The notes under the pieces were generated by a model. That model was not told the origin of the DNA. It did no database searches and saw only the letters and a program-made list of their open reading frames with translations. Shown in pieces: positions 1 to 64,000 of a stretch of 64,000 nucleotides of DNA (position 1 is its first letter; each line of letters begins with the position of its first letter). This stretch comes from Rudaea cellulosilytica DSM 22992 (GTDB lineage Bacteria > Pseudomonadota > Gammaproteobacteria > Xanthomonadales > Rhodanobacteraceae), in assembly GCF_000378125.1 (NCBI RefSeq), contig NZ_KB899241.1, positions 2,083,652-2,147,651 on the forward strand, in the 5' to 3' direction. The translations under genes were made by a program, and so were the position numbers.

Positions 1-106
1 TACGACCAACGAGCGTCCGGTAGCGACCACGCTCGTTGCAGGTGTTTGAGATGTCTCCCCGGAGGCGCGAAAGCATAGGTGAGGCGCTCAGATCCGCAGT
101 TGCGAT

Positions 107-1051
107 CTATTCCCACGGCGTATAGTGTGTCGTGACCCGTCCGGTGAGCTCGTCCAACGTGTATGAGATCGCTTCTGGTCGCACGATCGGACAAATCTGC
201 GGTGCCAGTTCCAACAAAGTGCGTTTGCCTTCAAATGCCTGCGCTGGCCATCCCCCCTCAAACTTCGCTGTCAGCGCCTGCCACAACAGCGAGACATAGG
301 ACACGCCATCACCATCCTCCAGTTCAAGCGAGGAGCAGAGCAGGCCAATGAGATGGCCACCTTCGTCGAAAACGGGTCCGCCGCTCATTCCTCCCCATGA
401 GGGGCAGTCGACCTCAAGAACGGGCCACGGCAACATCGCTTTGTCGCGACCTTGTGGATACCGCTCCTTCACAACGCCGGCGGACACCAGGAGCATCGCA
501 TCGACGCCATAGCCACGCTCACCATTGTTCATTGACCGTGTCGCTGAGTTCGCCCTGAACCCAACGATCTGCAGACGATCGCCAATCTTTGGTAGTCGGG
601 TCGAGACGATTGCCTGTCGAAAAGTCCGTTCCGGCGGCATCGCAGAGTTCAACTCAAGTCCAAGGATCACAATATCCACGTCCGTCAAGATCGTCATCTT
701 CTTGACGGTCCAGACGTTCATTCCGCTTTTTGCGATGCCAATGCACATGGCGTGCCTCTCGCCCTTCATCAGTCGATCAAGGTGCGACTTGATCACGTGT
801 TTTGCTGTCAGAGCAATTCCGGGTGCAACGATGATAGCTGAGCCTTCGACGTTGTGTTCGTCGGCATCTGCGAAGTGGAACGACAGAACCGCACCATCGA
901 AGGCGTCAATGTTCTCCATGACGACTGTTGCGTTCTTAGGCAACAGAGTTACGCTGATCGGCTGAAATCCGAGCGTGTCGCCCTCCTTGGGATTCGCGGC
1001 TGGGTCATTGACTACTCGCCCAACTACCTGCTTCTTGGCCTGTTCGTTCAT
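107..1051 (-). CDS. trypsin-like serine protease (S1 fold)
   Basis: The 314-residue protein carries the three landmarks of a chymotrypsin-fold protease in the right order: TAKH with His85, TDVDIVIL with Asp126 and GMSGGP with Ser223. No convincing signal peptide is visible at the N-terminus (it begins with a polar, charged stretch), so a cytoplasmic location is likely. Proteases of this kind without export signals are often accessory genes, sometimes in defence or island contexts; that link is inference here. Its start lies back to back with the truncated S9 gene on the other strand, whose upstream reading frame runs antisense into this gene. Substrate unknown. Confidence 0.85.
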   Translation of the reverse strand: MNEQAKKQVVGRVVNDPAANPKEGDTLGFQPISVTLLPKNATVVMENIDAFDGAVLSFHFADADEHNVEGSAIIVAPGIALTAKHVIKSHLDRLMKGERHAMCIGIAKSGMNVWTVKKMTILTDVDIVILGLELNSAMPPERTFRQAIVSTRLPKIGDRLQIVGFRANSATRSMNNGERGYGVDAMLLVSAGVVKERYPQGRDKAMLPWPVLEVDCPSWGGMSGGPVFDEGGHLIGLLCSSLELEDGDGVSYVSLLWQALTAKFEGGWPAQAFEGKRTLLELAPQICPIVRPEAISYTLDELTGRVTTHYTPWE

Positions 1052-1145
1052 TAGTCTTCACGTCGCTACGAGGGTGCTAGCGGTTTCGAGCTGCGTCCTC
1101 GCAGTCTACGCCTTGTTCGCCCTGCCCAGGGACTCAACAAAACCA

Positions 1146-3191
1146 ATGGAAGAGGCGATCTATGAATTCCATCTAAAGTTGTTCTTCGACATCGATTCAT
1201 CCACCAACCACATTCCCAACGAAATTCTTTCGAAGGATTTTACCGGCGATCCCGACGATCAAATCGCATCGCCCTTCGGCAAAGTGGTGTTTCTTGCGGA
1301 CAACCGCACGCTTGCCTATTTAGGACGAGACGGCGATGAAACGCAGGTTTACACGGTCGATACGGTCAGCAAGAAGGTAAACCAACTCACGCATCACCCG
1401 TCACTTGTTCGCTCATTCGTGGTCGATCCTGACGGGAGTCTGCGCGCATTCGCCGCAGTCGCCGTCCCCGAGAAGAATCAAAGAAAGTCGCGACTGGAAG
1501 GTGACGGCGTTTTCCTCTGGGACAGCAAGCTTTTTCCCTTGCAGTTCGGCTCCTTCTCGCCCATGCCGTTGCTGTGGCAGACGGAAGGGCATCAGATACG
1601 ACAATATTTTTTGAACACTGCAGACGGGCCGAAGCTGTTCTTCGACTCGCGGCAGAGCAAGCCGGCAGAGGCGGTTGACCTTAGCGATCGAAAAGTCGCC
1701 ACATCCGGCGGCACCGAGTCCTGGGAGGACGAAGCGATGCTGCGCGGTTCGTCGACGCTTGCTGAAAATCCCAAGGACAAATCCCTCGTCATGTTTCCGT
1801 ATGCACTGACGAATCATCCGATGCATCCGGAGCGTTACGCGTACTACAACCAACCACTTAACAAAAATGCATTCATACGTCGTCTCGCGGCTCCGTACGG
1901 ACTGGTGAACCCCAATACGGGGAAGGTAGAGGTATTGATCGACGCACCGCACCCGGTCTCCGAACGATACGAAGGTGGAGATGCGTTGTGGGGCCCCGAC
2001 GGCAAATCGGTGCTTATCTACACCTTGTTGCCCGATGCACCGGCCGATCCACCGAAATGGGTGGAAGTCGACATCGCTACGCGCAAGGCGACGCCACTGG
2101 GATTGCCTAAGGACTGGCACCCGATCGCGTGGGCCGCAGATGGCAAGTCGCTGATACTCAGCGGCAAGGATGGCAAGTTCGGCAATGTGCCGCGTACTTC
2201 GAGTGGGTGGGGGAAATTCGTGGAGACGGGCGCGGCCAAGGGTTTCAACAAAGACTGGCCGGTGGCCACGAATGGGCAGAAGCTGGTTGGTGTGCGCGAC
2301 GCGAGTTTGAGTCCGCCGGAGCTTGCAACGTACGAATTGAACTCGGGGAAAGTCGAGGACCTCAGCAATTTCAATCCGCAGCTGCACCAACGCAAATACG
2401 GTTCCGTGGAACTGTGGCATTGGCCGAGCACGAGCCAGAAGGATGCAGCAGGCTTCCTGATCAAGCCGGTGGGCTACAAGTCCGGTACGCGCTATCCGCT
2501 CGTCGTGCTACTCGACGACAACACCATGGGGCGTGTAGGCGAGCCCTACCTGCTCGACGCATCATGGCAGTTGAGCGGTCACGCAATCCAGATGCTCGCC
2601 GCCCAGGGGTACGTGGTGCTGTATCCCCGTGAACCGATTCTACGCGATGTTGTAGAAACCGATGCAGAAGGCAAACGCGTGCGCGAGTACCTCGAGAGCG
2701 CGGTTGCCGAGCTCGATAAGGAAGGGCTTATCGATCCCAAACGCGTGGGCCTGTCGGGTTGGAGCCGCGCGGGCTACTACACCGACTACATGTTGATCCA
2801 TTCCTCGATCAACTTTGCTGCGGCGTCCGCGATCGACGGTGGTGGCGTCGAATACAACGACGGCATGCGGGCCTTCAGCGACGACGAGCTGAAGCATATC
2901 CACACGCCAAAGTTGCTCGAGGCGCATGGCTTGACCTCGCTTGTCTGGCTGGCCGGTATGGCCGATCGCATGACCTCGCTCGGCAAGCCGAATGACATTC
3001 TCTACTTCGCCACTGCGTCACATTCGACCACGCGACCCCTGCACCGCTTGCGCTCTCTCGGCACCCATCTGGATTGGTGGAATTTCTGGCTGAAGGGCCA
3101 GGAGGATCCTGATCCCGCCAAGGCTGACCAGTACACGCACTGGCGCAAGCTGCGCGAGACACAAAAAAGTGCCGGCAAGTTGCCTGGTTGA
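1146..3191 (+). CDS. AtxE2-type S9 isopeptidase homologue, 5'-truncated
   Basis: The predicted protein (681 residues from this ATG) aligns along its length with the intact paralogue at 8026-10272, but similarity begins only near residue 1. The roughly 90 N-terminal residues of the paralogue, including the signal peptide and the conserved DAIEMTRI segment, are absent. The frame stays open upstream to 975, but that part is unrelated sequence antisense to the protease gene. The C-terminal hydrolase domain keeps GWSRAG (Ser540 as nucleophile) and ASHSTTRP (His626). A canonical acidic triad residue is not evident. The C-terminal DPDPAKADQY segment is typical of the lasso-peptide isopeptidase (AtxE2) family. 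Without a signal peptide and part of the propeller it is probably non-functional or mislocalised. Confidence 0.75.
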   Translation: MEEAIYEFHLKLFFDIDSSTNHIPNEILSKDFTGDPDDQIASPFGKVVFLADNRTLAYLGRDGDETQVYTVDTVSKKVNQLTHHPSLVRSFVVDPDGSLRAFAAVAVPEKNQRKSRLEGDGVFLWDSKLFPLQFGSFSPMPLLWQTEGHQIRQYFLNTADGPKLFFDSRQSKPAEAVDLSDRKVATSGGTESWEDEAMLRGSSTLAENPKDKSLVMFPYALTNHPMHPERYAYYNQPLNKNAFIRRLAAPYGLVNPNTGKVEVLIDAPHPVSERYEGGDALWGPDGKSVLIYTLLPDAPADPPKWVEVDIATRKATPLGLPKDWHPIAWAADGKSLILSGKDGKFGNVPRTSSGWGKFVETGAAKGFNKDWPVATNGQKLVGVRDASLSPPELATYELNSGKVEDLSNFNPQLHQRKYGSVELWHWPSTSQKDAAGFLIKPVGYKSGTRYPLVVLLDDNTMGRVGEPYLLDASWQLSGHAIQMLAAQGYVVLYPREPILRDVVETDAEGKRVREYLESAVAELDKEGLIDPKRVGLSGWSRAGYYTDYMLIHSSINFAAASAIDGGGVEYNDGMRAFSDDELKHIHTPKLLEAHGLTSLVWLAGMADRMTSLGKPNDILYFATASHSTTRPLHRLRSLGTHLDWWNFWLKGQEDPDPAKADQYTHWRKLRETQKSAGKLPG

Positions 3192-3219
3192 GGTGCTTTT
3201 CGGAACGAGGTAGGGGTTG

Positions 3220-3345
3220 CACGCTCAAGATCGTCGTTATTCGTGGGCTCGGCAACGATCGTCGTTTCTGCAGAGGCGAGTTCCAGCGTCTTGAAAGCAA
3301 GAAGACGCTGGATTCCGTCGATGTGGATAACGAGCGGAGCTCCAC
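3220..3345 (-). pseudogene. possible remnant of a small PH-like domain protein
   Basis: On the minus strand about 40 codons read smoothly as LVIHIDGIQRLLAFKTLEL and onward. This resembles an internal strand-helix segment of small bacterial PH-like proteins, as I remember them. The sequence on either side does not continue the similarity, so this would be a gene relic in a scarred region between the truncated isopeptidase and the recombinase. The resemblance is from memory of the family and is weak. Confidence 0.2.
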
Positions 3346-3447
3346 ACGACGGTTGCCAGGGGAGGTAAGACCAATGCGCAAGACAGCACCGGATTGCATT
3401 CGCACTCAGACGCGGAGGTTCAGTCTCCTCGCGGAAGAGCGCTGGGT

Positions 3448-3711
3448 ATGAGCGATCTTCGCATTCGCCGGAGGTTCGCGGTATTCCTCGGCATCGTGCT
3501 GTGGTCGTCGTTCTGGACGGGGTTCGGGGCGACGCTACAAGGCAGCGAGTCGTCTTCAGAAGAGGAGGAAGCGGCTTCAATCACGGCGCGTTGCAAGGAG
3601 CTTCGCCGTGAACAACGAAGAGCAATGACGGCTCGCGCGGGTATGCCGAATCAGGAAAGGGAAACTGTTTCACCCCTGATGGTCATTGCCTGCTGGATTC
3701 TCGATGGGTGA
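3448..3711 (+). CDS. hypothetical small protein
   Basis: An 87-residue frame starts at an ATG (residues MSDLRIRRRF). It has one hydrophobic segment (about residues 10-30) that could be a signal anchor, then an acidic run (SSSEEEEAAS) and a basic helix. I recognise no family. It lies between a truncated gene and a decayed recombinase, so it may be spurious or a remnant. Confidence 0.25.
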   Translation: MSDLRIRRRFAVFLGIVLWSSFWTGFGATLQGSESSSEEEEAASITARCKELRREQRRAMTARAGMPNQERETVSPLMVIACWILDG

Positions 3712-3914
3712 GGGCGCGCAGTTGACGTAGATACACACCGAAGAATGGCACTAGCGAGTAAGCCGGCGCCGGCGCCATTAATCGCGATTTGCCGATCTAA
3801 GCGGGGGGAGTTTGCGCTCTTTTGCGTCTAGTAAGGGTGCACGCCCTCTGTCGAGTGCCTTCTACTCGACGGAGATATCCGTTTTTCTCCTCTCAAGCAC
3901 ATAGGACTAGCCGC

Positions 3915-4682
3915 ATGCCCGGTTCTGGCACCGTCGTCGCTGGCGAATTGCCTAGCAAGTTCCCACTCTTGCAGCAAGGCAATTCGACGCCGCCGCGGCA
4001 ATTGATTCAGCTCGCCAAAGTCATCGACTGGCTCGATAACCTTGAGGCAACGGCGCGTGTGCGTGGGAATCGCGCCGCAGTGGTGCGCGCAAAGCGCGAC
4101 CGATCCTTCGTTCTATTGGGGTTCTGGTGCGGGCTGCGCTCCCAGGAGTTGATCCAACTTCGGGTGGAACATATCAGTATCGCGCCCGGCGCCGGCATGA
4201 CTTGCTTTCTGGCGTCGCGCGAAGCAAGGGGCTTGGATGAGGCGGTCCATTGGCTGCCTTCGCTGACGCCTTGGTGTCCGATTGCATCGACTCTTGCATG
4301 GAAGAACGCGGCGAGGTTGACGCAAGGACCGCTGTACCGTGCGGTGAACTATCGAAACGTTGTTTCGGAAGCGGCTTGGGGTCCGTCAAATGTTTTCCGC
4401 TCGTTGCGGCGCATTCTTACCCGCGCTGGATTGCGAGCTCCGAACGATTTCACCGGGCGTTCTCTGCGTAGGGGATTCTCCAGCTGGGCCGAGAGTGACG
4501 GCTGGGATGTGAAAGCACTGATGGAATATGTGCGAGTGGGGAACGAGCATTTGACGATGCTTAGCGACGCCGACGACCACTGCGATCGTCGAAATCGTCT
4601 CGAATCCATCCCTTCTGCAAGTGCTTCACCATTTCCCAAGCAATTTCGAACGAGGCAACGCGTGCATCAGAGGGCATGTTGA
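3915..4682 (+). CDS. tyrosine recombinase/integrase, probably inactive
   Basis: The protein resembles the catalytic domain of tyrosine recombinases. RDRSFVLLGFWCGLRSQELI contains the first catalytic Arg and the following Glu, and SLRRGFSSWAESDGWD with VKALMEYV is the second box with Arg. Two features argue against activity. The usual box-II His before SLRR is Arg (GRSLRR), and where the family normally reads roughly MRYLDADDPF with the nucleophilic Tyr, this protein reads MLSDADDH with no Tyr. The tail after it is unrelated basic sequence. The start is placed at the ATG at 3915; a TTG at 3822 keeps the frame open. It is the main sign of past site-specific insertion at the left of the window. 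Confidence 0.75.
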   Translation: MPGSGTVVAGELPSKFPLLQQGNSTPPRQLIQLAKVIDWLDNLEATARVRGNRAAVVRAKRDRSFVLLGFWCGLRSQELIQLRVEHISIAPGAGMTCFLASREARGLDEAVHWLPSLTPWCPIASTLAWKNAARLTQGPLYRAVNYRNVVSEAAWGPSNVFRSLRRILTRAGLRAPNDFTGRSLRRGFSSWAESDGWDVKALMEYVRVGNEHLTMLSDADDHCDRRNRLESIPSASASPFPKQFRTRQRVHQRAC

Positions 4683-4785
4683 GACGAGTCGATTCGCCTT
4701 CCGGAGCTCGCGAATCAACGACTCGTTGCTCGTTGCTTAGGATCAGGGTGTCGGGGGCATTTGGAATTCACAGTGAGGGACTGGG

Positions 4786-5040
4786 TTGAGAGAGCAAACG
4801 AATCTTGCGAGTTGTGATGATCTCGTTCGTGAGTTGGAGAAGCTTGTTGCAAGCTGGCGCAAAAAGCCTTCGCGATCCCGTGAGTACTCTGAGCGCGTGC
4901 GTTGCAGTGAATTGATCAAAGCTATCGAGAACCGATTCGGTCGAACCTATTACATCGTCGCAACCAACCATCAGCCGGGTGACTATCAAGTATGCAGCGA
5001 CCACCCGATGCTTCGTCAGAACGAGTCAGAAACAACGTGA
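4786..5040 (+). CDS. hypothetical protein, TTG start
   Basis: An 84-residue frame from a TTG codon gives a protein-like composition, with a helical charged stretch (DDLVRELEKLVASWRKK) followed by SELIKAIENRFGRTYYIV. No family is recognised and no strong ribosome binding site is visible. The remainder of the 4683-5288 gap shows nothing else I can support, apart from the leader of the S9 gene that follows. Confidence 0.3.
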   Translation: MREQTNLASCDDLVRELEKLVASWRKKPSRSREYSERVRCSELIKAIENRFGRTYYIVATNHQPGDYQVCSDHPMLRQNESETT

Positions 5041-5288
5041 AAGACGGCTGGGAAAAACTAAAAAACGCTGAACGAATCTTTCGTAGCTGCCAAGCGTCCT
5101 GGCTTGCGCCGTAGTCCCTATTGCGCGTCACCGAAAACGGGTAATTCGAGTCATCAAGGTGGGGCAAACCCGCCTAGCATCGTCTATTGCATACGTACAT
5201 GGGTCTTCGTCGACAAAAGTTTGCCGACGACGGTACCTGTTTCCCCTACTTGTACGTAGATGTTTCGACTGGATGACAAGGTGAAACG

Positions 5289-7844
5289 ATGAAGACGGCT
5301 CAACATTGGTGCATGGTCGGCATTTTCTCCCTGGCTGCGGCAGTGACGCCGGGCAAGACGTTCGCGCAACCGACATCAACGAAGGGAAACACAGCAACCA
5401 AGCGTGCCTATACGGTTGACGACGCCCTGAATCTTGAGCAGATCGGCATGTATTTCGGCGGTCCGTTCTCCTTTGCGCCTGACGGAAACAAGCTTGCCTT
5501 CACGCGCGTGCGAACGAAGAGCACGTTGGCGAACCTCAAGTGGGAGTACCTGTGGGGCAACGCCGGCGGCGATGTATGGGTGCAGGCTGGGCAGGGCGGT
5601 ACCGCATCGAATATCACTAACGGCGTTAGCGATGGATCGGGTTGGTGGTCGCCGCAGTGGTCCCCGGACGGAAACAAGCTAGCGATGTTGTCTACGCGCG
5701 GCGGAAACGTTCGGATCTGGCTGTGGGATCAGAGTTCTGGACAACCGCGGTTACTCTCTGCGCGCGGCGTCGACTTCACCGATCCGCACCTACGTCCCTT
5801 TCTCTGGCTCGACGGCCAACACCTACTCTATTCCGCACTGCCTGAAGGGGAGCAGCCGTTCAGCATGCGTGTCGAACTCGACACGCCCACGATTGCTTCA
5901 CGAGAATGGCCCAAGGTCACAAAAGGCAAGGAGGCTACCGCCAGCGTACTCGATAGCGGCATGCCGATCGATCTCGCCAAGCGATCGCACGGCCAGCTTC
6001 GCCTGGTCGATCTGGCTGGCGGAGAAGAGCGTGTTCTCGTCGATGCCACGACCAGCGAGTGGAGTATCGCACCGAAGCACGATGTCGTCGCTTTTGCGCG
6101 ACAGACGAGCGTGTACGCGCCGAAGGCGAACGAACCCCTTCCGTTTGGAAACAGCGAAACCTACGGGCTGGGTCTTGCCACGCTCAACGGCAAAAATATC
6201 GAGTTGAAGGGCGATGTCAGCCCTGACATTTTCCGGGACTCGCTACGCTGGTCCCCGGATGGCGATCAATTGGCGTTCCTGGGCTATCCCGGCGGCGATC
6301 GACTAAAGCTTCCGGTGCTCTATCGCGTGGATATCGCGCAACGTACCGTAAGCGCACAAGCGCTCGGCGAGCTCGATGCCGCTCCGATCGTCCGCGAGAG
6401 CGCACAGCTCGAATGGACAGGTGATGGCGCCTTGCTTGTGCTCGCGGTAAAGCGGGTGGGCGATGCTAAACCTGACGTGCGTGCGCGGCGCGACTGGTGG
6501 TTGATTGGCAAGGATGGAAGCCGACGTTCTCTTACCGCACAGATGCCGGCAGCGCCTGGGGGGCTATGGGCCGAGCCGACCCATCGCTCGTTTGTCGGGC
6601 TAGCCAAAGGCAAGCTTTGGCGCGTCGATCCGGGTAGCGGCAAGGTCGATGACTTGACCGTGGCGTTCAAACCTGAGATCGCGCAGATCGCTTGGCCTGC
6701 GTATACCAACACGGGTGTAGAGGAATGGCCGCAGCGTGATCGCACGTACACGCAATTGATACTCGGTGTGCGCAATGGGGAGGCGATCGCGTCATATCGC
6801 ATCTCGCTCGTAAACGGGAAGATCGATCCGATCCCGGCGCCCGGTCCGAAAGCAGAATTGAAGATTTTCGAGCCCACCACCGAAACGGCGATCTTCTACC
6901 AAAGTGATCGAGATGGACTGTATCTGTGGCGCCGCAGCCTTAAAGTCGGCAAGACAGATGAACTGATTGCCGCCAACACGTACTTGCGGGAGATCGCAAG
7001 CGGACAGTTCAAGTCGATCGACTACACCAGCCTCGACGGCAAGCCACTCAAGGCATGGCTGTTGCTACCGCCCGACTATGTGGCCGGCAAGCGCTATCCA
7101 CTGTTGACCTGGGTCTATGCCGGTTCGGTCGCTGGACCCAAGCCATCGATCATTGCCGACATCGGTTTCGGCGGCAGTTTGAATATGCAGGTACCCGCGG
7201 CGCACGGGTACGCAGTGCTGATGCCGAGTATGCCGCTCAACCCCGAAGGCATGGTCGACGATCCGATGTTGCGTCTACCGAATGGCGTGTTGCCGGCCGT
7301 CGACAAAGTGGTCGAATTGGGTATTGCCGATCCCAAACGAGTGTTCCTCATGGGGCAAAGTTTCGGCGGCTTCTCGACCTACGGCTTGGTGACGCAGACC
7401 GACCGCTTCGCCGCTGCAGTTTCGTTGGCAGGGTTGTCCGATCTGATCAGCTTGTATGCGCAGTTCGATGCGCGCATGCGTTACCTCGATCATCCAGAGG
7501 AGCACGGCCTTTTCATGATGGCTCTGGCGGAGGCAGCGCAGACGCGCATGGGCGGTCCGCCGTGGAAGGACCTCGGACGCTACATCCGCAACAGTCCGAT
7601 CTTCCAAGTCGATCGCGTCAACACGCCGCTGATGATCATTCAGGGTGACGTCGACTACGTGGCGATCCAGCAAGGTGAGGAGTTCTTCAACTCCCTCTAC
7701 CGGCAGGGCAAGCGCGCGCGTTTCGTGCGCTATTGGGGCGAGGGTCACGTCCTCGAAAGTCCGGCGAACATCCGCGACATGTGGGAACGCATCTTCGGCT
7801 GGTTCGACGAATTCCCGCCGAAGGAAACAGTATCGGCAAAATAG
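5289..7844 (+). CDS. secreted S9 prolyl oligopeptidase-family peptidase
   Basis: An 851-residue exported peptidase. A signal peptide (about residues 1-28, ending near TFAQ) is followed by a long beta-propeller with repeated SPDG-like strands (FAPDGNKLAF, SPDGNKLAM, SPDGDQLAF). The C-terminal alpha/beta hydrolase domain has GQSFGG (Ser691), GDVDYV (Asp789) and GEGH (His820), a complete triad. The start is supported by an AAGGTG Shine-Dalgarno just upstream of the ATG. Members cut short peptides after Pro or Ala, or act as dipeptidyl/acylaminoacyl peptidases. It sits between two isopeptidase homologues and upstream of a sigma-FecR-receptor cassette, which suggests it trims peptides in the periplasm. 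Exact specificity cannot be read from sequence. Confidence 0.92.
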   Translation: MKTAQHWCMVGIFSLAAAVTPGKTFAQPTSTKGNTATKRAYTVDDALNLEQIGMYFGGPFSFAPDGNKLAFTRVRTKSTLANLKWEYLWGNAGGDVWVQAGQGGTASNITNGVSDGSGWWSPQWSPDGNKLAMLSTRGGNVRIWLWDQSSGQPRLLSARGVDFTDPHLRPFLWLDGQHLLYSALPEGEQPFSMRVELDTPTIASREWPKVTKGKEATASVLDSGMPIDLAKRSHGQLRLVDLAGGEERVLVDATTSEWSIAPKHDVVAFARQTSVYAPKANEPLPFGNSETYGLGLATLNGKNIELKGDVSPDIFRDSLRWSPDGDQLAFLGYPGGDRLKLPVLYRVDIAQRTVSAQALGELDAAPIVRESAQLEWTGDGALLVLAVKRVGDAKPDVRARRDWWLIGKDGSRRSLTAQMPAAPGGLWAEPTHRSFVGLAKGKLWRVDPGSGKVDDLTVAFKPEIAQIAWPAYTNTGVEEWPQRDRTYTQLILGVRNGEAIASYRISLVNGKIDPIPAPGPKAELKIFEPTTETAIFYQSDRDGLYLWRRSLKVGKTDELIAANTYLREIASGQFKSIDYTSLDGKPLKAWLLLPPDYVAGKRYPLLTWVYAGSVAGPKPSIIADIGFGGSLNMQVPAAHGYAVLMPSMPLNPEGMVDDPMLRLPNGVLPAVDKVVELGIADPKRVFLMGQSFGGFSTYGLVTQTDRFAAAVSLAGLSDLISLYAQFDARMRYLDHPEEHGLFMMALAEAAQTRMGGPPWKDLGRYIRNSPIFQVDRVNTPLMIIQGDVDYVAIQQGEEFFNSLYRQGKRARFVRYWGEGHVLESPANIRDMWERIFGWFDEFPPKETVSAK

Positions 7845-8025
7845 TTCCTGCGTCCGCGAACGAGATCTTTGCGCGCGACCGCACTGGAGAATATCTGGGA
7901 GCCGGCTTGGATTCCCGGATCCCCGTCGATGGCTTCAAAGCTGTGTCTCGAAGTTGGCAATCCGACGTAGGGGGGAGCCCCTCTTTGTCGTCTCGTATTG
8001 GCAATACTCAGTAGTCGAGGGCGAT

Positions 8026-10272
8026 ATGAAGATGACAATCACGGTTGGGTTGGCGTGGGTACTGATGTTGGTGTGCTCTGCGGCCGTTTCAGCGAAAGAC
8101 GAATCTGCGTCGACGGCAAGCGTCGTCGATGCGATCGAGATGACTCGAATTCAACACGAGGCGGGGGCGGACGGTGCCGTAGCTGCGATTTCGCCCGACG
8201 GCACACAAGCAGCGTTTGTAACGTGGCGCGGGGACATGGCGCGCAACACCAACGCCTATGAGTTGCGGCTGCTGGATCTGCGAGCGCCATTGCAATCGCG
8301 TCCTTCGAAGACGCTTTTGACGCGCCTCTATCCCGGAGATCGTCATGATCAGCAGGCGTCGCCGATCAAGCAATTGCGTTTCGTGCAGCAAGGAAAAGCG
8401 TTGGCGTATCTGGGGCTCGATGGGAGCGCGGTGGCACAAGCGTACGTCGTGGAGATCGCGACCGGGAAAGAGCGTCAGCTGACCAAGCATCCAAGCTCCG
8501 TTCGAAACTTTGTGCTCGACGCAAAAGGCGGCTTACTCGCCTATTCGGCCGTGGCTTATCCGCAGGATGAAACGTCGCGCCGCGTGGAAGAAGATGGTGT
8601 CTTCCTCTGGGATTTCGCGATGTTCCCGGACTATCGCGCGTCGTTCCCGGCCGGCTCGATCCTGGCCCGGCAAGGCGGTTGGAAGGGGATCCGCCAGTAC
8701 TTTTTGGCAGGCAATTCGCCGAAGCTGATTTTTGATTCGCGCCAGAGCCGACCCGCTGAGCAGAGTGCTCCGAGCGATCCGAAGGCAGCAGTCAGTCCAT
8801 CGCAATCGCTTATGGACGACATGGTGTTGGGCTTTGCGGCGTTGTCGGCAGACCCGAGTGGCAAACAATTTCTGCTCTATCCGTACCAGATCACCGAACA
8901 TCCGATGCACCCGGAGCGCTACCAATACTATCGCGCTCCGAACATGAATTCATACGCGCGTCGCGTTGCGCCGCAGGTCGCTTTGGTCGATGCAGCGACC
9001 GGCAAGATCTCACCCCTGATCGATGCGCCGAGTCCGCAATTCGAACGCTACGAGAGCGGAGCGCCGCTGTGGTCGGCGGACGGGCGTTCGGTTTTGATGT
9101 ACACCCTTTTCTCAGATAAGCCAGATGTACCGCCCGCATGGGTCGAAGTTGAACTGGCTTCGCGCCGAGTCGTTTCGCTAGGCTTGGAAAAGGATTGGAA
9201 GCCGGTCGGCTGGGCAAGCGATGGAAAAAGTCTGGTCCTTTCGAACAAAGGCGAACGGTTTGCGCTGCTGCATCGAGGCGATGATGGTCGCTGGCTCAAG
9301 CCGCAGAACAGCGGCAGCATCAAGGGACTCAATCCGGATTGGTCTGCGGTAACCGACGGCGCCGTTGTGCTTGGGGTCAAGGATGGGTTGCGCCAGGCGC
9401 CCGAGCTTGCCGCGTACGATTTGCACGCAGGAAAAGAACAGCTCTTGACGGATCTGAATCCACAACTGCGCCAACGGCGCCTTGGGGAGGTATCCGGGCT
9501 TCACTGGCGCGATCCGCCCAGCACGGAGGCCGAAGGGTTCCTGGTGAAACCGGTGGGGTTCCAGGCGGGGAAGCGCTATCCGCTGGTGGTCTTGCTCGAC
9601 GATGGCACACTGCGCCGCGAAGGTGATCCATATTTTCTTGACGCCGCTTGGCAGCTCAGTGGACATGCCGCACAAATGTTGGCGGCGCAAGGTTTCATGG
9701 TGCTTTATCACCGCGAGCCACCGCTGCGAGACGTGATCGAAACACCGGAAGAGCCGCGCCGCATGCAGCGTGACATTGAGGCAGCGGTGGCAAAGCTAGA
9801 CCAGGAAGGTCTGATCGACAAGGCGCGGATTGGGATCTCTGGTTGGAGCCGGGCGGGCTTCTATACAAGTTATTTGCTGATCCACTCTTCACTGCATTTT
9901 GCCGCGGCAACCAACATCGACGGTGGCGCTTCAGAGTACACCGACCGGATGCGTCCTTTTACCGATGACGAGCTGAAGCAAATTTCGGGTCCCGTGATGT
10001 TCGAGTCCCACGGTCTATGGAGTCTCGTCTATCACTCGGCGATGGCCGAGCGAATGACTGCGCTCGGTGTGCCGAACGAGATTCTGTATTTCGACGCCGC
10101 GTCACACTCGACCACGCGGCCGCAGCATCGCTCGCGCTCTTTGCAGACCAATATCGATTGGTGGCGATTTTGGCTGCAAGATCAGATCGATCCGGAACCA
10201 GCGAAAGCCACGCAGTATGCACACTGGCAACAGTTGCGTGAGGCAGAGCAGGCACGCAAGCCAAAATCTTGA
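8026..10272 (+). CDS. AtxE2-type lasso peptide isopeptidase homologue (S9)
   Basis: A 748-residue protein with a cleavable signal peptide (residues 1-23, ending VSAKD). A DAIEMTRI segment and a propeller start (ISPDGTQAAFVTWRGDMARNT) are both characteristic of the AtxE2 isopeptidase family. The C-terminal domain has GWSRAG (Ser608) and ASHSTTRP (His694), and ends with DPEPAKATQYAHW. At the place where S9 enzymes carry the acidic triad member (GxxDxxV) this protein reads SHGLWSLVYH, with no obvious Asp or Glu. It and the 1146 gene share this departure. In Asticcacaulis AtxE2 opens the isopeptide-closed ring of lasso peptides, and such genes lie beside FecI/FecR and TonB receptors, as here. The longer frame from 7645 overlaps the preceding gene and is rejected. 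Confidence 0.8.
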   Translation: MKMTITVGLAWVLMLVCSAAVSAKDESASTASVVDAIEMTRIQHEAGADGAVAAISPDGTQAAFVTWRGDMARNTNAYELRLLDLRAPLQSRPSKTLLTRLYPGDRHDQQASPIKQLRFVQQGKALAYLGLDGSAVAQAYVVEIATGKERQLTKHPSSVRNFVLDAKGGLLAYSAVAYPQDETSRRVEEDGVFLWDFAMFPDYRASFPAGSILARQGGWKGIRQYFLAGNSPKLIFDSRQSRPAEQSAPSDPKAAVSPSQSLMDDMVLGFAALSADPSGKQFLLYPYQITEHPMHPERYQYYRAPNMNSYARRVAPQVALVDAATGKISPLIDAPSPQFERYESGAPLWSADGRSVLMYTLFSDKPDVPPAWVEVELASRRVVSLGLEKDWKPVGWASDGKSLVLSNKGERFALLHRGDDGRWLKPQNSGSIKGLNPDWSAVTDGAVVLGVKDGLRQAPELAAYDLHAGKEQLLTDLNPQLRQRRLGEVSGLHWRDPPSTEAEGFLVKPVGFQAGKRYPLVVLLDDGTLRREGDPYFLDAAWQLSGHAAQMLAAQGFMVLYHREPPLRDVIETPEEPRRMQRDIEAAVAKLDQEGLIDKARIGISGWSRAGFYTSYLLIHSSLHFAAATNIDGGASEYTDRMRPFTDDELKQISGPVMFESHGLWSLVYHSAMAERMTALGVPNEILYFDAASHSTTRPQHRSRSLQTNIDWWRFWLQDQIDPEPAKATQYAHWQQLREAEQARKPKS

Positions 10273-10388
10273 GGCCGGCAGACCGTAGCCAGCATCAAGG
10301 CGGATGCCGGGATGTGTGCCTTGCCGGGTAAGACCAATAGGTGAGAACCTCTTGGCCCGAGGCCATGAAGCAACCAAGTGGCGAACGC

Positions 10389-10427
10389 AGCGCATCGGTG
10401 GGGAACTTCCCCCGATGCGCTTTGTTT
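10389..10427 (+). terminator. rho-independent terminator
   Basis: GCGCATCGG pairs with CCGATGCGC, extended by GGG/CCC around a small loop, and is followed directly by TTTGTTT. It ends the S9/isopeptidase transcription unit before the sigma factor gene. Confidence 0.8.
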
Positions 10428-10538
10428 AGCCCTAACCGAAACCTGAGTGCCAGCCTTCGTCCTTCGAATTGTGTGGTCCGATTGGTTTGGCGACGCACGA
10501 GAGGGCTCGCCCCCTACCCCAAGAAATGAAAGAAAAAT

Positions 10539-10550
10539 GAAATATTTTTC
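10539..10550 (+). promoter_or_regulatory. AT-rich element upstream of sigma gene
   Basis: GAAATATTTTTC lies about 70 bases before the sigma ATG, followed by TTGTGGGGG. Near-identical A/T blocks precede two of the receptor genes (19578 and 55841). It may be an UP-like or ECF promoter element; the function is inferred from recurrence only. Confidence 0.35.
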
Positions 10551-10618
10551 TTGTGGGGGTTGCGAATGGATGCAAGACTGGAATCCTTGCTACGCCCCAA
10601 TCGCAAGCCTTCGAGAAC

Positions 10619-11200
10619 ATGGCTGAAACGTACTCGTCAGGCGGTGAATTGACCCTTCAGGAACGGGATTTTCCGCGGGACGAGCGCCGCTACCCGCAGC
10701 AGGACTTCGATGCCTTCTTCCAAAGGCACCGCCCGTCGCTGATCGCATTCTTGCGCCGTCGCACGCCGACGGAAGCGGACGCGGAGGAGATTGCGCAGGA
10801 AAGCTATACGCGCCTACTCGGATCCGACTACAACGCACCACGGCCACCGGAAGTGTGGCGATCGCTCCTCTACCGCATCGCCGGAAATCTTGCGGTAAGT
10901 CAGCACCGCATGCGCCAGAGTCAGCACACGCAGAGCGGCTACAACCTCGAGGAAATGGAGTTCAGTGGCGATTCTCCCTCACAGGAACGCATGGTCTCGG
11001 CGCAACAGGAATTGGTTCTGGTGCGCATGGCACTCGCCGCGTTGTCGCCCAAGTGTCGGAAGGTCTTCATGCTGAGTCGGGCGCACCACAAGACGTATCC
11101 AGAGATCGCGCAGCTTTGCGAGATCTCCGTAAAAATGGTGGAGAAATACATGTCGCAGGCGCTGGGCGCCTTGCGTCGGGCGGTAGGGGACAGGGCATGA
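10619..11200 (+). CDS. ECF sigma factor, FecI-like
   Basis: 193 residues with sigma region 2 (DFDAFFQRHRPSLIAFLRRR, then EADAEEIAQESYTRLL) and region 4 (LSPKCRKVFMLSRAHHKTYPEIA with VKMVEKYMSQAL as the recognition helix). This is the FecI-type iron-starvation/cell-surface-signalling group. The ATG at 10619 is preferred; a GTG at 10553 would add 22 residues with no sigma homology. It overlaps the following fecR-like gene by four bases (ATGA), so the two are translationally coupled. It is expected to direct transcription of the receptor gene two genes downstream once the receptor signals. Confidence 0.92.
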   Translation: MAETYSSGGELTLQERDFPRDERRYPQQDFDAFFQRHRPSLIAFLRRRTPTEADAEEIAQESYTRLLGSDYNAPRPPEVWRSLLYRIAGNLAVSQHRMRQSQHTQSGYNLEEMEFSGDSPSQERMVSAQQELVLVRMALAALSPKCRKVFMLSRAHHKTYPEIAQLCEISVKMVEKYMSQALGALRRAVGDRA

Positions 11201-12213
11201 ACAGCGTCAAAGCAAGCATGGAAAAGGATCAGCGTGCACTTGACGAGGCGGAGGCTTGGTTCGCGCGCCGGCTTGCACACGATGACAGCGATAGCCAGCA
11301 ATTCGAGAAATGGCTTCGCGAGAATCCCGCGCATGCCAGTGCATGGCAGAAAACGCAGGCCCTGTGGGATCACATGGGGGACTGGGTGCAAGATGAAGCG
11401 CTCGCAGACTATGCGCGCGAAGCATTCGAGCCCGAGCACACTACATCGAGCGCGGGTCATCGCGAGAGAGACATCGCCACTCGGCATCGTCGTGCTTCGC
11501 TTCGGCGCCATCTCAAGTACGCAGCTGCCGCCGCCGCAATCGTTGCCACTGTCACTATCGGACTTGGAATCGGCAGAACTCGTTCTCAGGTCTATACAAC
11601 CGACATCCAGGTCGCCGACATTCACCTTTCCGATGGGTCGACAGTCCGGCTCGACGCAGGATCACGCTTGGAAGCGAGCATGAGCTGGTGGCGTCGCAAT
11701 GTGCATCTGCTTCAGGGACGAGCATTGTTCGATGTGACTCATGATGCTTCCCGACCCTTCATCGTTGACGCCGATGCTGGTCGCATCACCGTGCTTGGCA
11801 CCAGCTTCGAAGTCGACCGTCGAACCGACGATGTGGTGGTTACCCTTCTTCGTGGCTCCGTATCGATTGATACGCCAGGAGATCCTGTGCCAACCAAACT
11901 CCGACCCGGCGAGCAGGCGCGCTGGCAAGCGGACGCCAAACATTGGAGTCAACGAGGCGTGGATGTAGCAGTGGCGACACGCTGGACAACGGGCTTCCAC
12001 GTGTTCGACGCGATGCCACTCTCGCAGGCGGTGGCAGAGATAAATCGTTATTCGGCACGCAAGATACGGTTGGCGGATTCTTCTCTCAGTGCTCTAGAGC
12101 TCAATGGCAATTTCCATCTTGGCGATGCCGGCGGTATTGCCAACGCACTTCCCTACGTGTTGCCGGTGAAGGTGCGTGATGAGGGTGCAGAAATCATTGT
12201 GTCGCATCGGTAG
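11197..12213 (+). CDS. FecR-family anti-sigma/signal transducer
   Basis: 338 residues with three parts. The N-terminal cytoplasmic FecR_N (DUF4880) domain includes AEAWFARRLAHDDSD and ENPAHASAW. One membrane helix lies at about residues 108-126. The periplasmic FecR domain includes VHLSDGSTVRLDAGS-like IHLSDGSTVRLDAG, ALFDVTHDASRPFIVDA and ITVLGTSFEV. It should hold the upstream sigma factor and receive a signal from the receptor STN domain. The start overlaps the sigma stop; the longer frame from 10855 runs through the sigma gene and is rejected. Confidence 0.92.
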   Translation: MNSVKASMEKDQRALDEAEAWFARRLAHDDSDSQQFEKWLRENPAHASAWQKTQALWDHMGDWVQDEALADYAREAFEPEHTTSSAGHRERDIATRHRRASLRRHLKYAAAAAAIVATVTIGLGIGRTRSQVYTTDIQVADIHLSDGSTVRLDAGSRLEASMSWWRRNVHLLQGRALFDVTHDASRPFIVDADAGRITVLGTSFEVDRRTDDVVVTLLRGSVSIDTPGDPVPTKLRPGEQARWQADAKHWSQRGVDVAVATRWTTGFHVFDAMPLSQAVAEINRYSARKIRLADSSLSALELNGNFHLGDAGGIANALPYVLPVKVRDEGAEIIVSHR

Positions 12214-12231
12214 GGTGGCAAGACATCCCCG

Positions 12232-12238
12232 CGTCTAA
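12232..12238 (+). promoter_or_regulatory. CGTCTAA, candidate ECF -10 element
   Basis: CGTCTAA lies about 50 bases before the receptor ATG. CGTCTC and CGTCTA occur at matching places before the other two STN-receptor genes. ECF promoters commonly have a CGTC-type -10, so this is a plausible FecI-dependent start; the -35 is not clear. Confidence 0.35.
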
Positions 12239-12286
12239 GGTCAGGCCAACGCCATCGCAGCAATCGCGCGCGATGCCACGCCAACC

Positions 12287-14947
12287 ATGGGGAAAAACAT
12301 GTTTGCAAATGTTCATCGTCGACGGAGCAACGGAGTGTTACGCCGTTTGTGCCTGAGTTCGATCATTGTCTGTTCGCTCGTAAGCGCAACTTGGGCGCAA
12401 GGTACTGAGCAAGCGTTTGACTACTCGTTGCCAGCTGCGAGCCTAACGCAGTCCGTGACTGCGATCAGTCAACATAGCGGTATCCAAGTGATCTACGAAT
12501 CCGCGCCGTCGAAGGAACTGAAGGCGGCGCCGATCAACGGTCACTTCACCGCAAAGCAAGCTTTGGACAAGGTGCTGGTCGGTAGTGGACTGACCTACGA
12601 ATTTATCAATAGCGGCACGGTGGTCATCCGCAAATCTCCCGGCAATACCGCTGACGGTAAACAGTCGCCTGCTTCAGCCAGGAACAAACAGAGCTCGAAC
12701 GGCAAGGCGGACGGTGGTGAGGAGCCCACGGTCCTGAACTCAGTGTCGGTCACAGGTACGCGCATCCGCGGAGGAGACACTGCTTCGCAGACCATCGTGA
12801 TCGACGATCAGCGAATGAAGGAAGAAGGTCTCAACGATCTCGGCGAGGTGATTCGCAGCATCTCGCAGAACTATCGGGGAGGTCAGAATCCAGGCGTTAC
12901 CGCAGGAGCTTCGGCGGGCGGCATCGCCAATCAGAATATGACCGGCGGTTCTGCCCTGAATCTTCGTGGCCTGGGTCCGGATGCGACGCTAACATTGCTC
13001 AATGGGCGTCGCTTGAGTTACGACGGTTTTGTTCAGGCGGTAGATATCAGCCAGATCCCACTGGAGGCTGTCGAACGCATCGAAGTCGTGCCGGATGGAG
13101 CTTCTGCGATTTACGGTTCGGATGCGGTGGCGGGTGTGGCCAACGTCGTCCTGAAACGCGATTTCGATGGCGTGACGTTGTCGTCGCGGTACGGTTCGGC
13201 AGCGGACGGGGGATTGACCGCGCACGAGTACAGCGCGACTGCGGGCACCACCTGGCCGACCGGTGGGGTGATCGCGACGTTCAAGACGACGGATCAGGAC
13301 CCCATCTACGCCACCCAACGCGCGTATACGCGAGCTATGGACGATCCGACGACGATCTACTCCGGAACGCAGATGCGCAGTGGCCTGTTGAGTGCGCACC
13401 AGTCGATCGGAGATTCCATCGAATTGCGACTGGATGCACTGCGTACAACTCGCGACTTGCTGGACTCGATTGCCTATCCGGGCTACTACTACTTGGACGA
13501 ACCGCGAACGATCGTTTCGTTGATCGCGCCGAGCATCGTGTTCTCTTTGCCCAATGACTGGTCGTTGACTACCAGTTTTACCAGCGGCAAGGATCGCAAC
13601 GTCTACAAAGACTATATGGTGACTGGCGGCGTGCCTGCTCTGCAGGCGCGCGGCTGCTACTGCAATAAGTCGCGGACCGCCGAAGCCAGCGCAGAAGGCC
13701 CGCTGTTTCATCTCGGTCAGAACGAGGTGAGATTGGCTGTTGGCGCCGGAACGCGCACGGATGACTTTCTCATCCATTCGTATACGTCCGGTCATCAGTA
13801 TGGCGGCGAAGAAAGCAGTCGCTATGTCTATGGTGAGTTGGCTGTGCCGATCGTTTCGCCGGAACAGGGCCGTCCTGGTTTGCAGCGGCTTGAGTTGAGT
13901 CTTGCCGCGCGGACGGAAGACTACGACAGCTTCGGACGAGTCACCACGCCGAAAGTAGGCCTCGTCTATGACCCCTCCGGCGACTACACCTTGAAGGCTT
14001 CGTGGGGACGCTCATTCAAGGCGCCAACACTGCTGCAACAATACTCGGATCGGATTGCGTATCTGTGGAACGCGCAGCAACTGGGCGGCACGGCGTATCC
14101 GGCGGGCTCCACCGTACTGATGTCTTACGGCGGAAACCCAAATCTCAAACCGGAGCGGGCACGTACGTCGAGCGTGACGCTCGCCTTCCATCCCGAGGCG
14201 ATTCGAGGGTTGGATGCGGAGCTGAGCTACTTCGACATCGACTACACCGATCGCGTGGCGCAGCCGTTTATCTATCTCGCCAATACCCTGCGCGATCCCA
14301 GTTATGCGCCATTCGTGACCTATTCACCAACTTCTCAGCAACAGCAAGACTTGCTCTCGCAATTCAGCGATACCTTCTACAACTACGCTAGTGCTCCCTA
14401 CGATCCAAGCAAGGTTGTCGCCATAGCTCGCGACGAATATGTGAACGTCGGTCAGCAGCAGGTGTCCGGAGTTGACTTCACAGGATCGTACCGATTCGAT
14501 CTGGGCGTCGGACAGATGCAACTCCGTGGCTCCGCCAGCTGGTTGGAAAGCTCGCAGAAGAATGGCCCGGGTCAGAAAGAGTTCGATCTTGCCGGTACGA
14601 TCTATCACCCGGCGAAATGGAACAGCCGCTTCGGTGCCGTTTGGCGAAATGGCGGCTTCAGCGCGTCGGCGTTCGTCAACTTTACTCAGGGAGTCATCAG
14701 CACGCTGACTTCAGCGACAGAACGGACGGCCTCGTTCACGACGTTCGACACGACTTTGCGCTATGAAACTGCGCCTGGTCACGATGCCCTCTCTGGTGTC
14801 ATGGTCGCGCTTTCGGCCCAAAACTTGTTCAACAAGGCGCCGCCGCTCTACACGCCGCCCTATTCGTCTTATGTCCCCTTTGACTCGACAAACTATTCCG
14901 CGATTGGTCGCTACGTGAGTTTGTCCGTCGCCAAGCATTGGCAGTAA
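12287..14947 (+). CDS. TonB-dependent receptor with STN signalling domain
   Basis: 886 residues. After a signal peptide comes an STN (secretin/TonB N-terminal) domain at about residues 40-110, from FDYSLPAASLTQSVTAIS to GTVVIRKS, then a linker. The TonB box/plug starts at NSVSVTGTRIRG and includes the plug signatures LRGLGPDATLTLLNGRR and VERIEVVPDGASAIYGSDA. The rest is a 22-strand barrel ending in SLSVAKHWQ. The STN domain marks it as a transducing receptor working with the FecR and sigma encoded just upstream. The ligand is unknown; the neighbouring peptidases argue for a peptide rather than iron. An alternative ATG lies four codons downstream (12299). Confidence 0.94.
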   Translation: MGKNMFANVHRRRSNGVLRRLCLSSIIVCSLVSATWAQGTEQAFDYSLPAASLTQSVTAISQHSGIQVIYESAPSKELKAAPINGHFTAKQALDKVLVGSGLTYEFINSGTVVIRKSPGNTADGKQSPASARNKQSSNGKADGGEEPTVLNSVSVTGTRIRGGDTASQTIVIDDQRMKEEGLNDLGEVIRSISQNYRGGQNPGVTAGASAGGIANQNMTGGSALNLRGLGPDATLTLLNGRRLSYDGFVQAVDISQIPLEAVERIEVVPDGASAIYGSDAVAGVANVVLKRDFDGVTLSSRYGSAADGGLTAHEYSATAGTTWPTGGVIATFKTTDQDPIYATQRAYTRAMDDPTTIYSGTQMRSGLLSAHQSIGDSIELRLDALRTTRDLLDSIAYPGYYYLDEPRTIVSLIAPSIVFSLPNDWSLTTSFTSGKDRNVYKDYMVTGGVPALQARGCYCNKSRTAEASAEGPLFHLGQNEVRLAVGAGTRTDDFLIHSYTSGHQYGGEESSRYVYGELAVPIVSPEQGRPGLQRLELSLAARTEDYDSFGRVTTPKVGLVYDPSGDYTLKASWGRSFKAPTLLQQYSDRIAYLWNAQQLGGTAYPAGSTVLMSYGGNPNLKPERARTSSVTLAFHPEAIRGLDAELSYFDIDYTDRVAQPFIYLANTLRDPSYAPFVTYSPTSQQQQDLLSQFSDTFYNYASAPYDPSKVVAIARDEYVNVGQQQVSGVDFTGSYRFDLGVGQMQLRGSASWLESSQKNGPGQKEFDLAGTIYHPAKWNSRFGAVWRNGGFSASAFVNFTQGVISTLTSATERTASFTTFDTTLRYETAPGHDALSGVMVALSAQNLFNKAPPLYTPPYSSYVPFDSTNYSAIGRYVSLSVAKHWQ

Positions 14948-15091
14948 CCGTGGTGCGGTGACGAGTTCCTGTCCGCTGCGTAGCTCGTCCGACTGCACCC
15001 GCGAAGTTCGTTCGATAAAGCACTGGTCACGCCTTCGATCGAAGCCTGCTTCGAATTGTGTCGTCGCGCCAGTCCAATCAGGAGAATTCTC

Positions 15092-17512
15092 ATGTCGAAA
15101 GTCGAAAATAGAGGTTGGAGTCGGCCGGCTATCTTGGCCTTCTGCCTCGGTGCTTTGCTGAACGGAGCGGATGCGATCGCTGCCTCAGGGAAGACGGAAT
15201 CCACTCGTGCATATCCGTACGAGCTGGCGTTTCAGATGCGCGAGCTTCGTCGAAGCGATCTGTACACAGCATCGCCCGATGGAACTCGTGTCGCCGCAGT
15301 GGTGTTGATGCGGCCTGACGAACGCGAACAGTCCGTACGTTTCCTGGAGAACGGTTCGCCGATCGACGCACAAGGCGCGCACATACTGGTGTCCTCTGCG
15401 GGCGAGCGGCCAACGCCGGATCACGCGCCCATCTGTGGAGGCAAGGGCAATCAGTGGAGCCCTGTGTGGTCGCCCGATGGACGCCGTCTGGCATTTTACT
15501 CCGACATCGATGGCTCTCCTCGCGTATGGGTAATGGAGACCAACGGTGGCGCGTGCCGACGGGTGAGCGATGCCGTGGTTCGGACGAGTCTGTTTGCAGG
15601 CTATCAGGCTCATTGGTCCCCGGATGGGCATACGTTGTTCGTGCCGTTGCGCCCTGAGCAGGCGGGGGCGGTGCGTGACAGCGAGCGCTTGAGTACGGCT
15701 GAAAGCGACGCCCAGCACGACGCGAAGAAGCCTCCGGCGGTGTTCTATAGCGGAAGCGAGCAGCCCAAGGAGAGCAAGACAAACGGTGCAAAATCCGGCG
15801 ACGATCTCGCGTTCTTCCTTGCCCACTACAACTCGACGCTCGCTTCCATCGATGTGGAAAGCGGTGCTACAAAAGTCGTCGTGGATGCGCGCGAGGAACC
15901 GCGTCCCGCCACACTAGAAGTATCGCCGTCAGGCCATTGGCTGACACATACATCCGTGTCCCGACGCAAGGAAGAAATATCGACGGTCTATGTGAAGGAC
16001 CTTTCGTTCATTCCAGCCGTCGGAGGCAAGAGCCGACTTCTAGTCGGTGGCATGGTGTCGTCCGAAAGTCCTATCAACTACACCGAACTCGATTACCGTT
16101 GGCATCCCACGCAAGACCGCCTCGTCTATCTCAATGACGGTGCCGCATGGTCGGTGGACTTCACGGATGCTGGACCATCGACGCCGCGGCGGCTCGCGCC
16201 GGAATTGGGTAAAGTCGGTGGCGTGATTCTGTATTTTTCTCGCGACGGCAAAAGTCTGCTTGTCGGTTTGGACGCGAAGCAAGAAGGGCGCAACACGGTG
16301 CCAAAGAGCTTGGCGGTGATTCCGCTCGACGGTGGCAAAGCGTCGACCTACGCGCTGCCGGACACGATGCGGTGGCAGTTCCTCGATGTGGTTCGTGCCA
16401 ACGACGATGTTCTTTGGCAGCCGCGTGCGAACGAAATCTCTTTCCTCGAACGTGATCGCACGACGGCCGAAGAGACCGTGTTCAGCCTCGATCTGGTGAG
16501 CGGCAAGACGCGTGCGATGAATACCGGACTGCATCAACTGAATCATTTCGCCTCGGGCGGCGACCACAAGCAGTTATTTGCGATCTTCGAGGACATCGCG
16601 ACACCACCAGACGTTTATCGCTATTCCGCAGACCTGAGCAGCAAATCCCGCGTCACAATGGTGGAGCCGAGGGTCGAGGGCTTGCTGACGAGCGTGCCCA
16701 AAGTGCTTCAGGCGCGAGTTCCCATGTATGACGGTAGTCTCAAGACGGTGCGCACGACATTGCTTCTCCCACCCGGTGCGAAGCAGGGTGACAAGGTGCC
16801 CGCGATCGTCATGATCTATTCGGGTTCCGATCTTTCCACGCGGGCAACCTACTATGGCGGTGGCATGGGCAACACCGTGCCCAGCCAGATTTTCACCAGT
16901 CGTGGCTACGCCGTGCTGATGGCCGATGTGGAGCTGGCGCCCGAAGGCGAGCCCAGCTATCCGTTGCAGCACATGGTCGACATCTTGCTGCCGCAGGTGT
17001 ACGCGGCAGCAAATGAGGGCTATATCGACATCAATCGTTTGGCCGTGAGCGGCCAATCCTATGGTGGCTATAGCACCGCGTCGATTGCCAGTGTGACCAA
17101 CGTGTTCCGCGCAGCGATTCCGGTAAACGGTACGTATGACCTGGCGTCGTTCTACGGTGGTCTCGACAAGCAAGGCAACAGTCATTGGATTCGTTGGGCG
17201 GAGCAGGGCCAAGGCCGCATGGGACAGAGTCCCTGGGCTAATCTTCAGCGCTACATCGACAATTCGCCGTTCTACCGGATTGACCGCATCCATACTCCGT
17301 TGCTGATTGTGTCTGGTGGGGCTGACGAAACATGCCCGACCGATGGCGCTCGATTTTTCTTCGTTGGCCTACGACGGCTGGAGCGCCCAGCAGAACTGTT
17401 GATTTATCCAGGCGAAGGACATGTAATCAGCGAATGGTCGGTGGGACATGCGGCAGATGTGAGCCGGCGGATGGTGGAATTTCTTGGCAAACATTTGGAT
17501 AAATCTGAGTAA
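15092..17512 (+). CDS. secreted S9 family peptidase
   Basis: 806 residues, preceded by AGGAG at good spacing. A signal peptide ends near DAIAAS, followed by a WD-like propeller with SPDG strands (TASPDGTRVAAV, SPDGRRLAFYSD, SPDGHTLFV). The hydrolase domain has GQSYGGY (Ser656), GGADETC (Asp745) and GEGHVIS (His777), so the catalytic triad looks complete, as in dipeptidyl/acylaminoacyl peptidases. It follows the receptor by about 145 bases in the same direction and is likely co-transcribed with it, which points to processing of the receptor's ligand. Confidence 0.92.
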   Translation: MSKVENRGWSRPAILAFCLGALLNGADAIAASGKTESTRAYPYELAFQMRELRRSDLYTASPDGTRVAAVVLMRPDEREQSVRFLENGSPIDAQGAHILVSSAGERPTPDHAPICGGKGNQWSPVWSPDGRRLAFYSDIDGSPRVWVMETNGGACRRVSDAVVRTSLFAGYQAHWSPDGHTLFVPLRPEQAGAVRDSERLSTAESDAQHDAKKPPAVFYSGSEQPKESKTNGAKSGDDLAFFLAHYNSTLASIDVESGATKVVVDAREEPRPATLEVSPSGHWLTHTSVSRRKEEISTVYVKDLSFIPAVGGKSRLLVGGMVSSESPINYTELDYRWHPTQDRLVYLNDGAAWSVDFTDAGPSTPRRLAPELGKVGGVILYFSRDGKSLLVGLDAKQEGRNTVPKSLAVIPLDGGKASTYALPDTMRWQFLDVVRANDDVLWQPRANEISFLERDRTTAEETVFSLDLVSGKTRAMNTGLHQLNHFASGGDHKQLFAIFEDIATPPDVYRYSADLSSKSRVTMVEPRVEGLLTSVPKVLQARVPMYDGSLKTVRTTLLLPPGAKQGDKVPAIVMIYSGSDLSTRATYYGGGMGNTVPSQIFTSRGYAVLMADVELAPEGEPSYPLQHMVDILLPQVYAAANEGYIDINRLAVSGQSYGGYSTASIASVTNVFRAAIPVNGTYDLASFYGGLDKQGNSHWIRWAEQGQGRMGQSPWANLQRYIDNSPFYRIDRIHTPLLIVSGGADETCPTDGARFFFVGLRRLERPAELLIYPGEGHVISEWSVGHAADVSRRMVEFLGKHLDKSE

Positions 17513-17520
17513 GGTGCAAC

Positions 17521-17561
17521 CCTTCATTCAGGCGGTCGCCTTCGGCGGCCGCTGATGAAGG
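17521..17561 (+). terminator. strong hairpin after S9 gene
   Basis: CCTTCAT...GCGGtCGCC pairs with GGCGgCCGC...ATGAAGG around a TTC loop, nine bases after the stop codon. There is no T-run after it, so it may be a mRNA-stabilising hairpin rather than a classical terminator. The following 280 bases, up to the sigma gene, hold no gene that I can support. Confidence 0.5.
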
Positions 17562-17856
17562 CTAGCCAGAACAGTACCATCGTAGCGATGTGGCAATTTC
17601 TACATGTCCGTCCAAATCGTCGAAGACGGCTACGAATAGGCCGCACTCTGAGCGGGCGTGAAGGTTGCGGAGCATCTGCGAAGTTCAGGTCGATTCACCC
17701 AAAGCGACCAACGAGGCGCGGTGCCGAGGTGCCCCGCTGAACCCTGGGAACGCCAAAGACGAAGAACTGAGCGATATCCCCCACGAATTTTCGAAAGAAA
17801 TTAATTAAATTTTCGAGTCGCACAATTCGAACCTACTTCGCGCTAATGTGCGGGCG

Positions 17857-18432
17857 ATGAACGAAGCCCTCGACGTGTGGTTTGCGAGCGAAATCCTCGT
17901 GCACGAGGCGTCGCTCGTTCGCTATTTAGCGCGCGTGTGGCCGCACCGCGACGAAATCCACGACCTGCGCCAGGAGGTCTACGTCAAAGTCTATGAGGCC
18001 TCGACGAAGGCGCGGCCGAAGTCGCCAAAGTCGTTCCTGTTCGCTTCCGCGCGACACCTGATCACGGATCGGCTACGGCGCAGCCGCGTCGTCTCGATCG
18101 AAGCCGCGGGGGATTTGGAGGCATTCAACGTCTTGATAGACGAGATCTCTCCTGAAAAGGAAACAGGTGCTAGGCAGGAACTGAAACGCTTGGCGGAGGC
18201 GTTCGACCGTTTGCCGAATAGATGCCGTGAAGTGGTTTGGCTACGCCGCGTGCAAGATTTTTCGCAAAAGGAAGTGGCGGCGCATATGGGTATCAGCGAA
18301 AAGACGGTTGAAAAGCAGCTCGCCAAAGGCGCGCGGTTGATCGCCGACTACGTGTACGGTCGCACGTCATCGAGAATACATCCAAGAGAAACTGGTACAG
18401 AAGAAAGAAGTGAGGAGAACGTGCATGGATAG
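17857..18432 (+). CDS. ECF sigma factor, FecI-like (second cassette)
   Basis: About 191 residues with region 2 (VRYLARVWPHRDEIHDLRQEVYVKVYE) and region 4 (LPNRCREVVWLRRVQDFSQKEVAAHMGISEKTVEKQLAKGARL). The ATG at 17857 is preferred over a GTG three codons upstream. The stop overlaps the next gene by eight bases. An A/T-rich block, 17785-17817, precedes it. It belongs to the same cell-surface-signalling type as the 10619 gene but is clearly a diverged paralogue. Confidence 0.92.
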   Translation: MNEALDVWFASEILVHEASLVRYLARVWPHRDEIHDLRQEVYVKVYEASTKARPKSPKSFLFASARHLITDRLRRSRVVSIEAAGDLEAFNVLIDEISPEKETGARQELKRLAEAFDRLPNRCREVVWLRRVQDFSQKEVAAHMGISEKTVEKQLAKGARLIADYVYGRTSSRIHPRETGTEERSEENVHG

Positions 18433-19540
18433 CAGCACCAAGATCGAACGCACCGCGGCTGGATGGTTAGCTCGGCGCGATGCGAACACATGGTCCGACG
18501 AGGATCAGGCGGAACTGAATGTGTGGCTGGAAACGGCGATTGCGCATCGCGTGGCCTACATTCGCCTGCAATCCGCATGGCAGCAAGCGGGTCGACTCAA
18601 GGCGTTGGGCGCTGGCGTCCCACGTGGCCAGATTCCGTCAAAGGGGCAATGGACGCTGTCGCCTTTTTTTAGTCACGGCGAGGCCGTGGAAGAATCATCG
18701 CCGCCGACCGTATCCGGTCAGGCAGAAAGTCTTTCCAACGGAGTCGTGTCGGGCTGGCACCGGCATGGCGCCAAGCAGCTCCGTCGACCGAGGTCAAAAC
18801 GCCGCGGTTGGCTAAAGATGGGGTTGCTGGCGGTATGTTTGCTATTGGCGGTTCCATTGGGGCTCGGATTGCGTCGGTATACCGCCGTACAAAGCACCGC
18901 TTATTCGACTCCGATGGGCGGAACGCAAACAGTATCGCTCGACGACGGCTCCCAAGCGGTATTGAGCAGCGACAGCAGTGTCGCAGCCGCGATGTCGAGG
19001 AGCGAACGGCATATCGACTTGCAGCAGGGCGAGGCGTTCTTTGAAGTAGCGAAAGATGCTCAGCGCCCCTTCGTCGTCGCCGTCGGCGATCGGCGCGTCA
19101 TCGCGGTCGGTACGCGCTTTTCCGTACGCCGGAACGCTGACGGTCTGCGTGTGGTCGTCACTGAAGGCATTGTGCGGCTCGAGACTGGCGCAGATATGCC
19201 TGCGCAGCAGAGAGTCATGCGCTTGCCAGCCGGAAGCGTCGCTTTGGTCGGAAAAAACGGCGTTTCCATCCAATCGGTTCCGGTCGACAAGGCCGAGGAA
19301 TATTTGAGTTGGCGCAGTGGCTTCGTCGTGTTCCGCGATACTTCGCTGGCCGACGCGGTGGCAGAATTCAATCGCTACAGCGCGCAAAAGCTGGTTGTCA
19401 ACGATGCGCAAACTGCAGCAATTCGCGTGGGCGGCCATTTCCGTTTGTCGAACACAGAAGCTTTCGTGCGATTGCTGGAACAAGGGTTCTCGATTCGCCC
19501 TGAACGCCTGGGCGACAGGATCGTGCTGCACAGCGAATGA
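18425..19540 (+). CDS. FecR-family anti-sigma/signal transducer (second cassette)
   Basis: 371 residues. The N-terminal DUF4880-like part (AAGWLARRDANTWSDEDQAELNVWLE, then AHRVAYIRLQSAW) is followed by one membrane helix near residues 125-145 (LKMGLLAVCLLLAVPLGLGL). The periplasmic FecR domain includes VSLDDGSQAVLSSDS, EAFFEVAKDAQRPFVVAVGD and VIAVGTRFSV. The C-terminal part (LADAVAEFNRYSAQKLVV) matches the STN-like C-terminal domain of FecR proteins. It is coupled to the sigma gene by an eight-base overlap. Confidence 0.92.
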   Translation: MDSSTKIERTAAGWLARRDANTWSDEDQAELNVWLETAIAHRVAYIRLQSAWQQAGRLKALGAGVPRGQIPSKGQWTLSPFFSHGEAVEESSPPTVSGQAESLSNGVVSGWHRHGAKQLRRPRSKRRGWLKMGLLAVCLLLAVPLGLGLRRYTAVQSTAYSTPMGGTQTVSLDDGSQAVLSSDSSVAAAMSRSERHIDLQQGEAFFEVAKDAQRPFVVAVGDRRVIAVGTRFSVRRNADGLRVVVTEGIVRLETGADMPAQQRVMRLPAGSVALVGKNGVSIQSVPVDKAEEYLSWRSGFVVFRDTSLADAVAEFNRYSAQKLVVNDAQTAAIRVGGHFRLSNTEAFVRLLEQGFSIRPERLGDRIVLHSE

Positions 19541-19577
19541 TCGGTGGGTCAAGTCATTTCGATGAAGTTCGCGGGTG

Positions 19578-19633
19578 GAAATTTTTCAGTTTTTTGAAAC
19601 CGACAGGTGGGATTTTCTAAAGTCGTTCGTCTC
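19578..19633 (+). promoter_or_regulatory. candidate ECF promoter before receptor gene
   Basis: The segment begins with GAAATTTTTC and ends with CGTCTC, about 55 bases before the receptor ATG. Both elements recur before the receptor at 55925. Inferred to be the FecI-type promoter of the receptor gene. Confidence 0.35.
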
Positions 19634-19687
19634 GATATCGCAACGCAACCGCAATCCCGCGGTCGCATCGGGGAGAGATATCGAAAC

Positions 19688-22603
19688 ATGAGCAGATTCC
19701 GAATTCTGCATCGCGCGCTACTTGCCGCTGCTTGTCTTGCGTGCACCGCCGCCTTCGCACAGGCACGCGACCAGAAGCCCATTAACATTCCTCCCGGCGA
19801 TCTCGTCGGCGCCCTCGACGCCCTGGCCAAACAGTCCGGCGCCGAGTTCATCTATCGCGCAGATCAGTTGACAGGACTGCACACGGAAGGTGCACAAGGC
19901 AACTTATCCGCCGACGAAGCGCTTTCGCGATTGCTGCGGGGAAGCGGCTTCGTTATCAAGCACGACGCATCTGGCGCAATTCTGATCGTCAAGGGAGATC
20001 AACCCGCGAAACCGTCGAAGCCCGCCAAACGCGACGACGCGTCGGCCCGTTCAAACGAAGAAGCGCCTGCGGAACTCGAAAAGGTGACGGTGACAGGTTC
20101 GCGGCTTCCTCAAGTATCGATCCAGGGGCCGCAGGAAGTGAAGCTTTATACGCGGGCGAACATTACGGAAAGCGGCCAGAAGACCGTCATGGATTTTCTG
20201 AACACGCTGCCGACCGTATCGACCGTCGTCAGCGAGGCCGGTTTCGATACGGTTGGCGGCGCAGGAGCGGTGCGCTTGCGCGGTTTGCCGATTGGATCGA
20301 CTTTGGTGCTGTTGGATGGGCGCGCGGTCGAGGGAGCGGGATCGGGCCAATCTCACGGCAATCCTTTCGACGTCAACAACATCCCTATTTCTGCAGTGGA
20401 ACGTATCGAAGTGGTGCCGGAAGCGGCTTCCGCCGTCTACGGTAGTGACGCCATCGGTGGCGTCGTCAACATCATTTTGCGCAAGGACCTTGATGGCGGC
20501 GAAGTGAATGTGACCTCCGGCTCTCCGACGGACGGGGTCTATCGAGATACGACGGTCAATGCCGTGTGGGGCAAGAAATTCGAACGCGGCGATTTGTCGT
20601 TTGTCGGCAGCTATCAAGTTCGCGGCGCATTGCTCAACACCGACCGCGAACTCACAGCCAATCAAGACTATCGCCGTTATGGCGGCTTGGATGAACGCTC
20701 GACCAGCTGTACCCCGGGCAACGTCTACTCGGCCGACGGAAAAAATCTCCCCGGGTTATCGTCTTCGTTTGCCGGGATTCCCTACAGCACAAACGGTGCG
20801 CTGACGCCCTCGGATTTTCTTTCGACGAGCGGAGTGCTGAACAAATGCAGCAGCGGCTCCTTCGGCGGCACGATCGTCCCGTCGACGCATCGCGCCAGTC
20901 TTATGGGGTATGGGAACTACGCGATCACCGAAACGACACAAGCTTTTTTCCAGGCCGCGTATACGCAGATCGAACAGGCTCCTTATCTTTCGCCGCGAAG
21001 CGTTTCCCAGATCGCCGTGCCGGCGACGAATCCATTCAATCCCTTCGGCGTGCCGGTGCGGGTGACCTATCGCTTCGCCGACGAAGGACGCTTCGGTTCG
21101 GCGATCGGCACGGAGATGTTCTCGCGTATCGTCGGTGGATTCAAAGGCACGTGGGGAGATCGTTGGGATTGGGAAGTGGCCGTTTGGCAGTCCGGCGACC
21201 ATATGAACAGCAAGGATGAAAATACGATCAACACGGCCGCGCTGGTCGGCGCGTTGGCCAATACTGATCCCACGCAGTCCATCAATCTGTTTTCTTTGGG
21301 GATTCCCGCATCGCAGACAATATTGGACAAAATCCTCTACGACGCGCCCGTCTATTCGTCGAGCAAGCTGCAGGTCGTAAACGGCTTCGTGCGCGGCAGT
21401 CTCTTCGATTTGCCCGCAGGCCCCGTAAACGTCGTGCTTGGTGGTGAATACGACCACACTCGGCAAAGCCTTTATGCGCCTGGTGAAGGGTTGCCTACGG
21501 TCGATACTTTTTCACGAAGCGCGCGCTCGATTTTCGGTGAGATGCACATACCCGTTCTCGCTGCAGCGGATGGCGAGGTGGGAGAAAAGCTAGCCCTTAC
21601 ATTCGCTGGGCGCTACGACGACTACAACGACATAGGCAGCCGCTTCACGCCGCAAGGCGGTGTTGAGTTTCGGCCGACCGAAACGTTGCTGCTGCGAGCG
21701 ACCTATGCTGAGGCATTCAAGGCGCCTGATCTGCGCGCGATCTACGCCAGCCCGATTGTCTACAGCGGCATTGAAGTTGCGCCCGATCCACTCAGAGGAG
21801 GCGAACTCTATCCCACGACACTCAAATACGGCGGCGATCTCACACTGAAGCCGCAGACCGGAAACTCGCGGTCGATAGGATTCGTTTGGTCGAGCAAGGC
21901 GATAGAGAATTTGCAGATTGGCTTGACCAATTTCCGGGTTACGCAGAACGATCGAATCATTCAGCCAAACGCGCTGACTATGATTGCGAATCCCGCTGCG
22001 TTCCCGGGCCGGGTCGTGCGGCAAGCACCGACTGCCGACGACGTTGCCAAAGGTTATGCTGGGTTGATCACGCTGATCGATTCCTCCTACACCAACTACG
22101 GCGAACTGATCGTCGAAGGATTCGATCTCGATGTCGATTACAAATTCGACACGGCGATAGGAACATTCAGCCCAGCTCTCAGCGTGACCGAAGTTTACAA
22201 GTACGACGCGGCCGTCGCTCCCAACGCACCGTTGCAGGACAGATTGGGCTACGCCAGCGCCGATGCCTTTGCGACGCGCTGGAAAGGCACGGTCTCGCTC
22301 GCCTACAACACCGGGGAGTGGACGGCGCGCGTGGCCGGGCGCTACATCAGCGGTTACATCGACTACGACCTGGTGCGCCACCTCGGCGACTACTGGCTGT
22401 TCGATGCTTCGCTGCACTATGCCCTCGGCAAGCGTTTCTTCGCCGAAGACTCGCTGATGAAAAACGCTTACGTGGAAGCGAGCGTCGTCAACGCCTTCAA
22501 CAAGGCACCGCAATTCACCGACTACTACGGCACCGGCTACGACCCGCGCATGGCGGATATCCGCGGCCGCTTCGTTTCCATGACGCTCGGCACGCGCTGG
22601 TAA
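19688..22603 (+). CDS. TonB-dependent receptor with STN domain (second cassette)
   Basis: 971 residues from an ATG preceded by GGGAGAG. A signal peptide ends near AAFAQA. The STN domain is at about residues 33-102 (INIPPGDLVGALDALAKQSG to AILIVKGD). The plug starts at VTVTGSRLP and includes VRLRGLPIGSTLVLLDGR and VERIEVVPEAASAVYGSDA, and the barrel ends FVSMTLGTRW. The same domain order as the 12287 receptor, but with a different plug and barrel, implies a different ligand. It is flanked by its sigma/FecR pair and an isopeptidase homologue 41 bases downstream, an arrangement known from lasso-peptide loci. Confidence 0.94.
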   Translation: MSRFRILHRALLAAACLACTAAFAQARDQKPINIPPGDLVGALDALAKQSGAEFIYRADQLTGLHTEGAQGNLSADEALSRLLRGSGFVIKHDASGAILIVKGDQPAKPSKPAKRDDASARSNEEAPAELEKVTVTGSRLPQVSIQGPQEVKLYTRANITESGQKTVMDFLNTLPTVSTVVSEAGFDTVGGAGAVRLRGLPIGSTLVLLDGRAVEGAGSGQSHGNPFDVNNIPISAVERIEVVPEAASAVYGSDAIGGVVNIILRKDLDGGEVNVTSGSPTDGVYRDTTVNAVWGKKFERGDLSFVGSYQVRGALLNTDRELTANQDYRRYGGLDERSTSCTPGNVYSADGKNLPGLSSSFAGIPYSTNGALTPSDFLSTSGVLNKCSSGSFGGTIVPSTHRASLMGYGNYAITETTQAFFQAAYTQIEQAPYLSPRSVSQIAVPATNPFNPFGVPVRVTYRFADEGRFGSAIGTEMFSRIVGGFKGTWGDRWDWEVAVWQSGDHMNSKDENTINTAALVGALANTDPTQSINLFSLGIPASQTILDKILYDAPVYSSSKLQVVNGFVRGSLFDLPAGPVNVVLGGEYDHTRQSLYAPGEGLPTVDTFSRSARSIFGEMHIPVLAAADGEVGEKLALTFAGRYDDYNDIGSRFTPQGGVEFRPTETLLLRATYAEAFKAPDLRAIYASPIVYSGIEVAPDPLRGGELYPTTLKYGGDLTLKPQTGNSRSIGFVWSSKAIENLQIGLTNFRVTQNDRIIQPNALTMIANPAAFPGRVVRQAPTADDVAKGYAGLITLIDSSYTNYGELIVEGFDLDVDYKFDTAIGTFSPALSVTEVYKYDAAVAPNAPLQDRLGYASADAFATRWKGTVSLAYNTGEWTARVAGRYISGYIDYDLVRHLGDYWLFDASLHYALGKRFFAEDSLMKNAYVEASVVNAFNKAPQFTDYYGTGYDPRMADIRGRFVSMTLGTRW

Positions 22604-22644
22604 CGACGTCCGACCGTTCAACCTGTTGCACCATTGGAGTTGTT

Positions 22645-24999
22645 ATGCGCTATTTCTCAATATTGCGCGCGGCCGTGTGCGTGCTTGTTTCGACCGGTTC
22701 CATGGCATTCGCCGCGCCAGAGAGGCGGTTCACCGTGCGCGATTCGATCGAGCTGTCGACGTTCGTGCGCGTGGGGTCGCAGTACATGCCTTCGTCGCGA
22801 GTTTCGTTTTCGCCTGACGGCGCGCATTTCGTCGCCGTCACGATGCGCGGAGACCTAAAAAGCGGCAAACGTGAAGCGACGATGTGGCTGTTCGATTGCG
22901 ATGGGGTCCGCGACTATCTAAGCCATCCCGCAGCAGCTTATTTCGATAAGGCCAAGCCGTTGGTTCGCTTCGCTAGCGCCTCGAACCACGAACCGCTCAA
23001 CGATTGGCGTTGGACCGAAGACTCGAAAAGCATTCTATTTCTCGGCGCGGACGACGACGGTGCAGAGCGTCTCTATCGCGTGGGCCTTGCCGGCGGAGAT
23101 CCGGTCGCGCTCAGTCGCGCCGACCAGGACGTGAATCGCTACGAAGAACGCAACGGCGCGATCGTCTACTTTGCCCATGCGCCCATTCGGGCAGAAGATC
23201 TGTATCAGGCCGGCGGCGCCTCGCTGCCGGATATGGAAGTTGCGACCGGTAAGAACATTCTCCCCTTGATTTTCCCCAATTGGATGGATGCGCAGTTTCG
23301 CGACGGCGAGGATGAGCTGTGGAAGATCGAAGGCGACAAGGCCGTTAGCGTGCTCGGACCTGATCGCAAGACGCCGGTGAAGCTTCGCGATTCGCGACTA
23401 ATTCTGGCGCCGAACGGACGCCAGGTCGTACTGACTCCGTCGGCCAAACATATCCCCAAATCTTGGGAGAAATACCAGCCGCTGATCGACTATCCGGGTT
23501 TTCGCATCGTCGCTGACACGCCGGAGACCGAGGGTGGCACGGATAGATATCGTCCGAAGCAGTATGCGTTGCTTGGACTGGACGATGGGAAAATGTCGCT
23601 ACTCGCCGATGCTCCGATCGAAATGACCGGCCTGTTCTATAGCCACGTTACAGCGCGATGGACAGCAGACAGTTCGCATATCGCACTTTCGGCGCTGTAT
23701 CCGAAGCCGAGTGCGTCCATGGAAGCGGCGAAAGCCGCATCGATGCCCTCCTGCACGCTCGCCGTGGTTGATACCCACGGCGGAGACTTCTCTTGCGTGC
23801 AGGTCGCGGCACCTGTCGATACGAACAAGAATCCCTATCCGGACCGCTTGCAGATGGTGGACTTGCAGTGGCGCAACCATGATCAGGAACTCGTCGCGAC
23901 CTATGTCACGCCGAACGCGCCCGATAAGAAAGTCATTAAGGCATTCTTTCGGCAAGGCAGCACGTGGGCGATGAAGGAAGAGCCCGCGCCGACCGAGGTG
24001 CTTGCCGTGAGCGTGCGCGAATCATTAGACGAGTCCCCTGTGCTGGTGGCGGGTTTGAATGGCGGTGCGTCACGGCCCTTGTTCGATCCCAATCCACAAC
24101 TGAAAAACATCGCCCTCGGCAAAGCCGCGTTCTACGAATGGCGCGATGCCAACGGCAACGCCTGGACAGGTGCGCTGGTGACGCCACCCGGCTTCTCCAA
24201 GAATCGCCGCTATCCTCTGGTGATCCAGACGCACGGGCTCGATCGCGCCAAATTCCTGGTCGACGGGCCCTCGGCGACAGGCTTTGCGGCACGCGCATTT
24301 TCCGCGAAGGACATCGTCGTGCTTCAGGTGCAGGAGATAAACAAAGAATCTGGTACACCGAAAGAATCTGAAATAGGTGGTGCCGCAGGTTACCGCGCCG
24401 CGATCAAACAGCTTGCCGAGGAAAGAATCGTCGATCCCGCGAAAGTCGGCATCATCACTTGGAGCCACTACGGCCCGCACGCGATGCAGGGACTGATCGA
24501 CGAACCTCATGCCTATGCCGCGGCCACGTGGGCCGAAGCGGCCTACAACAGCTACGGCGAATACCTCATCAATATCGACTACATGGGCAGCGCGCGCGAA
24601 AAAATGTTCCGCGCACAGTTCGGGGCGAAACCGTTCGGCGAAGGGCTGAAGCAGGCTGTCGAAAACTCGCCGGGATTTCACACCGACCGCGTCTGCACGC
24701 CGATACTGTTTCAGATGAACGGGCCGCCGTCGCTGATCTACGGTTGGGATGCGTACGCGGCGATTCGCGCGCAAAACAAGCCGATCGATCTGTTCTACAT
24801 CCGCAACGGCGACCACGTGCTGGTGAAGCCGCTGCAACGGCTCGCGGAGCAGGGCATGAACGTTGACTGGTACGACTATTGGCTCAACGGTCGAAAGGAT
24901 CCTGATGCCGGAAAGTCGGCGCAGTACAAGCGCTGGGACGCATTGAAAGCGTTGCCGCGTTGCGGTTCCGACGTCGCGGATTCGACCAAGAAGCCTTGA
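22645..24999 (+). CDS. AtxE2-type lasso peptide isopeptidase homologue (S9)
   Basis: 784 residues with a signal peptide ending near AFAAPE, then TVRDSIELSTFV and FSPDGAHFVAVTMRGDL, the family N-terminal hallmark. The C-terminal half has KPFGEGLKQAVENSPGF and ends with WYDYWLNGRKDPDAGKSAQY, both typical of AtxE2-like enzymes. The nucleophile motif reads TWSHYG (Ser607) with the first Gly replaced by Thr. His724 is in NGDHVLV. Asp702 in YGWDAY is the best acidic candidate. It follows the STN receptor by 41 bases in the same direction and is probably in its operon. A frame reading from 21886 overlaps the receptor and is rejected. Lasso-peptide isopeptide cleavage is inferred from the family, not shown. 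Confidence 0.82.
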   Translation: MRYFSILRAAVCVLVSTGSMAFAAPERRFTVRDSIELSTFVRVGSQYMPSSRVSFSPDGAHFVAVTMRGDLKSGKREATMWLFDCDGVRDYLSHPAAAYFDKAKPLVRFASASNHEPLNDWRWTEDSKSILFLGADDDGAERLYRVGLAGGDPVALSRADQDVNRYEERNGAIVYFAHAPIRAEDLYQAGGASLPDMEVATGKNILPLIFPNWMDAQFRDGEDELWKIEGDKAVSVLGPDRKTPVKLRDSRLILAPNGRQVVLTPSAKHIPKSWEKYQPLIDYPGFRIVADTPETEGGTDRYRPKQYALLGLDDGKMSLLADAPIEMTGLFYSHVTARWTADSSHIALSALYPKPSASMEAAKAASMPSCTLAVVDTHGGDFSCVQVAAPVDTNKNPYPDRLQMVDLQWRNHDQELVATYVTPNAPDKKVIKAFFRQGSTWAMKEEPAPTEVLAVSVRESLDESPVLVAGLNGGASRPLFDPNPQLKNIALGKAAFYEWRDANGNAWTGALVTPPGFSKNRRYPLVIQTHGLDRAKFLVDGPSATGFAARAFSAKDIVVLQVQEINKESGTPKESEIGGAAGYRAAIKQLAEERIVDPAKVGIITWSHYGPHAMQGLIDEPHAYAAATWAEAAYNSYGEYLINIDYMGSAREKMFRAQFGAKPFGEGLKQAVENSPGFHTDRVCTPILFQMNGPPSLIYGWDAYAAIRAQNKPIDLFYIRNGDHVLVKPLQRLAEQGMNVDWYDYWLNGRKDPDAGKSAQYKRWDALKALPRCGSDVADSTKKP

Positions 25000-25061
25000 G
25001 GGCGAACAGGGCTTGGATCCCACTGCGTGTGCTCGCGATCCGTTTCACAAGGAGGTTCAGG

Positions 25062-25207
25062 ATGAAGAACGGTGAAATAGGAAGTGGAGACGGCTGCTGT
25101 TGTCTGGCAGCCTCGCGGTGATGCCTGGTGGAGTTTCTGGAGGGGCACGTGGGAAAATTGAAACGGCGGGCAATTCGCCTGCCGCGCAAGAATCGGTTCT
25201 CCCGTGA
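25062..25207 (+). pseudogene. possible frameshifted 5' fragment of a secreted protein gene
   Basis: AAGGAGG is placed seven bases before an ATG that opens only a 19-codon frame. In another frame of the same stretch the sequence reads like a signal peptide and short mature start (NRKWRRLLLSGSLAVMPGG, then ARGKIETAGNS) before a stop at 25205. A frameshift shortly after the start would join the two. It could be a relic of an exported protein that followed the isopeptidase gene, or a chance frame. The rest of the 25000-25291 gap is featureless. Confidence 0.25.
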
Positions 25208-25291
25208 CCATGAGGCCGAATCGTTAGATCAATAGACCGAGAAGCGCGTAGATCGCGCTTCGACATCTCTGTCCGGTTTTATGTACGCCGG

Positions 25292-27145
25292 CTATCTTTC
25301 ATACAGCTCAAATTGGTGGACGATAGGTGGCGAAATAGATTTAAGGATTTTGAGCCGCACAAAGCGGGCACGTTCGGAAGAGAAGCGAACCTCCGGATGG
25401 AAAACGGAAATGGGCCAATCGAAAAAATCTTCCTCCTGACCGGTGTCAAAGCCCCAAGTCGTCACGTCGGCAATGCGCCTCCAAGACTCGTTTTCGAAAA
25501 GCTTCACCTCGATTTGATAGCGATGAATGTTGGCCAGTTCTCCCTCGTACGTGCCCTCGAAGAGGATGGCGCGACTGATTACTCTCTCGCTGCCGAGGTC
25601 AAATATCAGCCAAGGCTGCTTAGTCTGACCATCGGCCTTCCAGGCTGTCAGCATGTCACCGTCTGATGCCATACCGTCAAGGGTGGGATCATGATTGGAG
25701 GACTTGGCATTCGCCCCGTGATTAACCGGCTTCTCGCTGATTGGTGCGATCGCTTCAGCCGACTGATCGAGATCGAGGACAACAATGGTTGACGGGGCTT
25801 CCATAGCGTTTGGGTCGATCTTGACCGTGACGTTATCGGCCTCCTGGATCAAGCTGGCCTTACCTCCATTCATCAAGGAGCAGCCGAGAATACGAGCGGG
25901 GAGTGCGGGCACCCTCAGCGTGGTGAGCTTTGTGTCGAAGATGTGCAAGTAGATCCGCTTTCCCTTGCACGTTGCGCCATAGGCGCTCGTCCGCTTGTAG
26001 GGCCCACCGCGTGTCTCGAACAGGCTATCGCCGTAACGCTTCAGCCAGACGTTGCTTGCAGCGAGCTTGTCGACCAAATCCGGGTCAAATCGGCCAGATA
26101 AAGGGGGCGATATTCCCAGGAGGTAGTTGCCGTCGCCGCACGCGGATTTGACAAAGTTGTCGAGCCAGACCTTGGGCTCCAGATACGGCCCCGCGGTCCA
26201 GCAATAGCTGCGGCCATTCGCCGGGGTCGTATACTCCCAAGGAATGTCGCGGTTGAATCGCGGCATGTCGACTTCGAGCACGGCAAAGTCTCCAACATAC
26301 TCGCGGTCAGACGGAAACCAGGTCGGCATGTAAACCCGACCGTTGTAGGCGCATCCGACGCGCTGATTCGCGAGCGTGTCGGGCCGCAGCGTGCGCATGT
26401 ATCGGAGCAGATCGACGCCGCGCTCATGAGTCCATTCGCGCATCCAGCCACCATCGAACCACCAGGCGGTTACCGGTCCGTAGTTCTGCGACAGTTCCTT
26501 CAGCTGTCGCTTCATATACGCGACATAGCGATCGAAATCGGGCTTCTCGGTGGCAGGTAGATCAAAGCCCTTGAGGCCCAAATAGATGCCATTGGCGGTA
26601 TTTGCTCCGATGCAGTCCGGCTGGTAGAGATCAGCGATCGAGTAGTAAAGACACAAAGCCAACTTTTGCTTCTTACAAGCCACCGCCAGATCTTTGAGCA
26701 CATCGCGTTTGAGGGGCGAGTTCATGACGCCGTAGTCAGTGGTCTTGGTATCCCACATGGCAAAACCGTCGTGATGCTTGGTGACGAAAGTGACATAGCG
26801 AAAGCCGCTATCCTTCATCATTCGTACCCATGCCTCTGCATCAAAGGCGTCAGGGGCAAAGCGTTTATAGAAGTTGTCATATTCTTTCGCGGGGATATCC
26901 ACCTCGCGAACCCAACTAAACTCTTTACCTGCTACTGTCGCGGGGCCCCAGGAAAGAAGTGCCCCGTAGCGAAGGCCCATGAAGCATTTGAGCGTGGCGG
27001 CCTCCGCTGGGATCAAAGGTCCTATCCCTGGCGGCGGGTTGTTATAGAGAACATCCGCGGCGGCGAATGCGCTCGGCAGCGAAGGCATTAGGCTGGAAAT
27101 CGCTCCTGCCACCGTACCGCGAAGGATATCTCGGCGTGTCGCCAT
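25292..27145 (-). CDS. GH29 alpha-L-fucosidase, Tat-exported, with C-terminal F5/8-type domain
   Basis: 617 residues. The N-terminal twin-arginine signal is TRRDILRG followed by a hydrophobic run to about residue 30. The GH29 (beta/alpha)8 domain has LRYGALLSWGP, VTKHHDGFAMWDTK and AWWFDGGWMREW; the Asp of WFDGG is the expected nucleophile. The C-terminal portion (from about SSNHDPTLDGMASDGDMLTAW) is a discoidin/F5-8-type carbohydrate-binding domain. The ATG at 27145 is preferred because GGGGA sits seven bases before it; an ATG two codons upstream has no such spacing. It releases L-fucose from glycans in the periplasm. It is close in sequence to the plus-strand GH29 at 36257, making an inverted paralogous pair. 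The mutarotase gene lies 14 bases upstream in the same operon. Confidence 0.93.
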   Translation of the reverse strand: MATRRDILRGTVAGAISSLMPSLPSAFAAADVLYNNPPPGIGPLIPAEAATLKCFMGLRYGALLSWGPATVAGKEFSWVREVDIPAKEYDNFYKRFAPDAFDAEAWVRMMKDSGFRYVTFVTKHHDGFAMWDTKTTDYGVMNSPLKRDVLKDLAVACKKQKLALCLYYSIADLYQPDCIGANTANGIYLGLKGFDLPATEKPDFDRYVAYMKRQLKELSQNYGPVTAWWFDGGWMREWTHERGVDLLRYMRTLRPDTLANQRVGCAYNGRVYMPTWFPSDREYVGDFAVLEVDMPRFNRDIPWEYTTPANGRSYCWTAGPYLEPKVWLDNFVKSACGDGNYLLGISPPLSGRFDPDLVDKLAASNVWLKRYGDSLFETRGGPYKRTSAYGATCKGKRIYLHIFDTKLTTLRVPALPARILGCSLMNGGKASLIQEADNVTVKIDPNAMEAPSTIVVLDLDQSAEAIAPISEKPVNHGANAKSSNHDPTLDGMASDGDMLTAWKADGQTKQPWLIFDLGSERVISRAILFEGTYEGELANIHRYQIEVKLFENESWRRIADVTTWGFDTGQEEDFFDWPISVFHPEVRFSSERARFVRLKILKSISPPIVHQFELYER

Positions 27146-27159
27146 GCGCATTCCCCGGT

Positions 27160-27558
27160 TCAGCTGGCGTGAAAGACCTCAACCGCATCAGACCAGATTT
27201 TTCCTTGCGCTTTTGCATCGGGAAGTGGAATCTGGCATGGGTCGGTTTCCCTCCACCATCGCTGAGTCTCGGGGTCCGCAGCGATCTTGACCATATCACC
27301 CTCGAAGTCGTTGCCGATGTATTCGAAATAAGAGAACAAGAAGAGCTTTCCCTCAATTTCCTTCAATGCAACGGAGTAGTTGCGAATGTTGCTATCTTTG
27401 ATCCGTTGAAGGACGCCCGGCCAAGTTTTGGCGTGAAGCTTGATGTAGTAGTCCGCCTTCTCAGACCCGTTACCGAATGCACGCGTCGCGGAACGGTTGC
27501 TTCGGATACGCCCGCCAGAGCGCTGCTCGGTAGCAACTAACTGAGGTTTACAAGGCAA
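27160..27558 (-). CDS. L-rhamnose/L-fucose mutarotase family (DUF718), disturbed 5' end
   Basis: The body is an unmistakable RhaM/DUF718 mutarotase: EKADYYIKLHAKTWPGVL, IRNYSVALKEIEGKLFLFSYFEYIG, DMVKIAADPETQRWW, TDPCQIPLP and DAVEVFH. These enzymes interconvert anomers of L-rhamnose or L-fucose. The expected N-terminus (a short beta strand like RRxxFVTGLRPEKADYY) is missing in this frame and replaced by unrelated residues from a TTG start. The matching residues VTGLR appear in the neighbouring frame just before EKADYY (27455-27480). That suggests a small deletion and frameshift, so the gene may be broken or may produce a protein with an altered start. It lies upstream of the GH29 gene. Confidence 0.7.
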   Translation of the reverse strand: MPCKPQLVATEQRSGGRIRSNRSATRAFGNGSEKADYYIKLHAKTWPGVLQRIKDSNIRNYSVALKEIEGKLFLFSYFEYIGNDFEGDMVKIAADPETQRWWRETDPCQIPLPDAKAQGKIWSDAVEVFHAS

Positions 27559-27748
27559 AACAGACGACGGCTAAACACGTAAGGTTTCTTCATAGGAACC
27601 TGGCCCTGTGAGACGCAGAATGAGGATTGTCGCTTCCTTGGAAGCGCCAATCTGGCGACGGGATTCATCTAAACCACAGAAGGGCTCGGCCGACTTATGC
27701 AAATCGGTTTCATCTTGATTCGCCGGGCCGCCATGCTCCGTCGTCTCG

Positions 27749-29158
27749 CTATCGAATCGGCGTCCACGTCCAGCTGGGCGCTGAGGAGTATGTGACCGCG
27801 ATAGTGTCCCCGGGCTCCAGAATTACAGTGACGTTTGTGACGGCGAATAACCACGTCGAATTGCGCTTCACGAGACTCACCGCACCGCCTGATACCGCCA
27901 CCAACACCTTTTGACCTGAGGTGTTGGTCACCGCTGTGCCGCTGGCGGGCAACGTCGGTGTTGCGACATTGTTGAAGTTTGGTGTTTCGAGCCAGACACC
28001 CGTGCTATTTGGCATGAAGGCGGTGCCCGTGCCGGTGATGGCGTTGTTGATGTTGATGAATTTATTGCCGGACCCGGCCGTCGCATTGATTCCATATGTT
28101 GCCAGGGAAATCTGGCCACCAACCCATGTGTTCGAGACAGCGTTCGCGCTATCAATTCGGATGTCGGTGGTATTCGCCTCGGTGTCCGTATTCAGAAAGG
28201 TATTGGTGACATTGAATCCGTTCGACAGATAGATCCCATTGCCTGAAAGGCTGTAGGACCCCATGAAGGTGTTCATAAAACACTGATTGCAATACAGCGC
28301 AGCGTATCCAGAGCCGACGTTCGTGGTCGTGTTGAATCCACCCCCGTTCGCATCTACGTTCACAAGCCCGTTGAGGAAGTAGTTGAGCTTCAGGGCAACA
28401 GCAGATCCATTGGTGCTGGTGTTGAAAATGAACAAGTTGTTGAGCTGGAACTCATTCATCGCATCATTGAAATCATCTCGCCCGAAAGCCATCAGCGTTC
28501 CCGCAATGCTCCCCAGCACCTGAAAGTTTTCAAACCTGGAATAGTCCAGACTCTCGTCCGGAGTATCGTTTCCCACAATATTCCATGCGGGCGAGGTTAC
28601 GCCCGAATCAAATTTGATTATCGAGATGGCGCGGCCATCTCCAAAGACATTGATGCCGGTACTAGCAATCGGGTGAAGGTTCCAAACGAGTTGCGATGCC
28701 GCACGATAGGTGCCGGCCGGGATGTACAGCGCTTTCTTGAGCGCTACGCCTTCTGCGAACCAATTCCCGATACCAGTCGAACAGTCCGTCACTCCGGTGT
28801 TGTCTGAGCAGTAGTCGAGCAGGCTTAAAGCGTTTTCCTTGGCTTTGGCATCCAAGGAGCGCGTCAACGCGCCGGTTCCAAGTTGAGTGAATGACGATGC
28901 TGTAGCGGGAATGGTCGCTGAAGCCGTTATGGGGCTGGTCCCATTTCCGTAGAGATAACCGGACAAGGAAGTCGCACCGGTGCCTCCCCCACTGACTGCC
29001 AATTGGGCATAGGTGAGAGTAGGTAGGCATAGGATCGAAAATGCTATCGACCAGGTGGTCGAACGCAGCGAAATGATTTGAAAACGACCTGACAACGAGC
29101 CAACGCTGGCACGCGTTGCGGACACCAATACGCTTAGTACCGAAACTAATCTACTCAC
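27749..29158 (-). CDS. secreted right-handed beta-helix (pectate lyase superfamily) protein
   Basis: 469 residues from a GTG that has GGGAGA seven bases before it; the frame is open further to a TTG at 29179. A long N-region and signal peptide end at TLTYAQ. A Gly/Thr-rich stretch (LAVSGGGTGATSLSGYLYG) like phage tail-fibre stems follows. Then comes a pectate-lyase_3/rhamnogalacturonase-type start (ALSLLDYCSDNTGVTDCSTGIGNWF, KKALYIPAGTYRA) and Asn-rich coils typical of a parallel beta-helix. Base composition is visibly more AT-rich than in flanking genes, a hint of transfer. It could be a polysaccharide lyase/hydrolase or a binding protein; catalytic residues cannot be assigned. It shares a promoter region with the divergent lactate dehydrogenase gene, which carries the fucose-island operator. 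Confidence 0.7.
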   Translation of the reverse strand: MSRLVSVLSVLVSATRASVGSLSGRFQIISLRSTTWSIAFSILCLPTLTYAQLAVSGGGTGATSLSGYLYGNGTSPITASATIPATASSFTQLGTGALTRSLDAKAKENALSLLDYCSDNTGVTDCSTGIGNWFAEGVALKKALYIPAGTYRAASQLVWNLHPIASTGINVFGDGRAISIIKFDSGVTSPAWNIVGNDTPDESLDYSRFENFQVLGSIAGTLMAFGRDDFNDAMNEFQLNNLFIFNTSTNGSAVALKLNYFLNGLVNVDANGGGFNTTTNVGSGYAALYCNQCFMNTFMGSYSLSGNGIYLSNGFNVTNTFLNTDTEANTTDIRIDSANAVSNTWVGGQISLATYGINATAGSGNKFININNAITGTGTAFMPNSTGVWLETPNFNNVATPTLPASGTAVTNTSGQKVLVAVSGGAVSLVKRNSTWLFAVTNVTVILEPGDTIAVTYSSAPSWTWTPIR

Positions 29159-29218
29159 TGGGGTTCTCCCTCTGGGCAACGATTCGTTTCTAGAGGTACC
29201 AGGTGTATGAATACCTCG

Positions 29219-29235
29219 TCGTATATATAATACGA
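29219..29235. promoter_or_regulatory. inverted half-sites TCGTAT-N5-ATACGA
   Basis: TCGTAT and ATACGA face each other across five bases, 61 bases upstream of the GTG of the beta-helix gene. The right arm (TACGATA) matches the operator arms at 29329 and 47703, but the spacing differs. It is a weaker copy of the presumed fucose-island operator. Confidence 0.4.
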
Positions 29236-29328
29236 TACATCATATACGAGAAGTCGTCAATCTCGAGGATTTTCGACGTGGGAGCACGCCATAAAAGGGG
29301 CGACTCTTGTGGAGTTGGGCGTCCGAAT

Positions 29329-29346
29329 GTATCGTATATACGACAA
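29329..29346. promoter_or_regulatory. inverted-repeat operator GTATCGTA-TA-TACGACAA
   Basis: Two eight-base arms around TA, 23 bases before the lactate dehydrogenase ATG. It contains the perfect palindrome TCGTATATACGA. It agrees at 14 of 16 arm positions with the perfect repeat at 47703 before the RraA-like gene. It is the best candidate for the binding site of the local IclR regulator or another island regulator. Confidence 0.6.
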
Positions 29347-29368
29347 GAACTTATATGTAAGATGTAAA

Positions 29369-31213
29369 ATGCTCGAAAACAGCCGCAATATGCCGAACGA
29401 TGCGTGCGTTGGTGGAGTAGTCGACCAGGTCGCCCACCAAGGATTGCTCACGAGGCTCAGGCATATCGTTGGCAACAGGCATGTCCTTACGCATGCTCGT
29501 GCCACCCGCCGCTTCAGAACGGGTTTTCGATTCGGCGGTGGCAATGTGCTGGCTGTAGTCAGACCGGGAACGCTGCTCGAGCTATGGCGGACTCTTCAGG
29601 AGTGCGTTCAATTTGAAGCAGTCATAGTTGTTCAAGCGTCAAACACTGGGCTAACGGGCGGCTCCACCCCGGCACCTGACGGCTACGACCGAGAGGTCGT
29701 CATCATCAGCACGTTAAGACTCGATTCGCTTTTCGTGATCGGCGACGGCCGGCAAGTTGTGTGTCTGCCGGGCGCAACGCTTCACAAACTGGAAAAGGAA
29801 CTGCGACCGTTCGATCGTGAGCCGCATTCGGTCATTGGGTCATCGTGTTTTGGCGCGACCGTTGTTGGCGGCGTATGCAACAACTCCGGTGGTGCGCTCG
29901 TGCGCCGCGGACCTGCATACACGCAGATGTCTCTGTTCGCTCGGGTCGACGCACACGGCTCCCTAGAGCTCGTGAACCATCTTGGCATATCACTCGGAAA
30001 TGCGCCTGAGGAGATCTTGCAGCGACTCCAGTCAGGAGCTTTCTGCGGCGGCGATATCGAAAATCCGAACTGGACAGCCTCGGACAAAGACTATGAAACT
30101 TGCGTGCGCGATATCGATGCCCGAACGCCCGCGCGATTCAATGCTGACCCACGCCGGCTGTTCGAGGCTTCGGGCTCCGCCGGCAAGCTCGTGGTATTCG
30201 CAGTTCGTCTCGATACCTTCCCGCTGGAAAGGGAGAGCAAGGTCTTCTATGTCGGCACGAATTGTGCCGAGGAGTTGGGCCGACTTCGACGCATGATCCT
30301 ATCGAAGTGCGCTTCGTTGCCGATCGCAGGAGAATATCTGCACCGTGATGCATTCGATCTGGCTGACCACTATGGGAAAGATCAATTCCTGCTCGTCGAG
30401 CGCATCGGGACAGATCACCTCCCTCGCTTTTTTGATCTGAAGAGTCGCTGCGACGGCTTTTGCGCGCGCCAGCGGTGGCTGCCTGCAAACTTGCTGGACC
30501 GAGTGCTATATGCGTTCGGTCGGCTATGGCCGGATCATCTTCCAAGGCGACTCCGCGAATACCGACAGCGGTTTGAACACCATCTCATTTTGCGAGTTTC
30601 GCTTGATTCCTACGAAGAGATGCGTTCTCTGCTTTTCGATTGGCATCGCGCCAACGAGTCTGGGTACTTCGACTGCTCGGAAGTGGAAGCGCGAAAAGCT
30701 TTCCTGCACCGCTTCGTTGTGGCCGGTGCCGCCGTACGTTATCGCGCGATCCATTCCCGGGAGGTGGAAGACATTGTTGCTCTCGATGTTGCACTGCGGA
30801 GGAACGACAGGGATTGGTTCGAGTCGCTGCCCGAGGATATTGAGCGCAAGCTCGTTGGCAAAATCTACTACGGTCACTTTCTATGCCATGTGTTCCATCA
30901 GGACTACATTGTGGCGAAAGGTCAAGACTGTATGGCGCTCGAGCATGCAATGTGGCGATTGCTTGACGAGCGTGGCGCGCGTTATCCAGCAGAGCACAAT
31001 GTCGGTCACCTCTATGTTGCCGAATCACCATTGCTCGACTTCTACCGAACGCTCGATCCAGGCAATCGGTTCAACGCGGGAATCGGGCAATCGTCGAAGT
31101 TGAAGGACTACGCGCCGCCAGCTACCTCGAAAACTCATCGCTGCCCGAATCCCCATGCGCGGGCTTCTGATCCTTCGCACCCGACAACAGCAAAAAAGGA
31201 GCTTCCCCTATGA
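29369..31213 (+). CDS. dld: FAD-dependent D-lactate dehydrogenase (Dld-like)
   Basis: About 614 residues. The N-terminal half is a PCMH-type FAD-binding domain: GGGNVLAVVRPGTLLELW, VVQASNTGLTGGSTP, IGSSCFGATVVGGVCNNSGG. The C-terminal half is the membrane-associated Dld cap, ending AEHNVGHLYVAESPLLDFYRTLDPGNRFNAGIG. This is the quinone-linked respiratory D-lactate dehydrogenase family; the length is close to the usual 570 residues plus tails. The ATG at 29369 is chosen; a second ATG is seven codons on. Its stop overlaps the next ATG by four bases, so it is coupled to the diketo-acid hydrolase, whose product would be pyruvate plus lactate. The textbook L-fucose route gives L-lactate, so the stereochemistry is worth testing. 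Confidence 0.85.
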   Translation: MLENSRNMPNDACVGGVVDQVAHQGLLTRLRHIVGNRHVLTHARATRRFRTGFRFGGGNVLAVVRPGTLLELWRTLQECVQFEAVIVVQASNTGLTGGSTPAPDGYDREVVIISTLRLDSLFVIGDGRQVVCLPGATLHKLEKELRPFDREPHSVIGSSCFGATVVGGVCNNSGGALVRRGPAYTQMSLFARVDAHGSLELVNHLGISLGNAPEEILQRLQSGAFCGGDIENPNWTASDKDYETCVRDIDARTPARFNADPRRLFEASGSAGKLVVFAVRLDTFPLERESKVFYVGTNCAEELGRLRRMILSKCASLPIAGEYLHRDAFDLADHYGKDQFLLVERIGTDHLPRFFDLKSRCDGFCARQRWLPANLLDRVLYAFGRLWPDHLPRRLREYRQRFEHHLILRVSLDSYEEMRSLLFDWHRANESGYFDCSEVEARKAFLHRFVVAGAAVRYRAIHSREVEDIVALDVALRRNDRDWFESLPEDIERKLVGKIYYGHFLCHVFHQDYIVAKGQDCMALEHAMWRLLDERGARYPAEHNVGHLYVAESPLLDFYRTLDPGNRFNAGIGQSSKLKDYAPPATSKTHRCPNPHARASDPSHPTTAKKELPL

Positions 31214-32061
31214 AACTTTGTCGCTATGGCGCGCCTGGGCTAGAGAAGCCGGCCGCCGTTGATGCCACAGGTCACCTTCGCGACCTATCTGGCGTAATCG
31301 CTGATCTTGGTCCTGCACAACTATCTCCGGATAGTCTGAGAAAGTTGGCGAAAATCGAGTTGCAAGATCTACCCCTTGTGCAAAGTGAACCGCGGCTTGG
31401 GCCGCCTTTTGTCGGTACGCGACAGTTCCTTGCGATAGGGCTCAACTATTCGGATCACGCGCACGAATCGGGGATGGAGATCCCGAAGGAACCTGTCGTA
31501 TTCACTAAGGCGGTAAGCTGCATACAAGGGCCATACGATCCGGTGGTCATCCCGCGCCATTCGCAGAAGACCGATTGGGAAGTTGAGCTTGGGGTGGTGA
31601 TTGGATCGAGGGCATCCTATATCTCCGAATCGGACGCTCTCCGACACATCGCAGGTTACTGCGTCGTCAATGATCTTTCGGAGCGTGAATTTCAGCTGGA
31701 GCGCTCAGGTACATGGGACAAGGGTAAAGGATGCCCGACCTTTGGGCCGATTGGTCCGTGGTTGGTTACGGTTGACGAAGTCGATGACCCGCAAGATCTT
31801 TCAATGTGGCTAGACGTGAACGGTCGCCGCGTCCAAACGGGCCATACACGGAAGATGATTTTTGGTGTCGCCAGCCTGGTGGCCTATCTCTCGCAGTTTC
31901 TCACACTGCTGCCCGGTGACATCATCACAACGGGGACGCCTCCCGGTGTCGGGCTAGGCCAAAAGCCGCTACCGTGGTACCTGAAGCCGGGCGATGTCGT
32001 TGCCCTCGGTATCGAAAAGCTTGGCGAACAGCGTCAGAATGTATTGGCTTGGAGCCGATAG
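31210..32061 (+). CDS. FAH-family hydrolase, probable 2,4-diketo-3-deoxy-L-fuconate hydrolase
   Basis: 283 residues with the fumarylacetoacetate-hydrolase fold: AIGLNYSDHAHESG, the metal ligands Glu124 and Glu126 in DWEVELGVVIG, and Asp155 in VVNDLSERE. PGDIITTGTPPGVGLG and LKPGDVVALGIEKLGEQ close the fold. In non-phosphorylating L-fucose and L-rhamnose pathways this family splits 2,4-diketo-3-deoxy acids to pyruvate and lactate. The neighbours (fucosidases, fuconate dehydratase, sugar SDRs) support that role. It could also be a different acylpyruvase. It is coupled to the upstream lactate dehydrogenase by an ATGA overlap. Confidence 0.87.
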   Translation: MKLCRYGAPGLEKPAAVDATGHLRDLSGVIADLGPAQLSPDSLRKLAKIELQDLPLVQSEPRLGPPFVGTRQFLAIGLNYSDHAHESGMEIPKEPVVFTKAVSCIQGPYDPVVIPRHSQKTDWEVELGVVIGSRASYISESDALRHIAGYCVVNDLSEREFQLERSGTWDKGKGCPTFGPIGPWLVTVDEVDDPQDLSMWLDVNGRRVQTGHTRKMIFGVASLVAYLSQFLTLLPGDIITTGTPPGVGLGQKPLPWYLKPGDVVALGIEKLGEQRQNVLAWSR

Positions 32062-32113
32062 CGCAGCCGTCACGACATGCAGATGTCTATGCCGCGTTAG
32101 ATGACGCGAATGC

Positions 32114-32884
32114 TCAGAGCCTACTTGATAGGTCAGCAGTGACTTTGCAAAGCGCCTTGGTAGCGTCTCGCTGAGACACGCTGACCGCCGAGAGCTGCAT
32201 GTAGGGAATAGCCAACGCTGCTATTGGTTGTCCGTTGCGCATAATAGGTGCTGACACGTCAGTGACACCCGATACTGCTGTACTGACAATGGCTGCGTAG
32301 CCTGCCTCGCGGATAGCGTCGAGTTTTCGAACGAGTTCCTCTCGTTCTTTCGGGGCTAGCCGTTTGCCGTACTTTTTTACCCAAAGCGTTCGCACAGCTT
32401 CTGGTTGGAATGCCGTCAGGACGATGCCAGAGGTCGCTTCAAGAATGGGGCGATGATGACCAATTCGCACCGCCAAACCAAGGTCGGATGGCGACTCGAT
32501 ACGCGCGATGACCACCATATTCTCATCCGCGGCCACGACCAAATGACAGGACTGCCGCGTATCCTCGGTAAGCTTGCGCATCGAGGGCAGGGCAAGTTCC
32601 AGAAGTTCCTTTAGCGGCGGGCGCTGCATCCCCAGCAGGAAAAGGCGATTGGTTAGCGTGTATCCGTCAGTACCTTCCACGCGCTCCAAGTAGCCCAGGC
32701 TCTCGAGCACGTAGACCATTCGGAATATCTCGCTCTTCGCCCGCCCGACTCCCTGCGATATCTCAGAAAGATTCATCGGATGCGGGGCCTTGGAAATCAT
32801 TTCCAAAATGCCAAGCCCTTTCTCGAGTGCGGGAGCGCTGTAGCTGGTGGCTCTTTTCGTCATCCGGTCTTTGGACATAGTCAT
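32114..32884 (-). CDS. IclR-family transcriptional regulator
   Basis: 256 residues. The N-terminal winged helix-turn-helix includes SAPALEKGLGILEMIS, MNLSEISQGVGRAKSEIFRMVYVLESLGYLER and YTLTNRLFLLG. The C-terminal IclR effector domain includes SCHLVVAADENMVVIARIES, HHRPILEATSGIVLTAF and VSTAVSGVTDVSAPIMRNGQPIAALAI. Family members respond to small organic acids or sugar acids and usually repress catabolic genes. It is transcribed convergently with the FAH gene and divergently from the TonB receptor, in the middle of the island, so it is the obvious candidate to read the TCGTA/TACGA repeats. Alternative ATGs are at codons 3 and 8. Confidence 0.92.
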   Translation of the reverse strand: MTMSKDRMTKRATSYSAPALEKGLGILEMISKAPHPMNLSEISQGVGRAKSEIFRMVYVLESLGYLERVEGTDGYTLTNRLFLLGMQRPPLKELLELALPSMRKLTEDTRQSCHLVVAADENMVVIARIESPSDLGLAVRIGHHRPILEATSGIVLTAFQPEAVRTLWVKKYGKRLAPKEREELVRKLDAIREAGYAAIVSTAVSGVTDVSAPIMRNGQPIAALAIPYMQLSAVSVSQRDATKALCKVTADLSSRL

Positions 32885-33350
32885 CGTCTATTTCTTGGTG
32901 GCGGTCAGCTTCAAAATCGCGGTGTGCGACTCGCGACCGACGCGTGCGGCGATTTCAAATCATAGGGGCTTGCTGAACATTTTGGCAGAAAATTTTCTGG
33001 TTGACATCACCAGGGAGCTGACCAATTTGGCGCCCTAGGCTCGCAACCTGGCTGTGTGCACGGTCGCTTTAGTCGCTTCGACTTCTTCGCTTCGCAGCCC
33101 TGCGATCGTTTGGATCAACCACGCCAGGGGCGTTGACTGACAGGCCACACGACCTCTTCATAGCTCTCTCTGGTTGGACAAATGTCAGCGCAAATCGAGG
33201 GTCGGAACGCCTTGCGACAGGGTCGGTAGAAGTGTGTGCATGACGCGGTCGTGCTCTCTTGAAATCGCTACGGCGTAGGTTCGTTGAGCCATTGTGAGCA
33301 AGGCTCAGAGCGCTACTTCAAGCGTGGATTCGGTGTGCGGATTTTGACTC
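32885..33350. other. intergenic region between regulator and receptor
   Basis: About 470 bases without a gene I can defend. A 35-codon minus-strand frame at 33185-33292 begins with ATG and reads smoothly (ends LLPTLSQGVPTLDLR), but lacks a ribosome binding site and matches no family that I know. The right edge carries the receptor promoter. Confidence 0.5.
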
Positions 33351-33379
33351 TTGATCTTACGAATACGATGGTATATTAT
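33351..33379 (+). promoter_or_regulatory. sigma70-like promoter with operator half-sites
   Basis: TTGATC (-35) and TATTAT (-10) are 17 bases apart, about 40 bases before the receptor ATG. The spacer contains two direct copies of TACGA (33358 and 33364), the half-site seen in the operators at 29329 and 47703. Binding there would occlude RNA polymerase, consistent with repression. Confidence 0.5.
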
Positions 33380-33418
33380 ATGTGATAGAAGCTTTCATAA
33401 CGATAAGGGGAGGAAGAT

Positions 33419-36214
33419 ATGAATGGTGTATCGCTTTCCGCTGTGCTTCGAAGCGCTTTGCTTATCCTTCTGGGTGTAGTGTCGAATTCTTTGGCACGTG
33501 CCTCTGGCCAGTCCGATGCGAATGCGCCGGTGCAAGAGGCAAATAAGGATGCGCAAGACGCCGAAAAGAAGACGCAAGACTCCAAAAGAAAGGAGGCTTC
33601 TTCCGAGATTGCGGATACGCTTGGCACCGTGACGGTGACCGGCTACGCCAAGAGCCTTGAGCGAGCTTTGGCGAACAAGCGCGAAGCGGATGTCGTCAGC
33701 GACGGCATCTCTGCCGAAGACGTCGGCAAATATCCCGAACAGAACATTGCTGAGTCGCTGCAGCGAGTAACCGGCGTGCAGATCACGCGAAGCCTTGGTG
33801 ACGGGCAGTTCCTCAGCGTCCGTGGCTTGGATCCCAAGTTCACCGACACCTTGTTCAATGGACGCCAGCTGCCGACGGCCTCCGGCACCAGAGCGTTCGA
33901 TTTCCAGGTCCTGACGTCGAACTTCGCCAATCAAGTAGATGTGTACAAATCGCCAACCCCGGATCTTCCCGAGAGTGGACTGGCGGCGACGGTGAACGTT
34001 CAATCGATCAAGCCGCTCGATTTGGGGGCCGAGCGTGCTGCATTGAACGTCGAAGGCGTTTATGACGAACAGGCCAAACAGGGCGTGAAGCCCCATGTGT
34101 CGGCGTTGTACTTGAATACGTTCCTGGACAATCGGCTCGGCTGGATGGTGAGCGTCGACTACAACCAGCGCAGGCTAAATGATCAACAGTTCACCTCAGA
34201 CGGCGTTCTTCCGGATTCCACCTATACCGGTCCGGGTACCGTATATCGAGTATTCGGCGTTCATCTCAACGATCTTCTCGGTACGGACCGCCGCCTCAGT
34301 GGCATGAGCATGTTGCAGTTCAAGGTCAACGATAACTTGGAATTGCACCTGGACACGATCGCCTCGCGCTTCGAGCAGCGTTACAACTATTACCAAGGGC
34401 AGAATTTCTATCCCGGTGCCGGCGCCTTGGGGGCTTCTCCGACCGATTCGCAGACGCTTGATCGTAACAACGTCGAAACGGTTTGGTCCGGCTCAAACGT
34501 GTTCGCCTGGATGCAGGCCAACATGTTCGACTTCTTGCAGGAGACGACCTCTACCGCACTGGGAGGAACGCTGACATTCGGCGACTGGAAGATCGACAAC
34601 GAGTTGTCTTACGGTGAGGCGACTGAACATACGACGCAAGCCTATGTCTCATGGGCGACGAAGGCACCAGGTGCCAATCTCCGGTATGACACGACGAAAG
34701 ATCCGGGCGGTCCGATCAGCGTTGGGTTCTACAACGGCTTCAATCCGAACGATCCATCCAACTACTACTTCTTCGGCGTGCAGGGTGCCTACAAGGAGCC
34801 AACGCGCGATCAGATTTGGAACTATCGCATAGATGCGACACGTTCGCTGGATTCCGGCTGGCTCAAGAGCGTCAAAGTCGGCGCAAACTTTGAAGATCGC
34901 ACCCTGTCTTCCACGCCGAACTGGATGGGAAATTCAGGTGCTGGCTATCCTACCGACATGAGCCCCTACTTGATCCTGCATGATAACTCGTCCTTCTTCT
35001 CCTCATACGATGGCGGGGCGCAGGTGCCTTCGAGCTTCATGACGGTCAATTTGCCGAAATTTTTCTCTGACTTCCCCCTGTCGCAGATCGTGGCCAAGAA
35101 CCCCCCGATGCAAGTGGTGACCGCGACAACAGTGGTTGAGGAAAAATCCGAAGCCGCCTATGTTCGAGTGGATGTGGGTGACGCTGATGGTCGCTGGAAA
35201 GCGAACGCAGGGCTTCGGGCCGTACGCACGGAAGAATTGTCTTCCGGCTACTCACCGACTTCCGGCGCCTACCTCATCTACGGGTTGGTCGGCGGCTCCA
35301 ACTCCCTGAGCTATACCGACGCCTCGATCCATGCGCAATCGCATACCTACAACAATCTGCTCCCGTCACTCAACGCGAGCTATCTGATCAGTGACGACCT
35401 GATTGCGCGGTTCGCCGCTGCGAAAGTGATGCAGCGGCCGGATATGAATCTACTGGCGGCTGCGAGCAACCCGAATGCCTCAACGAGCCCACCGCCGGGC
35501 GGCACGTGGGTGGGTACGCTTGCCGAGGGCAATCCGGATCTCAAGCCGTATCTGGCAAATCAATTTGACGTTTCGCTGGAATGGTACTTCAGCAAGCGCG
35601 GAATCTTTGCTGCGGATTTCTTCCTCAAGAACGTCCAGAACTTGGTGCTGACGAACTACACCAAAGAAACGGTCGACGTCGCAATCGGAAGCGCGAATGG
35701 GCCGAAGCAGCCGATCGAACTGTCGGTGTCGCAGCCGGTCAACGCGACGACAACGCAAATCAAGGGCGTCGAACTCGGCTACCAGCAGGCATTCGATTTC
35801 CTACCCGGGTTCTGGAGCGGGTTAGGGGCGCAGGCAAATTTCACGCACATCTGGTACGGAAGCGTGGTGTTGAACCAAGGGCAGCCTGCGTTGCCACTGC
35901 CGGGCATTTCCAAGAACACATACAACCTCGGCGTGTACTACGACAACGGCAAGTTCGACATCCATGCGGGTTACAACTATCGCAGCGGGTGGGTGGCCGA
36001 CCCGCTGAGCTACTTTGGCGACGGCATATTCGTGAAGGGCTATGGCCAGCTTGATCTCTCCGCCAACTACAAAGTGAATTCGAAGCTCAGCTTCAACGCT
36101 TCGGTCGTCAACCTGACCCAGTCGGCGCTGAGACAAGATGATCGATATGGGATCACGCGCCTGTATGACCTCAGCGGCCGCCGCTACTACGTCGGTGCGC
36201 GCCTGAATTTCTAG
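33419..36214 (+). CDS. TonB-dependent receptor of the sugar-uptake type, no STN domain
   Basis: 931 residues, start fixed by AGGGGAGGAAG upstream. After the signal peptide there is a charged linker (NKDAQDAEKKTQDSKRKE), then the TonB box and plug: GTVTVTGYAKSLERALANKR, VGKYPEQNIAESLQRVTGVQI, FLSVRGLDPKFTDTLFNGR and DVYKSPTPDLPESGLAATVNV. This is the TonB-Xanth-Caul subfamily commonly found with glycan-degrading genes. The barrel ends YYVGARLNF. The absence of an STN domain fits control by a one-component regulator rather than by FecI/FecR. It is expected to import fucosylated oligosaccharides for the GH29 enzyme encoded 42 bases downstream. Confidence 0.93.
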   Translation: MNGVSLSAVLRSALLILLGVVSNSLARASGQSDANAPVQEANKDAQDAEKKTQDSKRKEASSEIADTLGTVTVTGYAKSLERALANKREADVVSDGISAEDVGKYPEQNIAESLQRVTGVQITRSLGDGQFLSVRGLDPKFTDTLFNGRQLPTASGTRAFDFQVLTSNFANQVDVYKSPTPDLPESGLAATVNVQSIKPLDLGAERAALNVEGVYDEQAKQGVKPHVSALYLNTFLDNRLGWMVSVDYNQRRLNDQQFTSDGVLPDSTYTGPGTVYRVFGVHLNDLLGTDRRLSGMSMLQFKVNDNLELHLDTIASRFEQRYNYYQGQNFYPGAGALGASPTDSQTLDRNNVETVWSGSNVFAWMQANMFDFLQETTSTALGGTLTFGDWKIDNELSYGEATEHTTQAYVSWATKAPGANLRYDTTKDPGGPISVGFYNGFNPNDPSNYYFFGVQGAYKEPTRDQIWNYRIDATRSLDSGWLKSVKVGANFEDRTLSSTPNWMGNSGAGYPTDMSPYLILHDNSSFFSSYDGGAQVPSSFMTVNLPKFFSDFPLSQIVAKNPPMQVVTATTVVEEKSEAAYVRVDVGDADGRWKANAGLRAVRTEELSSGYSPTSGAYLIYGLVGGSNSLSYTDASIHAQSHTYNNLLPSLNASYLISDDLIARFAAAKVMQRPDMNLLAAASNPNASTSPPPGGTWVGTLAEGNPDLKPYLANQFDVSLEWYFSKRGIFAADFFLKNVQNLVLTNYTKETVDVAIGSANGPKQPIELSVSQPVNATTTQIKGVELGYQQAFDFLPGFWSGLGAQANFTHIWYGSVVLNQGQPALPLPGISKNTYNLGVYYDNGKFDIHAGYNYRSGWVADPLSYFGDGIFVKGYGQLDLSANYKVNSKLSFNASVVNLTQSALRQDDRYGITRLYDLSGRRYYVGARLNF

Positions 36215-36256
36215 TCAGGGCTATCGGCAAGTCACAATCCGGGGTGAGGACACAAT

Positions 36257-38161
36257 ATGGTTACGCGTAGAGAAATGATTGCCGCCACGGCAGGGGCGGC
36301 ATTCGCTGGGGGGGTGTGGGCGAGTGCAGTTGCCTCGGCTCTGGGCGATGCTGCCGGTTCCGCGGCAACAAACGGGATAGGTCCCTTGCTGCCGACGCCT
36401 GCGGCGGCCTTGAAACGGTTCCTCGGGCTTCGTTACGGCGCTTTCATTCATTGGGGGCCGGCGACCGTACTTGGCAAAGAAATCAGCTGGACGCGCGAAG
36501 TTGAAACCCCTTCCGCCGAATACGATGTGCTTTACAAGCGCTTCAACCCGGTGGAATTCGACGCCGACGTTTGGGTGAAGATGCTCAAGGACAGCGGTTT
36601 CCGCTATTTGACGTTCGTCACCAAGCATCACGAAGGCTTCGCGATGTGGGATACGAAGACGACGAACTACAACATTATGAACAGCCCGTTTCGCAGGGAT
36701 GTTCTCAAGGAAATATCGGCGGCGTGCAAGAAGCACGACCTGGCGCTTTGCCTCTATTATTCGATCGCAGACTTCTATCAACCCGATTGTATTGGCGCGA
36801 GTAGCGCTAACGGCATGTATTTGGGTCCGCCGGGCTATTCGCTCCCAGAAGGGCGCAATCCGAATTTCGATCGCTACGTCGAGTACATGAAGACCCAGCT
36901 CAAAGAGCTAACTCAGAACTACGGCCCGGTGCTCGCCTGGTGGTTTGACGGCGGCTGGATGAGCGATTGGACTTACGAGCGCGGAGTCGATCTTTTGAAG
37001 TACATGCGCTCGCTGCAGGCGGACACTCTGGCGGATCAACGCGTGGGCGGTGCATACAACGGCCGGGTCTATATGCCCACATGGTTCCCCACGGATCGGA
37101 AGTACGTCGGAGATTTCGCGGTACTTGAGGTCGACACGCCGCGTTTCAACCGCACCATTCCCTGGGAGTACACAACGCCTGCCAATGGTCGTAGCTATTG
37201 CTGGACACCCGGACCGTACGGAGATCCGCATACATGGATTGATAATTTCATTAAATCAGCGTGCGGAGACGGAAATTACCTGCTTGGCCTGACGCCACCA
37301 GCATCAGGGCGCTTCGATCCTGCACTCATCGACAAGCTGGCCGAAAGCAGCGTATGGGTCAAGCGCTACGGCGCGAGCGTGTTTGAAACCCGCGGCGGTC
37401 CGTACATGCGTACGAACGTCTACGGCAGCACATGCAAAGGTAACCTCATCTATCTGCATGTGTTCGATCCGAAAGTGACGACGCTGACTTTGCCGCCGCT
37501 TCCTCGCAAGATCGTCGGCTGCTCGATGCTCAATGGTGGCAAGGCAACGGTCGCCCAGGATGCCAAGTCGGTAACGGTAAGCGTCAATCCAAACGACGTG
37601 GCAAGCCCGTCGACGATCGTCGTGCTTAAGTTGGAGGGTTCCGCCGAGCAGATTGCGCCGATCAGCGAACCGTCGCTGACTCGCGCCGCAACCGTGCGGT
37701 CGTCGAACAAGGATCCGTCTGGCGACCACATGATCGCAGACGGTGATATGCAAACTTTTTGGAAGTCCGACGGCCATACGAAGCAGCCTTGGATTGAATT
37801 TGATCTGGGTACCGAAAAAACTGTCAGTCGCGCGACCCTTTTTGAAGGCGAATACGAAGGCGAGCTCGCCAACATTCACCGTTACCAGATTGAAGTGAAG
37901 TTGGGCGATGAGTGGAAACCTGTTGAGGGCGCAAGCGCATGCTGGCCGGAATGTCAGCCGGGCCGGGAATGGAAGCGTGTTGCGGATATCTCGACTTGGG
38001 GAACCGACACGGGGCAAGAGGAGGATTTCAACGATTGGCCCATCTCGGTGTTTCATCCGGAAATACGCTTCACACCCGTACGGGCAAGGAAGGTGCGGTT
38101 GAAGATACTCAAGTCCGTCGCCCCTGCTGTCATTCACGAGTTCGAGTTGTACGAACGATAG
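36257..38161 (+). CDS. GH29 alpha-L-fucosidase with F5/8-type C-terminal domain
   Basis: 634 residues. The Tat signal is TRREMIAATAGAAFAGG. The GH29 domain has LRYGAFIHWGP, VTKHHEGFAMWDTK and AWWFDGGWMSDW, with the Asp of WFDGG as expected nucleophile. The C-terminal discoidin-like domain starts near SSNKDPSGDHMIADGDMQTFW. It is a close paralogue of the minus-strand enzyme ending at 25292, but has an extra segment near residues 555-575 in which EWKPV is followed by a near-duplicate EWKRV. It sits in the receptor operon, so the pair forms a glycan import and trimming unit. Confidence 0.93.
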   Translation: MVTRREMIAATAGAAFAGGVWASAVASALGDAAGSAATNGIGPLLPTPAAALKRFLGLRYGAFIHWGPATVLGKEISWTREVETPSAEYDVLYKRFNPVEFDADVWVKMLKDSGFRYLTFVTKHHEGFAMWDTKTTNYNIMNSPFRRDVLKEISAACKKHDLALCLYYSIADFYQPDCIGASSANGMYLGPPGYSLPEGRNPNFDRYVEYMKTQLKELTQNYGPVLAWWFDGGWMSDWTYERGVDLLKYMRSLQADTLADQRVGGAYNGRVYMPTWFPTDRKYVGDFAVLEVDTPRFNRTIPWEYTTPANGRSYCWTPGPYGDPHTWIDNFIKSACGDGNYLLGLTPPASGRFDPALIDKLAESSVWVKRYGASVFETRGGPYMRTNVYGSTCKGNLIYLHVFDPKVTTLTLPPLPRKIVGCSMLNGGKATVAQDAKSVTVSVNPNDVASPSTIVVLKLEGSAEQIAPISEPSLTRAATVRSSNKDPSGDHMIADGDMQTFWKSDGHTKQPWIEFDLGTEKTVSRATLFEGEYEGELANIHRYQIEVKLGDEWKPVEGASACWPECQPGREWKRVADISTWGTDTGQEEDFNDWPISVFHPEIRFTPVRARKVRLKILKSVAPAVIHEFELYER

Positions 38162-38257
38162 TGATGAAGAACCGTAGCCGCGCCGAAACGGTGCGGTAAT
38201 CTATGGCTTAGGCGTTTGCGCAAGCATTAAGCAGCATCATTTCGAGGCAGTCCATTC

Positions 38258-39760
38258 ATGGAAATATTCGCCAGATCCGCGGAACAACGCATGCCGGACG
38301 GAGATGCCACAAGGGGAGCTGGCAATCTGCTCTTCGTGACGTTGATTAGTCTGGTCTCGGCAATGGGGGGCTTCCTGTTCGGCTATGAGACTGTAGTCAT
38401 TGCGGGCACGATCTCGCTGGTCAAGCAACAGTTCGCGTTTTCGGCGTTCATGGAGGGCTGGTTCGTCAGTTCGGGCCTCATGGGGTGCGTAATCGGCGTC
38501 GTGATAGCGGGAAACCTCTGCGATAAGGTAGGACGTAGAGGAGTAATGACGCTGTCAGGAGCGTTGTTGACGGCCGCTGCGATCGGCTGTGCCTTCGCGC
38601 CCGATCCGCTTTGGGTTATCGCCGGGCGCATCGCTGGTGGTGTCGGCGTAGGCCTGGCGTCGATCGCTTCGCCACTCTATATCTCTGAAGTCGCGCCGGC
38701 GAAATATAGGGGTAGGCTCGTATCGCTTTTCCAACTCACCATCACGATCGGCATCGTCGCCGCGATGCTGATCAATGCCGAACTGTTGCGCCGCGCTTTG
38801 GGTGGAACACAGGTGCCGGGGCAGGGATGGTGGCATTGGTTGATGGTGGAACAGGTTTGGCGTGGCATGTTCCTGGGCCAGTTTGTCCCGGCAACAATAT
38901 TTCTCATTTGCGCCGCTGCTGTGCCGGAGAGTCCGCGCTGGCTAGCGTTGCGCGGTCATTTCGAACACGCACAGCACGTGCTCGAGCGATTACGTGGAGA
39001 GAAGGCATCTGCCGCTGCGGAACTCGGCGAAATTCGAAATGCCGTGAACAAAGAAATTCAATCCAAGCAGGGCTGGGCCGCGGCCGAACTGCGCAAGCCG
39101 CTATTCTTGGGAATTTTCCTCACCGTATTCTCCGAGCTGAGCGGCATCACCGTCGTGATGTACTACGGACCGATCATCCTTGAACGAGCAGGCGTTTCCG
39201 CGGGTTCTTCACTCAACGGACACGCCATCATCGGCATCGTGCTCGCGGCGTTCACGCTGCTCGCGGTATTCCTCGTCGATCGAGTCGGTCGGCGTCGGGT
39301 GCTTCTCACTGGCGTTGCCGGTGCATGCGTAGCGCTCGCCGTCACAGGTTTCTGCTTCGCCAGAGGTGTGAGCGACGGCGCCGTCATTATCGGGCTGCTG
39401 TGCACGTTCGTCGCTTTCTTTGCGTTCTCGATTGGACCGATCAAATGGATCGTAATCTCCGAGATTTTCCCGACGAATGTTCGCGCGCGTGCGATGGGTA
39501 TCGCCACCATCGCATTGTGGCTGACCGATATCGTTATCAATCAATTATTCCCGATCGTTCGCGATCAGCTCGGGATTTGGGCGATGTTCCTCGGCTGCGC
39601 AGTGTTCCTGGCGATTCAATTCGTTGTTGTACTGGCGCGGCTTCCAGAGACGAAAGGCTTGTCCTTGGAGGAAGTGATGTCGATATGGAAAGAGGATCGC
39701 ATATCGCGAGGAAGTGTTCGATTGGGCATGCCCGACGCGGCACGCCCGGGGACGCGCTGA
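38258..39760 (+). CDS. MFS sugar porter (sugar:H+ symporter)
   Basis: 500 residues with twelve predicted membrane helices and sugar-porter family signatures: GFLFGYETVVIAG in helix 1, GNLCDKVGRRGVM after helix 2, PLYISEVAPAKYRGRLVSLFQ after helix 4, PESPRWLALRG before the central loop, VDRVGRRRVLL in the second half and LPETKGLSLEEV at the end of helix 12. It resembles XylE/GalP rather than the FucP type. From its position between a fucosidase and a sugar dehydrogenase it probably carries L-fucose or a related 6-deoxyhexose across the inner membrane. It ends two bases before the next gene. Confidence 0.9.
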   Translation: MEIFARSAEQRMPDGDATRGAGNLLFVTLISLVSAMGGFLFGYETVVIAGTISLVKQQFAFSAFMEGWFVSSGLMGCVIGVVIAGNLCDKVGRRGVMTLSGALLTAAAIGCAFAPDPLWVIAGRIAGGVGVGLASIASPLYISEVAPAKYRGRLVSLFQLTITIGIVAAMLINAELLRRALGGTQVPGQGWWHWLMVEQVWRGMFLGQFVPATIFLICAAAVPESPRWLALRGHFEHAQHVLERLRGEKASAAAELGEIRNAVNKEIQSKQGWAAAELRKPLFLGIFLTVFSELSGITVVMYYGPIILERAGVSAGSSLNGHAIIGIVLAAFTLLAVFLVDRVGRRRVLLTGVAGACVALAVTGFCFARGVSDGAVIIGLLCTFVAFFAFSIGPIKWIVISEIFPTNVRARAMGIATIALWLTDIVINQLFPIVRDQLGIWAMFLGCAVFLAIQFVVVLARLPETKGLSLEEVMSIWKEDRISRGSVRLGMPDAARPGTR

Positions 39761-39761
39761 A

Positions 39762-40547
39762 ATGAGCATCGACTTTTCCGGGAAGATCGTCATCGTCACC
39801 GGCGGTGCAGGAGGGTTGGGAAAGGAGTTCTCTTTGGAATTTGCGCGCTGCGGTTCGGATGTCGTTTGCGGCGATATTGACCCAAACGCAGGTCAAGCCC
39901 TAGTCGCGGAATCGACCGGCCTGCCTGGCCGTATCCATTTCGTCGTGGGAAGCATGAGCGAACCGAGCACGTGTGACCGTCTGGCTGCGGCAGCGAAAGC
40001 GCTTGGCGGTGTTGATGTGCTCTGCAACAACGTCGGCATCCAGCCCGCGAAAAGCTATGTACCCGCGCACGAGCTTGATGACGAGTTGTGGGACGCGATT
40101 CTCACGGTGAATCTCAAGTCGTATTTCTGGATGGTGAAACGCTGCGTGCCGCTTATGAAGGCGCGCGGCGGCGGCGTAGTCATCAACACCGCCAGCGTGC
40201 AAGGGCTGCAATCGCAGAAGAGCGCACCCGCGTACGCTGCGTCGAAGGGTGGTGTGCTTTCTCTGACCCGACAGCTCGCGCTCGAGTACGCTGAGGACAA
40301 TATTCGCGTCCTTGCGATCGCGCCGGGAACGTTTGATACGCCGCTGCTTCGAGATGTCGCTGACGGCGTTGGTGACCAGAATTACATGCAGCGCCTGAAG
40401 GATGCCTATCCGATGAAGCGTTTCGGGAGGCCGGAGGAGCTCGCCAAAGTCGTCGCGTTCCTCGCGAGCGATGGTGCATCCTTCATGACCGGAGAGTGCA
40501 TCACGGTCGACGGCGGAATCATGGCTCAAGGTGGTTGGGCGCAATAG
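39762..40547 (+). CDS. SDR dehydrogenase, probable L-fucose dehydrogenase
   Basis: 261 residues of classical short-chain dehydrogenase: TGGAGGLG cofactor loop (13-20), NNVG (89-92), catalytic Ser145, Tyr158 and Lys162 in YAASKGG, and C-terminal ITVDGGIMAQGGW. In the non-phosphorylating pathway an SDR oxidises L-fucose to its 1,5-lactone. A second SDR at 45188 is a better match for the 2-keto-3-deoxy-acid step, leaving the sugar oxidation for this one, though the assignment could be reversed. The start is the ATG directly after the porter stop; the longer frame overlaps the porter. Confidence 0.82.
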   Translation: MSIDFSGKIVIVTGGAGGLGKEFSLEFARCGSDVVCGDIDPNAGQALVAESTGLPGRIHFVVGSMSEPSTCDRLAAAAKALGGVDVLCNNVGIQPAKSYVPAHELDDELWDAILTVNLKSYFWMVKRCVPLMKARGGGVVINTASVQGLQSQKSAPAYAASKGGVLSLTRQLALEYAEDNIRVLAIAPGTFDTPLLRDVADGVGDQNYMQRLKDAYPMKRFGRPEELAKVVAFLASDGASFMTGECITVDGGIMAQGGWAQ

Positions 40548-40600
40548 CTGCTCGGCCCCGCGTTGCAACGACTGGGAACTGCTGCGGTAAAGAGATTTCG

Positions 40601-41725
40601 ATGCGAATTGCGAAGATTGAACCGTATATCGTGCATGTCCCGTTGGCGGAAGGAATCGCAGACAGCACGAATGCTATTGACTGCTGGGGATTCGCCGGAG
40701 TCATCGTTCATGCTGACAACGGTTTAAAGGGGTATGGGTTTACCGGCACTCACGCTTTCCTGCCCGGTGATCGACTGATTGCCTCGTACATTGGCTCGAT
40801 TTATGGCCCTTTGCTACAAGATGAGGTGTTGGAAACTCGGTCTTGCATCGCGCGCGTCTGGACGAAACTACACGCCACGCCACCTCTGCAGTGGATTGGG
40901 CGAGCCGGAGCGAGTCACTTGGCACTTGCGGCGGTTGACATCGCCCTTTGGGACTTGCTTGCCAAGTCGCAAGGGGTACCGCTTTGGAAGATGTTGTTTG
41001 ACCAGGCAGAGCCTCCTGGACTTGAGGCGTACAACACCAACGCTGGGTGGTTGAATAATCCCGTCGAGAAGGTAGTAGCAGGTTGCTTGCGATCTCTGGA
41101 TGAGGGGTTCAAGGGAGTAAAGATAAAGGTAGGTAGCAAGAATCCCGAAGACGATTTGGAACGAATCGAAGCCGTGAGGAAGGCCATTGGACCGCATTGC
41201 AGGCTCATGATCGATGGCAACGGGAGATGGGATTTAGCGACCGCTAAAAAATTCGCTCCCAAAGTCGATGACTACGATCTGTTTTGGTTTGAAGAGCCAC
41301 TGTATTTCGATGATCTAAATTCGCATATCGATCTCGCGAAATACATGAGAACGCCGATTGCATTGGGCGAGCAGCTCTATTCCAAACATCACTTCGATGC
41401 GTTCATGCGAGCTGATGCAGTTAAGTACGTACAGCCAGATGCATTACGACTTGCTGGTATCAGCGAATGGTTGACTGTTGCGGATGAGGCGCACAAGGCA
41501 GGGTTGCCGGTCGTGCCGCATGTTGGTGACATGATGCAAGTACATCGCCATCTGTCCTTCGCGCACCCGTCTAGCGCTTTGCTCGAATACATTCCGTGGA
41601 CGCAACACTGTTTTGAAGAACCGGCGATCGTGCGCGACGGAAGATTTCTCCTCCCCGAAGCACCGGGTGCGGGCACCACTCTGAAAGCAGAGGCGTTGGC
41701 CGATTTCGGAAAGGCTCTGGCATGA
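40601..41725 (+). CDS. enolase-superfamily acid-sugar dehydratase, probable L-fuconate dehydratase
   Basis: 374 residues, mandelate racemase subgroup, with every catalytic landmark in register: KIK with Lys174 and Lys176, metal ligands Asp205 (MIDGNGRW), Glu231 (WFEEP) and Glu257 (LGEQ), and the Asp280/His307 dyad (QPD, VPHVGD). This arrangement dehydrates sugar acids such as L-fuconate or L-rhamnonate to 2-keto-3-deoxy acids. It is shorter than the roughly 440-residue Xanthomonas FucD, so another 6-deoxyhexonate is possible. Composition is somewhat more AT-rich than its neighbours. The start at 40601 avoids overlap with the SDR. Confidence 0.85.
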   Translation: MRIAKIEPYIVHVPLAEGIADSTNAIDCWGFAGVIVHADNGLKGYGFTGTHAFLPGDRLIASYIGSIYGPLLQDEVLETRSCIARVWTKLHATPPLQWIGRAGASHLALAAVDIALWDLLAKSQGVPLWKMLFDQAEPPGLEAYNTNAGWLNNPVEKVVAGCLRSLDEGFKGVKIKVGSKNPEDDLERIEAVRKAIGPHCRLMIDGNGRWDLATAKKFAPKVDDYDLFWFEEPLYFDDLNSHIDLAKYMRTPIALGEQLYSKHHFDAFMRADAVKYVQPDALRLAGISEWLTVADEAHKAGLPVVPHVGDMMQVHRHLSFAHPSSALLEYIPWTQHCFEEPAIVRDGRFLLPEAPGAGTTLKAEALADFGKALA

Positions 41726-41732
41726 GTTCTGA

Positions 41733-41894
41733 GCTCTGTCGTTTGAACCCACTGCTCGTCGCAAGAACGTCGATGCAGACTTATACGTACGCGACGGGCT
41801 CGAGCACGCCTTCATCTCGCCTCATCCTTGCCCGAATCTCGCGAGGGTCTACGAGGTCACCATCAAATTCTTCGATAAGCATCTCGCACGATAA
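41733..41894 (+). pseudogene. C-terminal fragment of an alpha/beta-hydrolase (esterase)
   Basis: A 53-codon frame directly after the dehydratase reads KNVDADLYVRDGLEHAFIS, then LARVYEVTIKFFDKHLAR and stop. This is the usual last segment of carbohydrate-esterase-like alpha/beta hydrolases, including the catalytic His in LEHAF. No nucleophile or oxyanion part and no plausible start exist upstream, because the dehydratase gene runs right up to it. An esterase gene therefore appears to have been mostly deleted here. Confidence 0.65.
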
Positions 41895-41939
41895 GAGACC
41901 GTGCCGGATCGACAGTCACGACCATGGACATCAATTCTC

Positions 41940-43508
41940 ATGCTCAAATTGACGCGTCAAGAATTCATCCGATCTGGGCTATCAATGCTCGCTGTTGCGG
42001 CGCTTCCCGCGTCAATTGCCGCAGGTGCGGCACGCGCAACGAAGACCCCAATAGACGATGGCAAGAGCGCGGTAATTCCGGAGCTCAATCCGGTCATCCG
42101 GCTCTACCCCTATGAGGCTGTTGTGCGATCCGGCGATGTTCGGTTCGGGCCTGCCGAGATCGGCGTAATGTTGCCTTTTCTTGGCTCCGGCGAAGTAGTT
42201 TGGAATGTGACGGTGCCGAACGACGGCCGCTATCAGCTTTCGCTGTGCTACTCGTCCACCGTCGCGGAAACACAAATCAAGATCTCCGCGGGCGAAAGCG
42301 ATGCTCTGCATGCGACACGGGTTACCGAAGGCTATTTCTACCCAGATCCCAAAGGCCCGTCCGCCAATCCGGGTAGTCCGGATGACGATTCGTTCTGGTC
42401 GATGCGCGAGTTCTATTCGTTCGAACGAGTACCGGTGTCGGATGAGCTTCAACTAACGCGTGGCGTGAATGTTATCCGACTGAAAGTAACTGCGGCGAAA
42501 GGGAGGGAGGTCTTCCGCTTGCGGTCGTTGGAACTGACACCAGTGGTCCGGCACAAGTCGACTGAAGCCTCCAAGGAGCTTGCAATAAAGCACAGAGCGA
42601 ATACGGACTGGTTCGCCCAAGCTGGTTATGGAATGTGGTTCCATTTCCTCGACTTGACGACGCCGCGACACGGGCCGCGCAAGCCGTATAAGGATGCCGT
42701 TGACGAACTCGATGTCGAAAAGCTCGCCGGTCTGGTCGATAGCTGTGGCGCCAAGTATCTGATCTTCACTGTGAATCACGGCAACCCGACATGTCCTGCC
42801 CCGATTGCATCTTGGGAAGCGTTGCATCCGGGTTGGACGACCAAGCGTGATTTGATTGGTGATCTCGCCGACGCACTGGGTCGGCGTGGAATCAAGCTGA
42901 TGCTGTACATGAACTGTCCGGGTCTGGGAAACCTCATACAACAGCCAGGTCCGGCGATTGATCGTCCGTCTATGAGCGAAGCGGAATACGCGAAGCAGTT
43001 GATCCGCGTGTTCCGCGAATTCGGCTTGCGCTACAGAGAGAAGGTTGCTGGGTATTGGCTCGATTCTTGGTTTCAGACGAACGAGACCTATCCCAATCTG
43101 CCATTCGATCGGCTCGGTGAAGCAATAAAGGCTGAGCATCCCAACCGCCTGGTCGCCTACAACCACTGGGCGTTCCCGGTCGAAACCGATTGGCAGGACT
43201 ACTGGTCCGGTGAGCTCACCGACTTGCCTCTCAAGCCATTCAAGTCGCGGTATATCCGTCGCGGAGCGGGTCAGGGCCTCCAAGCTCATGCAGCGATCCG
43301 CCTGGACGCCCCTTGGTTCCACATTACCCCTGACAAGGAAATGGAGTCGCCGCGCTATCAAGCAGGCGAGCTCGCCAATTACATCAAGTCGTGCATGGCC
43401 GATCGGGCGCCGGTCACGTTGGGTGTTGGGATTTTTCAGGATGGGTCGATCGGCGAACCGTCCCGTCGAGTTTTAGAGGAGCTGCGGCACCTCGTGCGCA
43501 ACTCCTAG
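41940..43508 (+). CDS. exported distant GH29-like glycosidase
   Basis: 522 residues with an export signal (RQEFIRSGLSMLAVAALPASIAAGAARA; Tat-like but with RQ instead of RR). An N-terminal beta-sandwich (VVRSGDVRFGPAEIGVMLPFLGSG, DGRYQLSLCYSS) resembles a carbohydrate-binding domain. The TIM-barrel has GYGMWFHFLDLTTPR, AKYLIFTVNHG, KLMLYMNCPG and VAGYWLDSWF, similar in layout to alpha-L-fucosidases; the Asp in WLDSW is the likely nucleophile. It differs strongly from the two canonical GH29 genes and may act on another fucosyl or deoxy-sugar linkage. ATG at 41940 is chosen, with a GTG at 41901 as alternative. Confidence 0.7.
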   Translation: MLKLTRQEFIRSGLSMLAVAALPASIAAGAARATKTPIDDGKSAVIPELNPVIRLYPYEAVVRSGDVRFGPAEIGVMLPFLGSGEVVWNVTVPNDGRYQLSLCYSSTVAETQIKISAGESDALHATRVTEGYFYPDPKGPSANPGSPDDDSFWSMREFYSFERVPVSDELQLTRGVNVIRLKVTAAKGREVFRLRSLELTPVVRHKSTEASKELAIKHRANTDWFAQAGYGMWFHFLDLTTPRHGPRKPYKDAVDELDVEKLAGLVDSCGAKYLIFTVNHGNPTCPAPIASWEALHPGWTTKRDLIGDLADALGRRGIKLMLYMNCPGLGNLIQQPGPAIDRPSMSEAEYAKQLIRVFREFGLRYREKVAGYWLDSWFQTNETYPNLPFDRLGEAIKAEHPNRLVAYNHWAFPVETDWQDYWSGELTDLPLKPFKSRYIRRGAGQGLQAHAAIRLDAPWFHITPDKEMESPRYQAGELANYIKSCMADRAPVTLGVGIFQDGSIGEPSRRVLEELRHLVRNS

Positions 43509-43512
43509 CTCG

Positions 43513-43550
43513 CGACCGGCCCGCCGCCGGTCGGGCTGACCATTCGCTTT
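43513..43550 (+). terminator. probable terminator hairpin
   Basis: CGACCGGC and GCCGGTCG form an eight-base-pair stem around CCGCC a few bases after the glycosidase stop. A T-run follows about 15 bases later, which is further than usual, so termination is likely but not certain. Confidence 0.5.
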
Positions 43551-43656
43551 TTTTACACGCGCCTCACGGCGAGCGTCGTTTGATCGGTCGATGTTGTTCA
43601 TGAGATGGCATCTCTCTATTGAAATATGCGAAATCAAACACTAGGAAGTCCGTACG

Positions 43657-43974
43657 ATGAACACAGGGAACCCAATACCCGTCGCCGCTATCGTGCTGCA
43701 TCCCGCCGATAGCGTCGCCGTCTGTCGGCGCAATGTTGCCGCGGGTGAAGCATTGCCGCTCGAAGGCGAGCTTGTCGTGGCACGTGCCGACGTAGCTCTC
43801 GGACACAAGATCGCTCGTTGTTTCATTCCGCTCGGCGCCGTAGTCGTTAAGTATGGGATCGCCATTGGCTCGGCCACCAAGGACATCCATCCAGGTGATT
43901 GGGTGCATCTCCACAATTTGAAAAGCAATTACATCTCCAGTCACGTCCGCGATTCAGAGGAGCAGACGACATGA
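43657..43974 (+). CDS. UxaA-family small subunit (SAF domain)
   Basis: 105 residues matching the N-terminal SAF domain of altronate/galactarate dehydratases: VAAIVLHPADSVAVCRRNVAAGE, ALGHKIARCFIPLGAVVVKYG and PGDWVHLHNLKS. In UxaA/GarD this is fused to the catalytic part; here, as in sulfolactate sulfo-lyase SuyA and some sugar-acid dehydratases, it is separate. It overlaps the large subunit gene by four bases (ATGA), so the two work together. It is expected to be a metal-dependent dehydratase or lyase for a hydroxy acid. Confidence 0.88.
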   Translation: MNTGNPIPVAAIVLHPADSVAVCRRNVAAGEALPLEGELVVARADVALGHKIARCFIPLGAVVVKYGIAIGSATKDIHPGDWVHLHNLKSNYISSHVRDSEEQTT

Positions 43975-45173
43975 TCGCCAACGGCTATCTACGCGCTGAT
44001 GGGCGCAAAGGGATTCGCAACGTTACTGCGGTGATTTACCTCGTCGAGTGCGCACACCACGTGGCGCGACGTGTGGTGGAACTCGCGCAGGATGATGACG
44101 TACACCTGCTCGGCTTCCCCGGTTGCTATCCCAACGAGTATTCATTGCGCATGATGAAGGCACTCGCGACGCATCCGAACGTCGGGGGGGTGGTTCTCGT
44201 GTCTCTCGGCTGCGAAGGCTTCAATCGCGAAGCACTGGCGTCCAATATCGAGGCAAGTGGCCGACCGGTGCGAACTGTCGTAATTCAACAGGCCGGCGGC
44301 ACGCGCTCCGGTATCGAAACGGCGCTGGCTGCTGTCAAGCAAGTAAGAGAAGAAATGATTCGCGCCGAACGCCGGGTGCCGATGCACTTCTCGGATCTCG
44401 TGGTCGGGACGATCTGTGGCGGGTCCGATGGAACGAGCGGCATAGCGGCGAATCCGGCAGTCGGGAGAGCGTTCGATCGGCTCGTCGACGCGGGCGCGTC
44501 GTGCCTCTTCGAGGAGACAGGCGAGATGATTGGCTGCGAGGGTGCGATGAGTACGCGCGCCGCATCGCCGGAAGTGGCCGAGGCAATCGTCGCCTCAATT
44601 CACAACGCCGAGAAGTACTACCGCGCGATGGGGTACGGGAGCTTCGCTCCGGGCAATGCAGAAGGCGGACTATCGACGCTGGAAGAGAAATCTGCGGGGG
44701 CATACGTGAAGTCGGGTAGCCGCGCGATAAACGGTGTCATCCGCCCGGCACAGCAGCCGGATGCACCCGGTCTCTACTTGCTTGACGTGGTCCCGGATAC
44801 CGCGCCGAAGTTTGGATTTCCGAACATCTCTGATAATTCGGAAATTGTAGAGCTGATGGCGTGCGGTGCTCACCTGACCTTGTTTACGACCGGTCGAGGC
44901 TCCGTTGTTGGTTCGGCGATCGCCCCAGTTATCAAGATCACCGGTAACCCAGAAACATACGCGCTTATGAGCGAGGACATGGATATCGATGCGGGGCGAG
45001 TCCTAGAGGGCAAATCGACACTCGATGAAGTGGGGGATGACATTTTCAACCTCGTGGTGTCGGTTGCATCGGGCGCGCTGTCCAAATCGGAGTCGTTGGG
45101 GCATCGCGAATTCGTCCTGACCTACAAATCGATCGATGCGGTGGGTCCTGCGTGCCACCCAACTCGGGCCTAA
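43971..45173 (+). CDS. UxaA-family large subunit
   Basis: 400 residues of the C-terminal catalytic domain of UxaA/GarD/SuyB proteins. Landmarks are NGYLRADGRKGIRN, GFPGCYPNEYSLRMMKALATHPNVGGVVLVSLGCE, GTICGGSDGTSGIAANPAVGRAFDRLV, FEETGEMIGCE and GSVVGSAIAPVIKITGN. Acid-sugar dehydration is the most likely activity; its natural substrate in this island is not obvious because a separate enolase-type dehydratase is present. The start at 43971 is set by the ATGA overlap. Confidence 0.88.
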   Translation: MIANGYLRADGRKGIRNVTAVIYLVECAHHVARRVVELAQDDDVHLLGFPGCYPNEYSLRMMKALATHPNVGGVVLVSLGCEGFNREALASNIEASGRPVRTVVIQQAGGTRSGIETALAAVKQVREEMIRAERRVPMHFSDLVVGTICGGSDGTSGIAANPAVGRAFDRLVDAGASCLFEETGEMIGCEGAMSTRAASPEVAEAIVASIHNAEKYYRAMGYGSFAPGNAEGGLSTLEEKSAGAYVKSGSRAINGVIRPAQQPDAPGLYLLDVVPDTAPKFGFPNISDNSEIVELMACGAHLTLFTTGRGSVVGSAIAPVIKITGNPETYALMSEDMDIDAGRVLEGKSTLDEVGDDIFNLVVSVASGALSKSESLGHREFVLTYKSIDAVGPACHPTRA

Positions 45174-45187
45174 AGGAGACTGTTCAT

Positions 45188-45928
45188 ATGTCAGCGAACT
45201 CGGGCCGTTTGGCCGGCAAGACCGTATTGATAACCGCTGCCGGGCAAGGCATTGGACGCAAAACAGCCGAGCTGTTTGCCGCACAAGGAGCGATTGTCTG
45301 GGCCAGTGATCTCAACGTAGCGGCCTTGGCCGGACTCGATGCTTGCCGCTGCGTCGCGCTAGACGTGGGCGACGCAGAAGCAGTTCGTTCGCTGGAAGCA
45401 CAGACAGGACCGATTGACGTCCTATTCAACTGCGCGGGCATCGTTGTGAACGGCACTATCCTGGATTGCCGTGAGGAAGACTGGTCGCGCTCGATTGAAC
45501 TTAACGTGACGTCGATGTTCCGCCTCATTCGAACGTTTGTGCCAGGCATGCTCGGGCGTGGGGGCGGATCGATCATCAACATGTCGTCTGTGGTCGGCGC
45601 GCCAAAAGGGGCGCCAAATCGTTTTGCATATGGGACTTCTAAGGCGGCAGTTGTTGGATTGACCAAGTCCGTGGCAGCTGATTTCATTACGCGCGGCATT
45701 CGTTGCAATGCGATCTGTCCTGGTACGATCGAAACCCCGTCACTGCACGAACGGTTGCGCGCAACAGGTGATTTTCAGGCGGCGCTCGCGCAGTTCGTCG
45801 GGCGCCAGCCGATGGGAAGACTCGGCAAGCCTGAGGAAGTTGCCGCGCTAGCTCTATATCTCGCTTCGGACGAATCAGCTTTCACGACAGGCCAATGCAT
45901 CATGATCGACGGCGGCTGGTCCGGTTGA
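45188..45928 (+). CDS. SDR dehydrogenase, probable 2-keto-3-deoxy-L-fuconate 4-dehydrogenase
   Basis: 246 residues: TAAGQGIG cofactor loop (16-23), NCAG (81-84), Ser133/134, Tyr148 and Lys152 in YGTSKAA, and MIDGGWSG at the end. The AAGQGIGR start and NVTSMFRLIR segment match the SDR group that oxidises 2-keto-3-deoxy-L-fuconate to the 2,4-diketo acid in Xanthomonas and Burkholderia. This feeds the FAH-family hydrolase at 31210. It lies 14 bases after the UxaA-type gene and just before the lactonase, in one operon. Confidence 0.86.
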   Translation: MSANSGRLAGKTVLITAAGQGIGRKTAELFAAQGAIVWASDLNVAALAGLDACRCVALDVGDAEAVRSLEAQTGPIDVLFNCAGIVVNGTILDCREEDWSRSIELNVTSMFRLIRTFVPGMLGRGGGSIINMSSVVGAPKGAPNRFAYGTSKAAVVGLTKSVAADFITRGIRCNAICPGTIETPSLHERLRATGDFQAALAQFVGRQPMGRLGKPEEVAALALYLASDESAFTTGQCIMIDGGWSG

Positions 45929-46001
45929 TGTGACTCGGACGGCCTAGCGGAGAGGCACGATTGCGAAGAATCACGATGGTCTCCACGAAGGAATTTGCTC
46001 G

Positions 46002-46847
46002 ATGAACGTGGTCGATACCCACGCGCATTTCTGGGACGTCGATTCCCTAAACTACCCCTGGATAGAGAAGGGATCTGCCTTCGATCGCAGTTTCTTTCTG
46101 GAAGATTATCAGCGCGCGACGACAAATGTTCCAATCGAGCGCATGGTTTTCGTCGAGTGCGATGCGCATGCGAGCGATTCGCTCGCGGAAGCAGAATGGG
46201 TTAGCCACTTAGCCCAGATCGATCAGCGAATCCAAGCTATCGTCGCGCGCACTTCACTAATGGACGCGAATGCGCTGGCTACGTTGGATGCGTTGGCAGC
46301 GATGCCACTCGTGCGCGGAATCCGCGACAACATTCAGAACAACCCGCCCGGGTTTGCGCTGGAAGCCGGATTTATTGCCGGTGTCAGGGAAGTCCATCGA
46401 CGTGGGCTGCATTTTGAACTCTGCTTAAAGCACCATCAGCTCGCCGAAACGATCGAGCTAGTCAGACGCTGTCCCGAAGGGAATTTTGTTCTCGATCATT
46501 GTGCCAAGCCAGACATCAAGTCCGGCCGCAAGGAGCCATGGGCGAAGCAGATAGAAGAGCTGGCTGCGTTGCCGAATGTGGTTTGCAAGATCTCCGGTCT
46601 TGTCACCGAAGCGGACTGGAATCACTGGCAGCCCGAAGAGGTGCTCTGGTACGCCCGCGTTGCGGCGAGTGAGTTCGGGTCGGAGCGGATCATGTTTGGC
46701 AGCGACTGGCCAGTGAACGAAGTCGCTGGGGGATATGCACGCTGGTTTCAGCTAGCCGAGTCGCTGGCGAGCTCGTGGAGTAGCGCCGATCGGGCAAAGT
46801 TCTTCCAGAAAAATGCGGAACGAGTATATCGCTTGACCTCGCCCTAG
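46002..46847 (+). CDS. amidohydrolase-family L-fuconolactonase
   Basis: 281 residues, TIM-barrel amidohydrolase: VDTHAHFW with His7 and His9, VFVECDA, LDHCAKP with His166, KISGLVTEA, and FGSDWPV with Asp235. This is the COG3618 group of sugar lactonases that open L-fucono- or L-rhamnono-1,5-lactone. It supplies the step between the sugar dehydrogenase and the dehydratase. Confidence 0.9.
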   Translation: MNVVDTHAHFWDVDSLNYPWIEKGSAFDRSFFLEDYQRATTNVPIERMVFVECDAHASDSLAEAEWVSHLAQIDQRIQAIVARTSLMDANALATLDALAAMPLVRGIRDNIQNNPPGFALEAGFIAGVREVHRRGLHFELCLKHHQLAETIELVRRCPEGNFVLDHCAKPDIKSGRKEPWAKQIEELAALPNVVCKISGLVTEADWNHWQPEEVLWYARVAASEFGSERIMFGSDWPVNEVAGGYARWFQLAESLASSWSSADRAKFFQKNAERVYRLTSP

Positions 46848-46948
46848 GATGGGTAGCCAAGATAGAGGGTGGATGTGCGCCTCTGCCGAATTGCGCGTCG
46901 TGAGAACTAGTCTTTCGATACAGAAGAAAGTTTAGATCGACTCACCTT

Positions 46949-47644
46949 TCAAAGTACTTTGTACTTCCTGAGAGCAGCAGTAGAACTCATGCCGGCCTCG
47001 ACGGCCCGGCGCACGACATTCTCCCTGCGTGCCTTTTCGAGGGACTTCTCGACGACCTCGTCCTGCAGCCTTCTCGGAATGATGACGATACCGTCGAGGT
47101 CGCCGAAGACAAGGTCATCTGGTTCGATCCACACGTTGCCGATCTCAATGGAGCAACGGAAGTCGATCACTTGCGCGCGCACGGAGGAGTCCTGCGCAAA
47201 ACGACCGCGGCTGAAGACAGGCCAGTTCTGTTCGATCATCCTAGGCGTGTCGCGGTGGAAGCCGTTGACAACGGCGCCGGTGCTACCGCGCGTACGCGCC
47301 GTAGCCGTGAGCAACTCACCCCAGTAGGCGCAGCGCATATCGCCGCCAGAGCACAAGTAGATCTCGCCCGGCTCGATCTGGTCGAGCGCTTCGGTGAGAA
47401 GACCGAAAGGCTTCTTCTGCGGCCCGTGGACATCGATCATCACAACCGGCATAGCGCGGCCGATGACCTTCATCTCTCCTAGGGCGGGCTGGATTGGCTG
47501 CGGCAAGAATTGGTGGTAACAGCCCAGCGTGTCGAGTACATCCCCGACGACCGGTGTGTATAGCTCTTTCTTGAAGAGTTCGAAGAGCGCTCTTTCCTTC
47601 GCAGAGGGCTGTGGAATCTCGTAAGGCCGGGTGGTTTTGCTCAT
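46949..47644 (-). CDS. RraA-family aldolase/decarboxylase-like protein
   Basis: 231 residues of the RraA/HMG-aldolase fold: [60 protein letters not shown] (Arg and Asp as in the metal site), and [17 protein letters not shown]. Relatives cleave 4-hydroxy-4-methyl-2-oxoglutarate or decarboxylate oxaloacetate, and others are catabolic aldolases beside UxaA-type genes. ATG at 47644 fits family length; an ATG at 47692 would add 16 residues. A perfect operator-like repeat lies upstream at 47703, tying it to the fucose island. Confidence 0.85.
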
Positions 47645-47702
47645 GAGGGCCAGAGTCGTACTGCCAAGATATATCCTGGCATATTGTCTCATATGTAATA
47701 AA

Positions 47703-47720
47703 TTATCGTAAATACGATAA
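47703..47720. promoter_or_regulatory. perfect inverted repeat TTATCGTA-AA-TACGATAA
   Basis: Two perfect eight-base arms around AA, 59 bases upstream of the RraA-like ATG on the minus strand. It is the best copy of the repeat also found at 29329, with half-sites at 29219 and 33358. It probably binds the island regulator (IclR type is the only local candidate). Confidence 0.65.
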
Positions 47721-47803
47721 ATGCAAAAAATGCAACGTATTGGCGGGGCTGCGAACTCAAAGGAATCTTTAAGTATCCGAACCGCTTCGTGATACGCCAG
47801 TAC

Positions 47804-47853
47804 TTGACATGCAAGACGTTACTTGCATATTATTTAGGCAAGCAATTACTTGC
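47804..47853 (+). promoter_or_regulatory. promoter and double operator of the ArsR operon
   Basis: TTGACA (47804-47809) and TATTAT (47828-47833) are 18 bases apart. The spacer is exactly filled by an inverted repeat TGCAAG-N6-CTTGCA (47810-47827). A second repeat GCAAG-N6-CTTGC follows at 47838-47853, across the presumed start of transcription. This is a compact autoregulatory layout for an ArsR-type repressor. Confidence 0.75.
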
Positions 47854-47861
47854 GTGTAGTC

Positions 47862-48194
47862 ATGACAGAACGCCACGATCCCGACGTGCTATTCAAGGCC
47901 CTGGCCGATCCCAGCCGACGCAAACTGCTGGATCTGCTGCATGCACACGACGGTCGCACGCTCAACGATCTGTGCGAGCACCTGGATATGACGCGGCAGG
48001 GCGTGACGCAACACCTGGACCTACTGGAGGCCGCGAACCTGGTCGCCACCGTGCGGCGCGGGCGCGAAAAGCTGCACTTCCTCAATCCGGTGCCACTGCA
48101 GGAAATCTACGAGCGCTGGATTGCCAAGTTCGAAAAACCGCGCCTCAAAGCGCTGGGCGACCTGAAACGACGACTGGAGAAGACCAATGTCTAG
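47862..48194 (+). CDS. ArsR-family repressor
   Basis: 110 residues with the winged-helix of ArsR/SmtB proteins: DVLFKALADPSRRKLLDLLHAHDGRTLNDLCEHLDMTRQGVTQHLDLLEAANLV, then VRRGREKLHFLNPVPL. No metal-binding Cys pair (ELCVCDL type) is present. It therefore belongs to the non-metal group often paired with SRPBCC (AHSA1) genes, as here, with an eight-base overlap. It is expected to repress its own operon through the repeats at 47810 and 47838. Confidence 0.92.
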   Translation: MTERHDPDVLFKALADPSRRKLLDLLHAHDGRTLNDLCEHLDMTRQGVTQHLDLLEAANLVATVRRGREKLHFLNPVPLQEIYERWIAKFEKPRLKALGDLKRRLEKTNV

Positions 48195-48654
48195 ATCGAC
48201 TTTTGTTTACGTGACCTACATTCACACCACCCAGCAGAAATTGTGGTCGGCACTGACTGAGGACACCGAGTTCATGAAGCAATACTGGTTTGGCTTTCAT
48301 TGCGAAAGCGCGTGGACCGCGGGATCACCTTGGAAGATGGTGTCAGGCGATGGCGTTGTTACCGATGAAGGCGAGATTCTTGAGGCCGACCCGCCGCGGC
48401 GCTTGGTGATCCGCTGGCGGCATCAGAACAAACCCGAGCTTCAGGTCGAAGGCGAGTCGCGCTGCACGATGGAATTGGAGCCCAGTGGATCGGCGGTCAA
48501 GCTCTCGATCACGCACACGATGGAGCGCGAGCCCTCAAAACTCATCGCGGCGGTGTCGGGCGGCTGGCCGATGATCCTTTCCAACCTGAAGTCCTTGATA
48601 GAAACCGGGTCCACGATCCTGGACGACCCACATCTGAAGGGCGATCGACACTAA
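48187..48654 (+). CDS. SRPBCC/AHSA1-family protein
   Basis: 155 residues: FVYVTYIHTTQQKLWSALTEDTEFMKQYWFGFHCES, PWKMVSGDGVVTDEGEILEADPPRRLVIRW and a C-terminal helix HLKSLIE-like NLKSLIETG. The fold has a hydrophobic cavity for a small ligand. AHSA1-ArsR pairs are common and usually respond to an unknown lipophilic compound. It is coupled to the regulator gene by overlap. Confidence 0.88.
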   Translation: MSRSTFVYVTYIHTTQQKLWSALTEDTEFMKQYWFGFHCESAWTAGSPWKMVSGDGVVTDEGEILEADPPRRLVIRWRHQNKPELQVEGESRCTMELEPSGSAVKLSITHTMEREPSKLIAAVSGGWPMILSNLKSLIETGSTILDDPHLKGDRH

Positions 48655-48694
48655 CGCCAGTCTGGCCATTGAACTTCGATACCGGAGAATTCTC

Positions 48695-49465
48695 ATGAAA
48701 ACGATTCAAAAGGCCCTCGGGATATTCGCGGCATTCCTTTGTATCGCAACAGCAAGCGCACAATCGGCTTCGCCTGGAGCAGTGCGGCCGAGCATCGTTC
48801 TCGTCCACGGGGCTCTACTCGATGGTTCGAGTTGGCGTGGCGTGTACGACGTGCTGACGCGCGATGGGTATCGCGTCAGTATCGTACAGGAGCCGTTAAC
48901 CAGTTTCGACGAAGACCTGACTGCGACAAAGCGCGTGCTCGACCGGCAAGATGGGCCGGTTGTCCTGGTCGGAAACAGCTATGGCGGCCAGATCATCACC
49001 GTGGCCGGGAGCGACCCTAAGGTGAAGGCACTTGTCTATGTTGCGGCGCTGCAGCCCGATGTCGGGGAAGCGAGTGGAGCCGTGTACCCGCCGAGTCCCA
49101 AGGCGCGCGACGGTCTGGTGGCGACCAAAGATGGGTTTGTTATTGTGGACCCGACAAAGTTTGCTGCTGAAGTGGCGGCCGACCTGCCCAAGGCACAGGC
49201 CGAGTTCATGGCAAATTCGCAGATGCCGATAAACGGTGATGTTTTCAACATCAAGCTGACCACAGCTGCCTGGCATGACAAGCCGAGCTACGCGATCATC
49301 GGCACGCAAGACCAAGTGATGGATCCTGAGCTGGCACAACGGATGGCTAAGCGTGCGGGTTCGCAGGTGACGATGGTTAAGTCAGGTCATTTCGTTCACG
49401 TCTCCCAGCCGCGTGCCGTCGCGTCAGTGATCGAGACAGCTGTGCGCGCCGTCAAGGGAATGTGA
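48695..49465 (+). CDS. exported alpha/beta hydrolase
   Basis: 256 residues with a signal peptide (ends TASAQS), preceded by GGAGA. The oxyanion region is VLVHGALLDGSSWRGV, the nucleophile elbow GNSYGG (Ser95), and the likely His is in VKSGHFVHVSQP. Relatives are esterases or haloalkane-dehalogenase-like hydrolases acting on small esters. Together with the ArsR, SRPBCC and monooxygenase genes it suggests handling of a small aromatic or lipophilic compound. Confidence 0.88.
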   Translation: MKTIQKALGIFAAFLCIATASAQSASPGAVRPSIVLVHGALLDGSSWRGVYDVLTRDGYRVSIVQEPLTSFDEDLTATKRVLDRQDGPVVLVGNSYGGQIITVAGSDPKVKALVYVAALQPDVGEASGAVYPPSPKARDGLVATKDGFVIVDPTKFAAEVAADLPKAQAEFMANSQMPINGDVFNIKLTTAAWHDKPSYAIIGTQDQVMDPELAQRMAKRAGSQVTMVKSGHFVHVSQPRAVASVIETAVRAVKGM

Positions 49466-49467
49466 CC

Positions 49468-49839
49468 ATGAACGCCGCTACCATCCAGGCGGACGACGAC
49501 ACCGCAGCCATCCTCGGTGTTTTTCGGTCCGAGCTGCGCAACCCGTCCGGACCCCTGTCGTTGCTAGTACGCTTCACCGTCCACGAAGGTCAGGAGGATC
49601 GGGTCGAGACTGCTTTTGGTCGCGCCCGACCGCAGACGCTCGGTGAACCCGGATGCTGCGCCTACGAACTCCACCAAGACCCTCGCACCCCGCACAGCTT
49701 TGTCGTTTACGAGCGGTGGCGGTCTCTGGCCGATCTTGAGGCGCACTTTCGCAAGGACTACTTCGCCACCGTGCGCAACGAGATTGGCGCATTGATCGTT
49801 GCCGCGCCAGAATTCCAAGTGTTGCTGCCCACTGCGTGA
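49468..49839 (+). CDS. antibiotic biosynthesis monooxygenase (ABM) domain protein
   Basis: 123 residues. The ABM ferredoxin-like barrel covers LLVRFTVHEGQEDRVETAF, LGEPGCCAYELHQDPRTPHSFVVYERWRSLADLEAHF and IGALIVAAPEFQVL. Members include cofactor-free quinol monooxygenases such as YgiN. A GTG two codons upstream overlaps the hydrolase stop and could be the start. It is the last gene of the ArsR operon. Confidence 0.85.
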   Translation: MNAATIQADDDTAAILGVFRSELRNPSGPLSLLVRFTVHEGQEDRVETAFGRARPQTLGEPGCCAYELHQDPRTPHSFVVYERWRSLADLEAHFRKDYFATVRNEIGALIVAAPEFQVLLPTA

Positions 49840-49868
49840 TCGGCGGCAGCACTCCCTGTTCTGGTCAG

Positions 49869-50035
49869 AAATTTCCCTGATATCCGCAATTATTTTCCCT
49901 GCCACCAGCGAGCCGCGGAAGAATCTTTTGGCCTGAAAATGGCGTCACACCTGGCCTGCAGGGCAACCCGGTGACGGCATAGACGTCGTTTTCTCGAGAA
50001 ATTCCCTGTTAATTTCCCTGTTAACGGGAATTTCG
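49869..50035. repeat. dispersed TTCCCTG repeats with inverted end
   Basis: TTCCCTG occurs four times (49873, 49895, 50002, 50014). The last pair is followed by TTAACGGGAATT, making an imperfect inverted repeat AATTCCC...GGGAATT. The stretch carries no gene and resembles debris near integrated elements; the decayed recombinase at 50560 supports this. Apart from this, the hairpin at 50115 and that relic, I see no gene in 49840-50886. Confidence 0.4.
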
Positions 50036-50114
50036 ACCGGAGACAAGTTCTATGCGGACTACAACCACCACCATTCAGTCACACGTGCGGAGCATTTAGC
50101 CGCTGCAATGCCAG

Positions 50115-50140
50115 AAAAGCCCGCCGTGTCGCGGGCTTTT
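50115..50140. terminator. perfect bidirectional terminator
   Basis: AAAAGCCCGC and GCGGGCTTTT pair perfectly around CGTGTC, giving an A-run and T-run on either side. It could stop transcription from either direction. Confidence 0.75.
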
Positions 50141-50559
50141 CCATTTCGTTGGTCGCTGGAGATGGGAAGAGGGGCCGTTTCCGCCCCGTAAAATGACCAC
50201 GTCTCCGTTTTTGCATCGGGACGACTAACGGCAGGAGAGCCAGAAGCCAGGCCTAGGGCAACTTTCGAATTACCTGCACCTAACGCCAAATCGAATGCCT
50301 ACGTGCCAGCCTAACGTCGCACGTGAACGGCAGCAGGGGGCCTGCGAATCAGGCTGGGAGGCGTCGGCTCAAAGGGAAAGCTAAGCGTCACTTTGTCAGT
50401 GCTCCTCATAGATGCCGTACTTCGGGAATAGTAAGCCAGTACAGTAGCCTTCAATAGCTCCCCGCTCTCGATGTCTGGCTTGTTCGATCCACTTGGCTTG
50501 ATAGCGTGGTCCCGCGATTCTCGAAAAATTGCGATGTGTCAGGAGATTCGAGCTCAACC

Positions 50560-50871
50560 CTATCCGTCGGGCAGGGCGTCGGTCGACAACGGCGTGCGAT
50601 ATGTGGATGTCGGTGCGCAGGCGGAAGCCCGCGATGCGGCAGGCCGCAGGGCCGCTTGCGCGGTCCAGCCCTGTATCACATACGCGTCTGCTCCGTGATC
50701 TCGAACTGCACGGGGCGCTGGGTCTTCTGCTATAGGACCGTGTACGCGTATTTTGACGAGATCGCAGGCGCGCAACTTACTGTCGATCGCCAAATTAAAT
50801 AATGCCAGATCGCGGATGGCGATGAAGGAGCTCAGCATGTGCCCATTCGCAGCAGGCGGTGTTCGACCCAA
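50560..50871 (-). pseudogene. decayed tyrosine recombinase remnant
   Basis: On the minus strand one frame reads FIAIRDLALFNLAIDSKLR followed by ACDLVKIRV. After a frame change the same direction reads QKTQRPVQFEITEQTR. Both are consecutive pieces of a widespread integrase family (first catalytic Arg region). A stop follows and the Arg/His/Tyr boxes further on are not recognisable. The gene has lost its start, its frame and its C-terminal half. Confidence 0.65.
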
Positions 50872-50886
50872 TGCGGACGAGCCAGC

Positions 50887-51210
50887 TCAATGATCGTCGG
50901 CTTCTGCAAGGGTCCAAGCGAGTGCGAGCAGCGACATGACGGCCATTATCGACAGCATGATGATGCTCGAGTTGGACCATTCGCCGACGAGCCATCCATG
51001 CCACGCCGCTCGCCATAGCGGCGAGGTGAACAGGCTCAACGAGCACATGGCGGCTCCGACGAGAACGCCCGCCGCGAGCGGCCATGCCGATGGACGGCGG
51101 CGGCGTGACAGTTGCTGCATCACGCGATCGCAAAAACCGTCGTCGGCTATGGGGCCGTCGAACGACTGCCGAAGCAGTGCATCGATGTCGTCGTCGTGTA
51201 TGGAGTTCAT
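50887..51210 (-). CDS. small membrane protein, putative anti-sigma factor
   Basis: 107 residues: a polar N-terminus (NSIHDDDIDALLRQSFDGPIADDGFCDRVMQQLSRRRR) followed by two hydrophobic segments (WPLAAGVLVGAAMCSLSLF and SSIIMLSIMAVMSLLALAWTL). It overlaps the 3' end of the ECF sigma gene by four bases, the usual place for a regulator of that sigma. The short cytoplasmic head and membrane anchors fit an anti-sigma, but no zinc-type HxxxCxxC motif is present. A frame starting further upstream would run into the sigma gene. Confidence 0.75.
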   Translation of the reverse strand: MNSIHDDDIDALLRQSFDGPIADDGFCDRVMQQLSRRRRPSAWPLAAGVLVGAAMCSLSLFTSPLWRAAWHGWLVGEWSNSSIIMLSIMAVMSLLALAWTLAEADDH

Positions 51211-51779
51211 GGAATTCGCTCCTCGCCGGCGGCGTGCCACGCCGCCAGCCATGTCTTGAGTTTTGCCTTGCCACGCGTCGCATGGGTCTTTACCGTGCCC
51301 AGCGGCATCGCCAGGACATACGCCGCTTCTTCGTGACTCAGGCCAAGTTGCGCACAGTGCAGCAACACGGTCTGTTCCGCAGTCGACAGATGTCGCATGG
51401 CGCGCGCCAGATCCAGTCGCAAATCCATCGCCTGTACGGGCGTGGGCAGGTGCTCCATCTCATCGTCCTGCGCATGACGTGCCGCCCATGACTTTGTGCG
51501 GCACGCCTGCAGAAAGCAGCCGTAAGCGATGCGATGCAGCCATGTTGAAAAACGCGCTTCACTGCGGAACTGGCCAAGCTTGCGCCACGCAAGCAGGAAT
51601 GTCTCTTGCGCCAGGTCGTCGGCCGCGGCCTCGTCGCCCTGCAGAAGGCGGCGCAATTGTGCCCGCACCATACCTTGATTGCGACGTACCAGTTGTTCGA
51701 ACGCACGGCGGTCGTCGCCCAGCAGGGCACGAGCCACCAGTATCTGATCGATGCGCGCCTCGGCGGCGCTGTCAGCCAT
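51207..51779 (-). CDS. ECF RNA polymerase sigma factor
   Basis: 190 residues with region 2 (AFEQLVRRNQGMVRAQLRRLLQGDEAAADDLAQETFLLAWRKLGQFR, FSTWLHRIAYGCFLQACR) and region 4 (STAEQTVLLHCAQLGLSHEEAAYVLAMPLGTVKTHATRGKAKL). This is a general RpoE-like ECF type rather than FecI. The first codons overlap the stop of the preceding DUF6249-like gene, and the last overlap the small membrane protein gene, so the three are tightly coupled. Confidence 0.92.
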   Translation of the reverse strand: MADSAAEARIDQILVARALLGDDRRAFEQLVRRNQGMVRAQLRRLLQGDEAAADDLAQETFLLAWRKLGQFRSEARFSTWLHRIAYGCFLQACRTKSWAARHAQDDEMEHLPTPVQAMDLRLDLARAMRHLSTAEQTVLLHCAQLGLSHEEAAYVLAMPLGTVKTHATRGKAKLKTWLAAWHAAGEERIP

Positions 51780-52143
51780 TTACATCACCGCGCCGGTTCA
51801 ACCACCAGCTGGCGAGGTAACCCAGTCCTGTCATCAGCGGCAACAAGCCCAGGCCCCAAAGCTCACCGATGCTGTGTCCGTTGTCGAGCTGGCCCGGCAA
51901 TGCGAGCAGCGTCAGCATCAGTCCGATGCCGCCGCTGATGAGCACCAAGGCGCGACGGCGTTCGGAATAAGCGATCTGCGGCTCGATCAGCAGTTGCGTT
52001 GGGAGCTCCACGCCTTTGTCGGCCAATTGCAACAGAGTTTGGTAACGCGCTTGTGTTTGCTGGTAGCGGTAGCGCATGACCATGAGGACGATCAGTACTG
52101 GGGCCGCCATCACGACCAGAGGAATGAGCAGAAAAAAATCCAT
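51772..52143 (-). CDS. DUF6249-like small membrane protein
   Basis: 123 residues. The N-terminal helix MDFFLLIPLVVMAAPVLIVLMVM is followed by a cytoplasmic helix RYQQTQARYQTLLQLADKGVELPTQLL and two further helices (ALVLISGGIGLMLTLLAL and LWGLGLLPLMTGLGYLASWWL). This layout is that of the DUF6249 proteins that often precede an ECF sigma gene in Xanthomonadales. Function unknown; the overlap with the sigma gene suggests a sensing or accessory role. The ATG at 52143 removes a non-hydrophobic, unlikely upstream extension. Confidence 0.8.
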   Translation of the reverse strand: MDFFLLIPLVVMAAPVLIVLMVMRYRYQQTQARYQTLLQLADKGVELPTQLLIEPQIAYSERRRALVLISGGIGLMLTLLALPGQLDNGHSIGELWGLGLLPLMTGLGYLASWWLNRRGDVNG

Positions 52144-52211
52144 TGTCGTACTCCAGAAGATAGTTGGGGAAAGTCCGACCAGTAGTGACTGATCGGACGG
52201 CTTTCGAACTC

Positions 52212-53726
52212 TCAGGGTTTCGCGCTTCCGGCAGCGAGCAGGTCGGCAATGTGCTCGGCGAGCATCCACGTTTGCAAGGGTCCTTCATTGCTCGTCAGCG
52301 CGACGGCAGCGTTCGCGTTCCAGACCATCTGCAGGTTCGCCGTCGTGCCTTCGATACCTCCGGCGTGCCCGCGAACGGGACTGCCGTGCGAGAGACGATC
52401 GCCGAATCCGGCGGCTTCGCCCCCGGGGCCGGCCGGTACTTCGTCGGCGAACATCTTTGCAAGAGTCGCCGCTTTGACTAGCCTGCCATTGCGCAGGGCG
52501 TCGGCAAAAAGCAGCAGGTCGGTATTGTTGGAGTAGCCCCCGCCCGCAGGGCCGCCCTTGAGTTGAATTTTTGACCAGTCCATCTTCCAGGTGCTCGAAA
52601 ACATGCCGTCGTGGTAGTAGCCGACGGACAGCTTGGGCGTGATCTCATCCAAGCGGTCGAAGCCGCTGGCGTGCATTCCGGCAGGCGCGAACACATGCCG
52701 CTGGATGTAGCTGTAGTAGTCCTCATGAGAGACGTTTTCGACGATGCGGCCGAGCAGCATGAAGCCCGCATCGCTGTAGTTCCATTCTTTGCCGGGCTCG
52801 CTCACCTTCGGCTGCCGGGCGATGAGGTCCAGATAGTCGACCGGATCGATGAAGTGTTCGCGGTTCCCGAAGTACTCCGGAACGAAGATGTCGCTGAGAC
52901 CCGACGTGTTGTGCAGGAGTTGCCAGACGGTGATCTTCTTCGCGGCGTTGTGGTCCGGGTACTCCGGCGCCGCTTGGGCCAGGGTGGTGTCCCAGGACAG
53001 CTTGCCCGCTTCGACGAGCTGGGCGATCGCCACCGCGGTGAACGTTTTGCCGATCGACCCGATATGGAACGTGGTCTGCCGATCGACCGGCACGGCAAAA
53101 CGACGGTCGGCCTGGCCGCGGCATTCGTCGAAGATGGTTTTGGCGTGGTCGGTGACTGTTACACAACCGGAGAAATCCTCGGTGCGCACGAGGCGATCGA
53201 GCTTGTCGTGGATCAGCCGCGCCAGCTCCGCGTGCGATACCGCCTTCTGCGGCCAGTCGGCATACAGTGCCGGATCATCCATTGGTACGAGATGCGCCTG
53301 TGCCAGCTGGCTTGGCTTGGCTGGGTCGGCGGTAATGAAAAACAGGCCAAATTGACCGGTGCGCCGCGCCTTGATCACCATTTGAAGAAGGCCGGGCTGA
53401 CGTGGGTCGGTGCGTGCATCGAACAGATCGATGCCACCGCTATCGCGCGCCGCCGAGCCGAGGTTCGCGACAAAATTCGCTTTATCGTCTTGAGGGACCG
53501 ATGCGGACAGAGCACCGGGAGCCCACCGCTGGATCTGCATGGGACTGTCGGTGTTGATGTGGTGGATCAATTGCGCGCCCAGCTGACCCACGGGTGTGTC
53601 AGGCAGGGTAACGGCCGCGGTCGCCGTGATGCCCGGAACAGGGCAAAGGAACGCGCCCAAAGCCAACAGGGCGGAGACCACCGGCCCTCTAGGTGTAAAC
53701 GCGCTAAACGGATTCAGAAGATTCAT
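52212..53726 (-). CDS. exported serine hydrolase, beta-lactamase class C-like
   Basis: 504 residues. A signal peptide (ends near GITATA) is followed by an extra N-terminal domain of about 160 residues and a penicillin-binding/class C beta-lactamase domain. The SxxK motif is HIGSIGKTF (Ser224, Lys227), the Y-S-D motif WNYSDAG replaces YxN, and the C-terminal HxG motif is GHAGG. The N-terminal domain looks like a DUF3471/NTF2-like add-on. Such proteins are esterases or D-amino-acid peptidases more often than lactamases. It reads towards the DUF6249-sigma group and may share its promoter. ATG at 53726 is chosen from its signal peptide. Confidence 0.87.
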   Translation of the reverse strand: MNLLNPFSAFTPRGPVVSALLALGAFLCPVPGITATAAVTLPDTPVGQLGAQLIHHINTDSPMQIQRWAPGALSASVPQDDKANFVANLGSAARDSGGIDLFDARTDPRQPGLLQMVIKARRTGQFGLFFITADPAKPSQLAQAHLVPMDDPALYADWPQKAVSHAELARLIHDKLDRLVRTEDFSGCVTVTDHAKTIFDECRGQADRRFAVPVDRQTTFHIGSIGKTFTAVAIAQLVEAGKLSWDTTLAQAAPEYPDHNAAKKITVWQLLHNTSGLSDIFVPEYFGNREHFIDPVDYLDLIARQPKVSEPGKEWNYSDAGFMLLGRIVENVSHEDYYSYIQRHVFAPAGMHASGFDRLDEITPKLSVGYYHDGMFSSTWKMDWSKIQLKGGPAGGGYSNNTDLLLFADALRNGRLVKAATLAKMFADEVPAGPGGEAAGFGDRLSHGSPVRGHAGGIEGTTANLQMVWNANAAVALTSNEGPLQTWMLAEHIADLLAAGSAKP

Positions 53727-54335
53727 CGGTGGCATCCTTGTGTCTATCCCATGCATCCACCCGTCGGCGGATGGTCTGTTGATCCGAAAGGACTGCTGAA
53801 TCGCAGTACTCACGGCATTCGGGCATTGGATGCGTCGATGACTTGAAATGGATTCAGCGTGGAGCGTTCACCGGATCGCTAGGTGTCCGCTTTTGGCCGG
53901 CCGTTTATGACCGTAAGGGGGCAGGGTGATTAGCGAACCTTATCGCGTGTAGAGTCAGGAGCTACTCATTGAGGCCGCGCGAAGAGCGCAAAAATGCATT
54001 GGAGCGATCGATAGGTCGCATGGACACAGGCCCCAGCGGGGATCTGCACGCACGGTCTGCATTGCGCTCGGAATGCTTTTCAGTTCTTGAGAGACAAGTC
54101 GAAGTATGCTTTTGTCCGAACTATCCTGCCAGAAAGCGCTGCGAAGTTGCGCATCGCAGACAAACGCTCTTCGACATGTGTAGAGTGGTAATTGCCCTTT
54201 GGGCTCCTGCCTTCGGCACGAAATGGTCATGGACGCTGTAGACGCGCGAGCGCGAGCAAACCGCAGGTAATTTAAAAAAAATTATCATCCGCTTCTCGGA
54301 CGCTGGTGCATGCTTCCAACCCGTGTCATCTTTGG
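53727..54335. other. intergenic region before third sigma cassette
   Basis: About 600 bases between divergent genes. I see no defensible gene. An A/T tract (GGTAATTTAAAAAAAATTATCATCC, in two parts around 54267-54291) lies about 45 bases before the sigma ATG, like the A/T blocks before the other two sigma genes. Confidence 0.5.
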
Positions 54336-54821
54336 ATGATGGAAGCCGTGAACGTTCTCCTCTTGAAACTGCGCAAGTTGCTGCACAGTCGCGGCAGGAC
54401 TCGGGACGAGGCCGACGAGGCGATCCAGGAAGCCTTCCTCCGATTGCAGCGGTACCGGCAAGATCGACACGTGCAGGAGCCCGAGGCCTTTCTCGTGCGT
54501 ACCGTCATCAACGTGATCGCGGACGACGGTCGCCGGCGGTCGCGGTGGCGCCCGGCCTCGCTCGCGGAAGTGGAGACGCTTCCGTTTTCGGAAGCGGGCT
54601 CGGCGCCGGACGACGTGGTTCTCGGACAGCAGAGGTTGCGTGGCCTGCGTGCGGGCCTCGATCAGTTGAGTCCGCGTACGCGTGAGATATTTTTGCTGCA
54701 TCGTGTTGAGGGCTACAGTCACGCTCAGATCGCGGCACGCATGGGAGTTACCGTTAGTGCGGTGGAGAAGCAGGTGGCGAAGGCGGTCTTGTTCTTGACC
54801 GAGTGGATGGATCGTATATGA
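54336..54821 (+). CDS. ECF sigma factor, FecI-like (third cassette)
   Basis: 161 residues with region 2 (TRDEADEAIQEAFLRLQRYRQ, PEAFLVRTVINVIADDGRRR) and region 4 (LSPRTREIFLLHRVEGYSHAQIAARMGVTVSAVEKQVAKAVLFL). Shorter at the N-terminus than the other two FecI-like proteins. Two adjacent ATGs (54336 and 54339) are possible starts. Its stop overlaps the FecR gene by four bases. Confidence 0.91.
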   Translation: MMEAVNVLLLKLRKLLHSRGRTRDEADEAIQEAFLRLQRYRQDRHVQEPEAFLVRTVINVIADDGRRRSRWRPASLAEVETLPFSEAGSAPDDVVLGQQRLRGLRAGLDQLSPRTREIFLLHRVEGYSHAQIAARMGVTVSAVEKQVAKAVLFLTEWMDRI

Positions 54822-55804
54822 GCGAACGAAAGACTCCATTTCGCCCATCGCGTGCCGCCTATGCCGAAGCTGCAGCATGGTTGGTCCAATTGCATGGGGC
54901 CGGTCGAGATGCCGAGCTTGAAGCAGACTTTCGTGCGTGGCTCAAAGCGGGTTCCGGCGATCACGCTGCTGCCTTTGAGCGGGTGACTGAGGTCTGGGAT
55001 AAGGCCGGGGAGGTCGATATTCGCGGCCTGGCGCGTGTTACTTCTCGGGCTGCTTTCGAAAGGAAGCAGCCGCGTTGGCGTGTGGCGGCGGCAGCGATGG
55101 TCCTGAGTGTTCTCGGGTTGGGCGTGTTCCTGCTTTCGTCACATGACATGGAATACACGACGGGCATAGGCGAACAGCGCACCGTTCGCCTGAGCGATGG
55201 CACACGTCTTTCCTTGAACCAAGACAGCGCGGTCGACGTGGACTACGACGGCCGCCGGCGCATCGTGCGTTTGTCGCGCGGGGAGGTTTTGTTCGAAGTG
55301 GCGCATGACGTACAGCACCCATTTGTCGTAATGGCCGGGGATCGCACCGTGACAGCGCTGGGCACGTCATTCGTTGTTCGCAAGGAATCCGACGAAATGG
55401 ATGTCACGCTGCTGGAAGGCAAAGTCAGCGTGGCTTCGTTGATGGCCGTGCGAGCCTCAGGAGCCTTCGAGAAAGAGCAGGGCGAGATCACGCTCAAGCC
55501 CGGTCAGTACTTGCGCGTGCGTGCGGGCGAGCGACCGCAACTGGACGTTCGGCGCGCGGACGCCGCGACTGCTTGGCGTCGCGGCGAAGTGATTCTCGAT
55601 GGCACTCCGCTCGGTGAAGCCGTTGCAGAGATGAATCGTTATGACCCGCATCGTTTGGAAATCGACGACGCTGATCTCGGACAAGTTCGGGTCAGCGGTA
55701 TCTACCGCACCGGAGATAACCTCGATTTCGCCCGATCCGTTGCGTCGATATACGGGCTCAAGGTGAAAGAGGAAGCCAGCCATATACGCTTGACGAAGGA
55801 CTGA
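54818..55804 (+). CDS. FecR-family anti-sigma/signal transducer (third cassette)
   Basis: 328 residues: DUF4880-like head (RAAYAEAAAWLVQLHGAGRDAELEADFRAWL, SGDHAAAFERV), one membrane helix near residues 87-107 (WRVAAAAMVLSVLGLGVFLL), then the FecR domain (VRLSDGTRLSLNQDS, GEVLFEVAHDVQHPFVVMAGD, VTALGTSFVV). The C-terminal part (LGEAVAEMNRYDPHRLEI) is the STN-like receptor-contact domain. ATGA overlap with the sigma gene. Confidence 0.92.
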   Translation: MSERKTPFRPSRAAYAEAAAWLVQLHGAGRDAELEADFRAWLKAGSGDHAAAFERVTEVWDKAGEVDIRGLARVTSRAAFERKQPRWRVAAAAMVLSVLGLGVFLLSSHDMEYTTGIGEQRTVRLSDGTRLSLNQDSAVDVDYDGRRRIVRLSRGEVLFEVAHDVQHPFVVMAGDRTVTALGTSFVVRKESDEMDVTLLEGKVSVASLMAVRASGAFEKEQGEITLKPGQYLRVRAGERPQLDVRRADAATAWRRGEVILDGTPLGEAVAEMNRYDPHRLEIDDADLGQVRVSGIYRTGDNLDFARSVASIYGLKVKEEASHIRLTKD

Positions 55805-55840
55805 ACGATACGGCTCTGCCGAGTAGCCTATCGATTCCAT

Positions 55841-55888
55841 GAAAATATTTTTCCGTTCCACTGAGGGTTGGGTGGGGTCAATCGTCTA
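55841..55888 (+). promoter_or_regulatory. candidate ECF promoter before third receptor
   Basis: GAAAATATTTTTC at 55841 and CGTCTA at 55883, about 37 bases before the receptor ATG, repeat the layout seen at 19578-19633. Inferred FecI-dependent promoter. Confidence 0.4.
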
Positions 55889-55924
55889 CGTCACATCGGA
55901 TCACCACGGAGGATCGGGGAAACC

Positions 55925-58657
55925 ATGTGGCGTCATCTTGATCGAAGGTTTGCGCTCGCCTTAGCAAGCGCGCTGCTGTCGGCCGTCTCGCAAGAGCTCC
56001 CTGCGCAGAACCCGCTCGCGCACGAGCAGTCCGCAACCGCGTCATTGATTTACGATTTCGACTTGCCGGAACAGCCTTTGGCCACCACCCTGCGCGACAT
56101 CGGGCAGCGGACCGACACGAACGTTTTGTTCGAATCCGGCATCGTCAAAGGATTGCGTGCTCCGGCGCTGCATGGACGGTTCGGCCCCCAGCAAGCGCTG
56201 GAGCAGGTGCTCCAAGGCACGAACCTTCAGGCCCGACGTACTTCAGCTCGTTCCATTGTGGTGCAGTTGATCCGCCCGCCAACTGCCAAATCGAAAAATG
56301 AGGCCGGCACGGAAGGCAACATCACGGCGCCGTCACGGCAAGGCAATTCAGCGGATGGGAGTGGCGAGAAAGGCGAAGTGCACGCAGCCGCCTCCGCATC
56401 AGAGGCGCGGGCCTCACCAGCGACGGATGGTCCTCAGTCCGGCAACAAGGCAGGCGCACCCGCAGAGGGCAACAACAAACCGTCTCTGATGGGAGCCGTC
56501 CAGGTGATCGGCTATCGCACCAGTGCGGCGACCAGCGCGACCGGCGTCGTGACCGAGATCATCAACACGCCGATCTCGATTTCCGCGCTCAACTCACAGT
56601 TTCTCGAGGACACCGGTTCCTCTCAGCTCATGGATGCGATCGGTGCGCTCACCGGCGTGACCGGGCAGAACAACAGCGGCGAGGTCGGCACGAATTTCGG
56701 CGTGCGCGGATATGCGGTGACGCCGCAGGTCGACGGCTTCGATTCTCTTTCGATCGCCGGCGGACTGGGTTCCGCCGTCGGCGTTGATCGCGTCGAGGTA
56801 CTCAAAGGCCCATCGGCCGTGTTCAATGGCAACGTCCCGCCGGGCGGCTCGATCAACATCATCTACAAGAAGCCTTCGTTCACGCCGCAGACTTATTTCG
56901 AAGGCGAGTACGGCAGCTGGGCCTATCGCAGCGGTGAATTCTTTTCGACCGGGCCGGTAGACGACCACTTCGCCTATCTCGTCGATGTGTACGCGAAGAA
57001 CGTCAATGGCTGGGTCGATTGGACCGGCCAGAACGAGCGCACCTACATCCTCGGCCTCACCTGGAGGCCGATCAACGACCTCAGTGTCAACCTCAACTAC
57101 CGCAACACCAAGAAAAAGGATCAGGTCTCGACGCTACCGGTCAGCCATCCGGGCTTCATCGGCTCGGGTGTTCCCCAGGATACATATCTCGACAACTGGG
57201 TCGCGCAGAACTACGGCGCCAACGAGCCGCCGCAGACGATCACGGCCGAGCAATATCTCCCTCGCGGTGCGCGCGACAATGTGCTCGGGCCGCAGAACTA
57301 CAACAACGAGCTGGCGCGCTTCTGGAGTACAGAAATCAACTACACGGTCAACGATCACATCCAGATCCGCGACAGCTTCGGCCACGCCGATTTCAGTTGG
57401 GGATTTCTTTCCCTGTTGCAGAGCGGCGCCAAGGTGCTCGGACCCGACGGCAATGTCAGCACGTTCGGTCTTGCCTCCGGCTTCTTCAACGGCAAGCAGG
57501 CGGGGTCCGGGTGGGAGAACAAGCTCGAAGCGGCTTTTTCGTTCGACACTGGCCCAATCAACCATTCGTTGCTCGTCGGCTTTCAGGCGTCCTATTCGTC
57601 GCTGGACTACGCCCGCTTCTGGGTCTATCCCTTGCCGCCAGTAAATGCGCAGGGCCTGCCATGGAATTTCTTCCGCGACGGGCCGTTGATGCTCGGAGAC
57701 CAGAACGCGATCCTGCACGCGCTTTCTCCCACGCCCAATCTCATAAACTACAAGGACACGGGGCACGCGAACACGCATGCCTACTATGCGGCCGAGCAGA
57801 TGTCGATGTTCGACGACCGCCTGCATGTTCTGCTCGGCGTGCGCTACACCAAGACCAAGGGCGAAGTCATCAAGGACATGGAATTGGCGTCGAGCGAGAC
57901 GACCCCGCAGATCGGCATCCTGGGCAAACCGTTTGCTCCGGATTCGTTCTTTGCCGATACCGCATTCTTCGCCAACTACTCCAAGTCGTTCACGCCGTCG
58001 GGCATTGTCCAGCCGGGAACCGCCGAGTTGGTCCCGCCGCAGAAAGGCACCGGCAAGGAATTCGGAGTGAAGACGGCTTGGCTCAACGGCGCGGTGACGA
58101 GCACGATTTCCGTCTTCCGCGACGACCTCAGCAATATCGCCACGCCGGACTATTCGCACATGGGTGAGAACGGTGGCCTGATCGAATACAACCTCGGCGG
58201 CGTCGGCCGCGCGCAGGGTTTCGAGGCCGAGGTCACCTGGCTGCCGAACGAGAATTGGCAATTGTCGGCGAACTTCACCGATTTGCCGGTGGCGAAGTAC
58301 CTGGACTATCCCGGCGTGCCGGCGGAGATCGGCGCGCGCTTCGGTTCAACGCCGCGCCAGGCGGCCAATCTCACGGCCAAATACATTTTCAAGGAAGGTC
58401 CGCTGCAGGGCCTCAGCCTCGGCGGATGGGTGCATGCGCAAACGTCCACGACCGGCGTGCTCGGGGGAGACTGGCATTACGACGTGCGCATCCCGGGCCT
58501 CGCCCAGGTGTCGGCATTTGCCGGTTACGAATGGAACCGTCTGGATTTCCGCTTCAACATCGACAACCTGACTGATCGCGGCGGCTATGTGATGAACAAT
58601 GCGTTCCGCCCACAGTCGCCGCGCTCGTATTTCCTGACGGTGAAATACAAGCTGTGA
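55925..58657 (+). CDS. TonB-dependent receptor, siderophore-receptor type with STN domain
   Basis: 910 residues. A signal peptide is followed by the STN domain (YDFDLPEQPLATTLRDIGQRTDTNVLFESG to ARSIVVQLI), then a long Gly/Ser/Asn linker of about 90 residues. The plug includes INTPISISALNSQFLEDTGSSQLMDAIGALTGVTG, FGVRGYAVTPQVDGFDSLS and VDRVEVLKGPSAVFNGNVPPGGSINIIYKKP, which match the FecA/FhuE/FpvA subfamily rather than the other receptors in this window. The barrel ends with SYFLTVKYKL. The neighbours downstream are sugar-oxidising enzymes, so the ligand may be a glycoside, or a siderophore-like glycoconjugate, rather than plain ferric siderophore. Its stop overlaps the next start (GTGA). 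Confidence 0.93.
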   Translation: MWRHLDRRFALALASALLSAVSQELPAQNPLAHEQSATASLIYDFDLPEQPLATTLRDIGQRTDTNVLFESGIVKGLRAPALHGRFGPQQALEQVLQGTNLQARRTSARSIVVQLIRPPTAKSKNEAGTEGNITAPSRQGNSADGSGEKGEVHAAASASEARASPATDGPQSGNKAGAPAEGNNKPSLMGAVQVIGYRTSAATSATGVVTEIINTPISISALNSQFLEDTGSSQLMDAIGALTGVTGQNNSGEVGTNFGVRGYAVTPQVDGFDSLSIAGGLGSAVGVDRVEVLKGPSAVFNGNVPPGGSINIIYKKPSFTPQTYFEGEYGSWAYRSGEFFSTGPVDDHFAYLVDVYAKNVNGWVDWTGQNERTYILGLTWRPINDLSVNLNYRNTKKKDQVSTLPVSHPGFIGSGVPQDTYLDNWVAQNYGANEPPQTITAEQYLPRGARDNVLGPQNYNNELARFWSTEINYTVNDHIQIRDSFGHADFSWGFLSLLQSGAKVLGPDGNVSTFGLASGFFNGKQAGSGWENKLEAAFSFDTGPINHSLLVGFQASYSSLDYARFWVYPLPPVNAQGLPWNFFRDGPLMLGDQNAILHALSPTPNLINYKDTGHANTHAYYAAEQMSMFDDRLHVLLGVRYTKTKGEVIKDMELASSETTPQIGILGKPFAPDSFFADTAFFANYSKSFTPSGIVQPGTAELVPPQKGTGKEFGVKTAWLNGAVTSTISVFRDDLSNIATPDYSHMGENGGLIEYNLGGVGRAQGFEAEVTWLPNENWQLSANFTDLPVAKYLDYPGVPAEIGARFGSTPRQAANLTAKYIFKEGPLQGLSLGGWVHAQTSTTGVLGGDWHYDVRIPGLAQVSAFAGYEWNRLDFRFNIDNLTDRGGYVMNNAFRPQSPRSYFLTVKYKL

Positions 58658-60276
58658 GACGTTCAGACTTTTTCGCACAGACTGCGCGAATGGTGAACGG
58701 AAACCGTCGATTGTTCTTGCGGCAGATCGGGTGGACCGCATTCGCCGCGGGCTGCGACGGTGTGTTTCCCGGCATCGCCTTCGCCGCGGCCGCGCCCGAA
58801 GCGCGCGGTGTTCCTTCGGCCGCGGTGAACGCGTTCCTCGACGCCGCGGCGGTGGGCGCGTTCGAACTGCACAGCCTCGTTGTCATGCGCGCGGGCATGC
58901 CGGCGGTGCGCGCGTGGTGGGCGCCGTACCGCGCGCAAGCACCGCACAGTCTGTATTCGCTGAGCAAAAGCTTCACCTCGACGGCGGTCGGGTTTGCCGT
59001 CGCGGCGGGCAAGTTGAAACTGACGGACAAGGTCGTCGACTTTTTCCCGGAGCAGAAACCTGCGCAGGTCAGCGAAAATCTCGCCGCGCTGAACGTCGAA
59101 CATCTGCTGACGATGTCGGTCGGGCAGGCAGGCGACGCCGCGCCCGTCATCACCCATGAGCAGGATTGGGTCAAGACGTTCCTTGCCCTGCCGATCCAGT
59201 CTCCACCCGGCAGCGTATTTCTCTACAACAGCGCCGCTACCTACATGCTGTCGGCGATTGTGCAGAAGCTGACCGGCGAGCGCGTCGTCGACTATCTGCG
59301 GACGCGCCTGTTCGATCCGCTAGGACTTCCACCGATGCGTTGGTCGGAATGTCCGCGCGGCATCAACACCGGCGGCTGGGGGCTTAGCGCGACGACCGAC
59401 GCGATCTCGAAATTCGGCCAGTTCTATCTGCAGAAAGGCCGCTGGAATGGCAAGCAACTGCTGCCGCGTGAATGGATCGAGCAGGCGACGAGCTTCAAGA
59501 TCCAGCCGCCGCCCGGACCCGGGCAGGATCTCGCTCAGCTCAAAAAGGACAGTGACTGGCACCAGGGCTACGCCTACCAGTTCTGGCGCTGCCGCCACGA
59601 TGCGTTTCGCGGCGACGGCGCATTCGGCCAGTTCTGCATCGTCATCCCGGCACTCGACGCGGTCGTCGCGATCACGAGCCGCACGCTCGACATGCAGGGA
59701 GTGATCAATCTCGTCTGGGAACATCTGCTGCCCGGCCTGCGCGAGGCAGCGCAGCCCGTCGATCGCGCCGCATCCGATCACTTGCGTACGCGGCTCGCGG
59801 GATTGGCTCTGGCACTGCCCGAAGGCTCGGCCGCCTCGCCGCAGGCGGTCGCGCATCGCGACTTTGCGATCGAATCGAACGCGCTCGGCGTGCGCGGGCT
59901 GACGATCGCGTTCGATAGCGGCCGTTGCCGTCTCGGCTTCGATACCGGCGGCAAACTCCACACGATCGACTGCGGCATTGGCCGTTGGCGCGACGGTGAG
60001 ACCGAACTGCCCGGCACGCCGCCCGAGTGGACCGAAGTGGTTGGCACGTACGTGAATCCGCGCCATCCCGCGAAGATCGCCGCGGCGGGAGCGTGGAAGG
60101 ATGCGAATACATTCCAGATGCGCTGGCGCTATTACGAGACTCCGCACCTCGACGAGGTCACGCTACATTTTTCCGACGACGGCGTCGAAGTGAGTTTCCT
60201 CAACAGTCTCACGCAAATGGCCGCTGCCGTGCATCCGGAAACACGGCCGGTGTTGAAAGGCAAGGCAAGGTCCTGA
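58654..60276 (+). CDS. Tat-type serine hydrolase, beta-lactamase family
   Basis: 540 residues from a GTG overlapping the receptor stop (GTGA); an ATG at 58690 directly before the twin-arginine motif (GNRRLFLRQIGW) is the alternative. The penicillin-binding fold has YSLSKSF (Ser102-x-x-Lys105), LYNSAATYML in the YxN position and GINTGGWGLSATT. The C-terminal 130 residues form an extra beta domain (ALGVRGLTIAFDSGRCRLGF, PPEWTEVVGTYVNPRHP) like the DUF3471-type tails of CubicO-like hydrolases. Probably an esterase or deacylase acting on the imported ligand in the periplasm. Confidence 0.87.
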   Translation: MRRSDFFAQTARMVNGNRRLFLRQIGWTAFAAGCDGVFPGIAFAAAAPEARGVPSAAVNAFLDAAAVGAFELHSLVVMRAGMPAVRAWWAPYRAQAPHSLYSLSKSFTSTAVGFAVAAGKLKLTDKVVDFFPEQKPAQVSENLAALNVEHLLTMSVGQAGDAAPVITHEQDWVKTFLALPIQSPPGSVFLYNSAATYMLSAIVQKLTGERVVDYLRTRLFDPLGLPPMRWSECPRGINTGGWGLSATTDAISKFGQFYLQKGRWNGKQLLPREWIEQATSFKIQPPPGPGQDLAQLKKDSDWHQGYAYQFWRCRHDAFRGDGAFGQFCIVIPALDAVVAITSRTLDMQGVINLVWEHLLPGLREAAQPVDRAASDHLRTRLAGLALALPEGSAASPQAVAHRDFAIESNALGVRGLTIAFDSGRCRLGFDTGGKLHTIDCGIGRWRDGETELPGTPPEWTEVVGTYVNPRHPAKIAAAGAWKDANTFQMRWRYYETPHLDEVTLHFSDDGVEVSFLNSLTQMAAAVHPETRPVLKGKARS

Positions 60277-60278
60277 CG

Positions 60279-62084
60279 ATGCCATCTGTTACTGCGGAAG
60301 CGGCGGCGCGCGGCGAGTACGACGTCATCGTCGTCGGCTCCGGTGCCGGTGGCGGGCAGGCGGCCTACACGCTGACGATGAACGGCGCGCACGTGCTTAT
60401 GCTCGAGGCAGGGCGCAACTACGATCCGCAGCGCGAGGCCGCGATGTTCCAGACGCCGGAGATGGCGCCGTTGCGCGGCACCGGCACGCCAGAGAAGCCA
60501 TTTGGTTTCTACGACGCCACCGTCGACGGTGGCTGGCAAGTTCCGGGCGAACCGTACACGCAGGCGAGCGCGGAAAAATCGCAGCGCTTCGAGTGGTGGC
60601 GCGCACGCATGCTCGGCGGCCGCACGAATCACTGGGGCCGCATCGCGCTGCGCAACGGCCCTTACGATTTCAAACCGTACTCGCGCGACGGGCTCGGCTT
60701 CGACTGGCCCATTTCCTACGAGGACATGGCGCCGTACTACGACAAGGTCGAGATGCTCGTCGGCATCTACGGCTCGAACCAGGGTCTGGAGAACACACCG
60801 GATTCGCCCGATGGCTGCCTGCTGCCGCCGCCGAAGCCGATCGTCAGCGACCTGCTCGTGCAGAAGCATTCGGCGAAATTCGGTTTTCCGACGATTGCCT
60901 GTCACCGCGCCGTGCTTACTGCGCCGCTCGATTGGAAGAACTCGCCGGCGAAGCTGCATCCGGGCAACGCCGTTGCGCAAGACATTATCGCGCGCGACAT
61001 GCGCAAACGTTCGCCCTGTTTCTGGACAACACCGTGCGGGCAGGGCTGCTCGATTCGCGCCAACTACCAGTCGACGACGGTGCATCTGCCGCCGGCGCTG
61101 GAAACAGGCAAGCTCGACATCCTCTGCGATGCGATGGTGGCGGAAGTCCTGCTTGCGAAGGACGGTCGCGCCGCAGGCGTGCGCTTCGTAGACAAGCGCT
61201 CCGGCGCGTCACGCGAGGTGCGTGCGCGAGTTGTTGTGCTCGCCGCGAGCGCATGCGAGACCGTGCGCATCCTGCTCAACTCGAAGTCCGTGCGATTTCC
61301 GCAGGGACTGGCCAATTCGAGCGGCAAGGTCGGCAAGTACCTCATGGATACCGTCGGCAGCGATCTTGCCGGGCAGATTCCGCTGCTCGAGAACCTGCCG
61401 CCGCACAACGAGGAAGGCACCTCCGGCCTGCATATGTACGTGCCGTGGTGGGGATACAAGATGCAGAAGGCCGGCAAATTGCCGTTCGCCCGCGGCTACC
61501 ACATCGAATTCATCGGCGGCCGGCGCATGCCGGACCCCGGCACGGCGGCAGGCCTCGAATGGCTGACCGGCGGCAGCTATGGCACGAAATTCAAGGAGGA
61601 CGCACGCCGCTACTATGGCTCGATGATCTATTTTGCCGGCCGCGGCGAGATGATCCCGAACGAGCAGTCGTATTGCGAAATCGATCCGCAGGTAAAGGAC
61701 AAATGGGGAATCCCCGTGCTGCGCTTCCACTGGCAGTGGTCCGAGCACGAAATCCGCCAAGCGCGACACATGCAGAAAACCTTCGCCGACCTGATCGAGT
61801 CGATGGGCGGGCGCGTGAAGGGGCAGTCTCAGACCGACGGCGACGGCGCCATCCATCCGGGCGGCGGCATCATTCACGAGGTCGGCGGCGCGCTGATGGG
61901 CGAGGATCCCGGCAAGTCCGTGCTCAACAAATGGTGCCAGGCCTGGGACGTGAAGAACCTGTTCGTGGCGGATGGCGCGCCGTTTCCCTCCAACGCGGAC
62001 AAGAATCCAACCTTGACCATCATGGCCAATGCTTGGCGCGTCGCCGACCACATCCTCGACCGCATGCAGCGGAAGGAGCTTTGA
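60279..62084 (+). CDS. GMC-family FAD oxidoreductase, probable glycoside/sugar dehydrogenase large subunit
   Basis: 601 residues. The FAD dinucleotide site is VIVVGSGAGGGQAAY with Glu43 in MLEAGRNY. The middle has WWRARMLGGRTNHWGR, and TTPCGQGCSIRANY may carry a metal or cluster site. The GMC C-terminal motif is IHPGGGIIHEVGGALMGED (His as base) with NPTLTIMANAW. It resembles the large subunits of gluconate dehydrogenase and of glucoside 3-dehydrogenases. The small-subunit gene starts one base after its stop, as in those two-subunit enzymes. Export would be by hitch-hiking with the small subunit's signal, since no signal peptide is visible here. It likely oxidises a sugar or glycoside and passes electrons to a cytochrome encoded elsewhere. 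Confidence 0.9.
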   Translation: MPSVTAEAAARGEYDVIVVGSGAGGGQAAYTLTMNGAHVLMLEAGRNYDPQREAAMFQTPEMAPLRGTGTPEKPFGFYDATVDGGWQVPGEPYTQASAEKSQRFEWWRARMLGGRTNHWGRIALRNGPYDFKPYSRDGLGFDWPISYEDMAPYYDKVEMLVGIYGSNQGLENTPDSPDGCLLPPPKPIVSDLLVQKHSAKFGFPTIACHRAVLTAPLDWKNSPAKLHPGNAVAQDIIARDMRKRSPCFWTTPCGQGCSIRANYQSTTVHLPPALETGKLDILCDAMVAEVLLAKDGRAAGVRFVDKRSGASREVRARVVVLAASACETVRILLNSKSVRFPQGLANSSGKVGKYLMDTVGSDLAGQIPLLENLPPHNEEGTSGLHMYVPWWGYKMQKAGKLPFARGYHIEFIGGRRMPDPGTAAGLEWLTGGSYGTKFKEDARRYYGSMIYFAGRGEMIPNEQSYCEIDPQVKDKWGIPVLRFHWQWSEHEIRQARHMQKTFADLIESMGGRVKGQSQTDGDGAIHPGGGIIHEVGGALMGEDPGKSVLNKWCQAWDVKNLFVADGAPFPSNADKNPTLTIMANAWRVADHILDRMQRKEL

Positions 62085-62717
62085 GTGGACAGGCGCACGA
62101 GCATCCGATGGATGTTGACCGCGGTGACGTCGCTGCCGCTCGGTGGCATGTCGGGATTGTTTTCTACCGCCTACGGTGCCCCCGGCAAGGTTGCAGCCGT
62201 TTCGTACGGCCCGGACCCGGATCTGCTCAAGATCTACCATCCGGGCGATCTATGGCCGCTGACGTTCACGCCCGCTCAGCGCCAACTGGCAACGGTGCTT
62301 TGCGACGTGATCATCCCCGCCGATGCTTCGTCGCCGAGCGCGTCGTCGGTGGGTGTGGTCGATTTCGTTGACGAGTGGATTAGCGCGCCATACGAGCGTC
62401 AGCAGGAAGATCGCAAGCTTGTGCTCGAAGGCTTCGCCTGGTTCGACGCGGAATCCTCGCGCCGCTTTTCGAAGTCGACGACAGCATTGAGTGCCGCGCA
62501 ATTGCACGCCATCTGCGACGACATTTGTCATGTCCTTCGCGCGAAGGCGGATCTGCTCGAGGCGGCGCACTTCTTCGCGCGCTATCGCGATCTCACCGCC
62601 GCTGGTTTCTACACCACGCCGCAGGGTCGCAAGGATCTGCAGTACGTCGGCAACATGCCGTTGCCGCGGTTCGACGGTCCGCCGCCGGAAGTTCTCAAGA
62701 AGGTAGGTCTCGCGTGA
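62085..62717 (+). CDS. gluconate 2-dehydrogenase subunit 3-like protein
   Basis: 210 residues from a GTG. The Tat-like signal is DRRTSIRWMLTAVTSLPLGG. The subunit-3 fold has FTPAQRQLATVLCDVIIPADASSPSASSVGVVDFVDEWIS, YERQQEDRKLVLEGFAWFDAES and FFARYRDLTAAGFYTTPQGRKDLQYVGN. In gluconate and glucoside 3-dehydrogenases this small subunit carries the signal peptide and stabilises the FAD subunit. Overlaps the next gene by four bases (GTGA). Confidence 0.9.
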   Translation: MDRRTSIRWMLTAVTSLPLGGMSGLFSTAYGAPGKVAAVSYGPDPDLLKIYHPGDLWPLTFTPAQRQLATVLCDVIIPADASSPSASSVGVVDFVDEWISAPYERQQEDRKLVLEGFAWFDAESSRRFSKSTTALSAAQLHAICDDICHVLRAKADLLEAAHFFARYRDLTAAGFYTTPQGRKDLQYVGNMPLPRFDGPPPEVLKKVGLA

Positions 62718-63712
62718 ACGAACGATTTCGCCTGTCCCGTCGTCACTGGCTGACGACGATGGCCGGAGCAGCAGCCGCGGCGGCGGCGCACGCGCAGCCC
62801 ACGTGGGCTGCCGCGACCAAAGGTGCAGCGCCCACGCATGCGCCGTTGAAATGGGTGCCCGGATTGCAATTGTATACATTGGGACTCAAGGACAGCGATG
62901 ATCTCGGCGCCGTCTTCAACGCACTCGCGGCGATCGGTTATCGCGAGGTCGAGTTCCCCGGCAACTACGGCAAGTCAGCGGCCGACCTGCGCAAGATGCT
63001 CGATGACGCCCGCCTCGTGGCTCCCGCCGCGCACATTGCACCGCGCGCGACTAACGGCATGTGGAATTTCGACGACCTGCCGAAATTCGCCGCGGACCTG
63101 AAAATGCTCGGCGCGAAATATGCGGTCGTGCCGATCCCATACATGCCCGACAGCATCTACGACGTGTTGCAGCACCCGCCAGCCGGCTTCAACGAAGAGG
63201 CGGTGTCGAAATTGTTTTCGACGCTCGACGCCGACGACTGGAAACGCACCGCGGACTTCCTCAACGAGAAAGGCACCGCGCTCGGCAAGTTTGGCGTGAA
63301 ACTGGCTTACCACAATCACGGCATGGACTTCGCGCCGCTGCCGCGCGACACGAACGGCTACCGCATCCTCGTCGAACGCACTGATCCGAAGATACTCGAT
63401 TTCGAGCTTGACATCGGCTGGGCTGTTTCGGCGAAGCAGGACGTCGGCGCCTTGTTCGGGCTGCTCGGCGACCGGCTGAAGCTGTTGCACCTCAAGGACA
63501 CGAAGCGCCCGAGCAACGCGCTGATGGATCTGGCGTCGACCGACATCGGCACCGGCATCGTCAAATGGGGTGACATGGTCGAACTGATGCGGCAAAGCAA
63601 AGTCGAACACGCCTTCGTCGAGCAGGAAACGCCGTTCCCGACCACGCCGATGGATGCGGTGAAAAACGACTATCGCTTCCTCACTCATTTGTTCGCCGGA
63701 GAAAAATCGTGA
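62714..63712 (+). CDS. exported sugar phosphate isomerase/epimerase-like TIM-barrel protein
   Basis: 332 residues from a GTG overlapping the previous stop. Tat signal LSRRHWLTTMAGAAAAAAAHAQ. The AP-endonuclease-2/xylose-isomerase-like barrel has GLQLYTLGLKDSDDLGAVFNALAAIGYREVEFPG, AAHIAPRAT, LAYHNHGMDFAPL, FELDIGWAV and LLHLKDT, with Glu, His, Asp and His in metal positions. It probably isomerises, epimerises or cleaves a keto-sugar derivative. With the dehydrogenase pair this is the gene set of 3-keto-glycoside breakdown. Confidence 0.88.
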   Translation: MNERFRLSRRHWLTTMAGAAAAAAAHAQPTWAAATKGAAPTHAPLKWVPGLQLYTLGLKDSDDLGAVFNALAAIGYREVEFPGNYGKSAADLRKMLDDARLVAPAAHIAPRATNGMWNFDDLPKFAADLKMLGAKYAVVPIPYMPDSIYDVLQHPPAGFNEEAVSKLFSTLDADDWKRTADFLNEKGTALGKFGVKLAYHNHGMDFAPLPRDTNGYRILVERTDPKILDFELDIGWAVSAKQDVGALFGLLGDRLKLLHLKDTKRPSNALMDLASTDIGTGIVKWGDMVELMRQSKVEHAFVEQETPFPTTPMDAVKNDYRFLTHLFAGEKS

Positions 63713-64000
63713 TCCATTCCATTTTGAGGACGACGTGCACACTCACCCTCGCCATGCTCGCCGGCTGCGGTTCGCAAAACGATGCGGTGTCTCCGCCGGC
63801 GGCGCAAACCGCTGCGCCCACCGCTGCCGCGCCTGTCGCAGAGACGCCGGGCAGCATCGTCGAAGTGAAACCGTACGCCGATATCGATCAATCGATCCGC
63901 GATCTCGGCGCCGAAGCATTGCGCGTGCGCTATCGCTCCACCTCGAGTGACGGCCAGCACACCGTTGTCACGGGCGCGCTGTTCATCCCAGCCGGCACGC
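63709..64000 (+). CDS. lipoprotein, partial, likely alpha/beta-hydrolase (LIP family)
   Basis: The frame begins with a GTG overlapping the previous stop (GTGA) and runs out of the window after 97 codons. The signal reads TLTLAMLAGCGSQND, a lipobox with Cys at residue 20, then a Pro/Ala-rich linker. YADIDQSIRDLGAEALRVRYRSTSSDGQHTVVTGALFIPAG resembles the N-terminus of secretory lipase-like hydrolases, but the catalytic part lies outside. Same operon as the oxidoreductase genes. Confidence 0.7.
   Translation, partial: MIHSILRTTCTLTLAMLAGCGSQNDAVSPPAAQTAAPTAAAPVAETPGSIVEVKPYADIDQSIRDLGAEALRVRYRSTSSDGQHTVVTGALFIPAGT

Follow-up and report, generated by a model that had tools for sequence, protein, structure and literature searches.

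Sigma-FecR-receptor cassettes with divergent isopeptidase homologues in Rudaea cellulosilytica: a possible import system for foreign lasso peptides

Why bacteria pair lasso-peptide production with an enzyme that unties the product is an open question. In the review PMC9266682, the function is called enigmatic, and a siderophore-like cargo is raised as an idea. Can the receptor and isopeptidase half of such a locus be useful on its own? We asked this of a 64,000-nucleotide stretch of Rudaea cellulosilytica DSM 22992 (contig NZ_KB899241.1, positions 2,083,652 to 2,147,651; hereafter the window), whose host seems, judging from its genome, to make no lasso peptide itself.

The genes of interest all lie on the forward strand. 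Two groups follow the order known from cell-surface signalling, an ECF sigma factor, FecR and an STN-bearing TonB receptor, at 10553-14947 and ~17857-22603. The first consists of the FecI-like ECF sigma factor Sig1 (10553..11200), the anti-sigma/sigma regulator FecR1 with DUF4880 and FecR domains (11179..12213), and TonB1 with STN, Plug and TonB-dependent receptor domains (12287..14947). The second consists of the ECF sigma factor Sig2 (~17857..18432), FecR2 (18425..19540), and TonB2 with STN, Plug and barrel domains (19688..22603, open frame from 19607). All of these genes are open and full-length, and their domains bear out the two FecI-FecR-TonB cassettes of the original prediction. Around them lie three isopeptidase homologues, IsoP1 (1146..3191, open frame from 975), IsoP2 (8026..10272) and IsoP3 (22645..24999, ~40 bp 3' of TonB2), and the two additional S9 peptidases that had also been predicted, namely the prolyl-oligopeptidase-family member S9A (5289..7844) and S9B (~15092..17512). 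Astexin-type lasso loci, as described in PMC9266682, likewise keep isopeptidase, TonB receptor and a sigma/anti-sigma pair together; unlike the window, they include precursor, B and C genes. Between IsoP1 and S9A we found a phage-integrase-like remnant (3915..4682; PF00589, 28.6 bits against a cut-off of 27.1), which is possibly a trace of the block's arrival. Insertion at the tRNA-Lys gene 222-147 bp 5' of the window was rejected as the route, as no copy of the tRNA 3' end was found in the window or the next 20 kb.

Are the three homologues members of the AtxE2 family of lasso peptide isopeptidases, as originally proposed? In the strict sense they are not. On the family model NF033523, which is applied to the whole-protein score with a cut-off of 400 bits, IsoP1, IsoP2 and IsoP3 scored 135.8, 151.4 (E 4e-44) and 153.3 bits (E 1e-44), missing the cut-off widely. 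Canonical AtxE2 proteins reached 611-688 bits in our sample of the order and 476.8 bits in P. soli, so that the two groups stand at 477-688 and 136-153 bits. Ordinary S9 peptidases gave 98.5 (S9A), 129 (S9B) and 178.4 bits (S9C of Pseudoxanthomonas yeongjuensis). Because S9A and S9B share the low band of IsoP1-3, the score by itself is no isopeptidase marker.

Kinship with AtxE2 did stand, both by E-values in the PDB and by phylogeny. By sequence, the top PDB matches of IsoP2 and IsoP3 were AtxE2 (5txc/5txe). The predicted model of IsoP3 was poor (mean pLDDT 61), and the fold search was run on the IsoP2 model; in E-value order, ranks 1-8 were all AtxE2 or SpI-IsoP. TM-scores (target length) did not favour the lasso side, with 0.61-0.66 for lasso isopeptidases versus up to 0.71 for general S9 peptidases. 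With AtxE2 and SpI-IsoP (PDB 5txc, 5txe, 5jrk, 5jrl), the IsoP relatives have in common a propeller joined to an alpha/beta-hydrolase with Ser and His in place, a C-terminal W-x(3)-W-L ... Q-Y-x(2)-W pattern, and an adjoining TonB-dependent receptor. In a midpoint-rooted tree of 29 rows (L098 dropped as a duplicate of L049; L035_+6356 entered minus its first 295 residues), IsoP1-3 formed one clade (100/98) with proteins adjoining lasso clusters in two MAGs, one from Luteitalea (L034) and one gammaproteobacterial (L036). This clade was sister to 11 canonical AtxE2 proteins; a 100/98 split placed IsoP1-3 and canonical AtxE2 on one side, and S9A and S9B fell outside both groups.

At L034, cyclase and B2 genes are accompanied by one for a PqqD-type protein and by a putative precursor picked by eye; they run convergently to an IsoP2 relative of 46% identity. 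The L034 and L036 proteins also lie under the NF033523 cut-off (165.1 and 141.3 bits), and since this sister clade scores low, the model misses isopeptidase-like proteins that adjoin lasso clusters. How common are such proteins? We scanned 40 further B2 loci for S9 relatives, disregarding matches to the L046 reference; 39 came from genomes without canonical AtxE2, and 14 of the 40 were under 15 kb. A full-length isopeptidase relative was found only in L098, which is from an AtxE2 genome, and L066 had a weak S9A match. As the scan added none beyond L098, cluster-linked divergent isopeptidases appear rare, with L034 and L036 the only two found here.

The catalytic Ser and His are present in IsoP1-3 (Ser608 and His694 in IsoP2; Ser607 and His724 in IsoP3). 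Unlike AtxE2 and SpI-IsoP, all three have Gly at the column of the usual acid after strand beta-7, and Asp, Asp and Glu, respectively, after beta-6 (proposed acids Asp632 in IsoP2 and Glu631 in IsoP3); we take these strand names from the usual alpha/beta-hydrolase scheme. The same was true of the whole clade: in 9/9 rows, the usual acid was absent and Asp or Glu stood at one other column, which suggests that the catalytic acid has moved. We infer a shift from after beta-7 to after beta-6. This is not the sole possibility, because other acids lie a few residues further on (in IsoP3, the Asp of a GWD stretch), and because the usual position lacks Asp or Glu, catalysis could also be impaired.

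IsoP2 and IsoP3 have signal-peptide-like starts (judged by eye), and the IsoP enzymes are predicted to be exported. The N-terminal hallmark ascribed to all three proteins is missing from IsoP1, whose homology begins at about IsoP2 residue 84. IsoP1 is 53% identical to IsoP2 across IsoP2 residues 84-743, and about the first 80 residues are missing. Among the matches listed, no upstream frame showed homology to this N-terminus, and rescue by a frameshift was rejected. IsoP1 is probably a 5'-truncated relic.

Could these S9 relatives simply serve general peptide uptake, cutting ordinary or other ring-bearing peptides and not lasso peptides? The shared NF033523 band of IsoP1-3 with S9A, S9B and S9C, the loss of the beta-7 acid, the ordinary S9 character of S9A and S9B, and TM-scores level with those of general S9 peptidases would all fit. 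Against it stand the lasso isopeptidases at the head of the fold search by E-value, the two clade members adjoining lasso clusters, and the kinship of TonB1, the strongest evidence for a lasso link. In a survey of 250 genomes of the order at E<=1e-120, TonB1 matched its own genome and 13 others, which were exactly the 13 genomes with an NF033523 score over the cut-off (Fisher 6e-22, own genome excluded; hand-entered counts, with kinship among genomes and tandem cassettes ignored, as in our Fisher test of FecR). In all 13, a canonical AtxE2 adjoins a TonB1 relative. For 14 of the 16 foreign matches, the distance to a scored AtxE2 was 129-2063 bp, and the match at 2063 bp in fact abuts another, unscored AtxE2; the remaining two belong to an orphan island of P. 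yeongjuensis. The nearest relatives found for TonB1 are receptors adjoining canonical AtxE2, and we consider general peptide uptake quite unlikely.

The IsoP3/TonB2 half of the system is less certain. At the same threshold, TonB2 matched only the P. yeongjuensis island and G194. The G194 receptor, its nearest relative at 55% identity, is another orphan and adjoins a relative of IsoP3; identity to cluster-linked receptors was 34% (L036) and 32% (L056). In this comparison, receptor rows of more than 1000 aa were trimmed to the last 1000, and the isl_Pyeon_495k row has one stop in its first six residues (start set too early).

Does the host make a lasso peptide of its own? Genome-wide searches for lasso B2 (PF13471, NF033537) gave nothing above cut-off. 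PF00733, which as a positive control detected 6/6 lasso cyclases of isopeptidase-type clusters, gave four matches in the genome: QueC, GuaA and two large asparagine-synthase-type proteins. The QueC match lies ~1 kb upstream of the window, near genes read as QueE and Tol-Pal, which disposes of it as the mark of a lasso cluster just outside; the match on contig 2 is GuaA. The two large proteins were rejected as lasso cyclases on account of their sugar-related neighbours and of far better scores on other asparagine-synthase-type models: TIGR01536 gave 467 and 471 bits, above cut-off, and TIGR03108 (exopolysaccharide amidotransferase) 516-529 bits, below its cut-off of 817, against 210-232 bits on the lasso cyclase model. 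We left NF033535 out as evidence of absence because it is a poor detector of such cyclases, having missed the G022 and G185 clusters. No lasso gene was recognised among the ORFs listed in the 10 kb upstream. No lasso biosynthesis gene was thus recognised beside IsoP1-3, and the predicted lack of such genes held genome-wide for B2 and cyclase, with no complete operon recognised in those 10 kb.

We then considered whether the window is the remnant of a former producer, in which a complete isopeptidase-type cluster lost precursor, B and C and left its uptake half. The truncation of IsoP1 and the adjoining integrase remnant are compatible with such a loss, as are L055 and L056, two P. soli lasso clusters from outside the order, in which sigma-FecR-receptor genes adjoin C and B2; both window cassettes, however, are intact. 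Furthermore, the cluster-linked TonB1-AtxE2 pairs of the order (e.g., P. yeongjuensis L054) are built differently. In these pairs, a receptor 51-57% identical to TonB1 is followed by a canonical AtxE2 opposite C-B2, with no FecR and, in 9/12, no STN match; the window instead has Sig-FecR-STN and an isopeptidase of the other clade. FecR accompanied 14/14 orphan cassettes of the order and 0/12 of these pairs. Two loci with FecR are left out of this count: the 467-kb receptor of P. yeongjuensis, which has no adjoining peptidase match, and L032 of P. soli, which belongs to another order. Synteny also argues against loss, as a P. soli locus with no adjoining cluster is syntenic with Sig1-FecR1-TonB1, IsoP2 and S9B, and a P. 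yeongjuensis locus with S9A, IsoP2 and S9B. Descent from a former producer is, in our judgment, unlikely.

Orphan cassettes recur elsewhere, in Rudaea (L033), G194 (L030) and G111 (L058), and five occur in G159 beside one lasso cluster. Where a genome lacks synthesis genes, the presence of such a cassette suggests that receptor and isopeptidase are of use by themselves. S9B adjoins the closest IsoP2-group genes in other genomes, and a 58.5%-identical S9A orthologue adjoins the IsoP2 relative of P. yeongjuensis. Three loci, the window among them, have an IsoP2-group member at 60% identity or above; S9B was present in 3/3 of these and S9A in 2/3. Neither was found at the Rudaea and Luteitalea loci, which are more distant. 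On the strength of this synteny, S9A and S9B may finish the linear peptide.

On the basis of the gene content, the lack of detected biosynthesis genes, the recurrence of orphan cassettes, and the kinship of TonB1 and IsoP1-3 with cluster-linked proteins, we propose that the two adjacent cassettes probably form an inducible system by which lasso peptides of other bacteria are imported and linearised. We infer the lasso substrate, its cleavage, the induction and the benefit. A lasso peptide would bind TonB1, which bears an STN domain, and by analogy also TonB2; FecR would then free the ECF sigma factor to raise the levels of receptor and peptidases. The threaded peptide would enter the periplasm by TonB-driven import, IsoP2 or IsoP3 would cut the isopeptide bond and open the ring, and S9A or S9B would trim the linear product. 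FecI-FecR-FecA cell-surface signalling, with the same sigma factor, FecR and STN receptor, and xenosiderophore uptake, the taking up of a product made by others, offer comparisons; those systems employ iron-release proteins, whereas the window cassettes carry peptidases for what would be a lasso-peptide substrate.

Because the host seems a nonproducer, such a system could serve detoxification or eavesdropping, or the scavenging of peptides as nutrients or for their bound cargo. The original prediction left scavenging and immunity side by side. Its lasso link is upheld by TonB1 kinship and the IsoP clade, and scavenging or sensing is the best reading, although sequence does not separate immunity from it. 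In favour of cassettes that destroy antibacterial lasso peptides entering by the same receptors are the predicted export of the enzymes and their linkage to receptors, and several cassettes per genome, as in G159 and P. yeongjuensis, would fit several foreign peptides. However, induction of more receptor would presumably admit more of the toxic peptide, and according to PMC9266682 most lasso peptides of the isopeptidase type have no antibacterial activity. We regard immunity as distinctly unlikely. The same source describes known isopeptidases as highly specific for their cognate peptides, so a scavenger would need matching neighbours.

The literature covered (including PMC11006600, PMC13352647, PMC12670498 and PMC7549694, each in part, with subscription papers mostly outside) gave no description of orphan or scavenging isopeptidases. 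We tentatively suggest, at somewhat less than even confidence, that decoupled FecI-FecR-STN-receptor-isopeptidase cassettes are an unrecognised class spreading in Lysobacterales and beyond, by which nonproducers and producers sense and use the lasso peptides of others, with an isopeptidase subfamily of their own whose acid has moved from after beta-7 to after beta-6. A receptor-isopeptidase half that stands alone is what would be expected if lasso peptides act outside the cell as signals or shared goods.

The + strand at 975-24999 of the window (G000:C1:2083652-2147651) carries, one after the other, IsoP1, an integrase remnant (3915-4682), S9A, IsoP2, Sig1-FecR1-TonB1, S9B, Sig2-FecR2-TonB2, and IsoP3. 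Signal-peptide-like N-terminal stretches were recognized by eye in IsoP2, IsoP3, S9A, and S9B. The N-terminal isopeptidase hallmark claimed for all three isopeptidase-like genes is gone from IsoP1, which has no homologous start; a search upstream in every frame did not recover the missing ~80 residues. A tRNA-Lys(TTT) gene stands directly upstream of the window (-222 to -147; L005 9778-9853), and the GC content, 0.625 to 0.64 upstream, drops to ~0.53 to 0.60 over some 50 kb. With the adjoining tRNA-Lys and the integrase remnant, window 1-50000 resembles a genomic island, although a search for a duplicated tRNA-Lys end gave nothing. A trypsin-like (PF13365) protease gene without an obvious partner (107-1051, - strand) overlaps the IsoP1 open frame. 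Positions 25292-47692 hold a probable L-fucose use locus with three alpha-L-fucosidase-type proteins (25292-27151, -; 36257-38161, +; and, weakly, 41901-43508, +), a sugar transporter, two SDRs, an enolase-type dehydratase, an altronate-dehydratase-type protein, an amidohydrolase, and a TonB receptor. One more receptor-hydrolase cassette occupies 52212-60276, where beta-lactamase-fold serine hydrolases (52212-53813, -; 58654-60276, +) flank FecR and an STN/TonB receptor (54803-58657).

Does the host genome (4.34 Mb, 6 contigs, 99.99% complete) encode lasso synthesis genes? The models of the lasso leader peptidase B2 (PF13471 and NF033537) gave zero matches above cut-off. PF00733, which as a control detected 6/6 cyclases from comparable lasso clusters, matched QueC, GuaA, and two large proteins. 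The large proteins exceed the cut-off of the asparagine synthase model TIGR01536, at 467 and 471 bits. They score 516 to 529 bits with an exopolysaccharide amidotransferase model, under its cut-off of 817, and just 210 to 232 bits, against a cut-off of 525, with the lasso cyclase model; their surroundings include glycosyltransferase- and methyltransferase-type genes. The 10 kb upstream of the window hold Tol-Pal, QueE, and QueC genes (as read) besides the tRNA-Lys. The absence of lasso biosynthesis genes in the original prediction is thus borne out genome-wide, B2 and cyclase models giving none of lasso type. The lack of B2 is not unusual by itself, because only 77 of 250 genomes sampled from the order, Lysobacterales, have a match (72 above cut-off).

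With the AtxE2-family model NF033523 (cut-off, 400 bits), IsoP1-3 scored 135.8, 151.4, and 153.3 bits; canonical copies, those above cut-off, occur in 13/250 order genomes at 611 to 688 bits. By this NCBI model, IsoP1-3 are relatives of AtxE2, not members. By itself, the score says little at this level, since the ordinary S9 peptidases S9A and S9B score 98.5 and 129 bits, and S9C of Pseudoxanthomonas yeongjuensis scores 178.4 bits. In a 29-row tree (midpoint root; long branches for L036 and S9C), IsoP1, IsoP2, IsoP3, the loci L034 and L036, and four orphan relatives (no lasso cluster linked) form one clade (100/98), hereafter the Iso clade, within which L036 and IsoP3 join at 90/80. Its sister is a group of 11 canonical AtxE2 (100/99), and a 100/98 split separates these 20 rows from S9A, S9B, S9C, and other S9 peptidases. 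The IsoP1/IsoP2 group served as the query for a pattern-based scan across 84,980 species genomes, which yielded at least six loci; two of these are distant, at 25% and 23% identity. Another of these loci is L034, from a Luteitalea MAG, where an IsoP2 relative (46% identical; only 165 bits with NF033523) is convergent with a cyclase, B2, a PqqD-type protein, and a candidate precursor picked by eye, without a family match. In L036, a divergent relative (25%; 141 bits) adjoins a PF00733 protein and B2. When the predicted IsoP2 fold (8 rows; mean pLDDT, 73.7; pTM, 0.76) was compared with the PDB, the first eight hits by E-value were all AtxE2 or SpI-IsoP, with general S9 peptidases ranking close behind at TM-scores no lower than those of the lasso isopeptidases. 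Tree, cluster neighbors, and fold search set IsoP1-3 apart from S9A, S9B, and S9C despite similar scores. Tree and fold search uphold the predicted kinship with AtxE2, and the scores deny strict membership.

The catalytic Ser and His are kept in every alignment row shown. In 10/29 rows, the beta-7 acid column and its close neighbors (one column before, three after) contain neither Asp nor Glu: IsoP1-3, G194, L034, L036, P. soli, Rudaea, and the IsoP2 relative and S9C of P. yeongjuensis. A single column after beta-6 is Asp/Glu in all ten; it lacks either in 18 of the other 19 rows, the remaining one being an own S9 peptidase with both acids. Canonical rows carry Glu at the acid column in 10/11 cases (P. 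soli L055 has Ala, with Glu two columns further). In the predicted IsoP2 model, Asp632 directly follows strand 627-631, and residues 634-639 are of low confidence. We infer that the catalytic acid moved from after beta-7 to after beta-6 in the Iso clade, with at most two independent cases by the tree (Iso clade and S9C). Alternatively, the acid may lie a few residues on, as in the GWD stretch of IsoP3. S9C (L035 4986-7181), from an IsoP2-type locus, scores above IsoP1-3 with the AtxE2 model (178 bits) and has its beta-7 acid missing and shifted like the Iso clade, yet falls outside it on a long branch.

Among the 250 order genomes, at E<=1e-120, TonB1 matched its own genome and 13 others, exactly the 13 with canonical AtxE2 (Fisher, 6e-22; own genome excluded, kinship ignored); more relatives may exist undetected, because only 3 or 4 candidates were scored per genome. 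AtxE2 adjoins 14/16 foreign matches, and the other two lie in a P. yeongjuensis island. In a receptor tree, TonB1 shares one clade with cluster-linked and orphan receptors (six rows, 100/100; eight rows, 98/100). For TonB2, the same threshold gave relatives in just two places within the 250 genomes: G194, where a receptor at 55% adjoins an IsoP3 relative, and the P. yeongjuensis island; the cluster-linked receptors of L036 and L056 compare with TonB2 at 34% and 32%.

Orphan cassettes also turn up in other genomes. B2 is likewise absent from the genomes of Rudaea (L033), G194 (L030), G112 (L031), whose IsoP3 relative appears interrupted, and G111. In G111, a canonical AtxE2, whose 688 bits are the sample's highest with NF033523, follows its own Sig-FecR-TonB with a TonB1-type receptor (L058, G111:C2 ~439.7-446.2 kb). 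P. yeongjuensis and P. soli carry lasso clusters at least 240 kb from their IsoP2-type locus; in each species, a canonical isopeptidase accompanies one cluster (651 and 476.8 bits, respectively). The second P. soli cluster (L056) has no isopeptidase match in the 19 kb examined; its TonB2-like receptor, FecR, and sigma are convergent with C and B2. In G159, B2 matched once genome-wide. Its single lasso cluster includes a TonB1-AtxE2 pair, and five additional Sig-FecR-STN TonB1-AtxE2 cassettes stand beside the cluster (L103-L105, G159:C16 ~146-190 kb). Of the roughly five sigma-FecR-receptor cassettes in the P. yeongjuensis island (L099, L100, and L029; contig 462-516 kb), four have peptidase matches and two carry TonB1-type receptors; the lasso cluster is far off at 261-268 kb.

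An own FecR match was found in 0/12 cluster-linked TonB1-AtxE2 pairs of the order (L054 and L105-L115; L112 has a sigma match without FecR, and L108 was viewed over 1.2 kb upstream of the receptor) versus 14/14 receptor-peptidase cassettes not cluster-linked (five in G159, two in the window, four in the P. yeongjuensis island, and one each in G111, G194, and Rudaea). STN was detected in 3/12 cluster-linked receptors versus 12/14 others, the exceptions being Rudaea and the 495-kb island receptor. Outside the order, sigma and FecR also occur in the P. soli clusters L055 and L056, and a review describes sigma/anti-sigma pairs as usual in isopeptidase clusters (PMC9266682); therefore, FecR marks orphans in the Lysobacterales sample but not universally.

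The P. soli locus has equivalents in the order Sig1-FecR1-TonB1-IsoP2-S9B, and that of P. yeongjuensis reads Sig-FecR-receptor-S9C-S9A-IsoP2-S9B with a TonB2-like receptor; the window has a similar gene set in a different order. S9A and S9B are absent from the fetched stretches of the Rudaea and Luteitalea loci. Synteny thus supports a possible joint role for S9A and S9B with IsoP2.

Isopeptidases beside receptors and sigma/FecR are already known within lasso clusters; in the open-licence literature searched, we found no description of such cassettes standing alone where the genome lacks synthesis genes, or of an acid-shifted sister clade of AtxE2. Scavenging, eavesdropping, and detoxification are not separable by sequence. 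Beyond receptor kinship, we infer a route in which an extracellular lasso peptide would meet a receptor with a signal domain, which would signal through FecR and sigma for more receptor and peptidases. The peptide would then be imported, IsoP2 and IsoP3 would open its ring, and S9A and S9B would trim the product.
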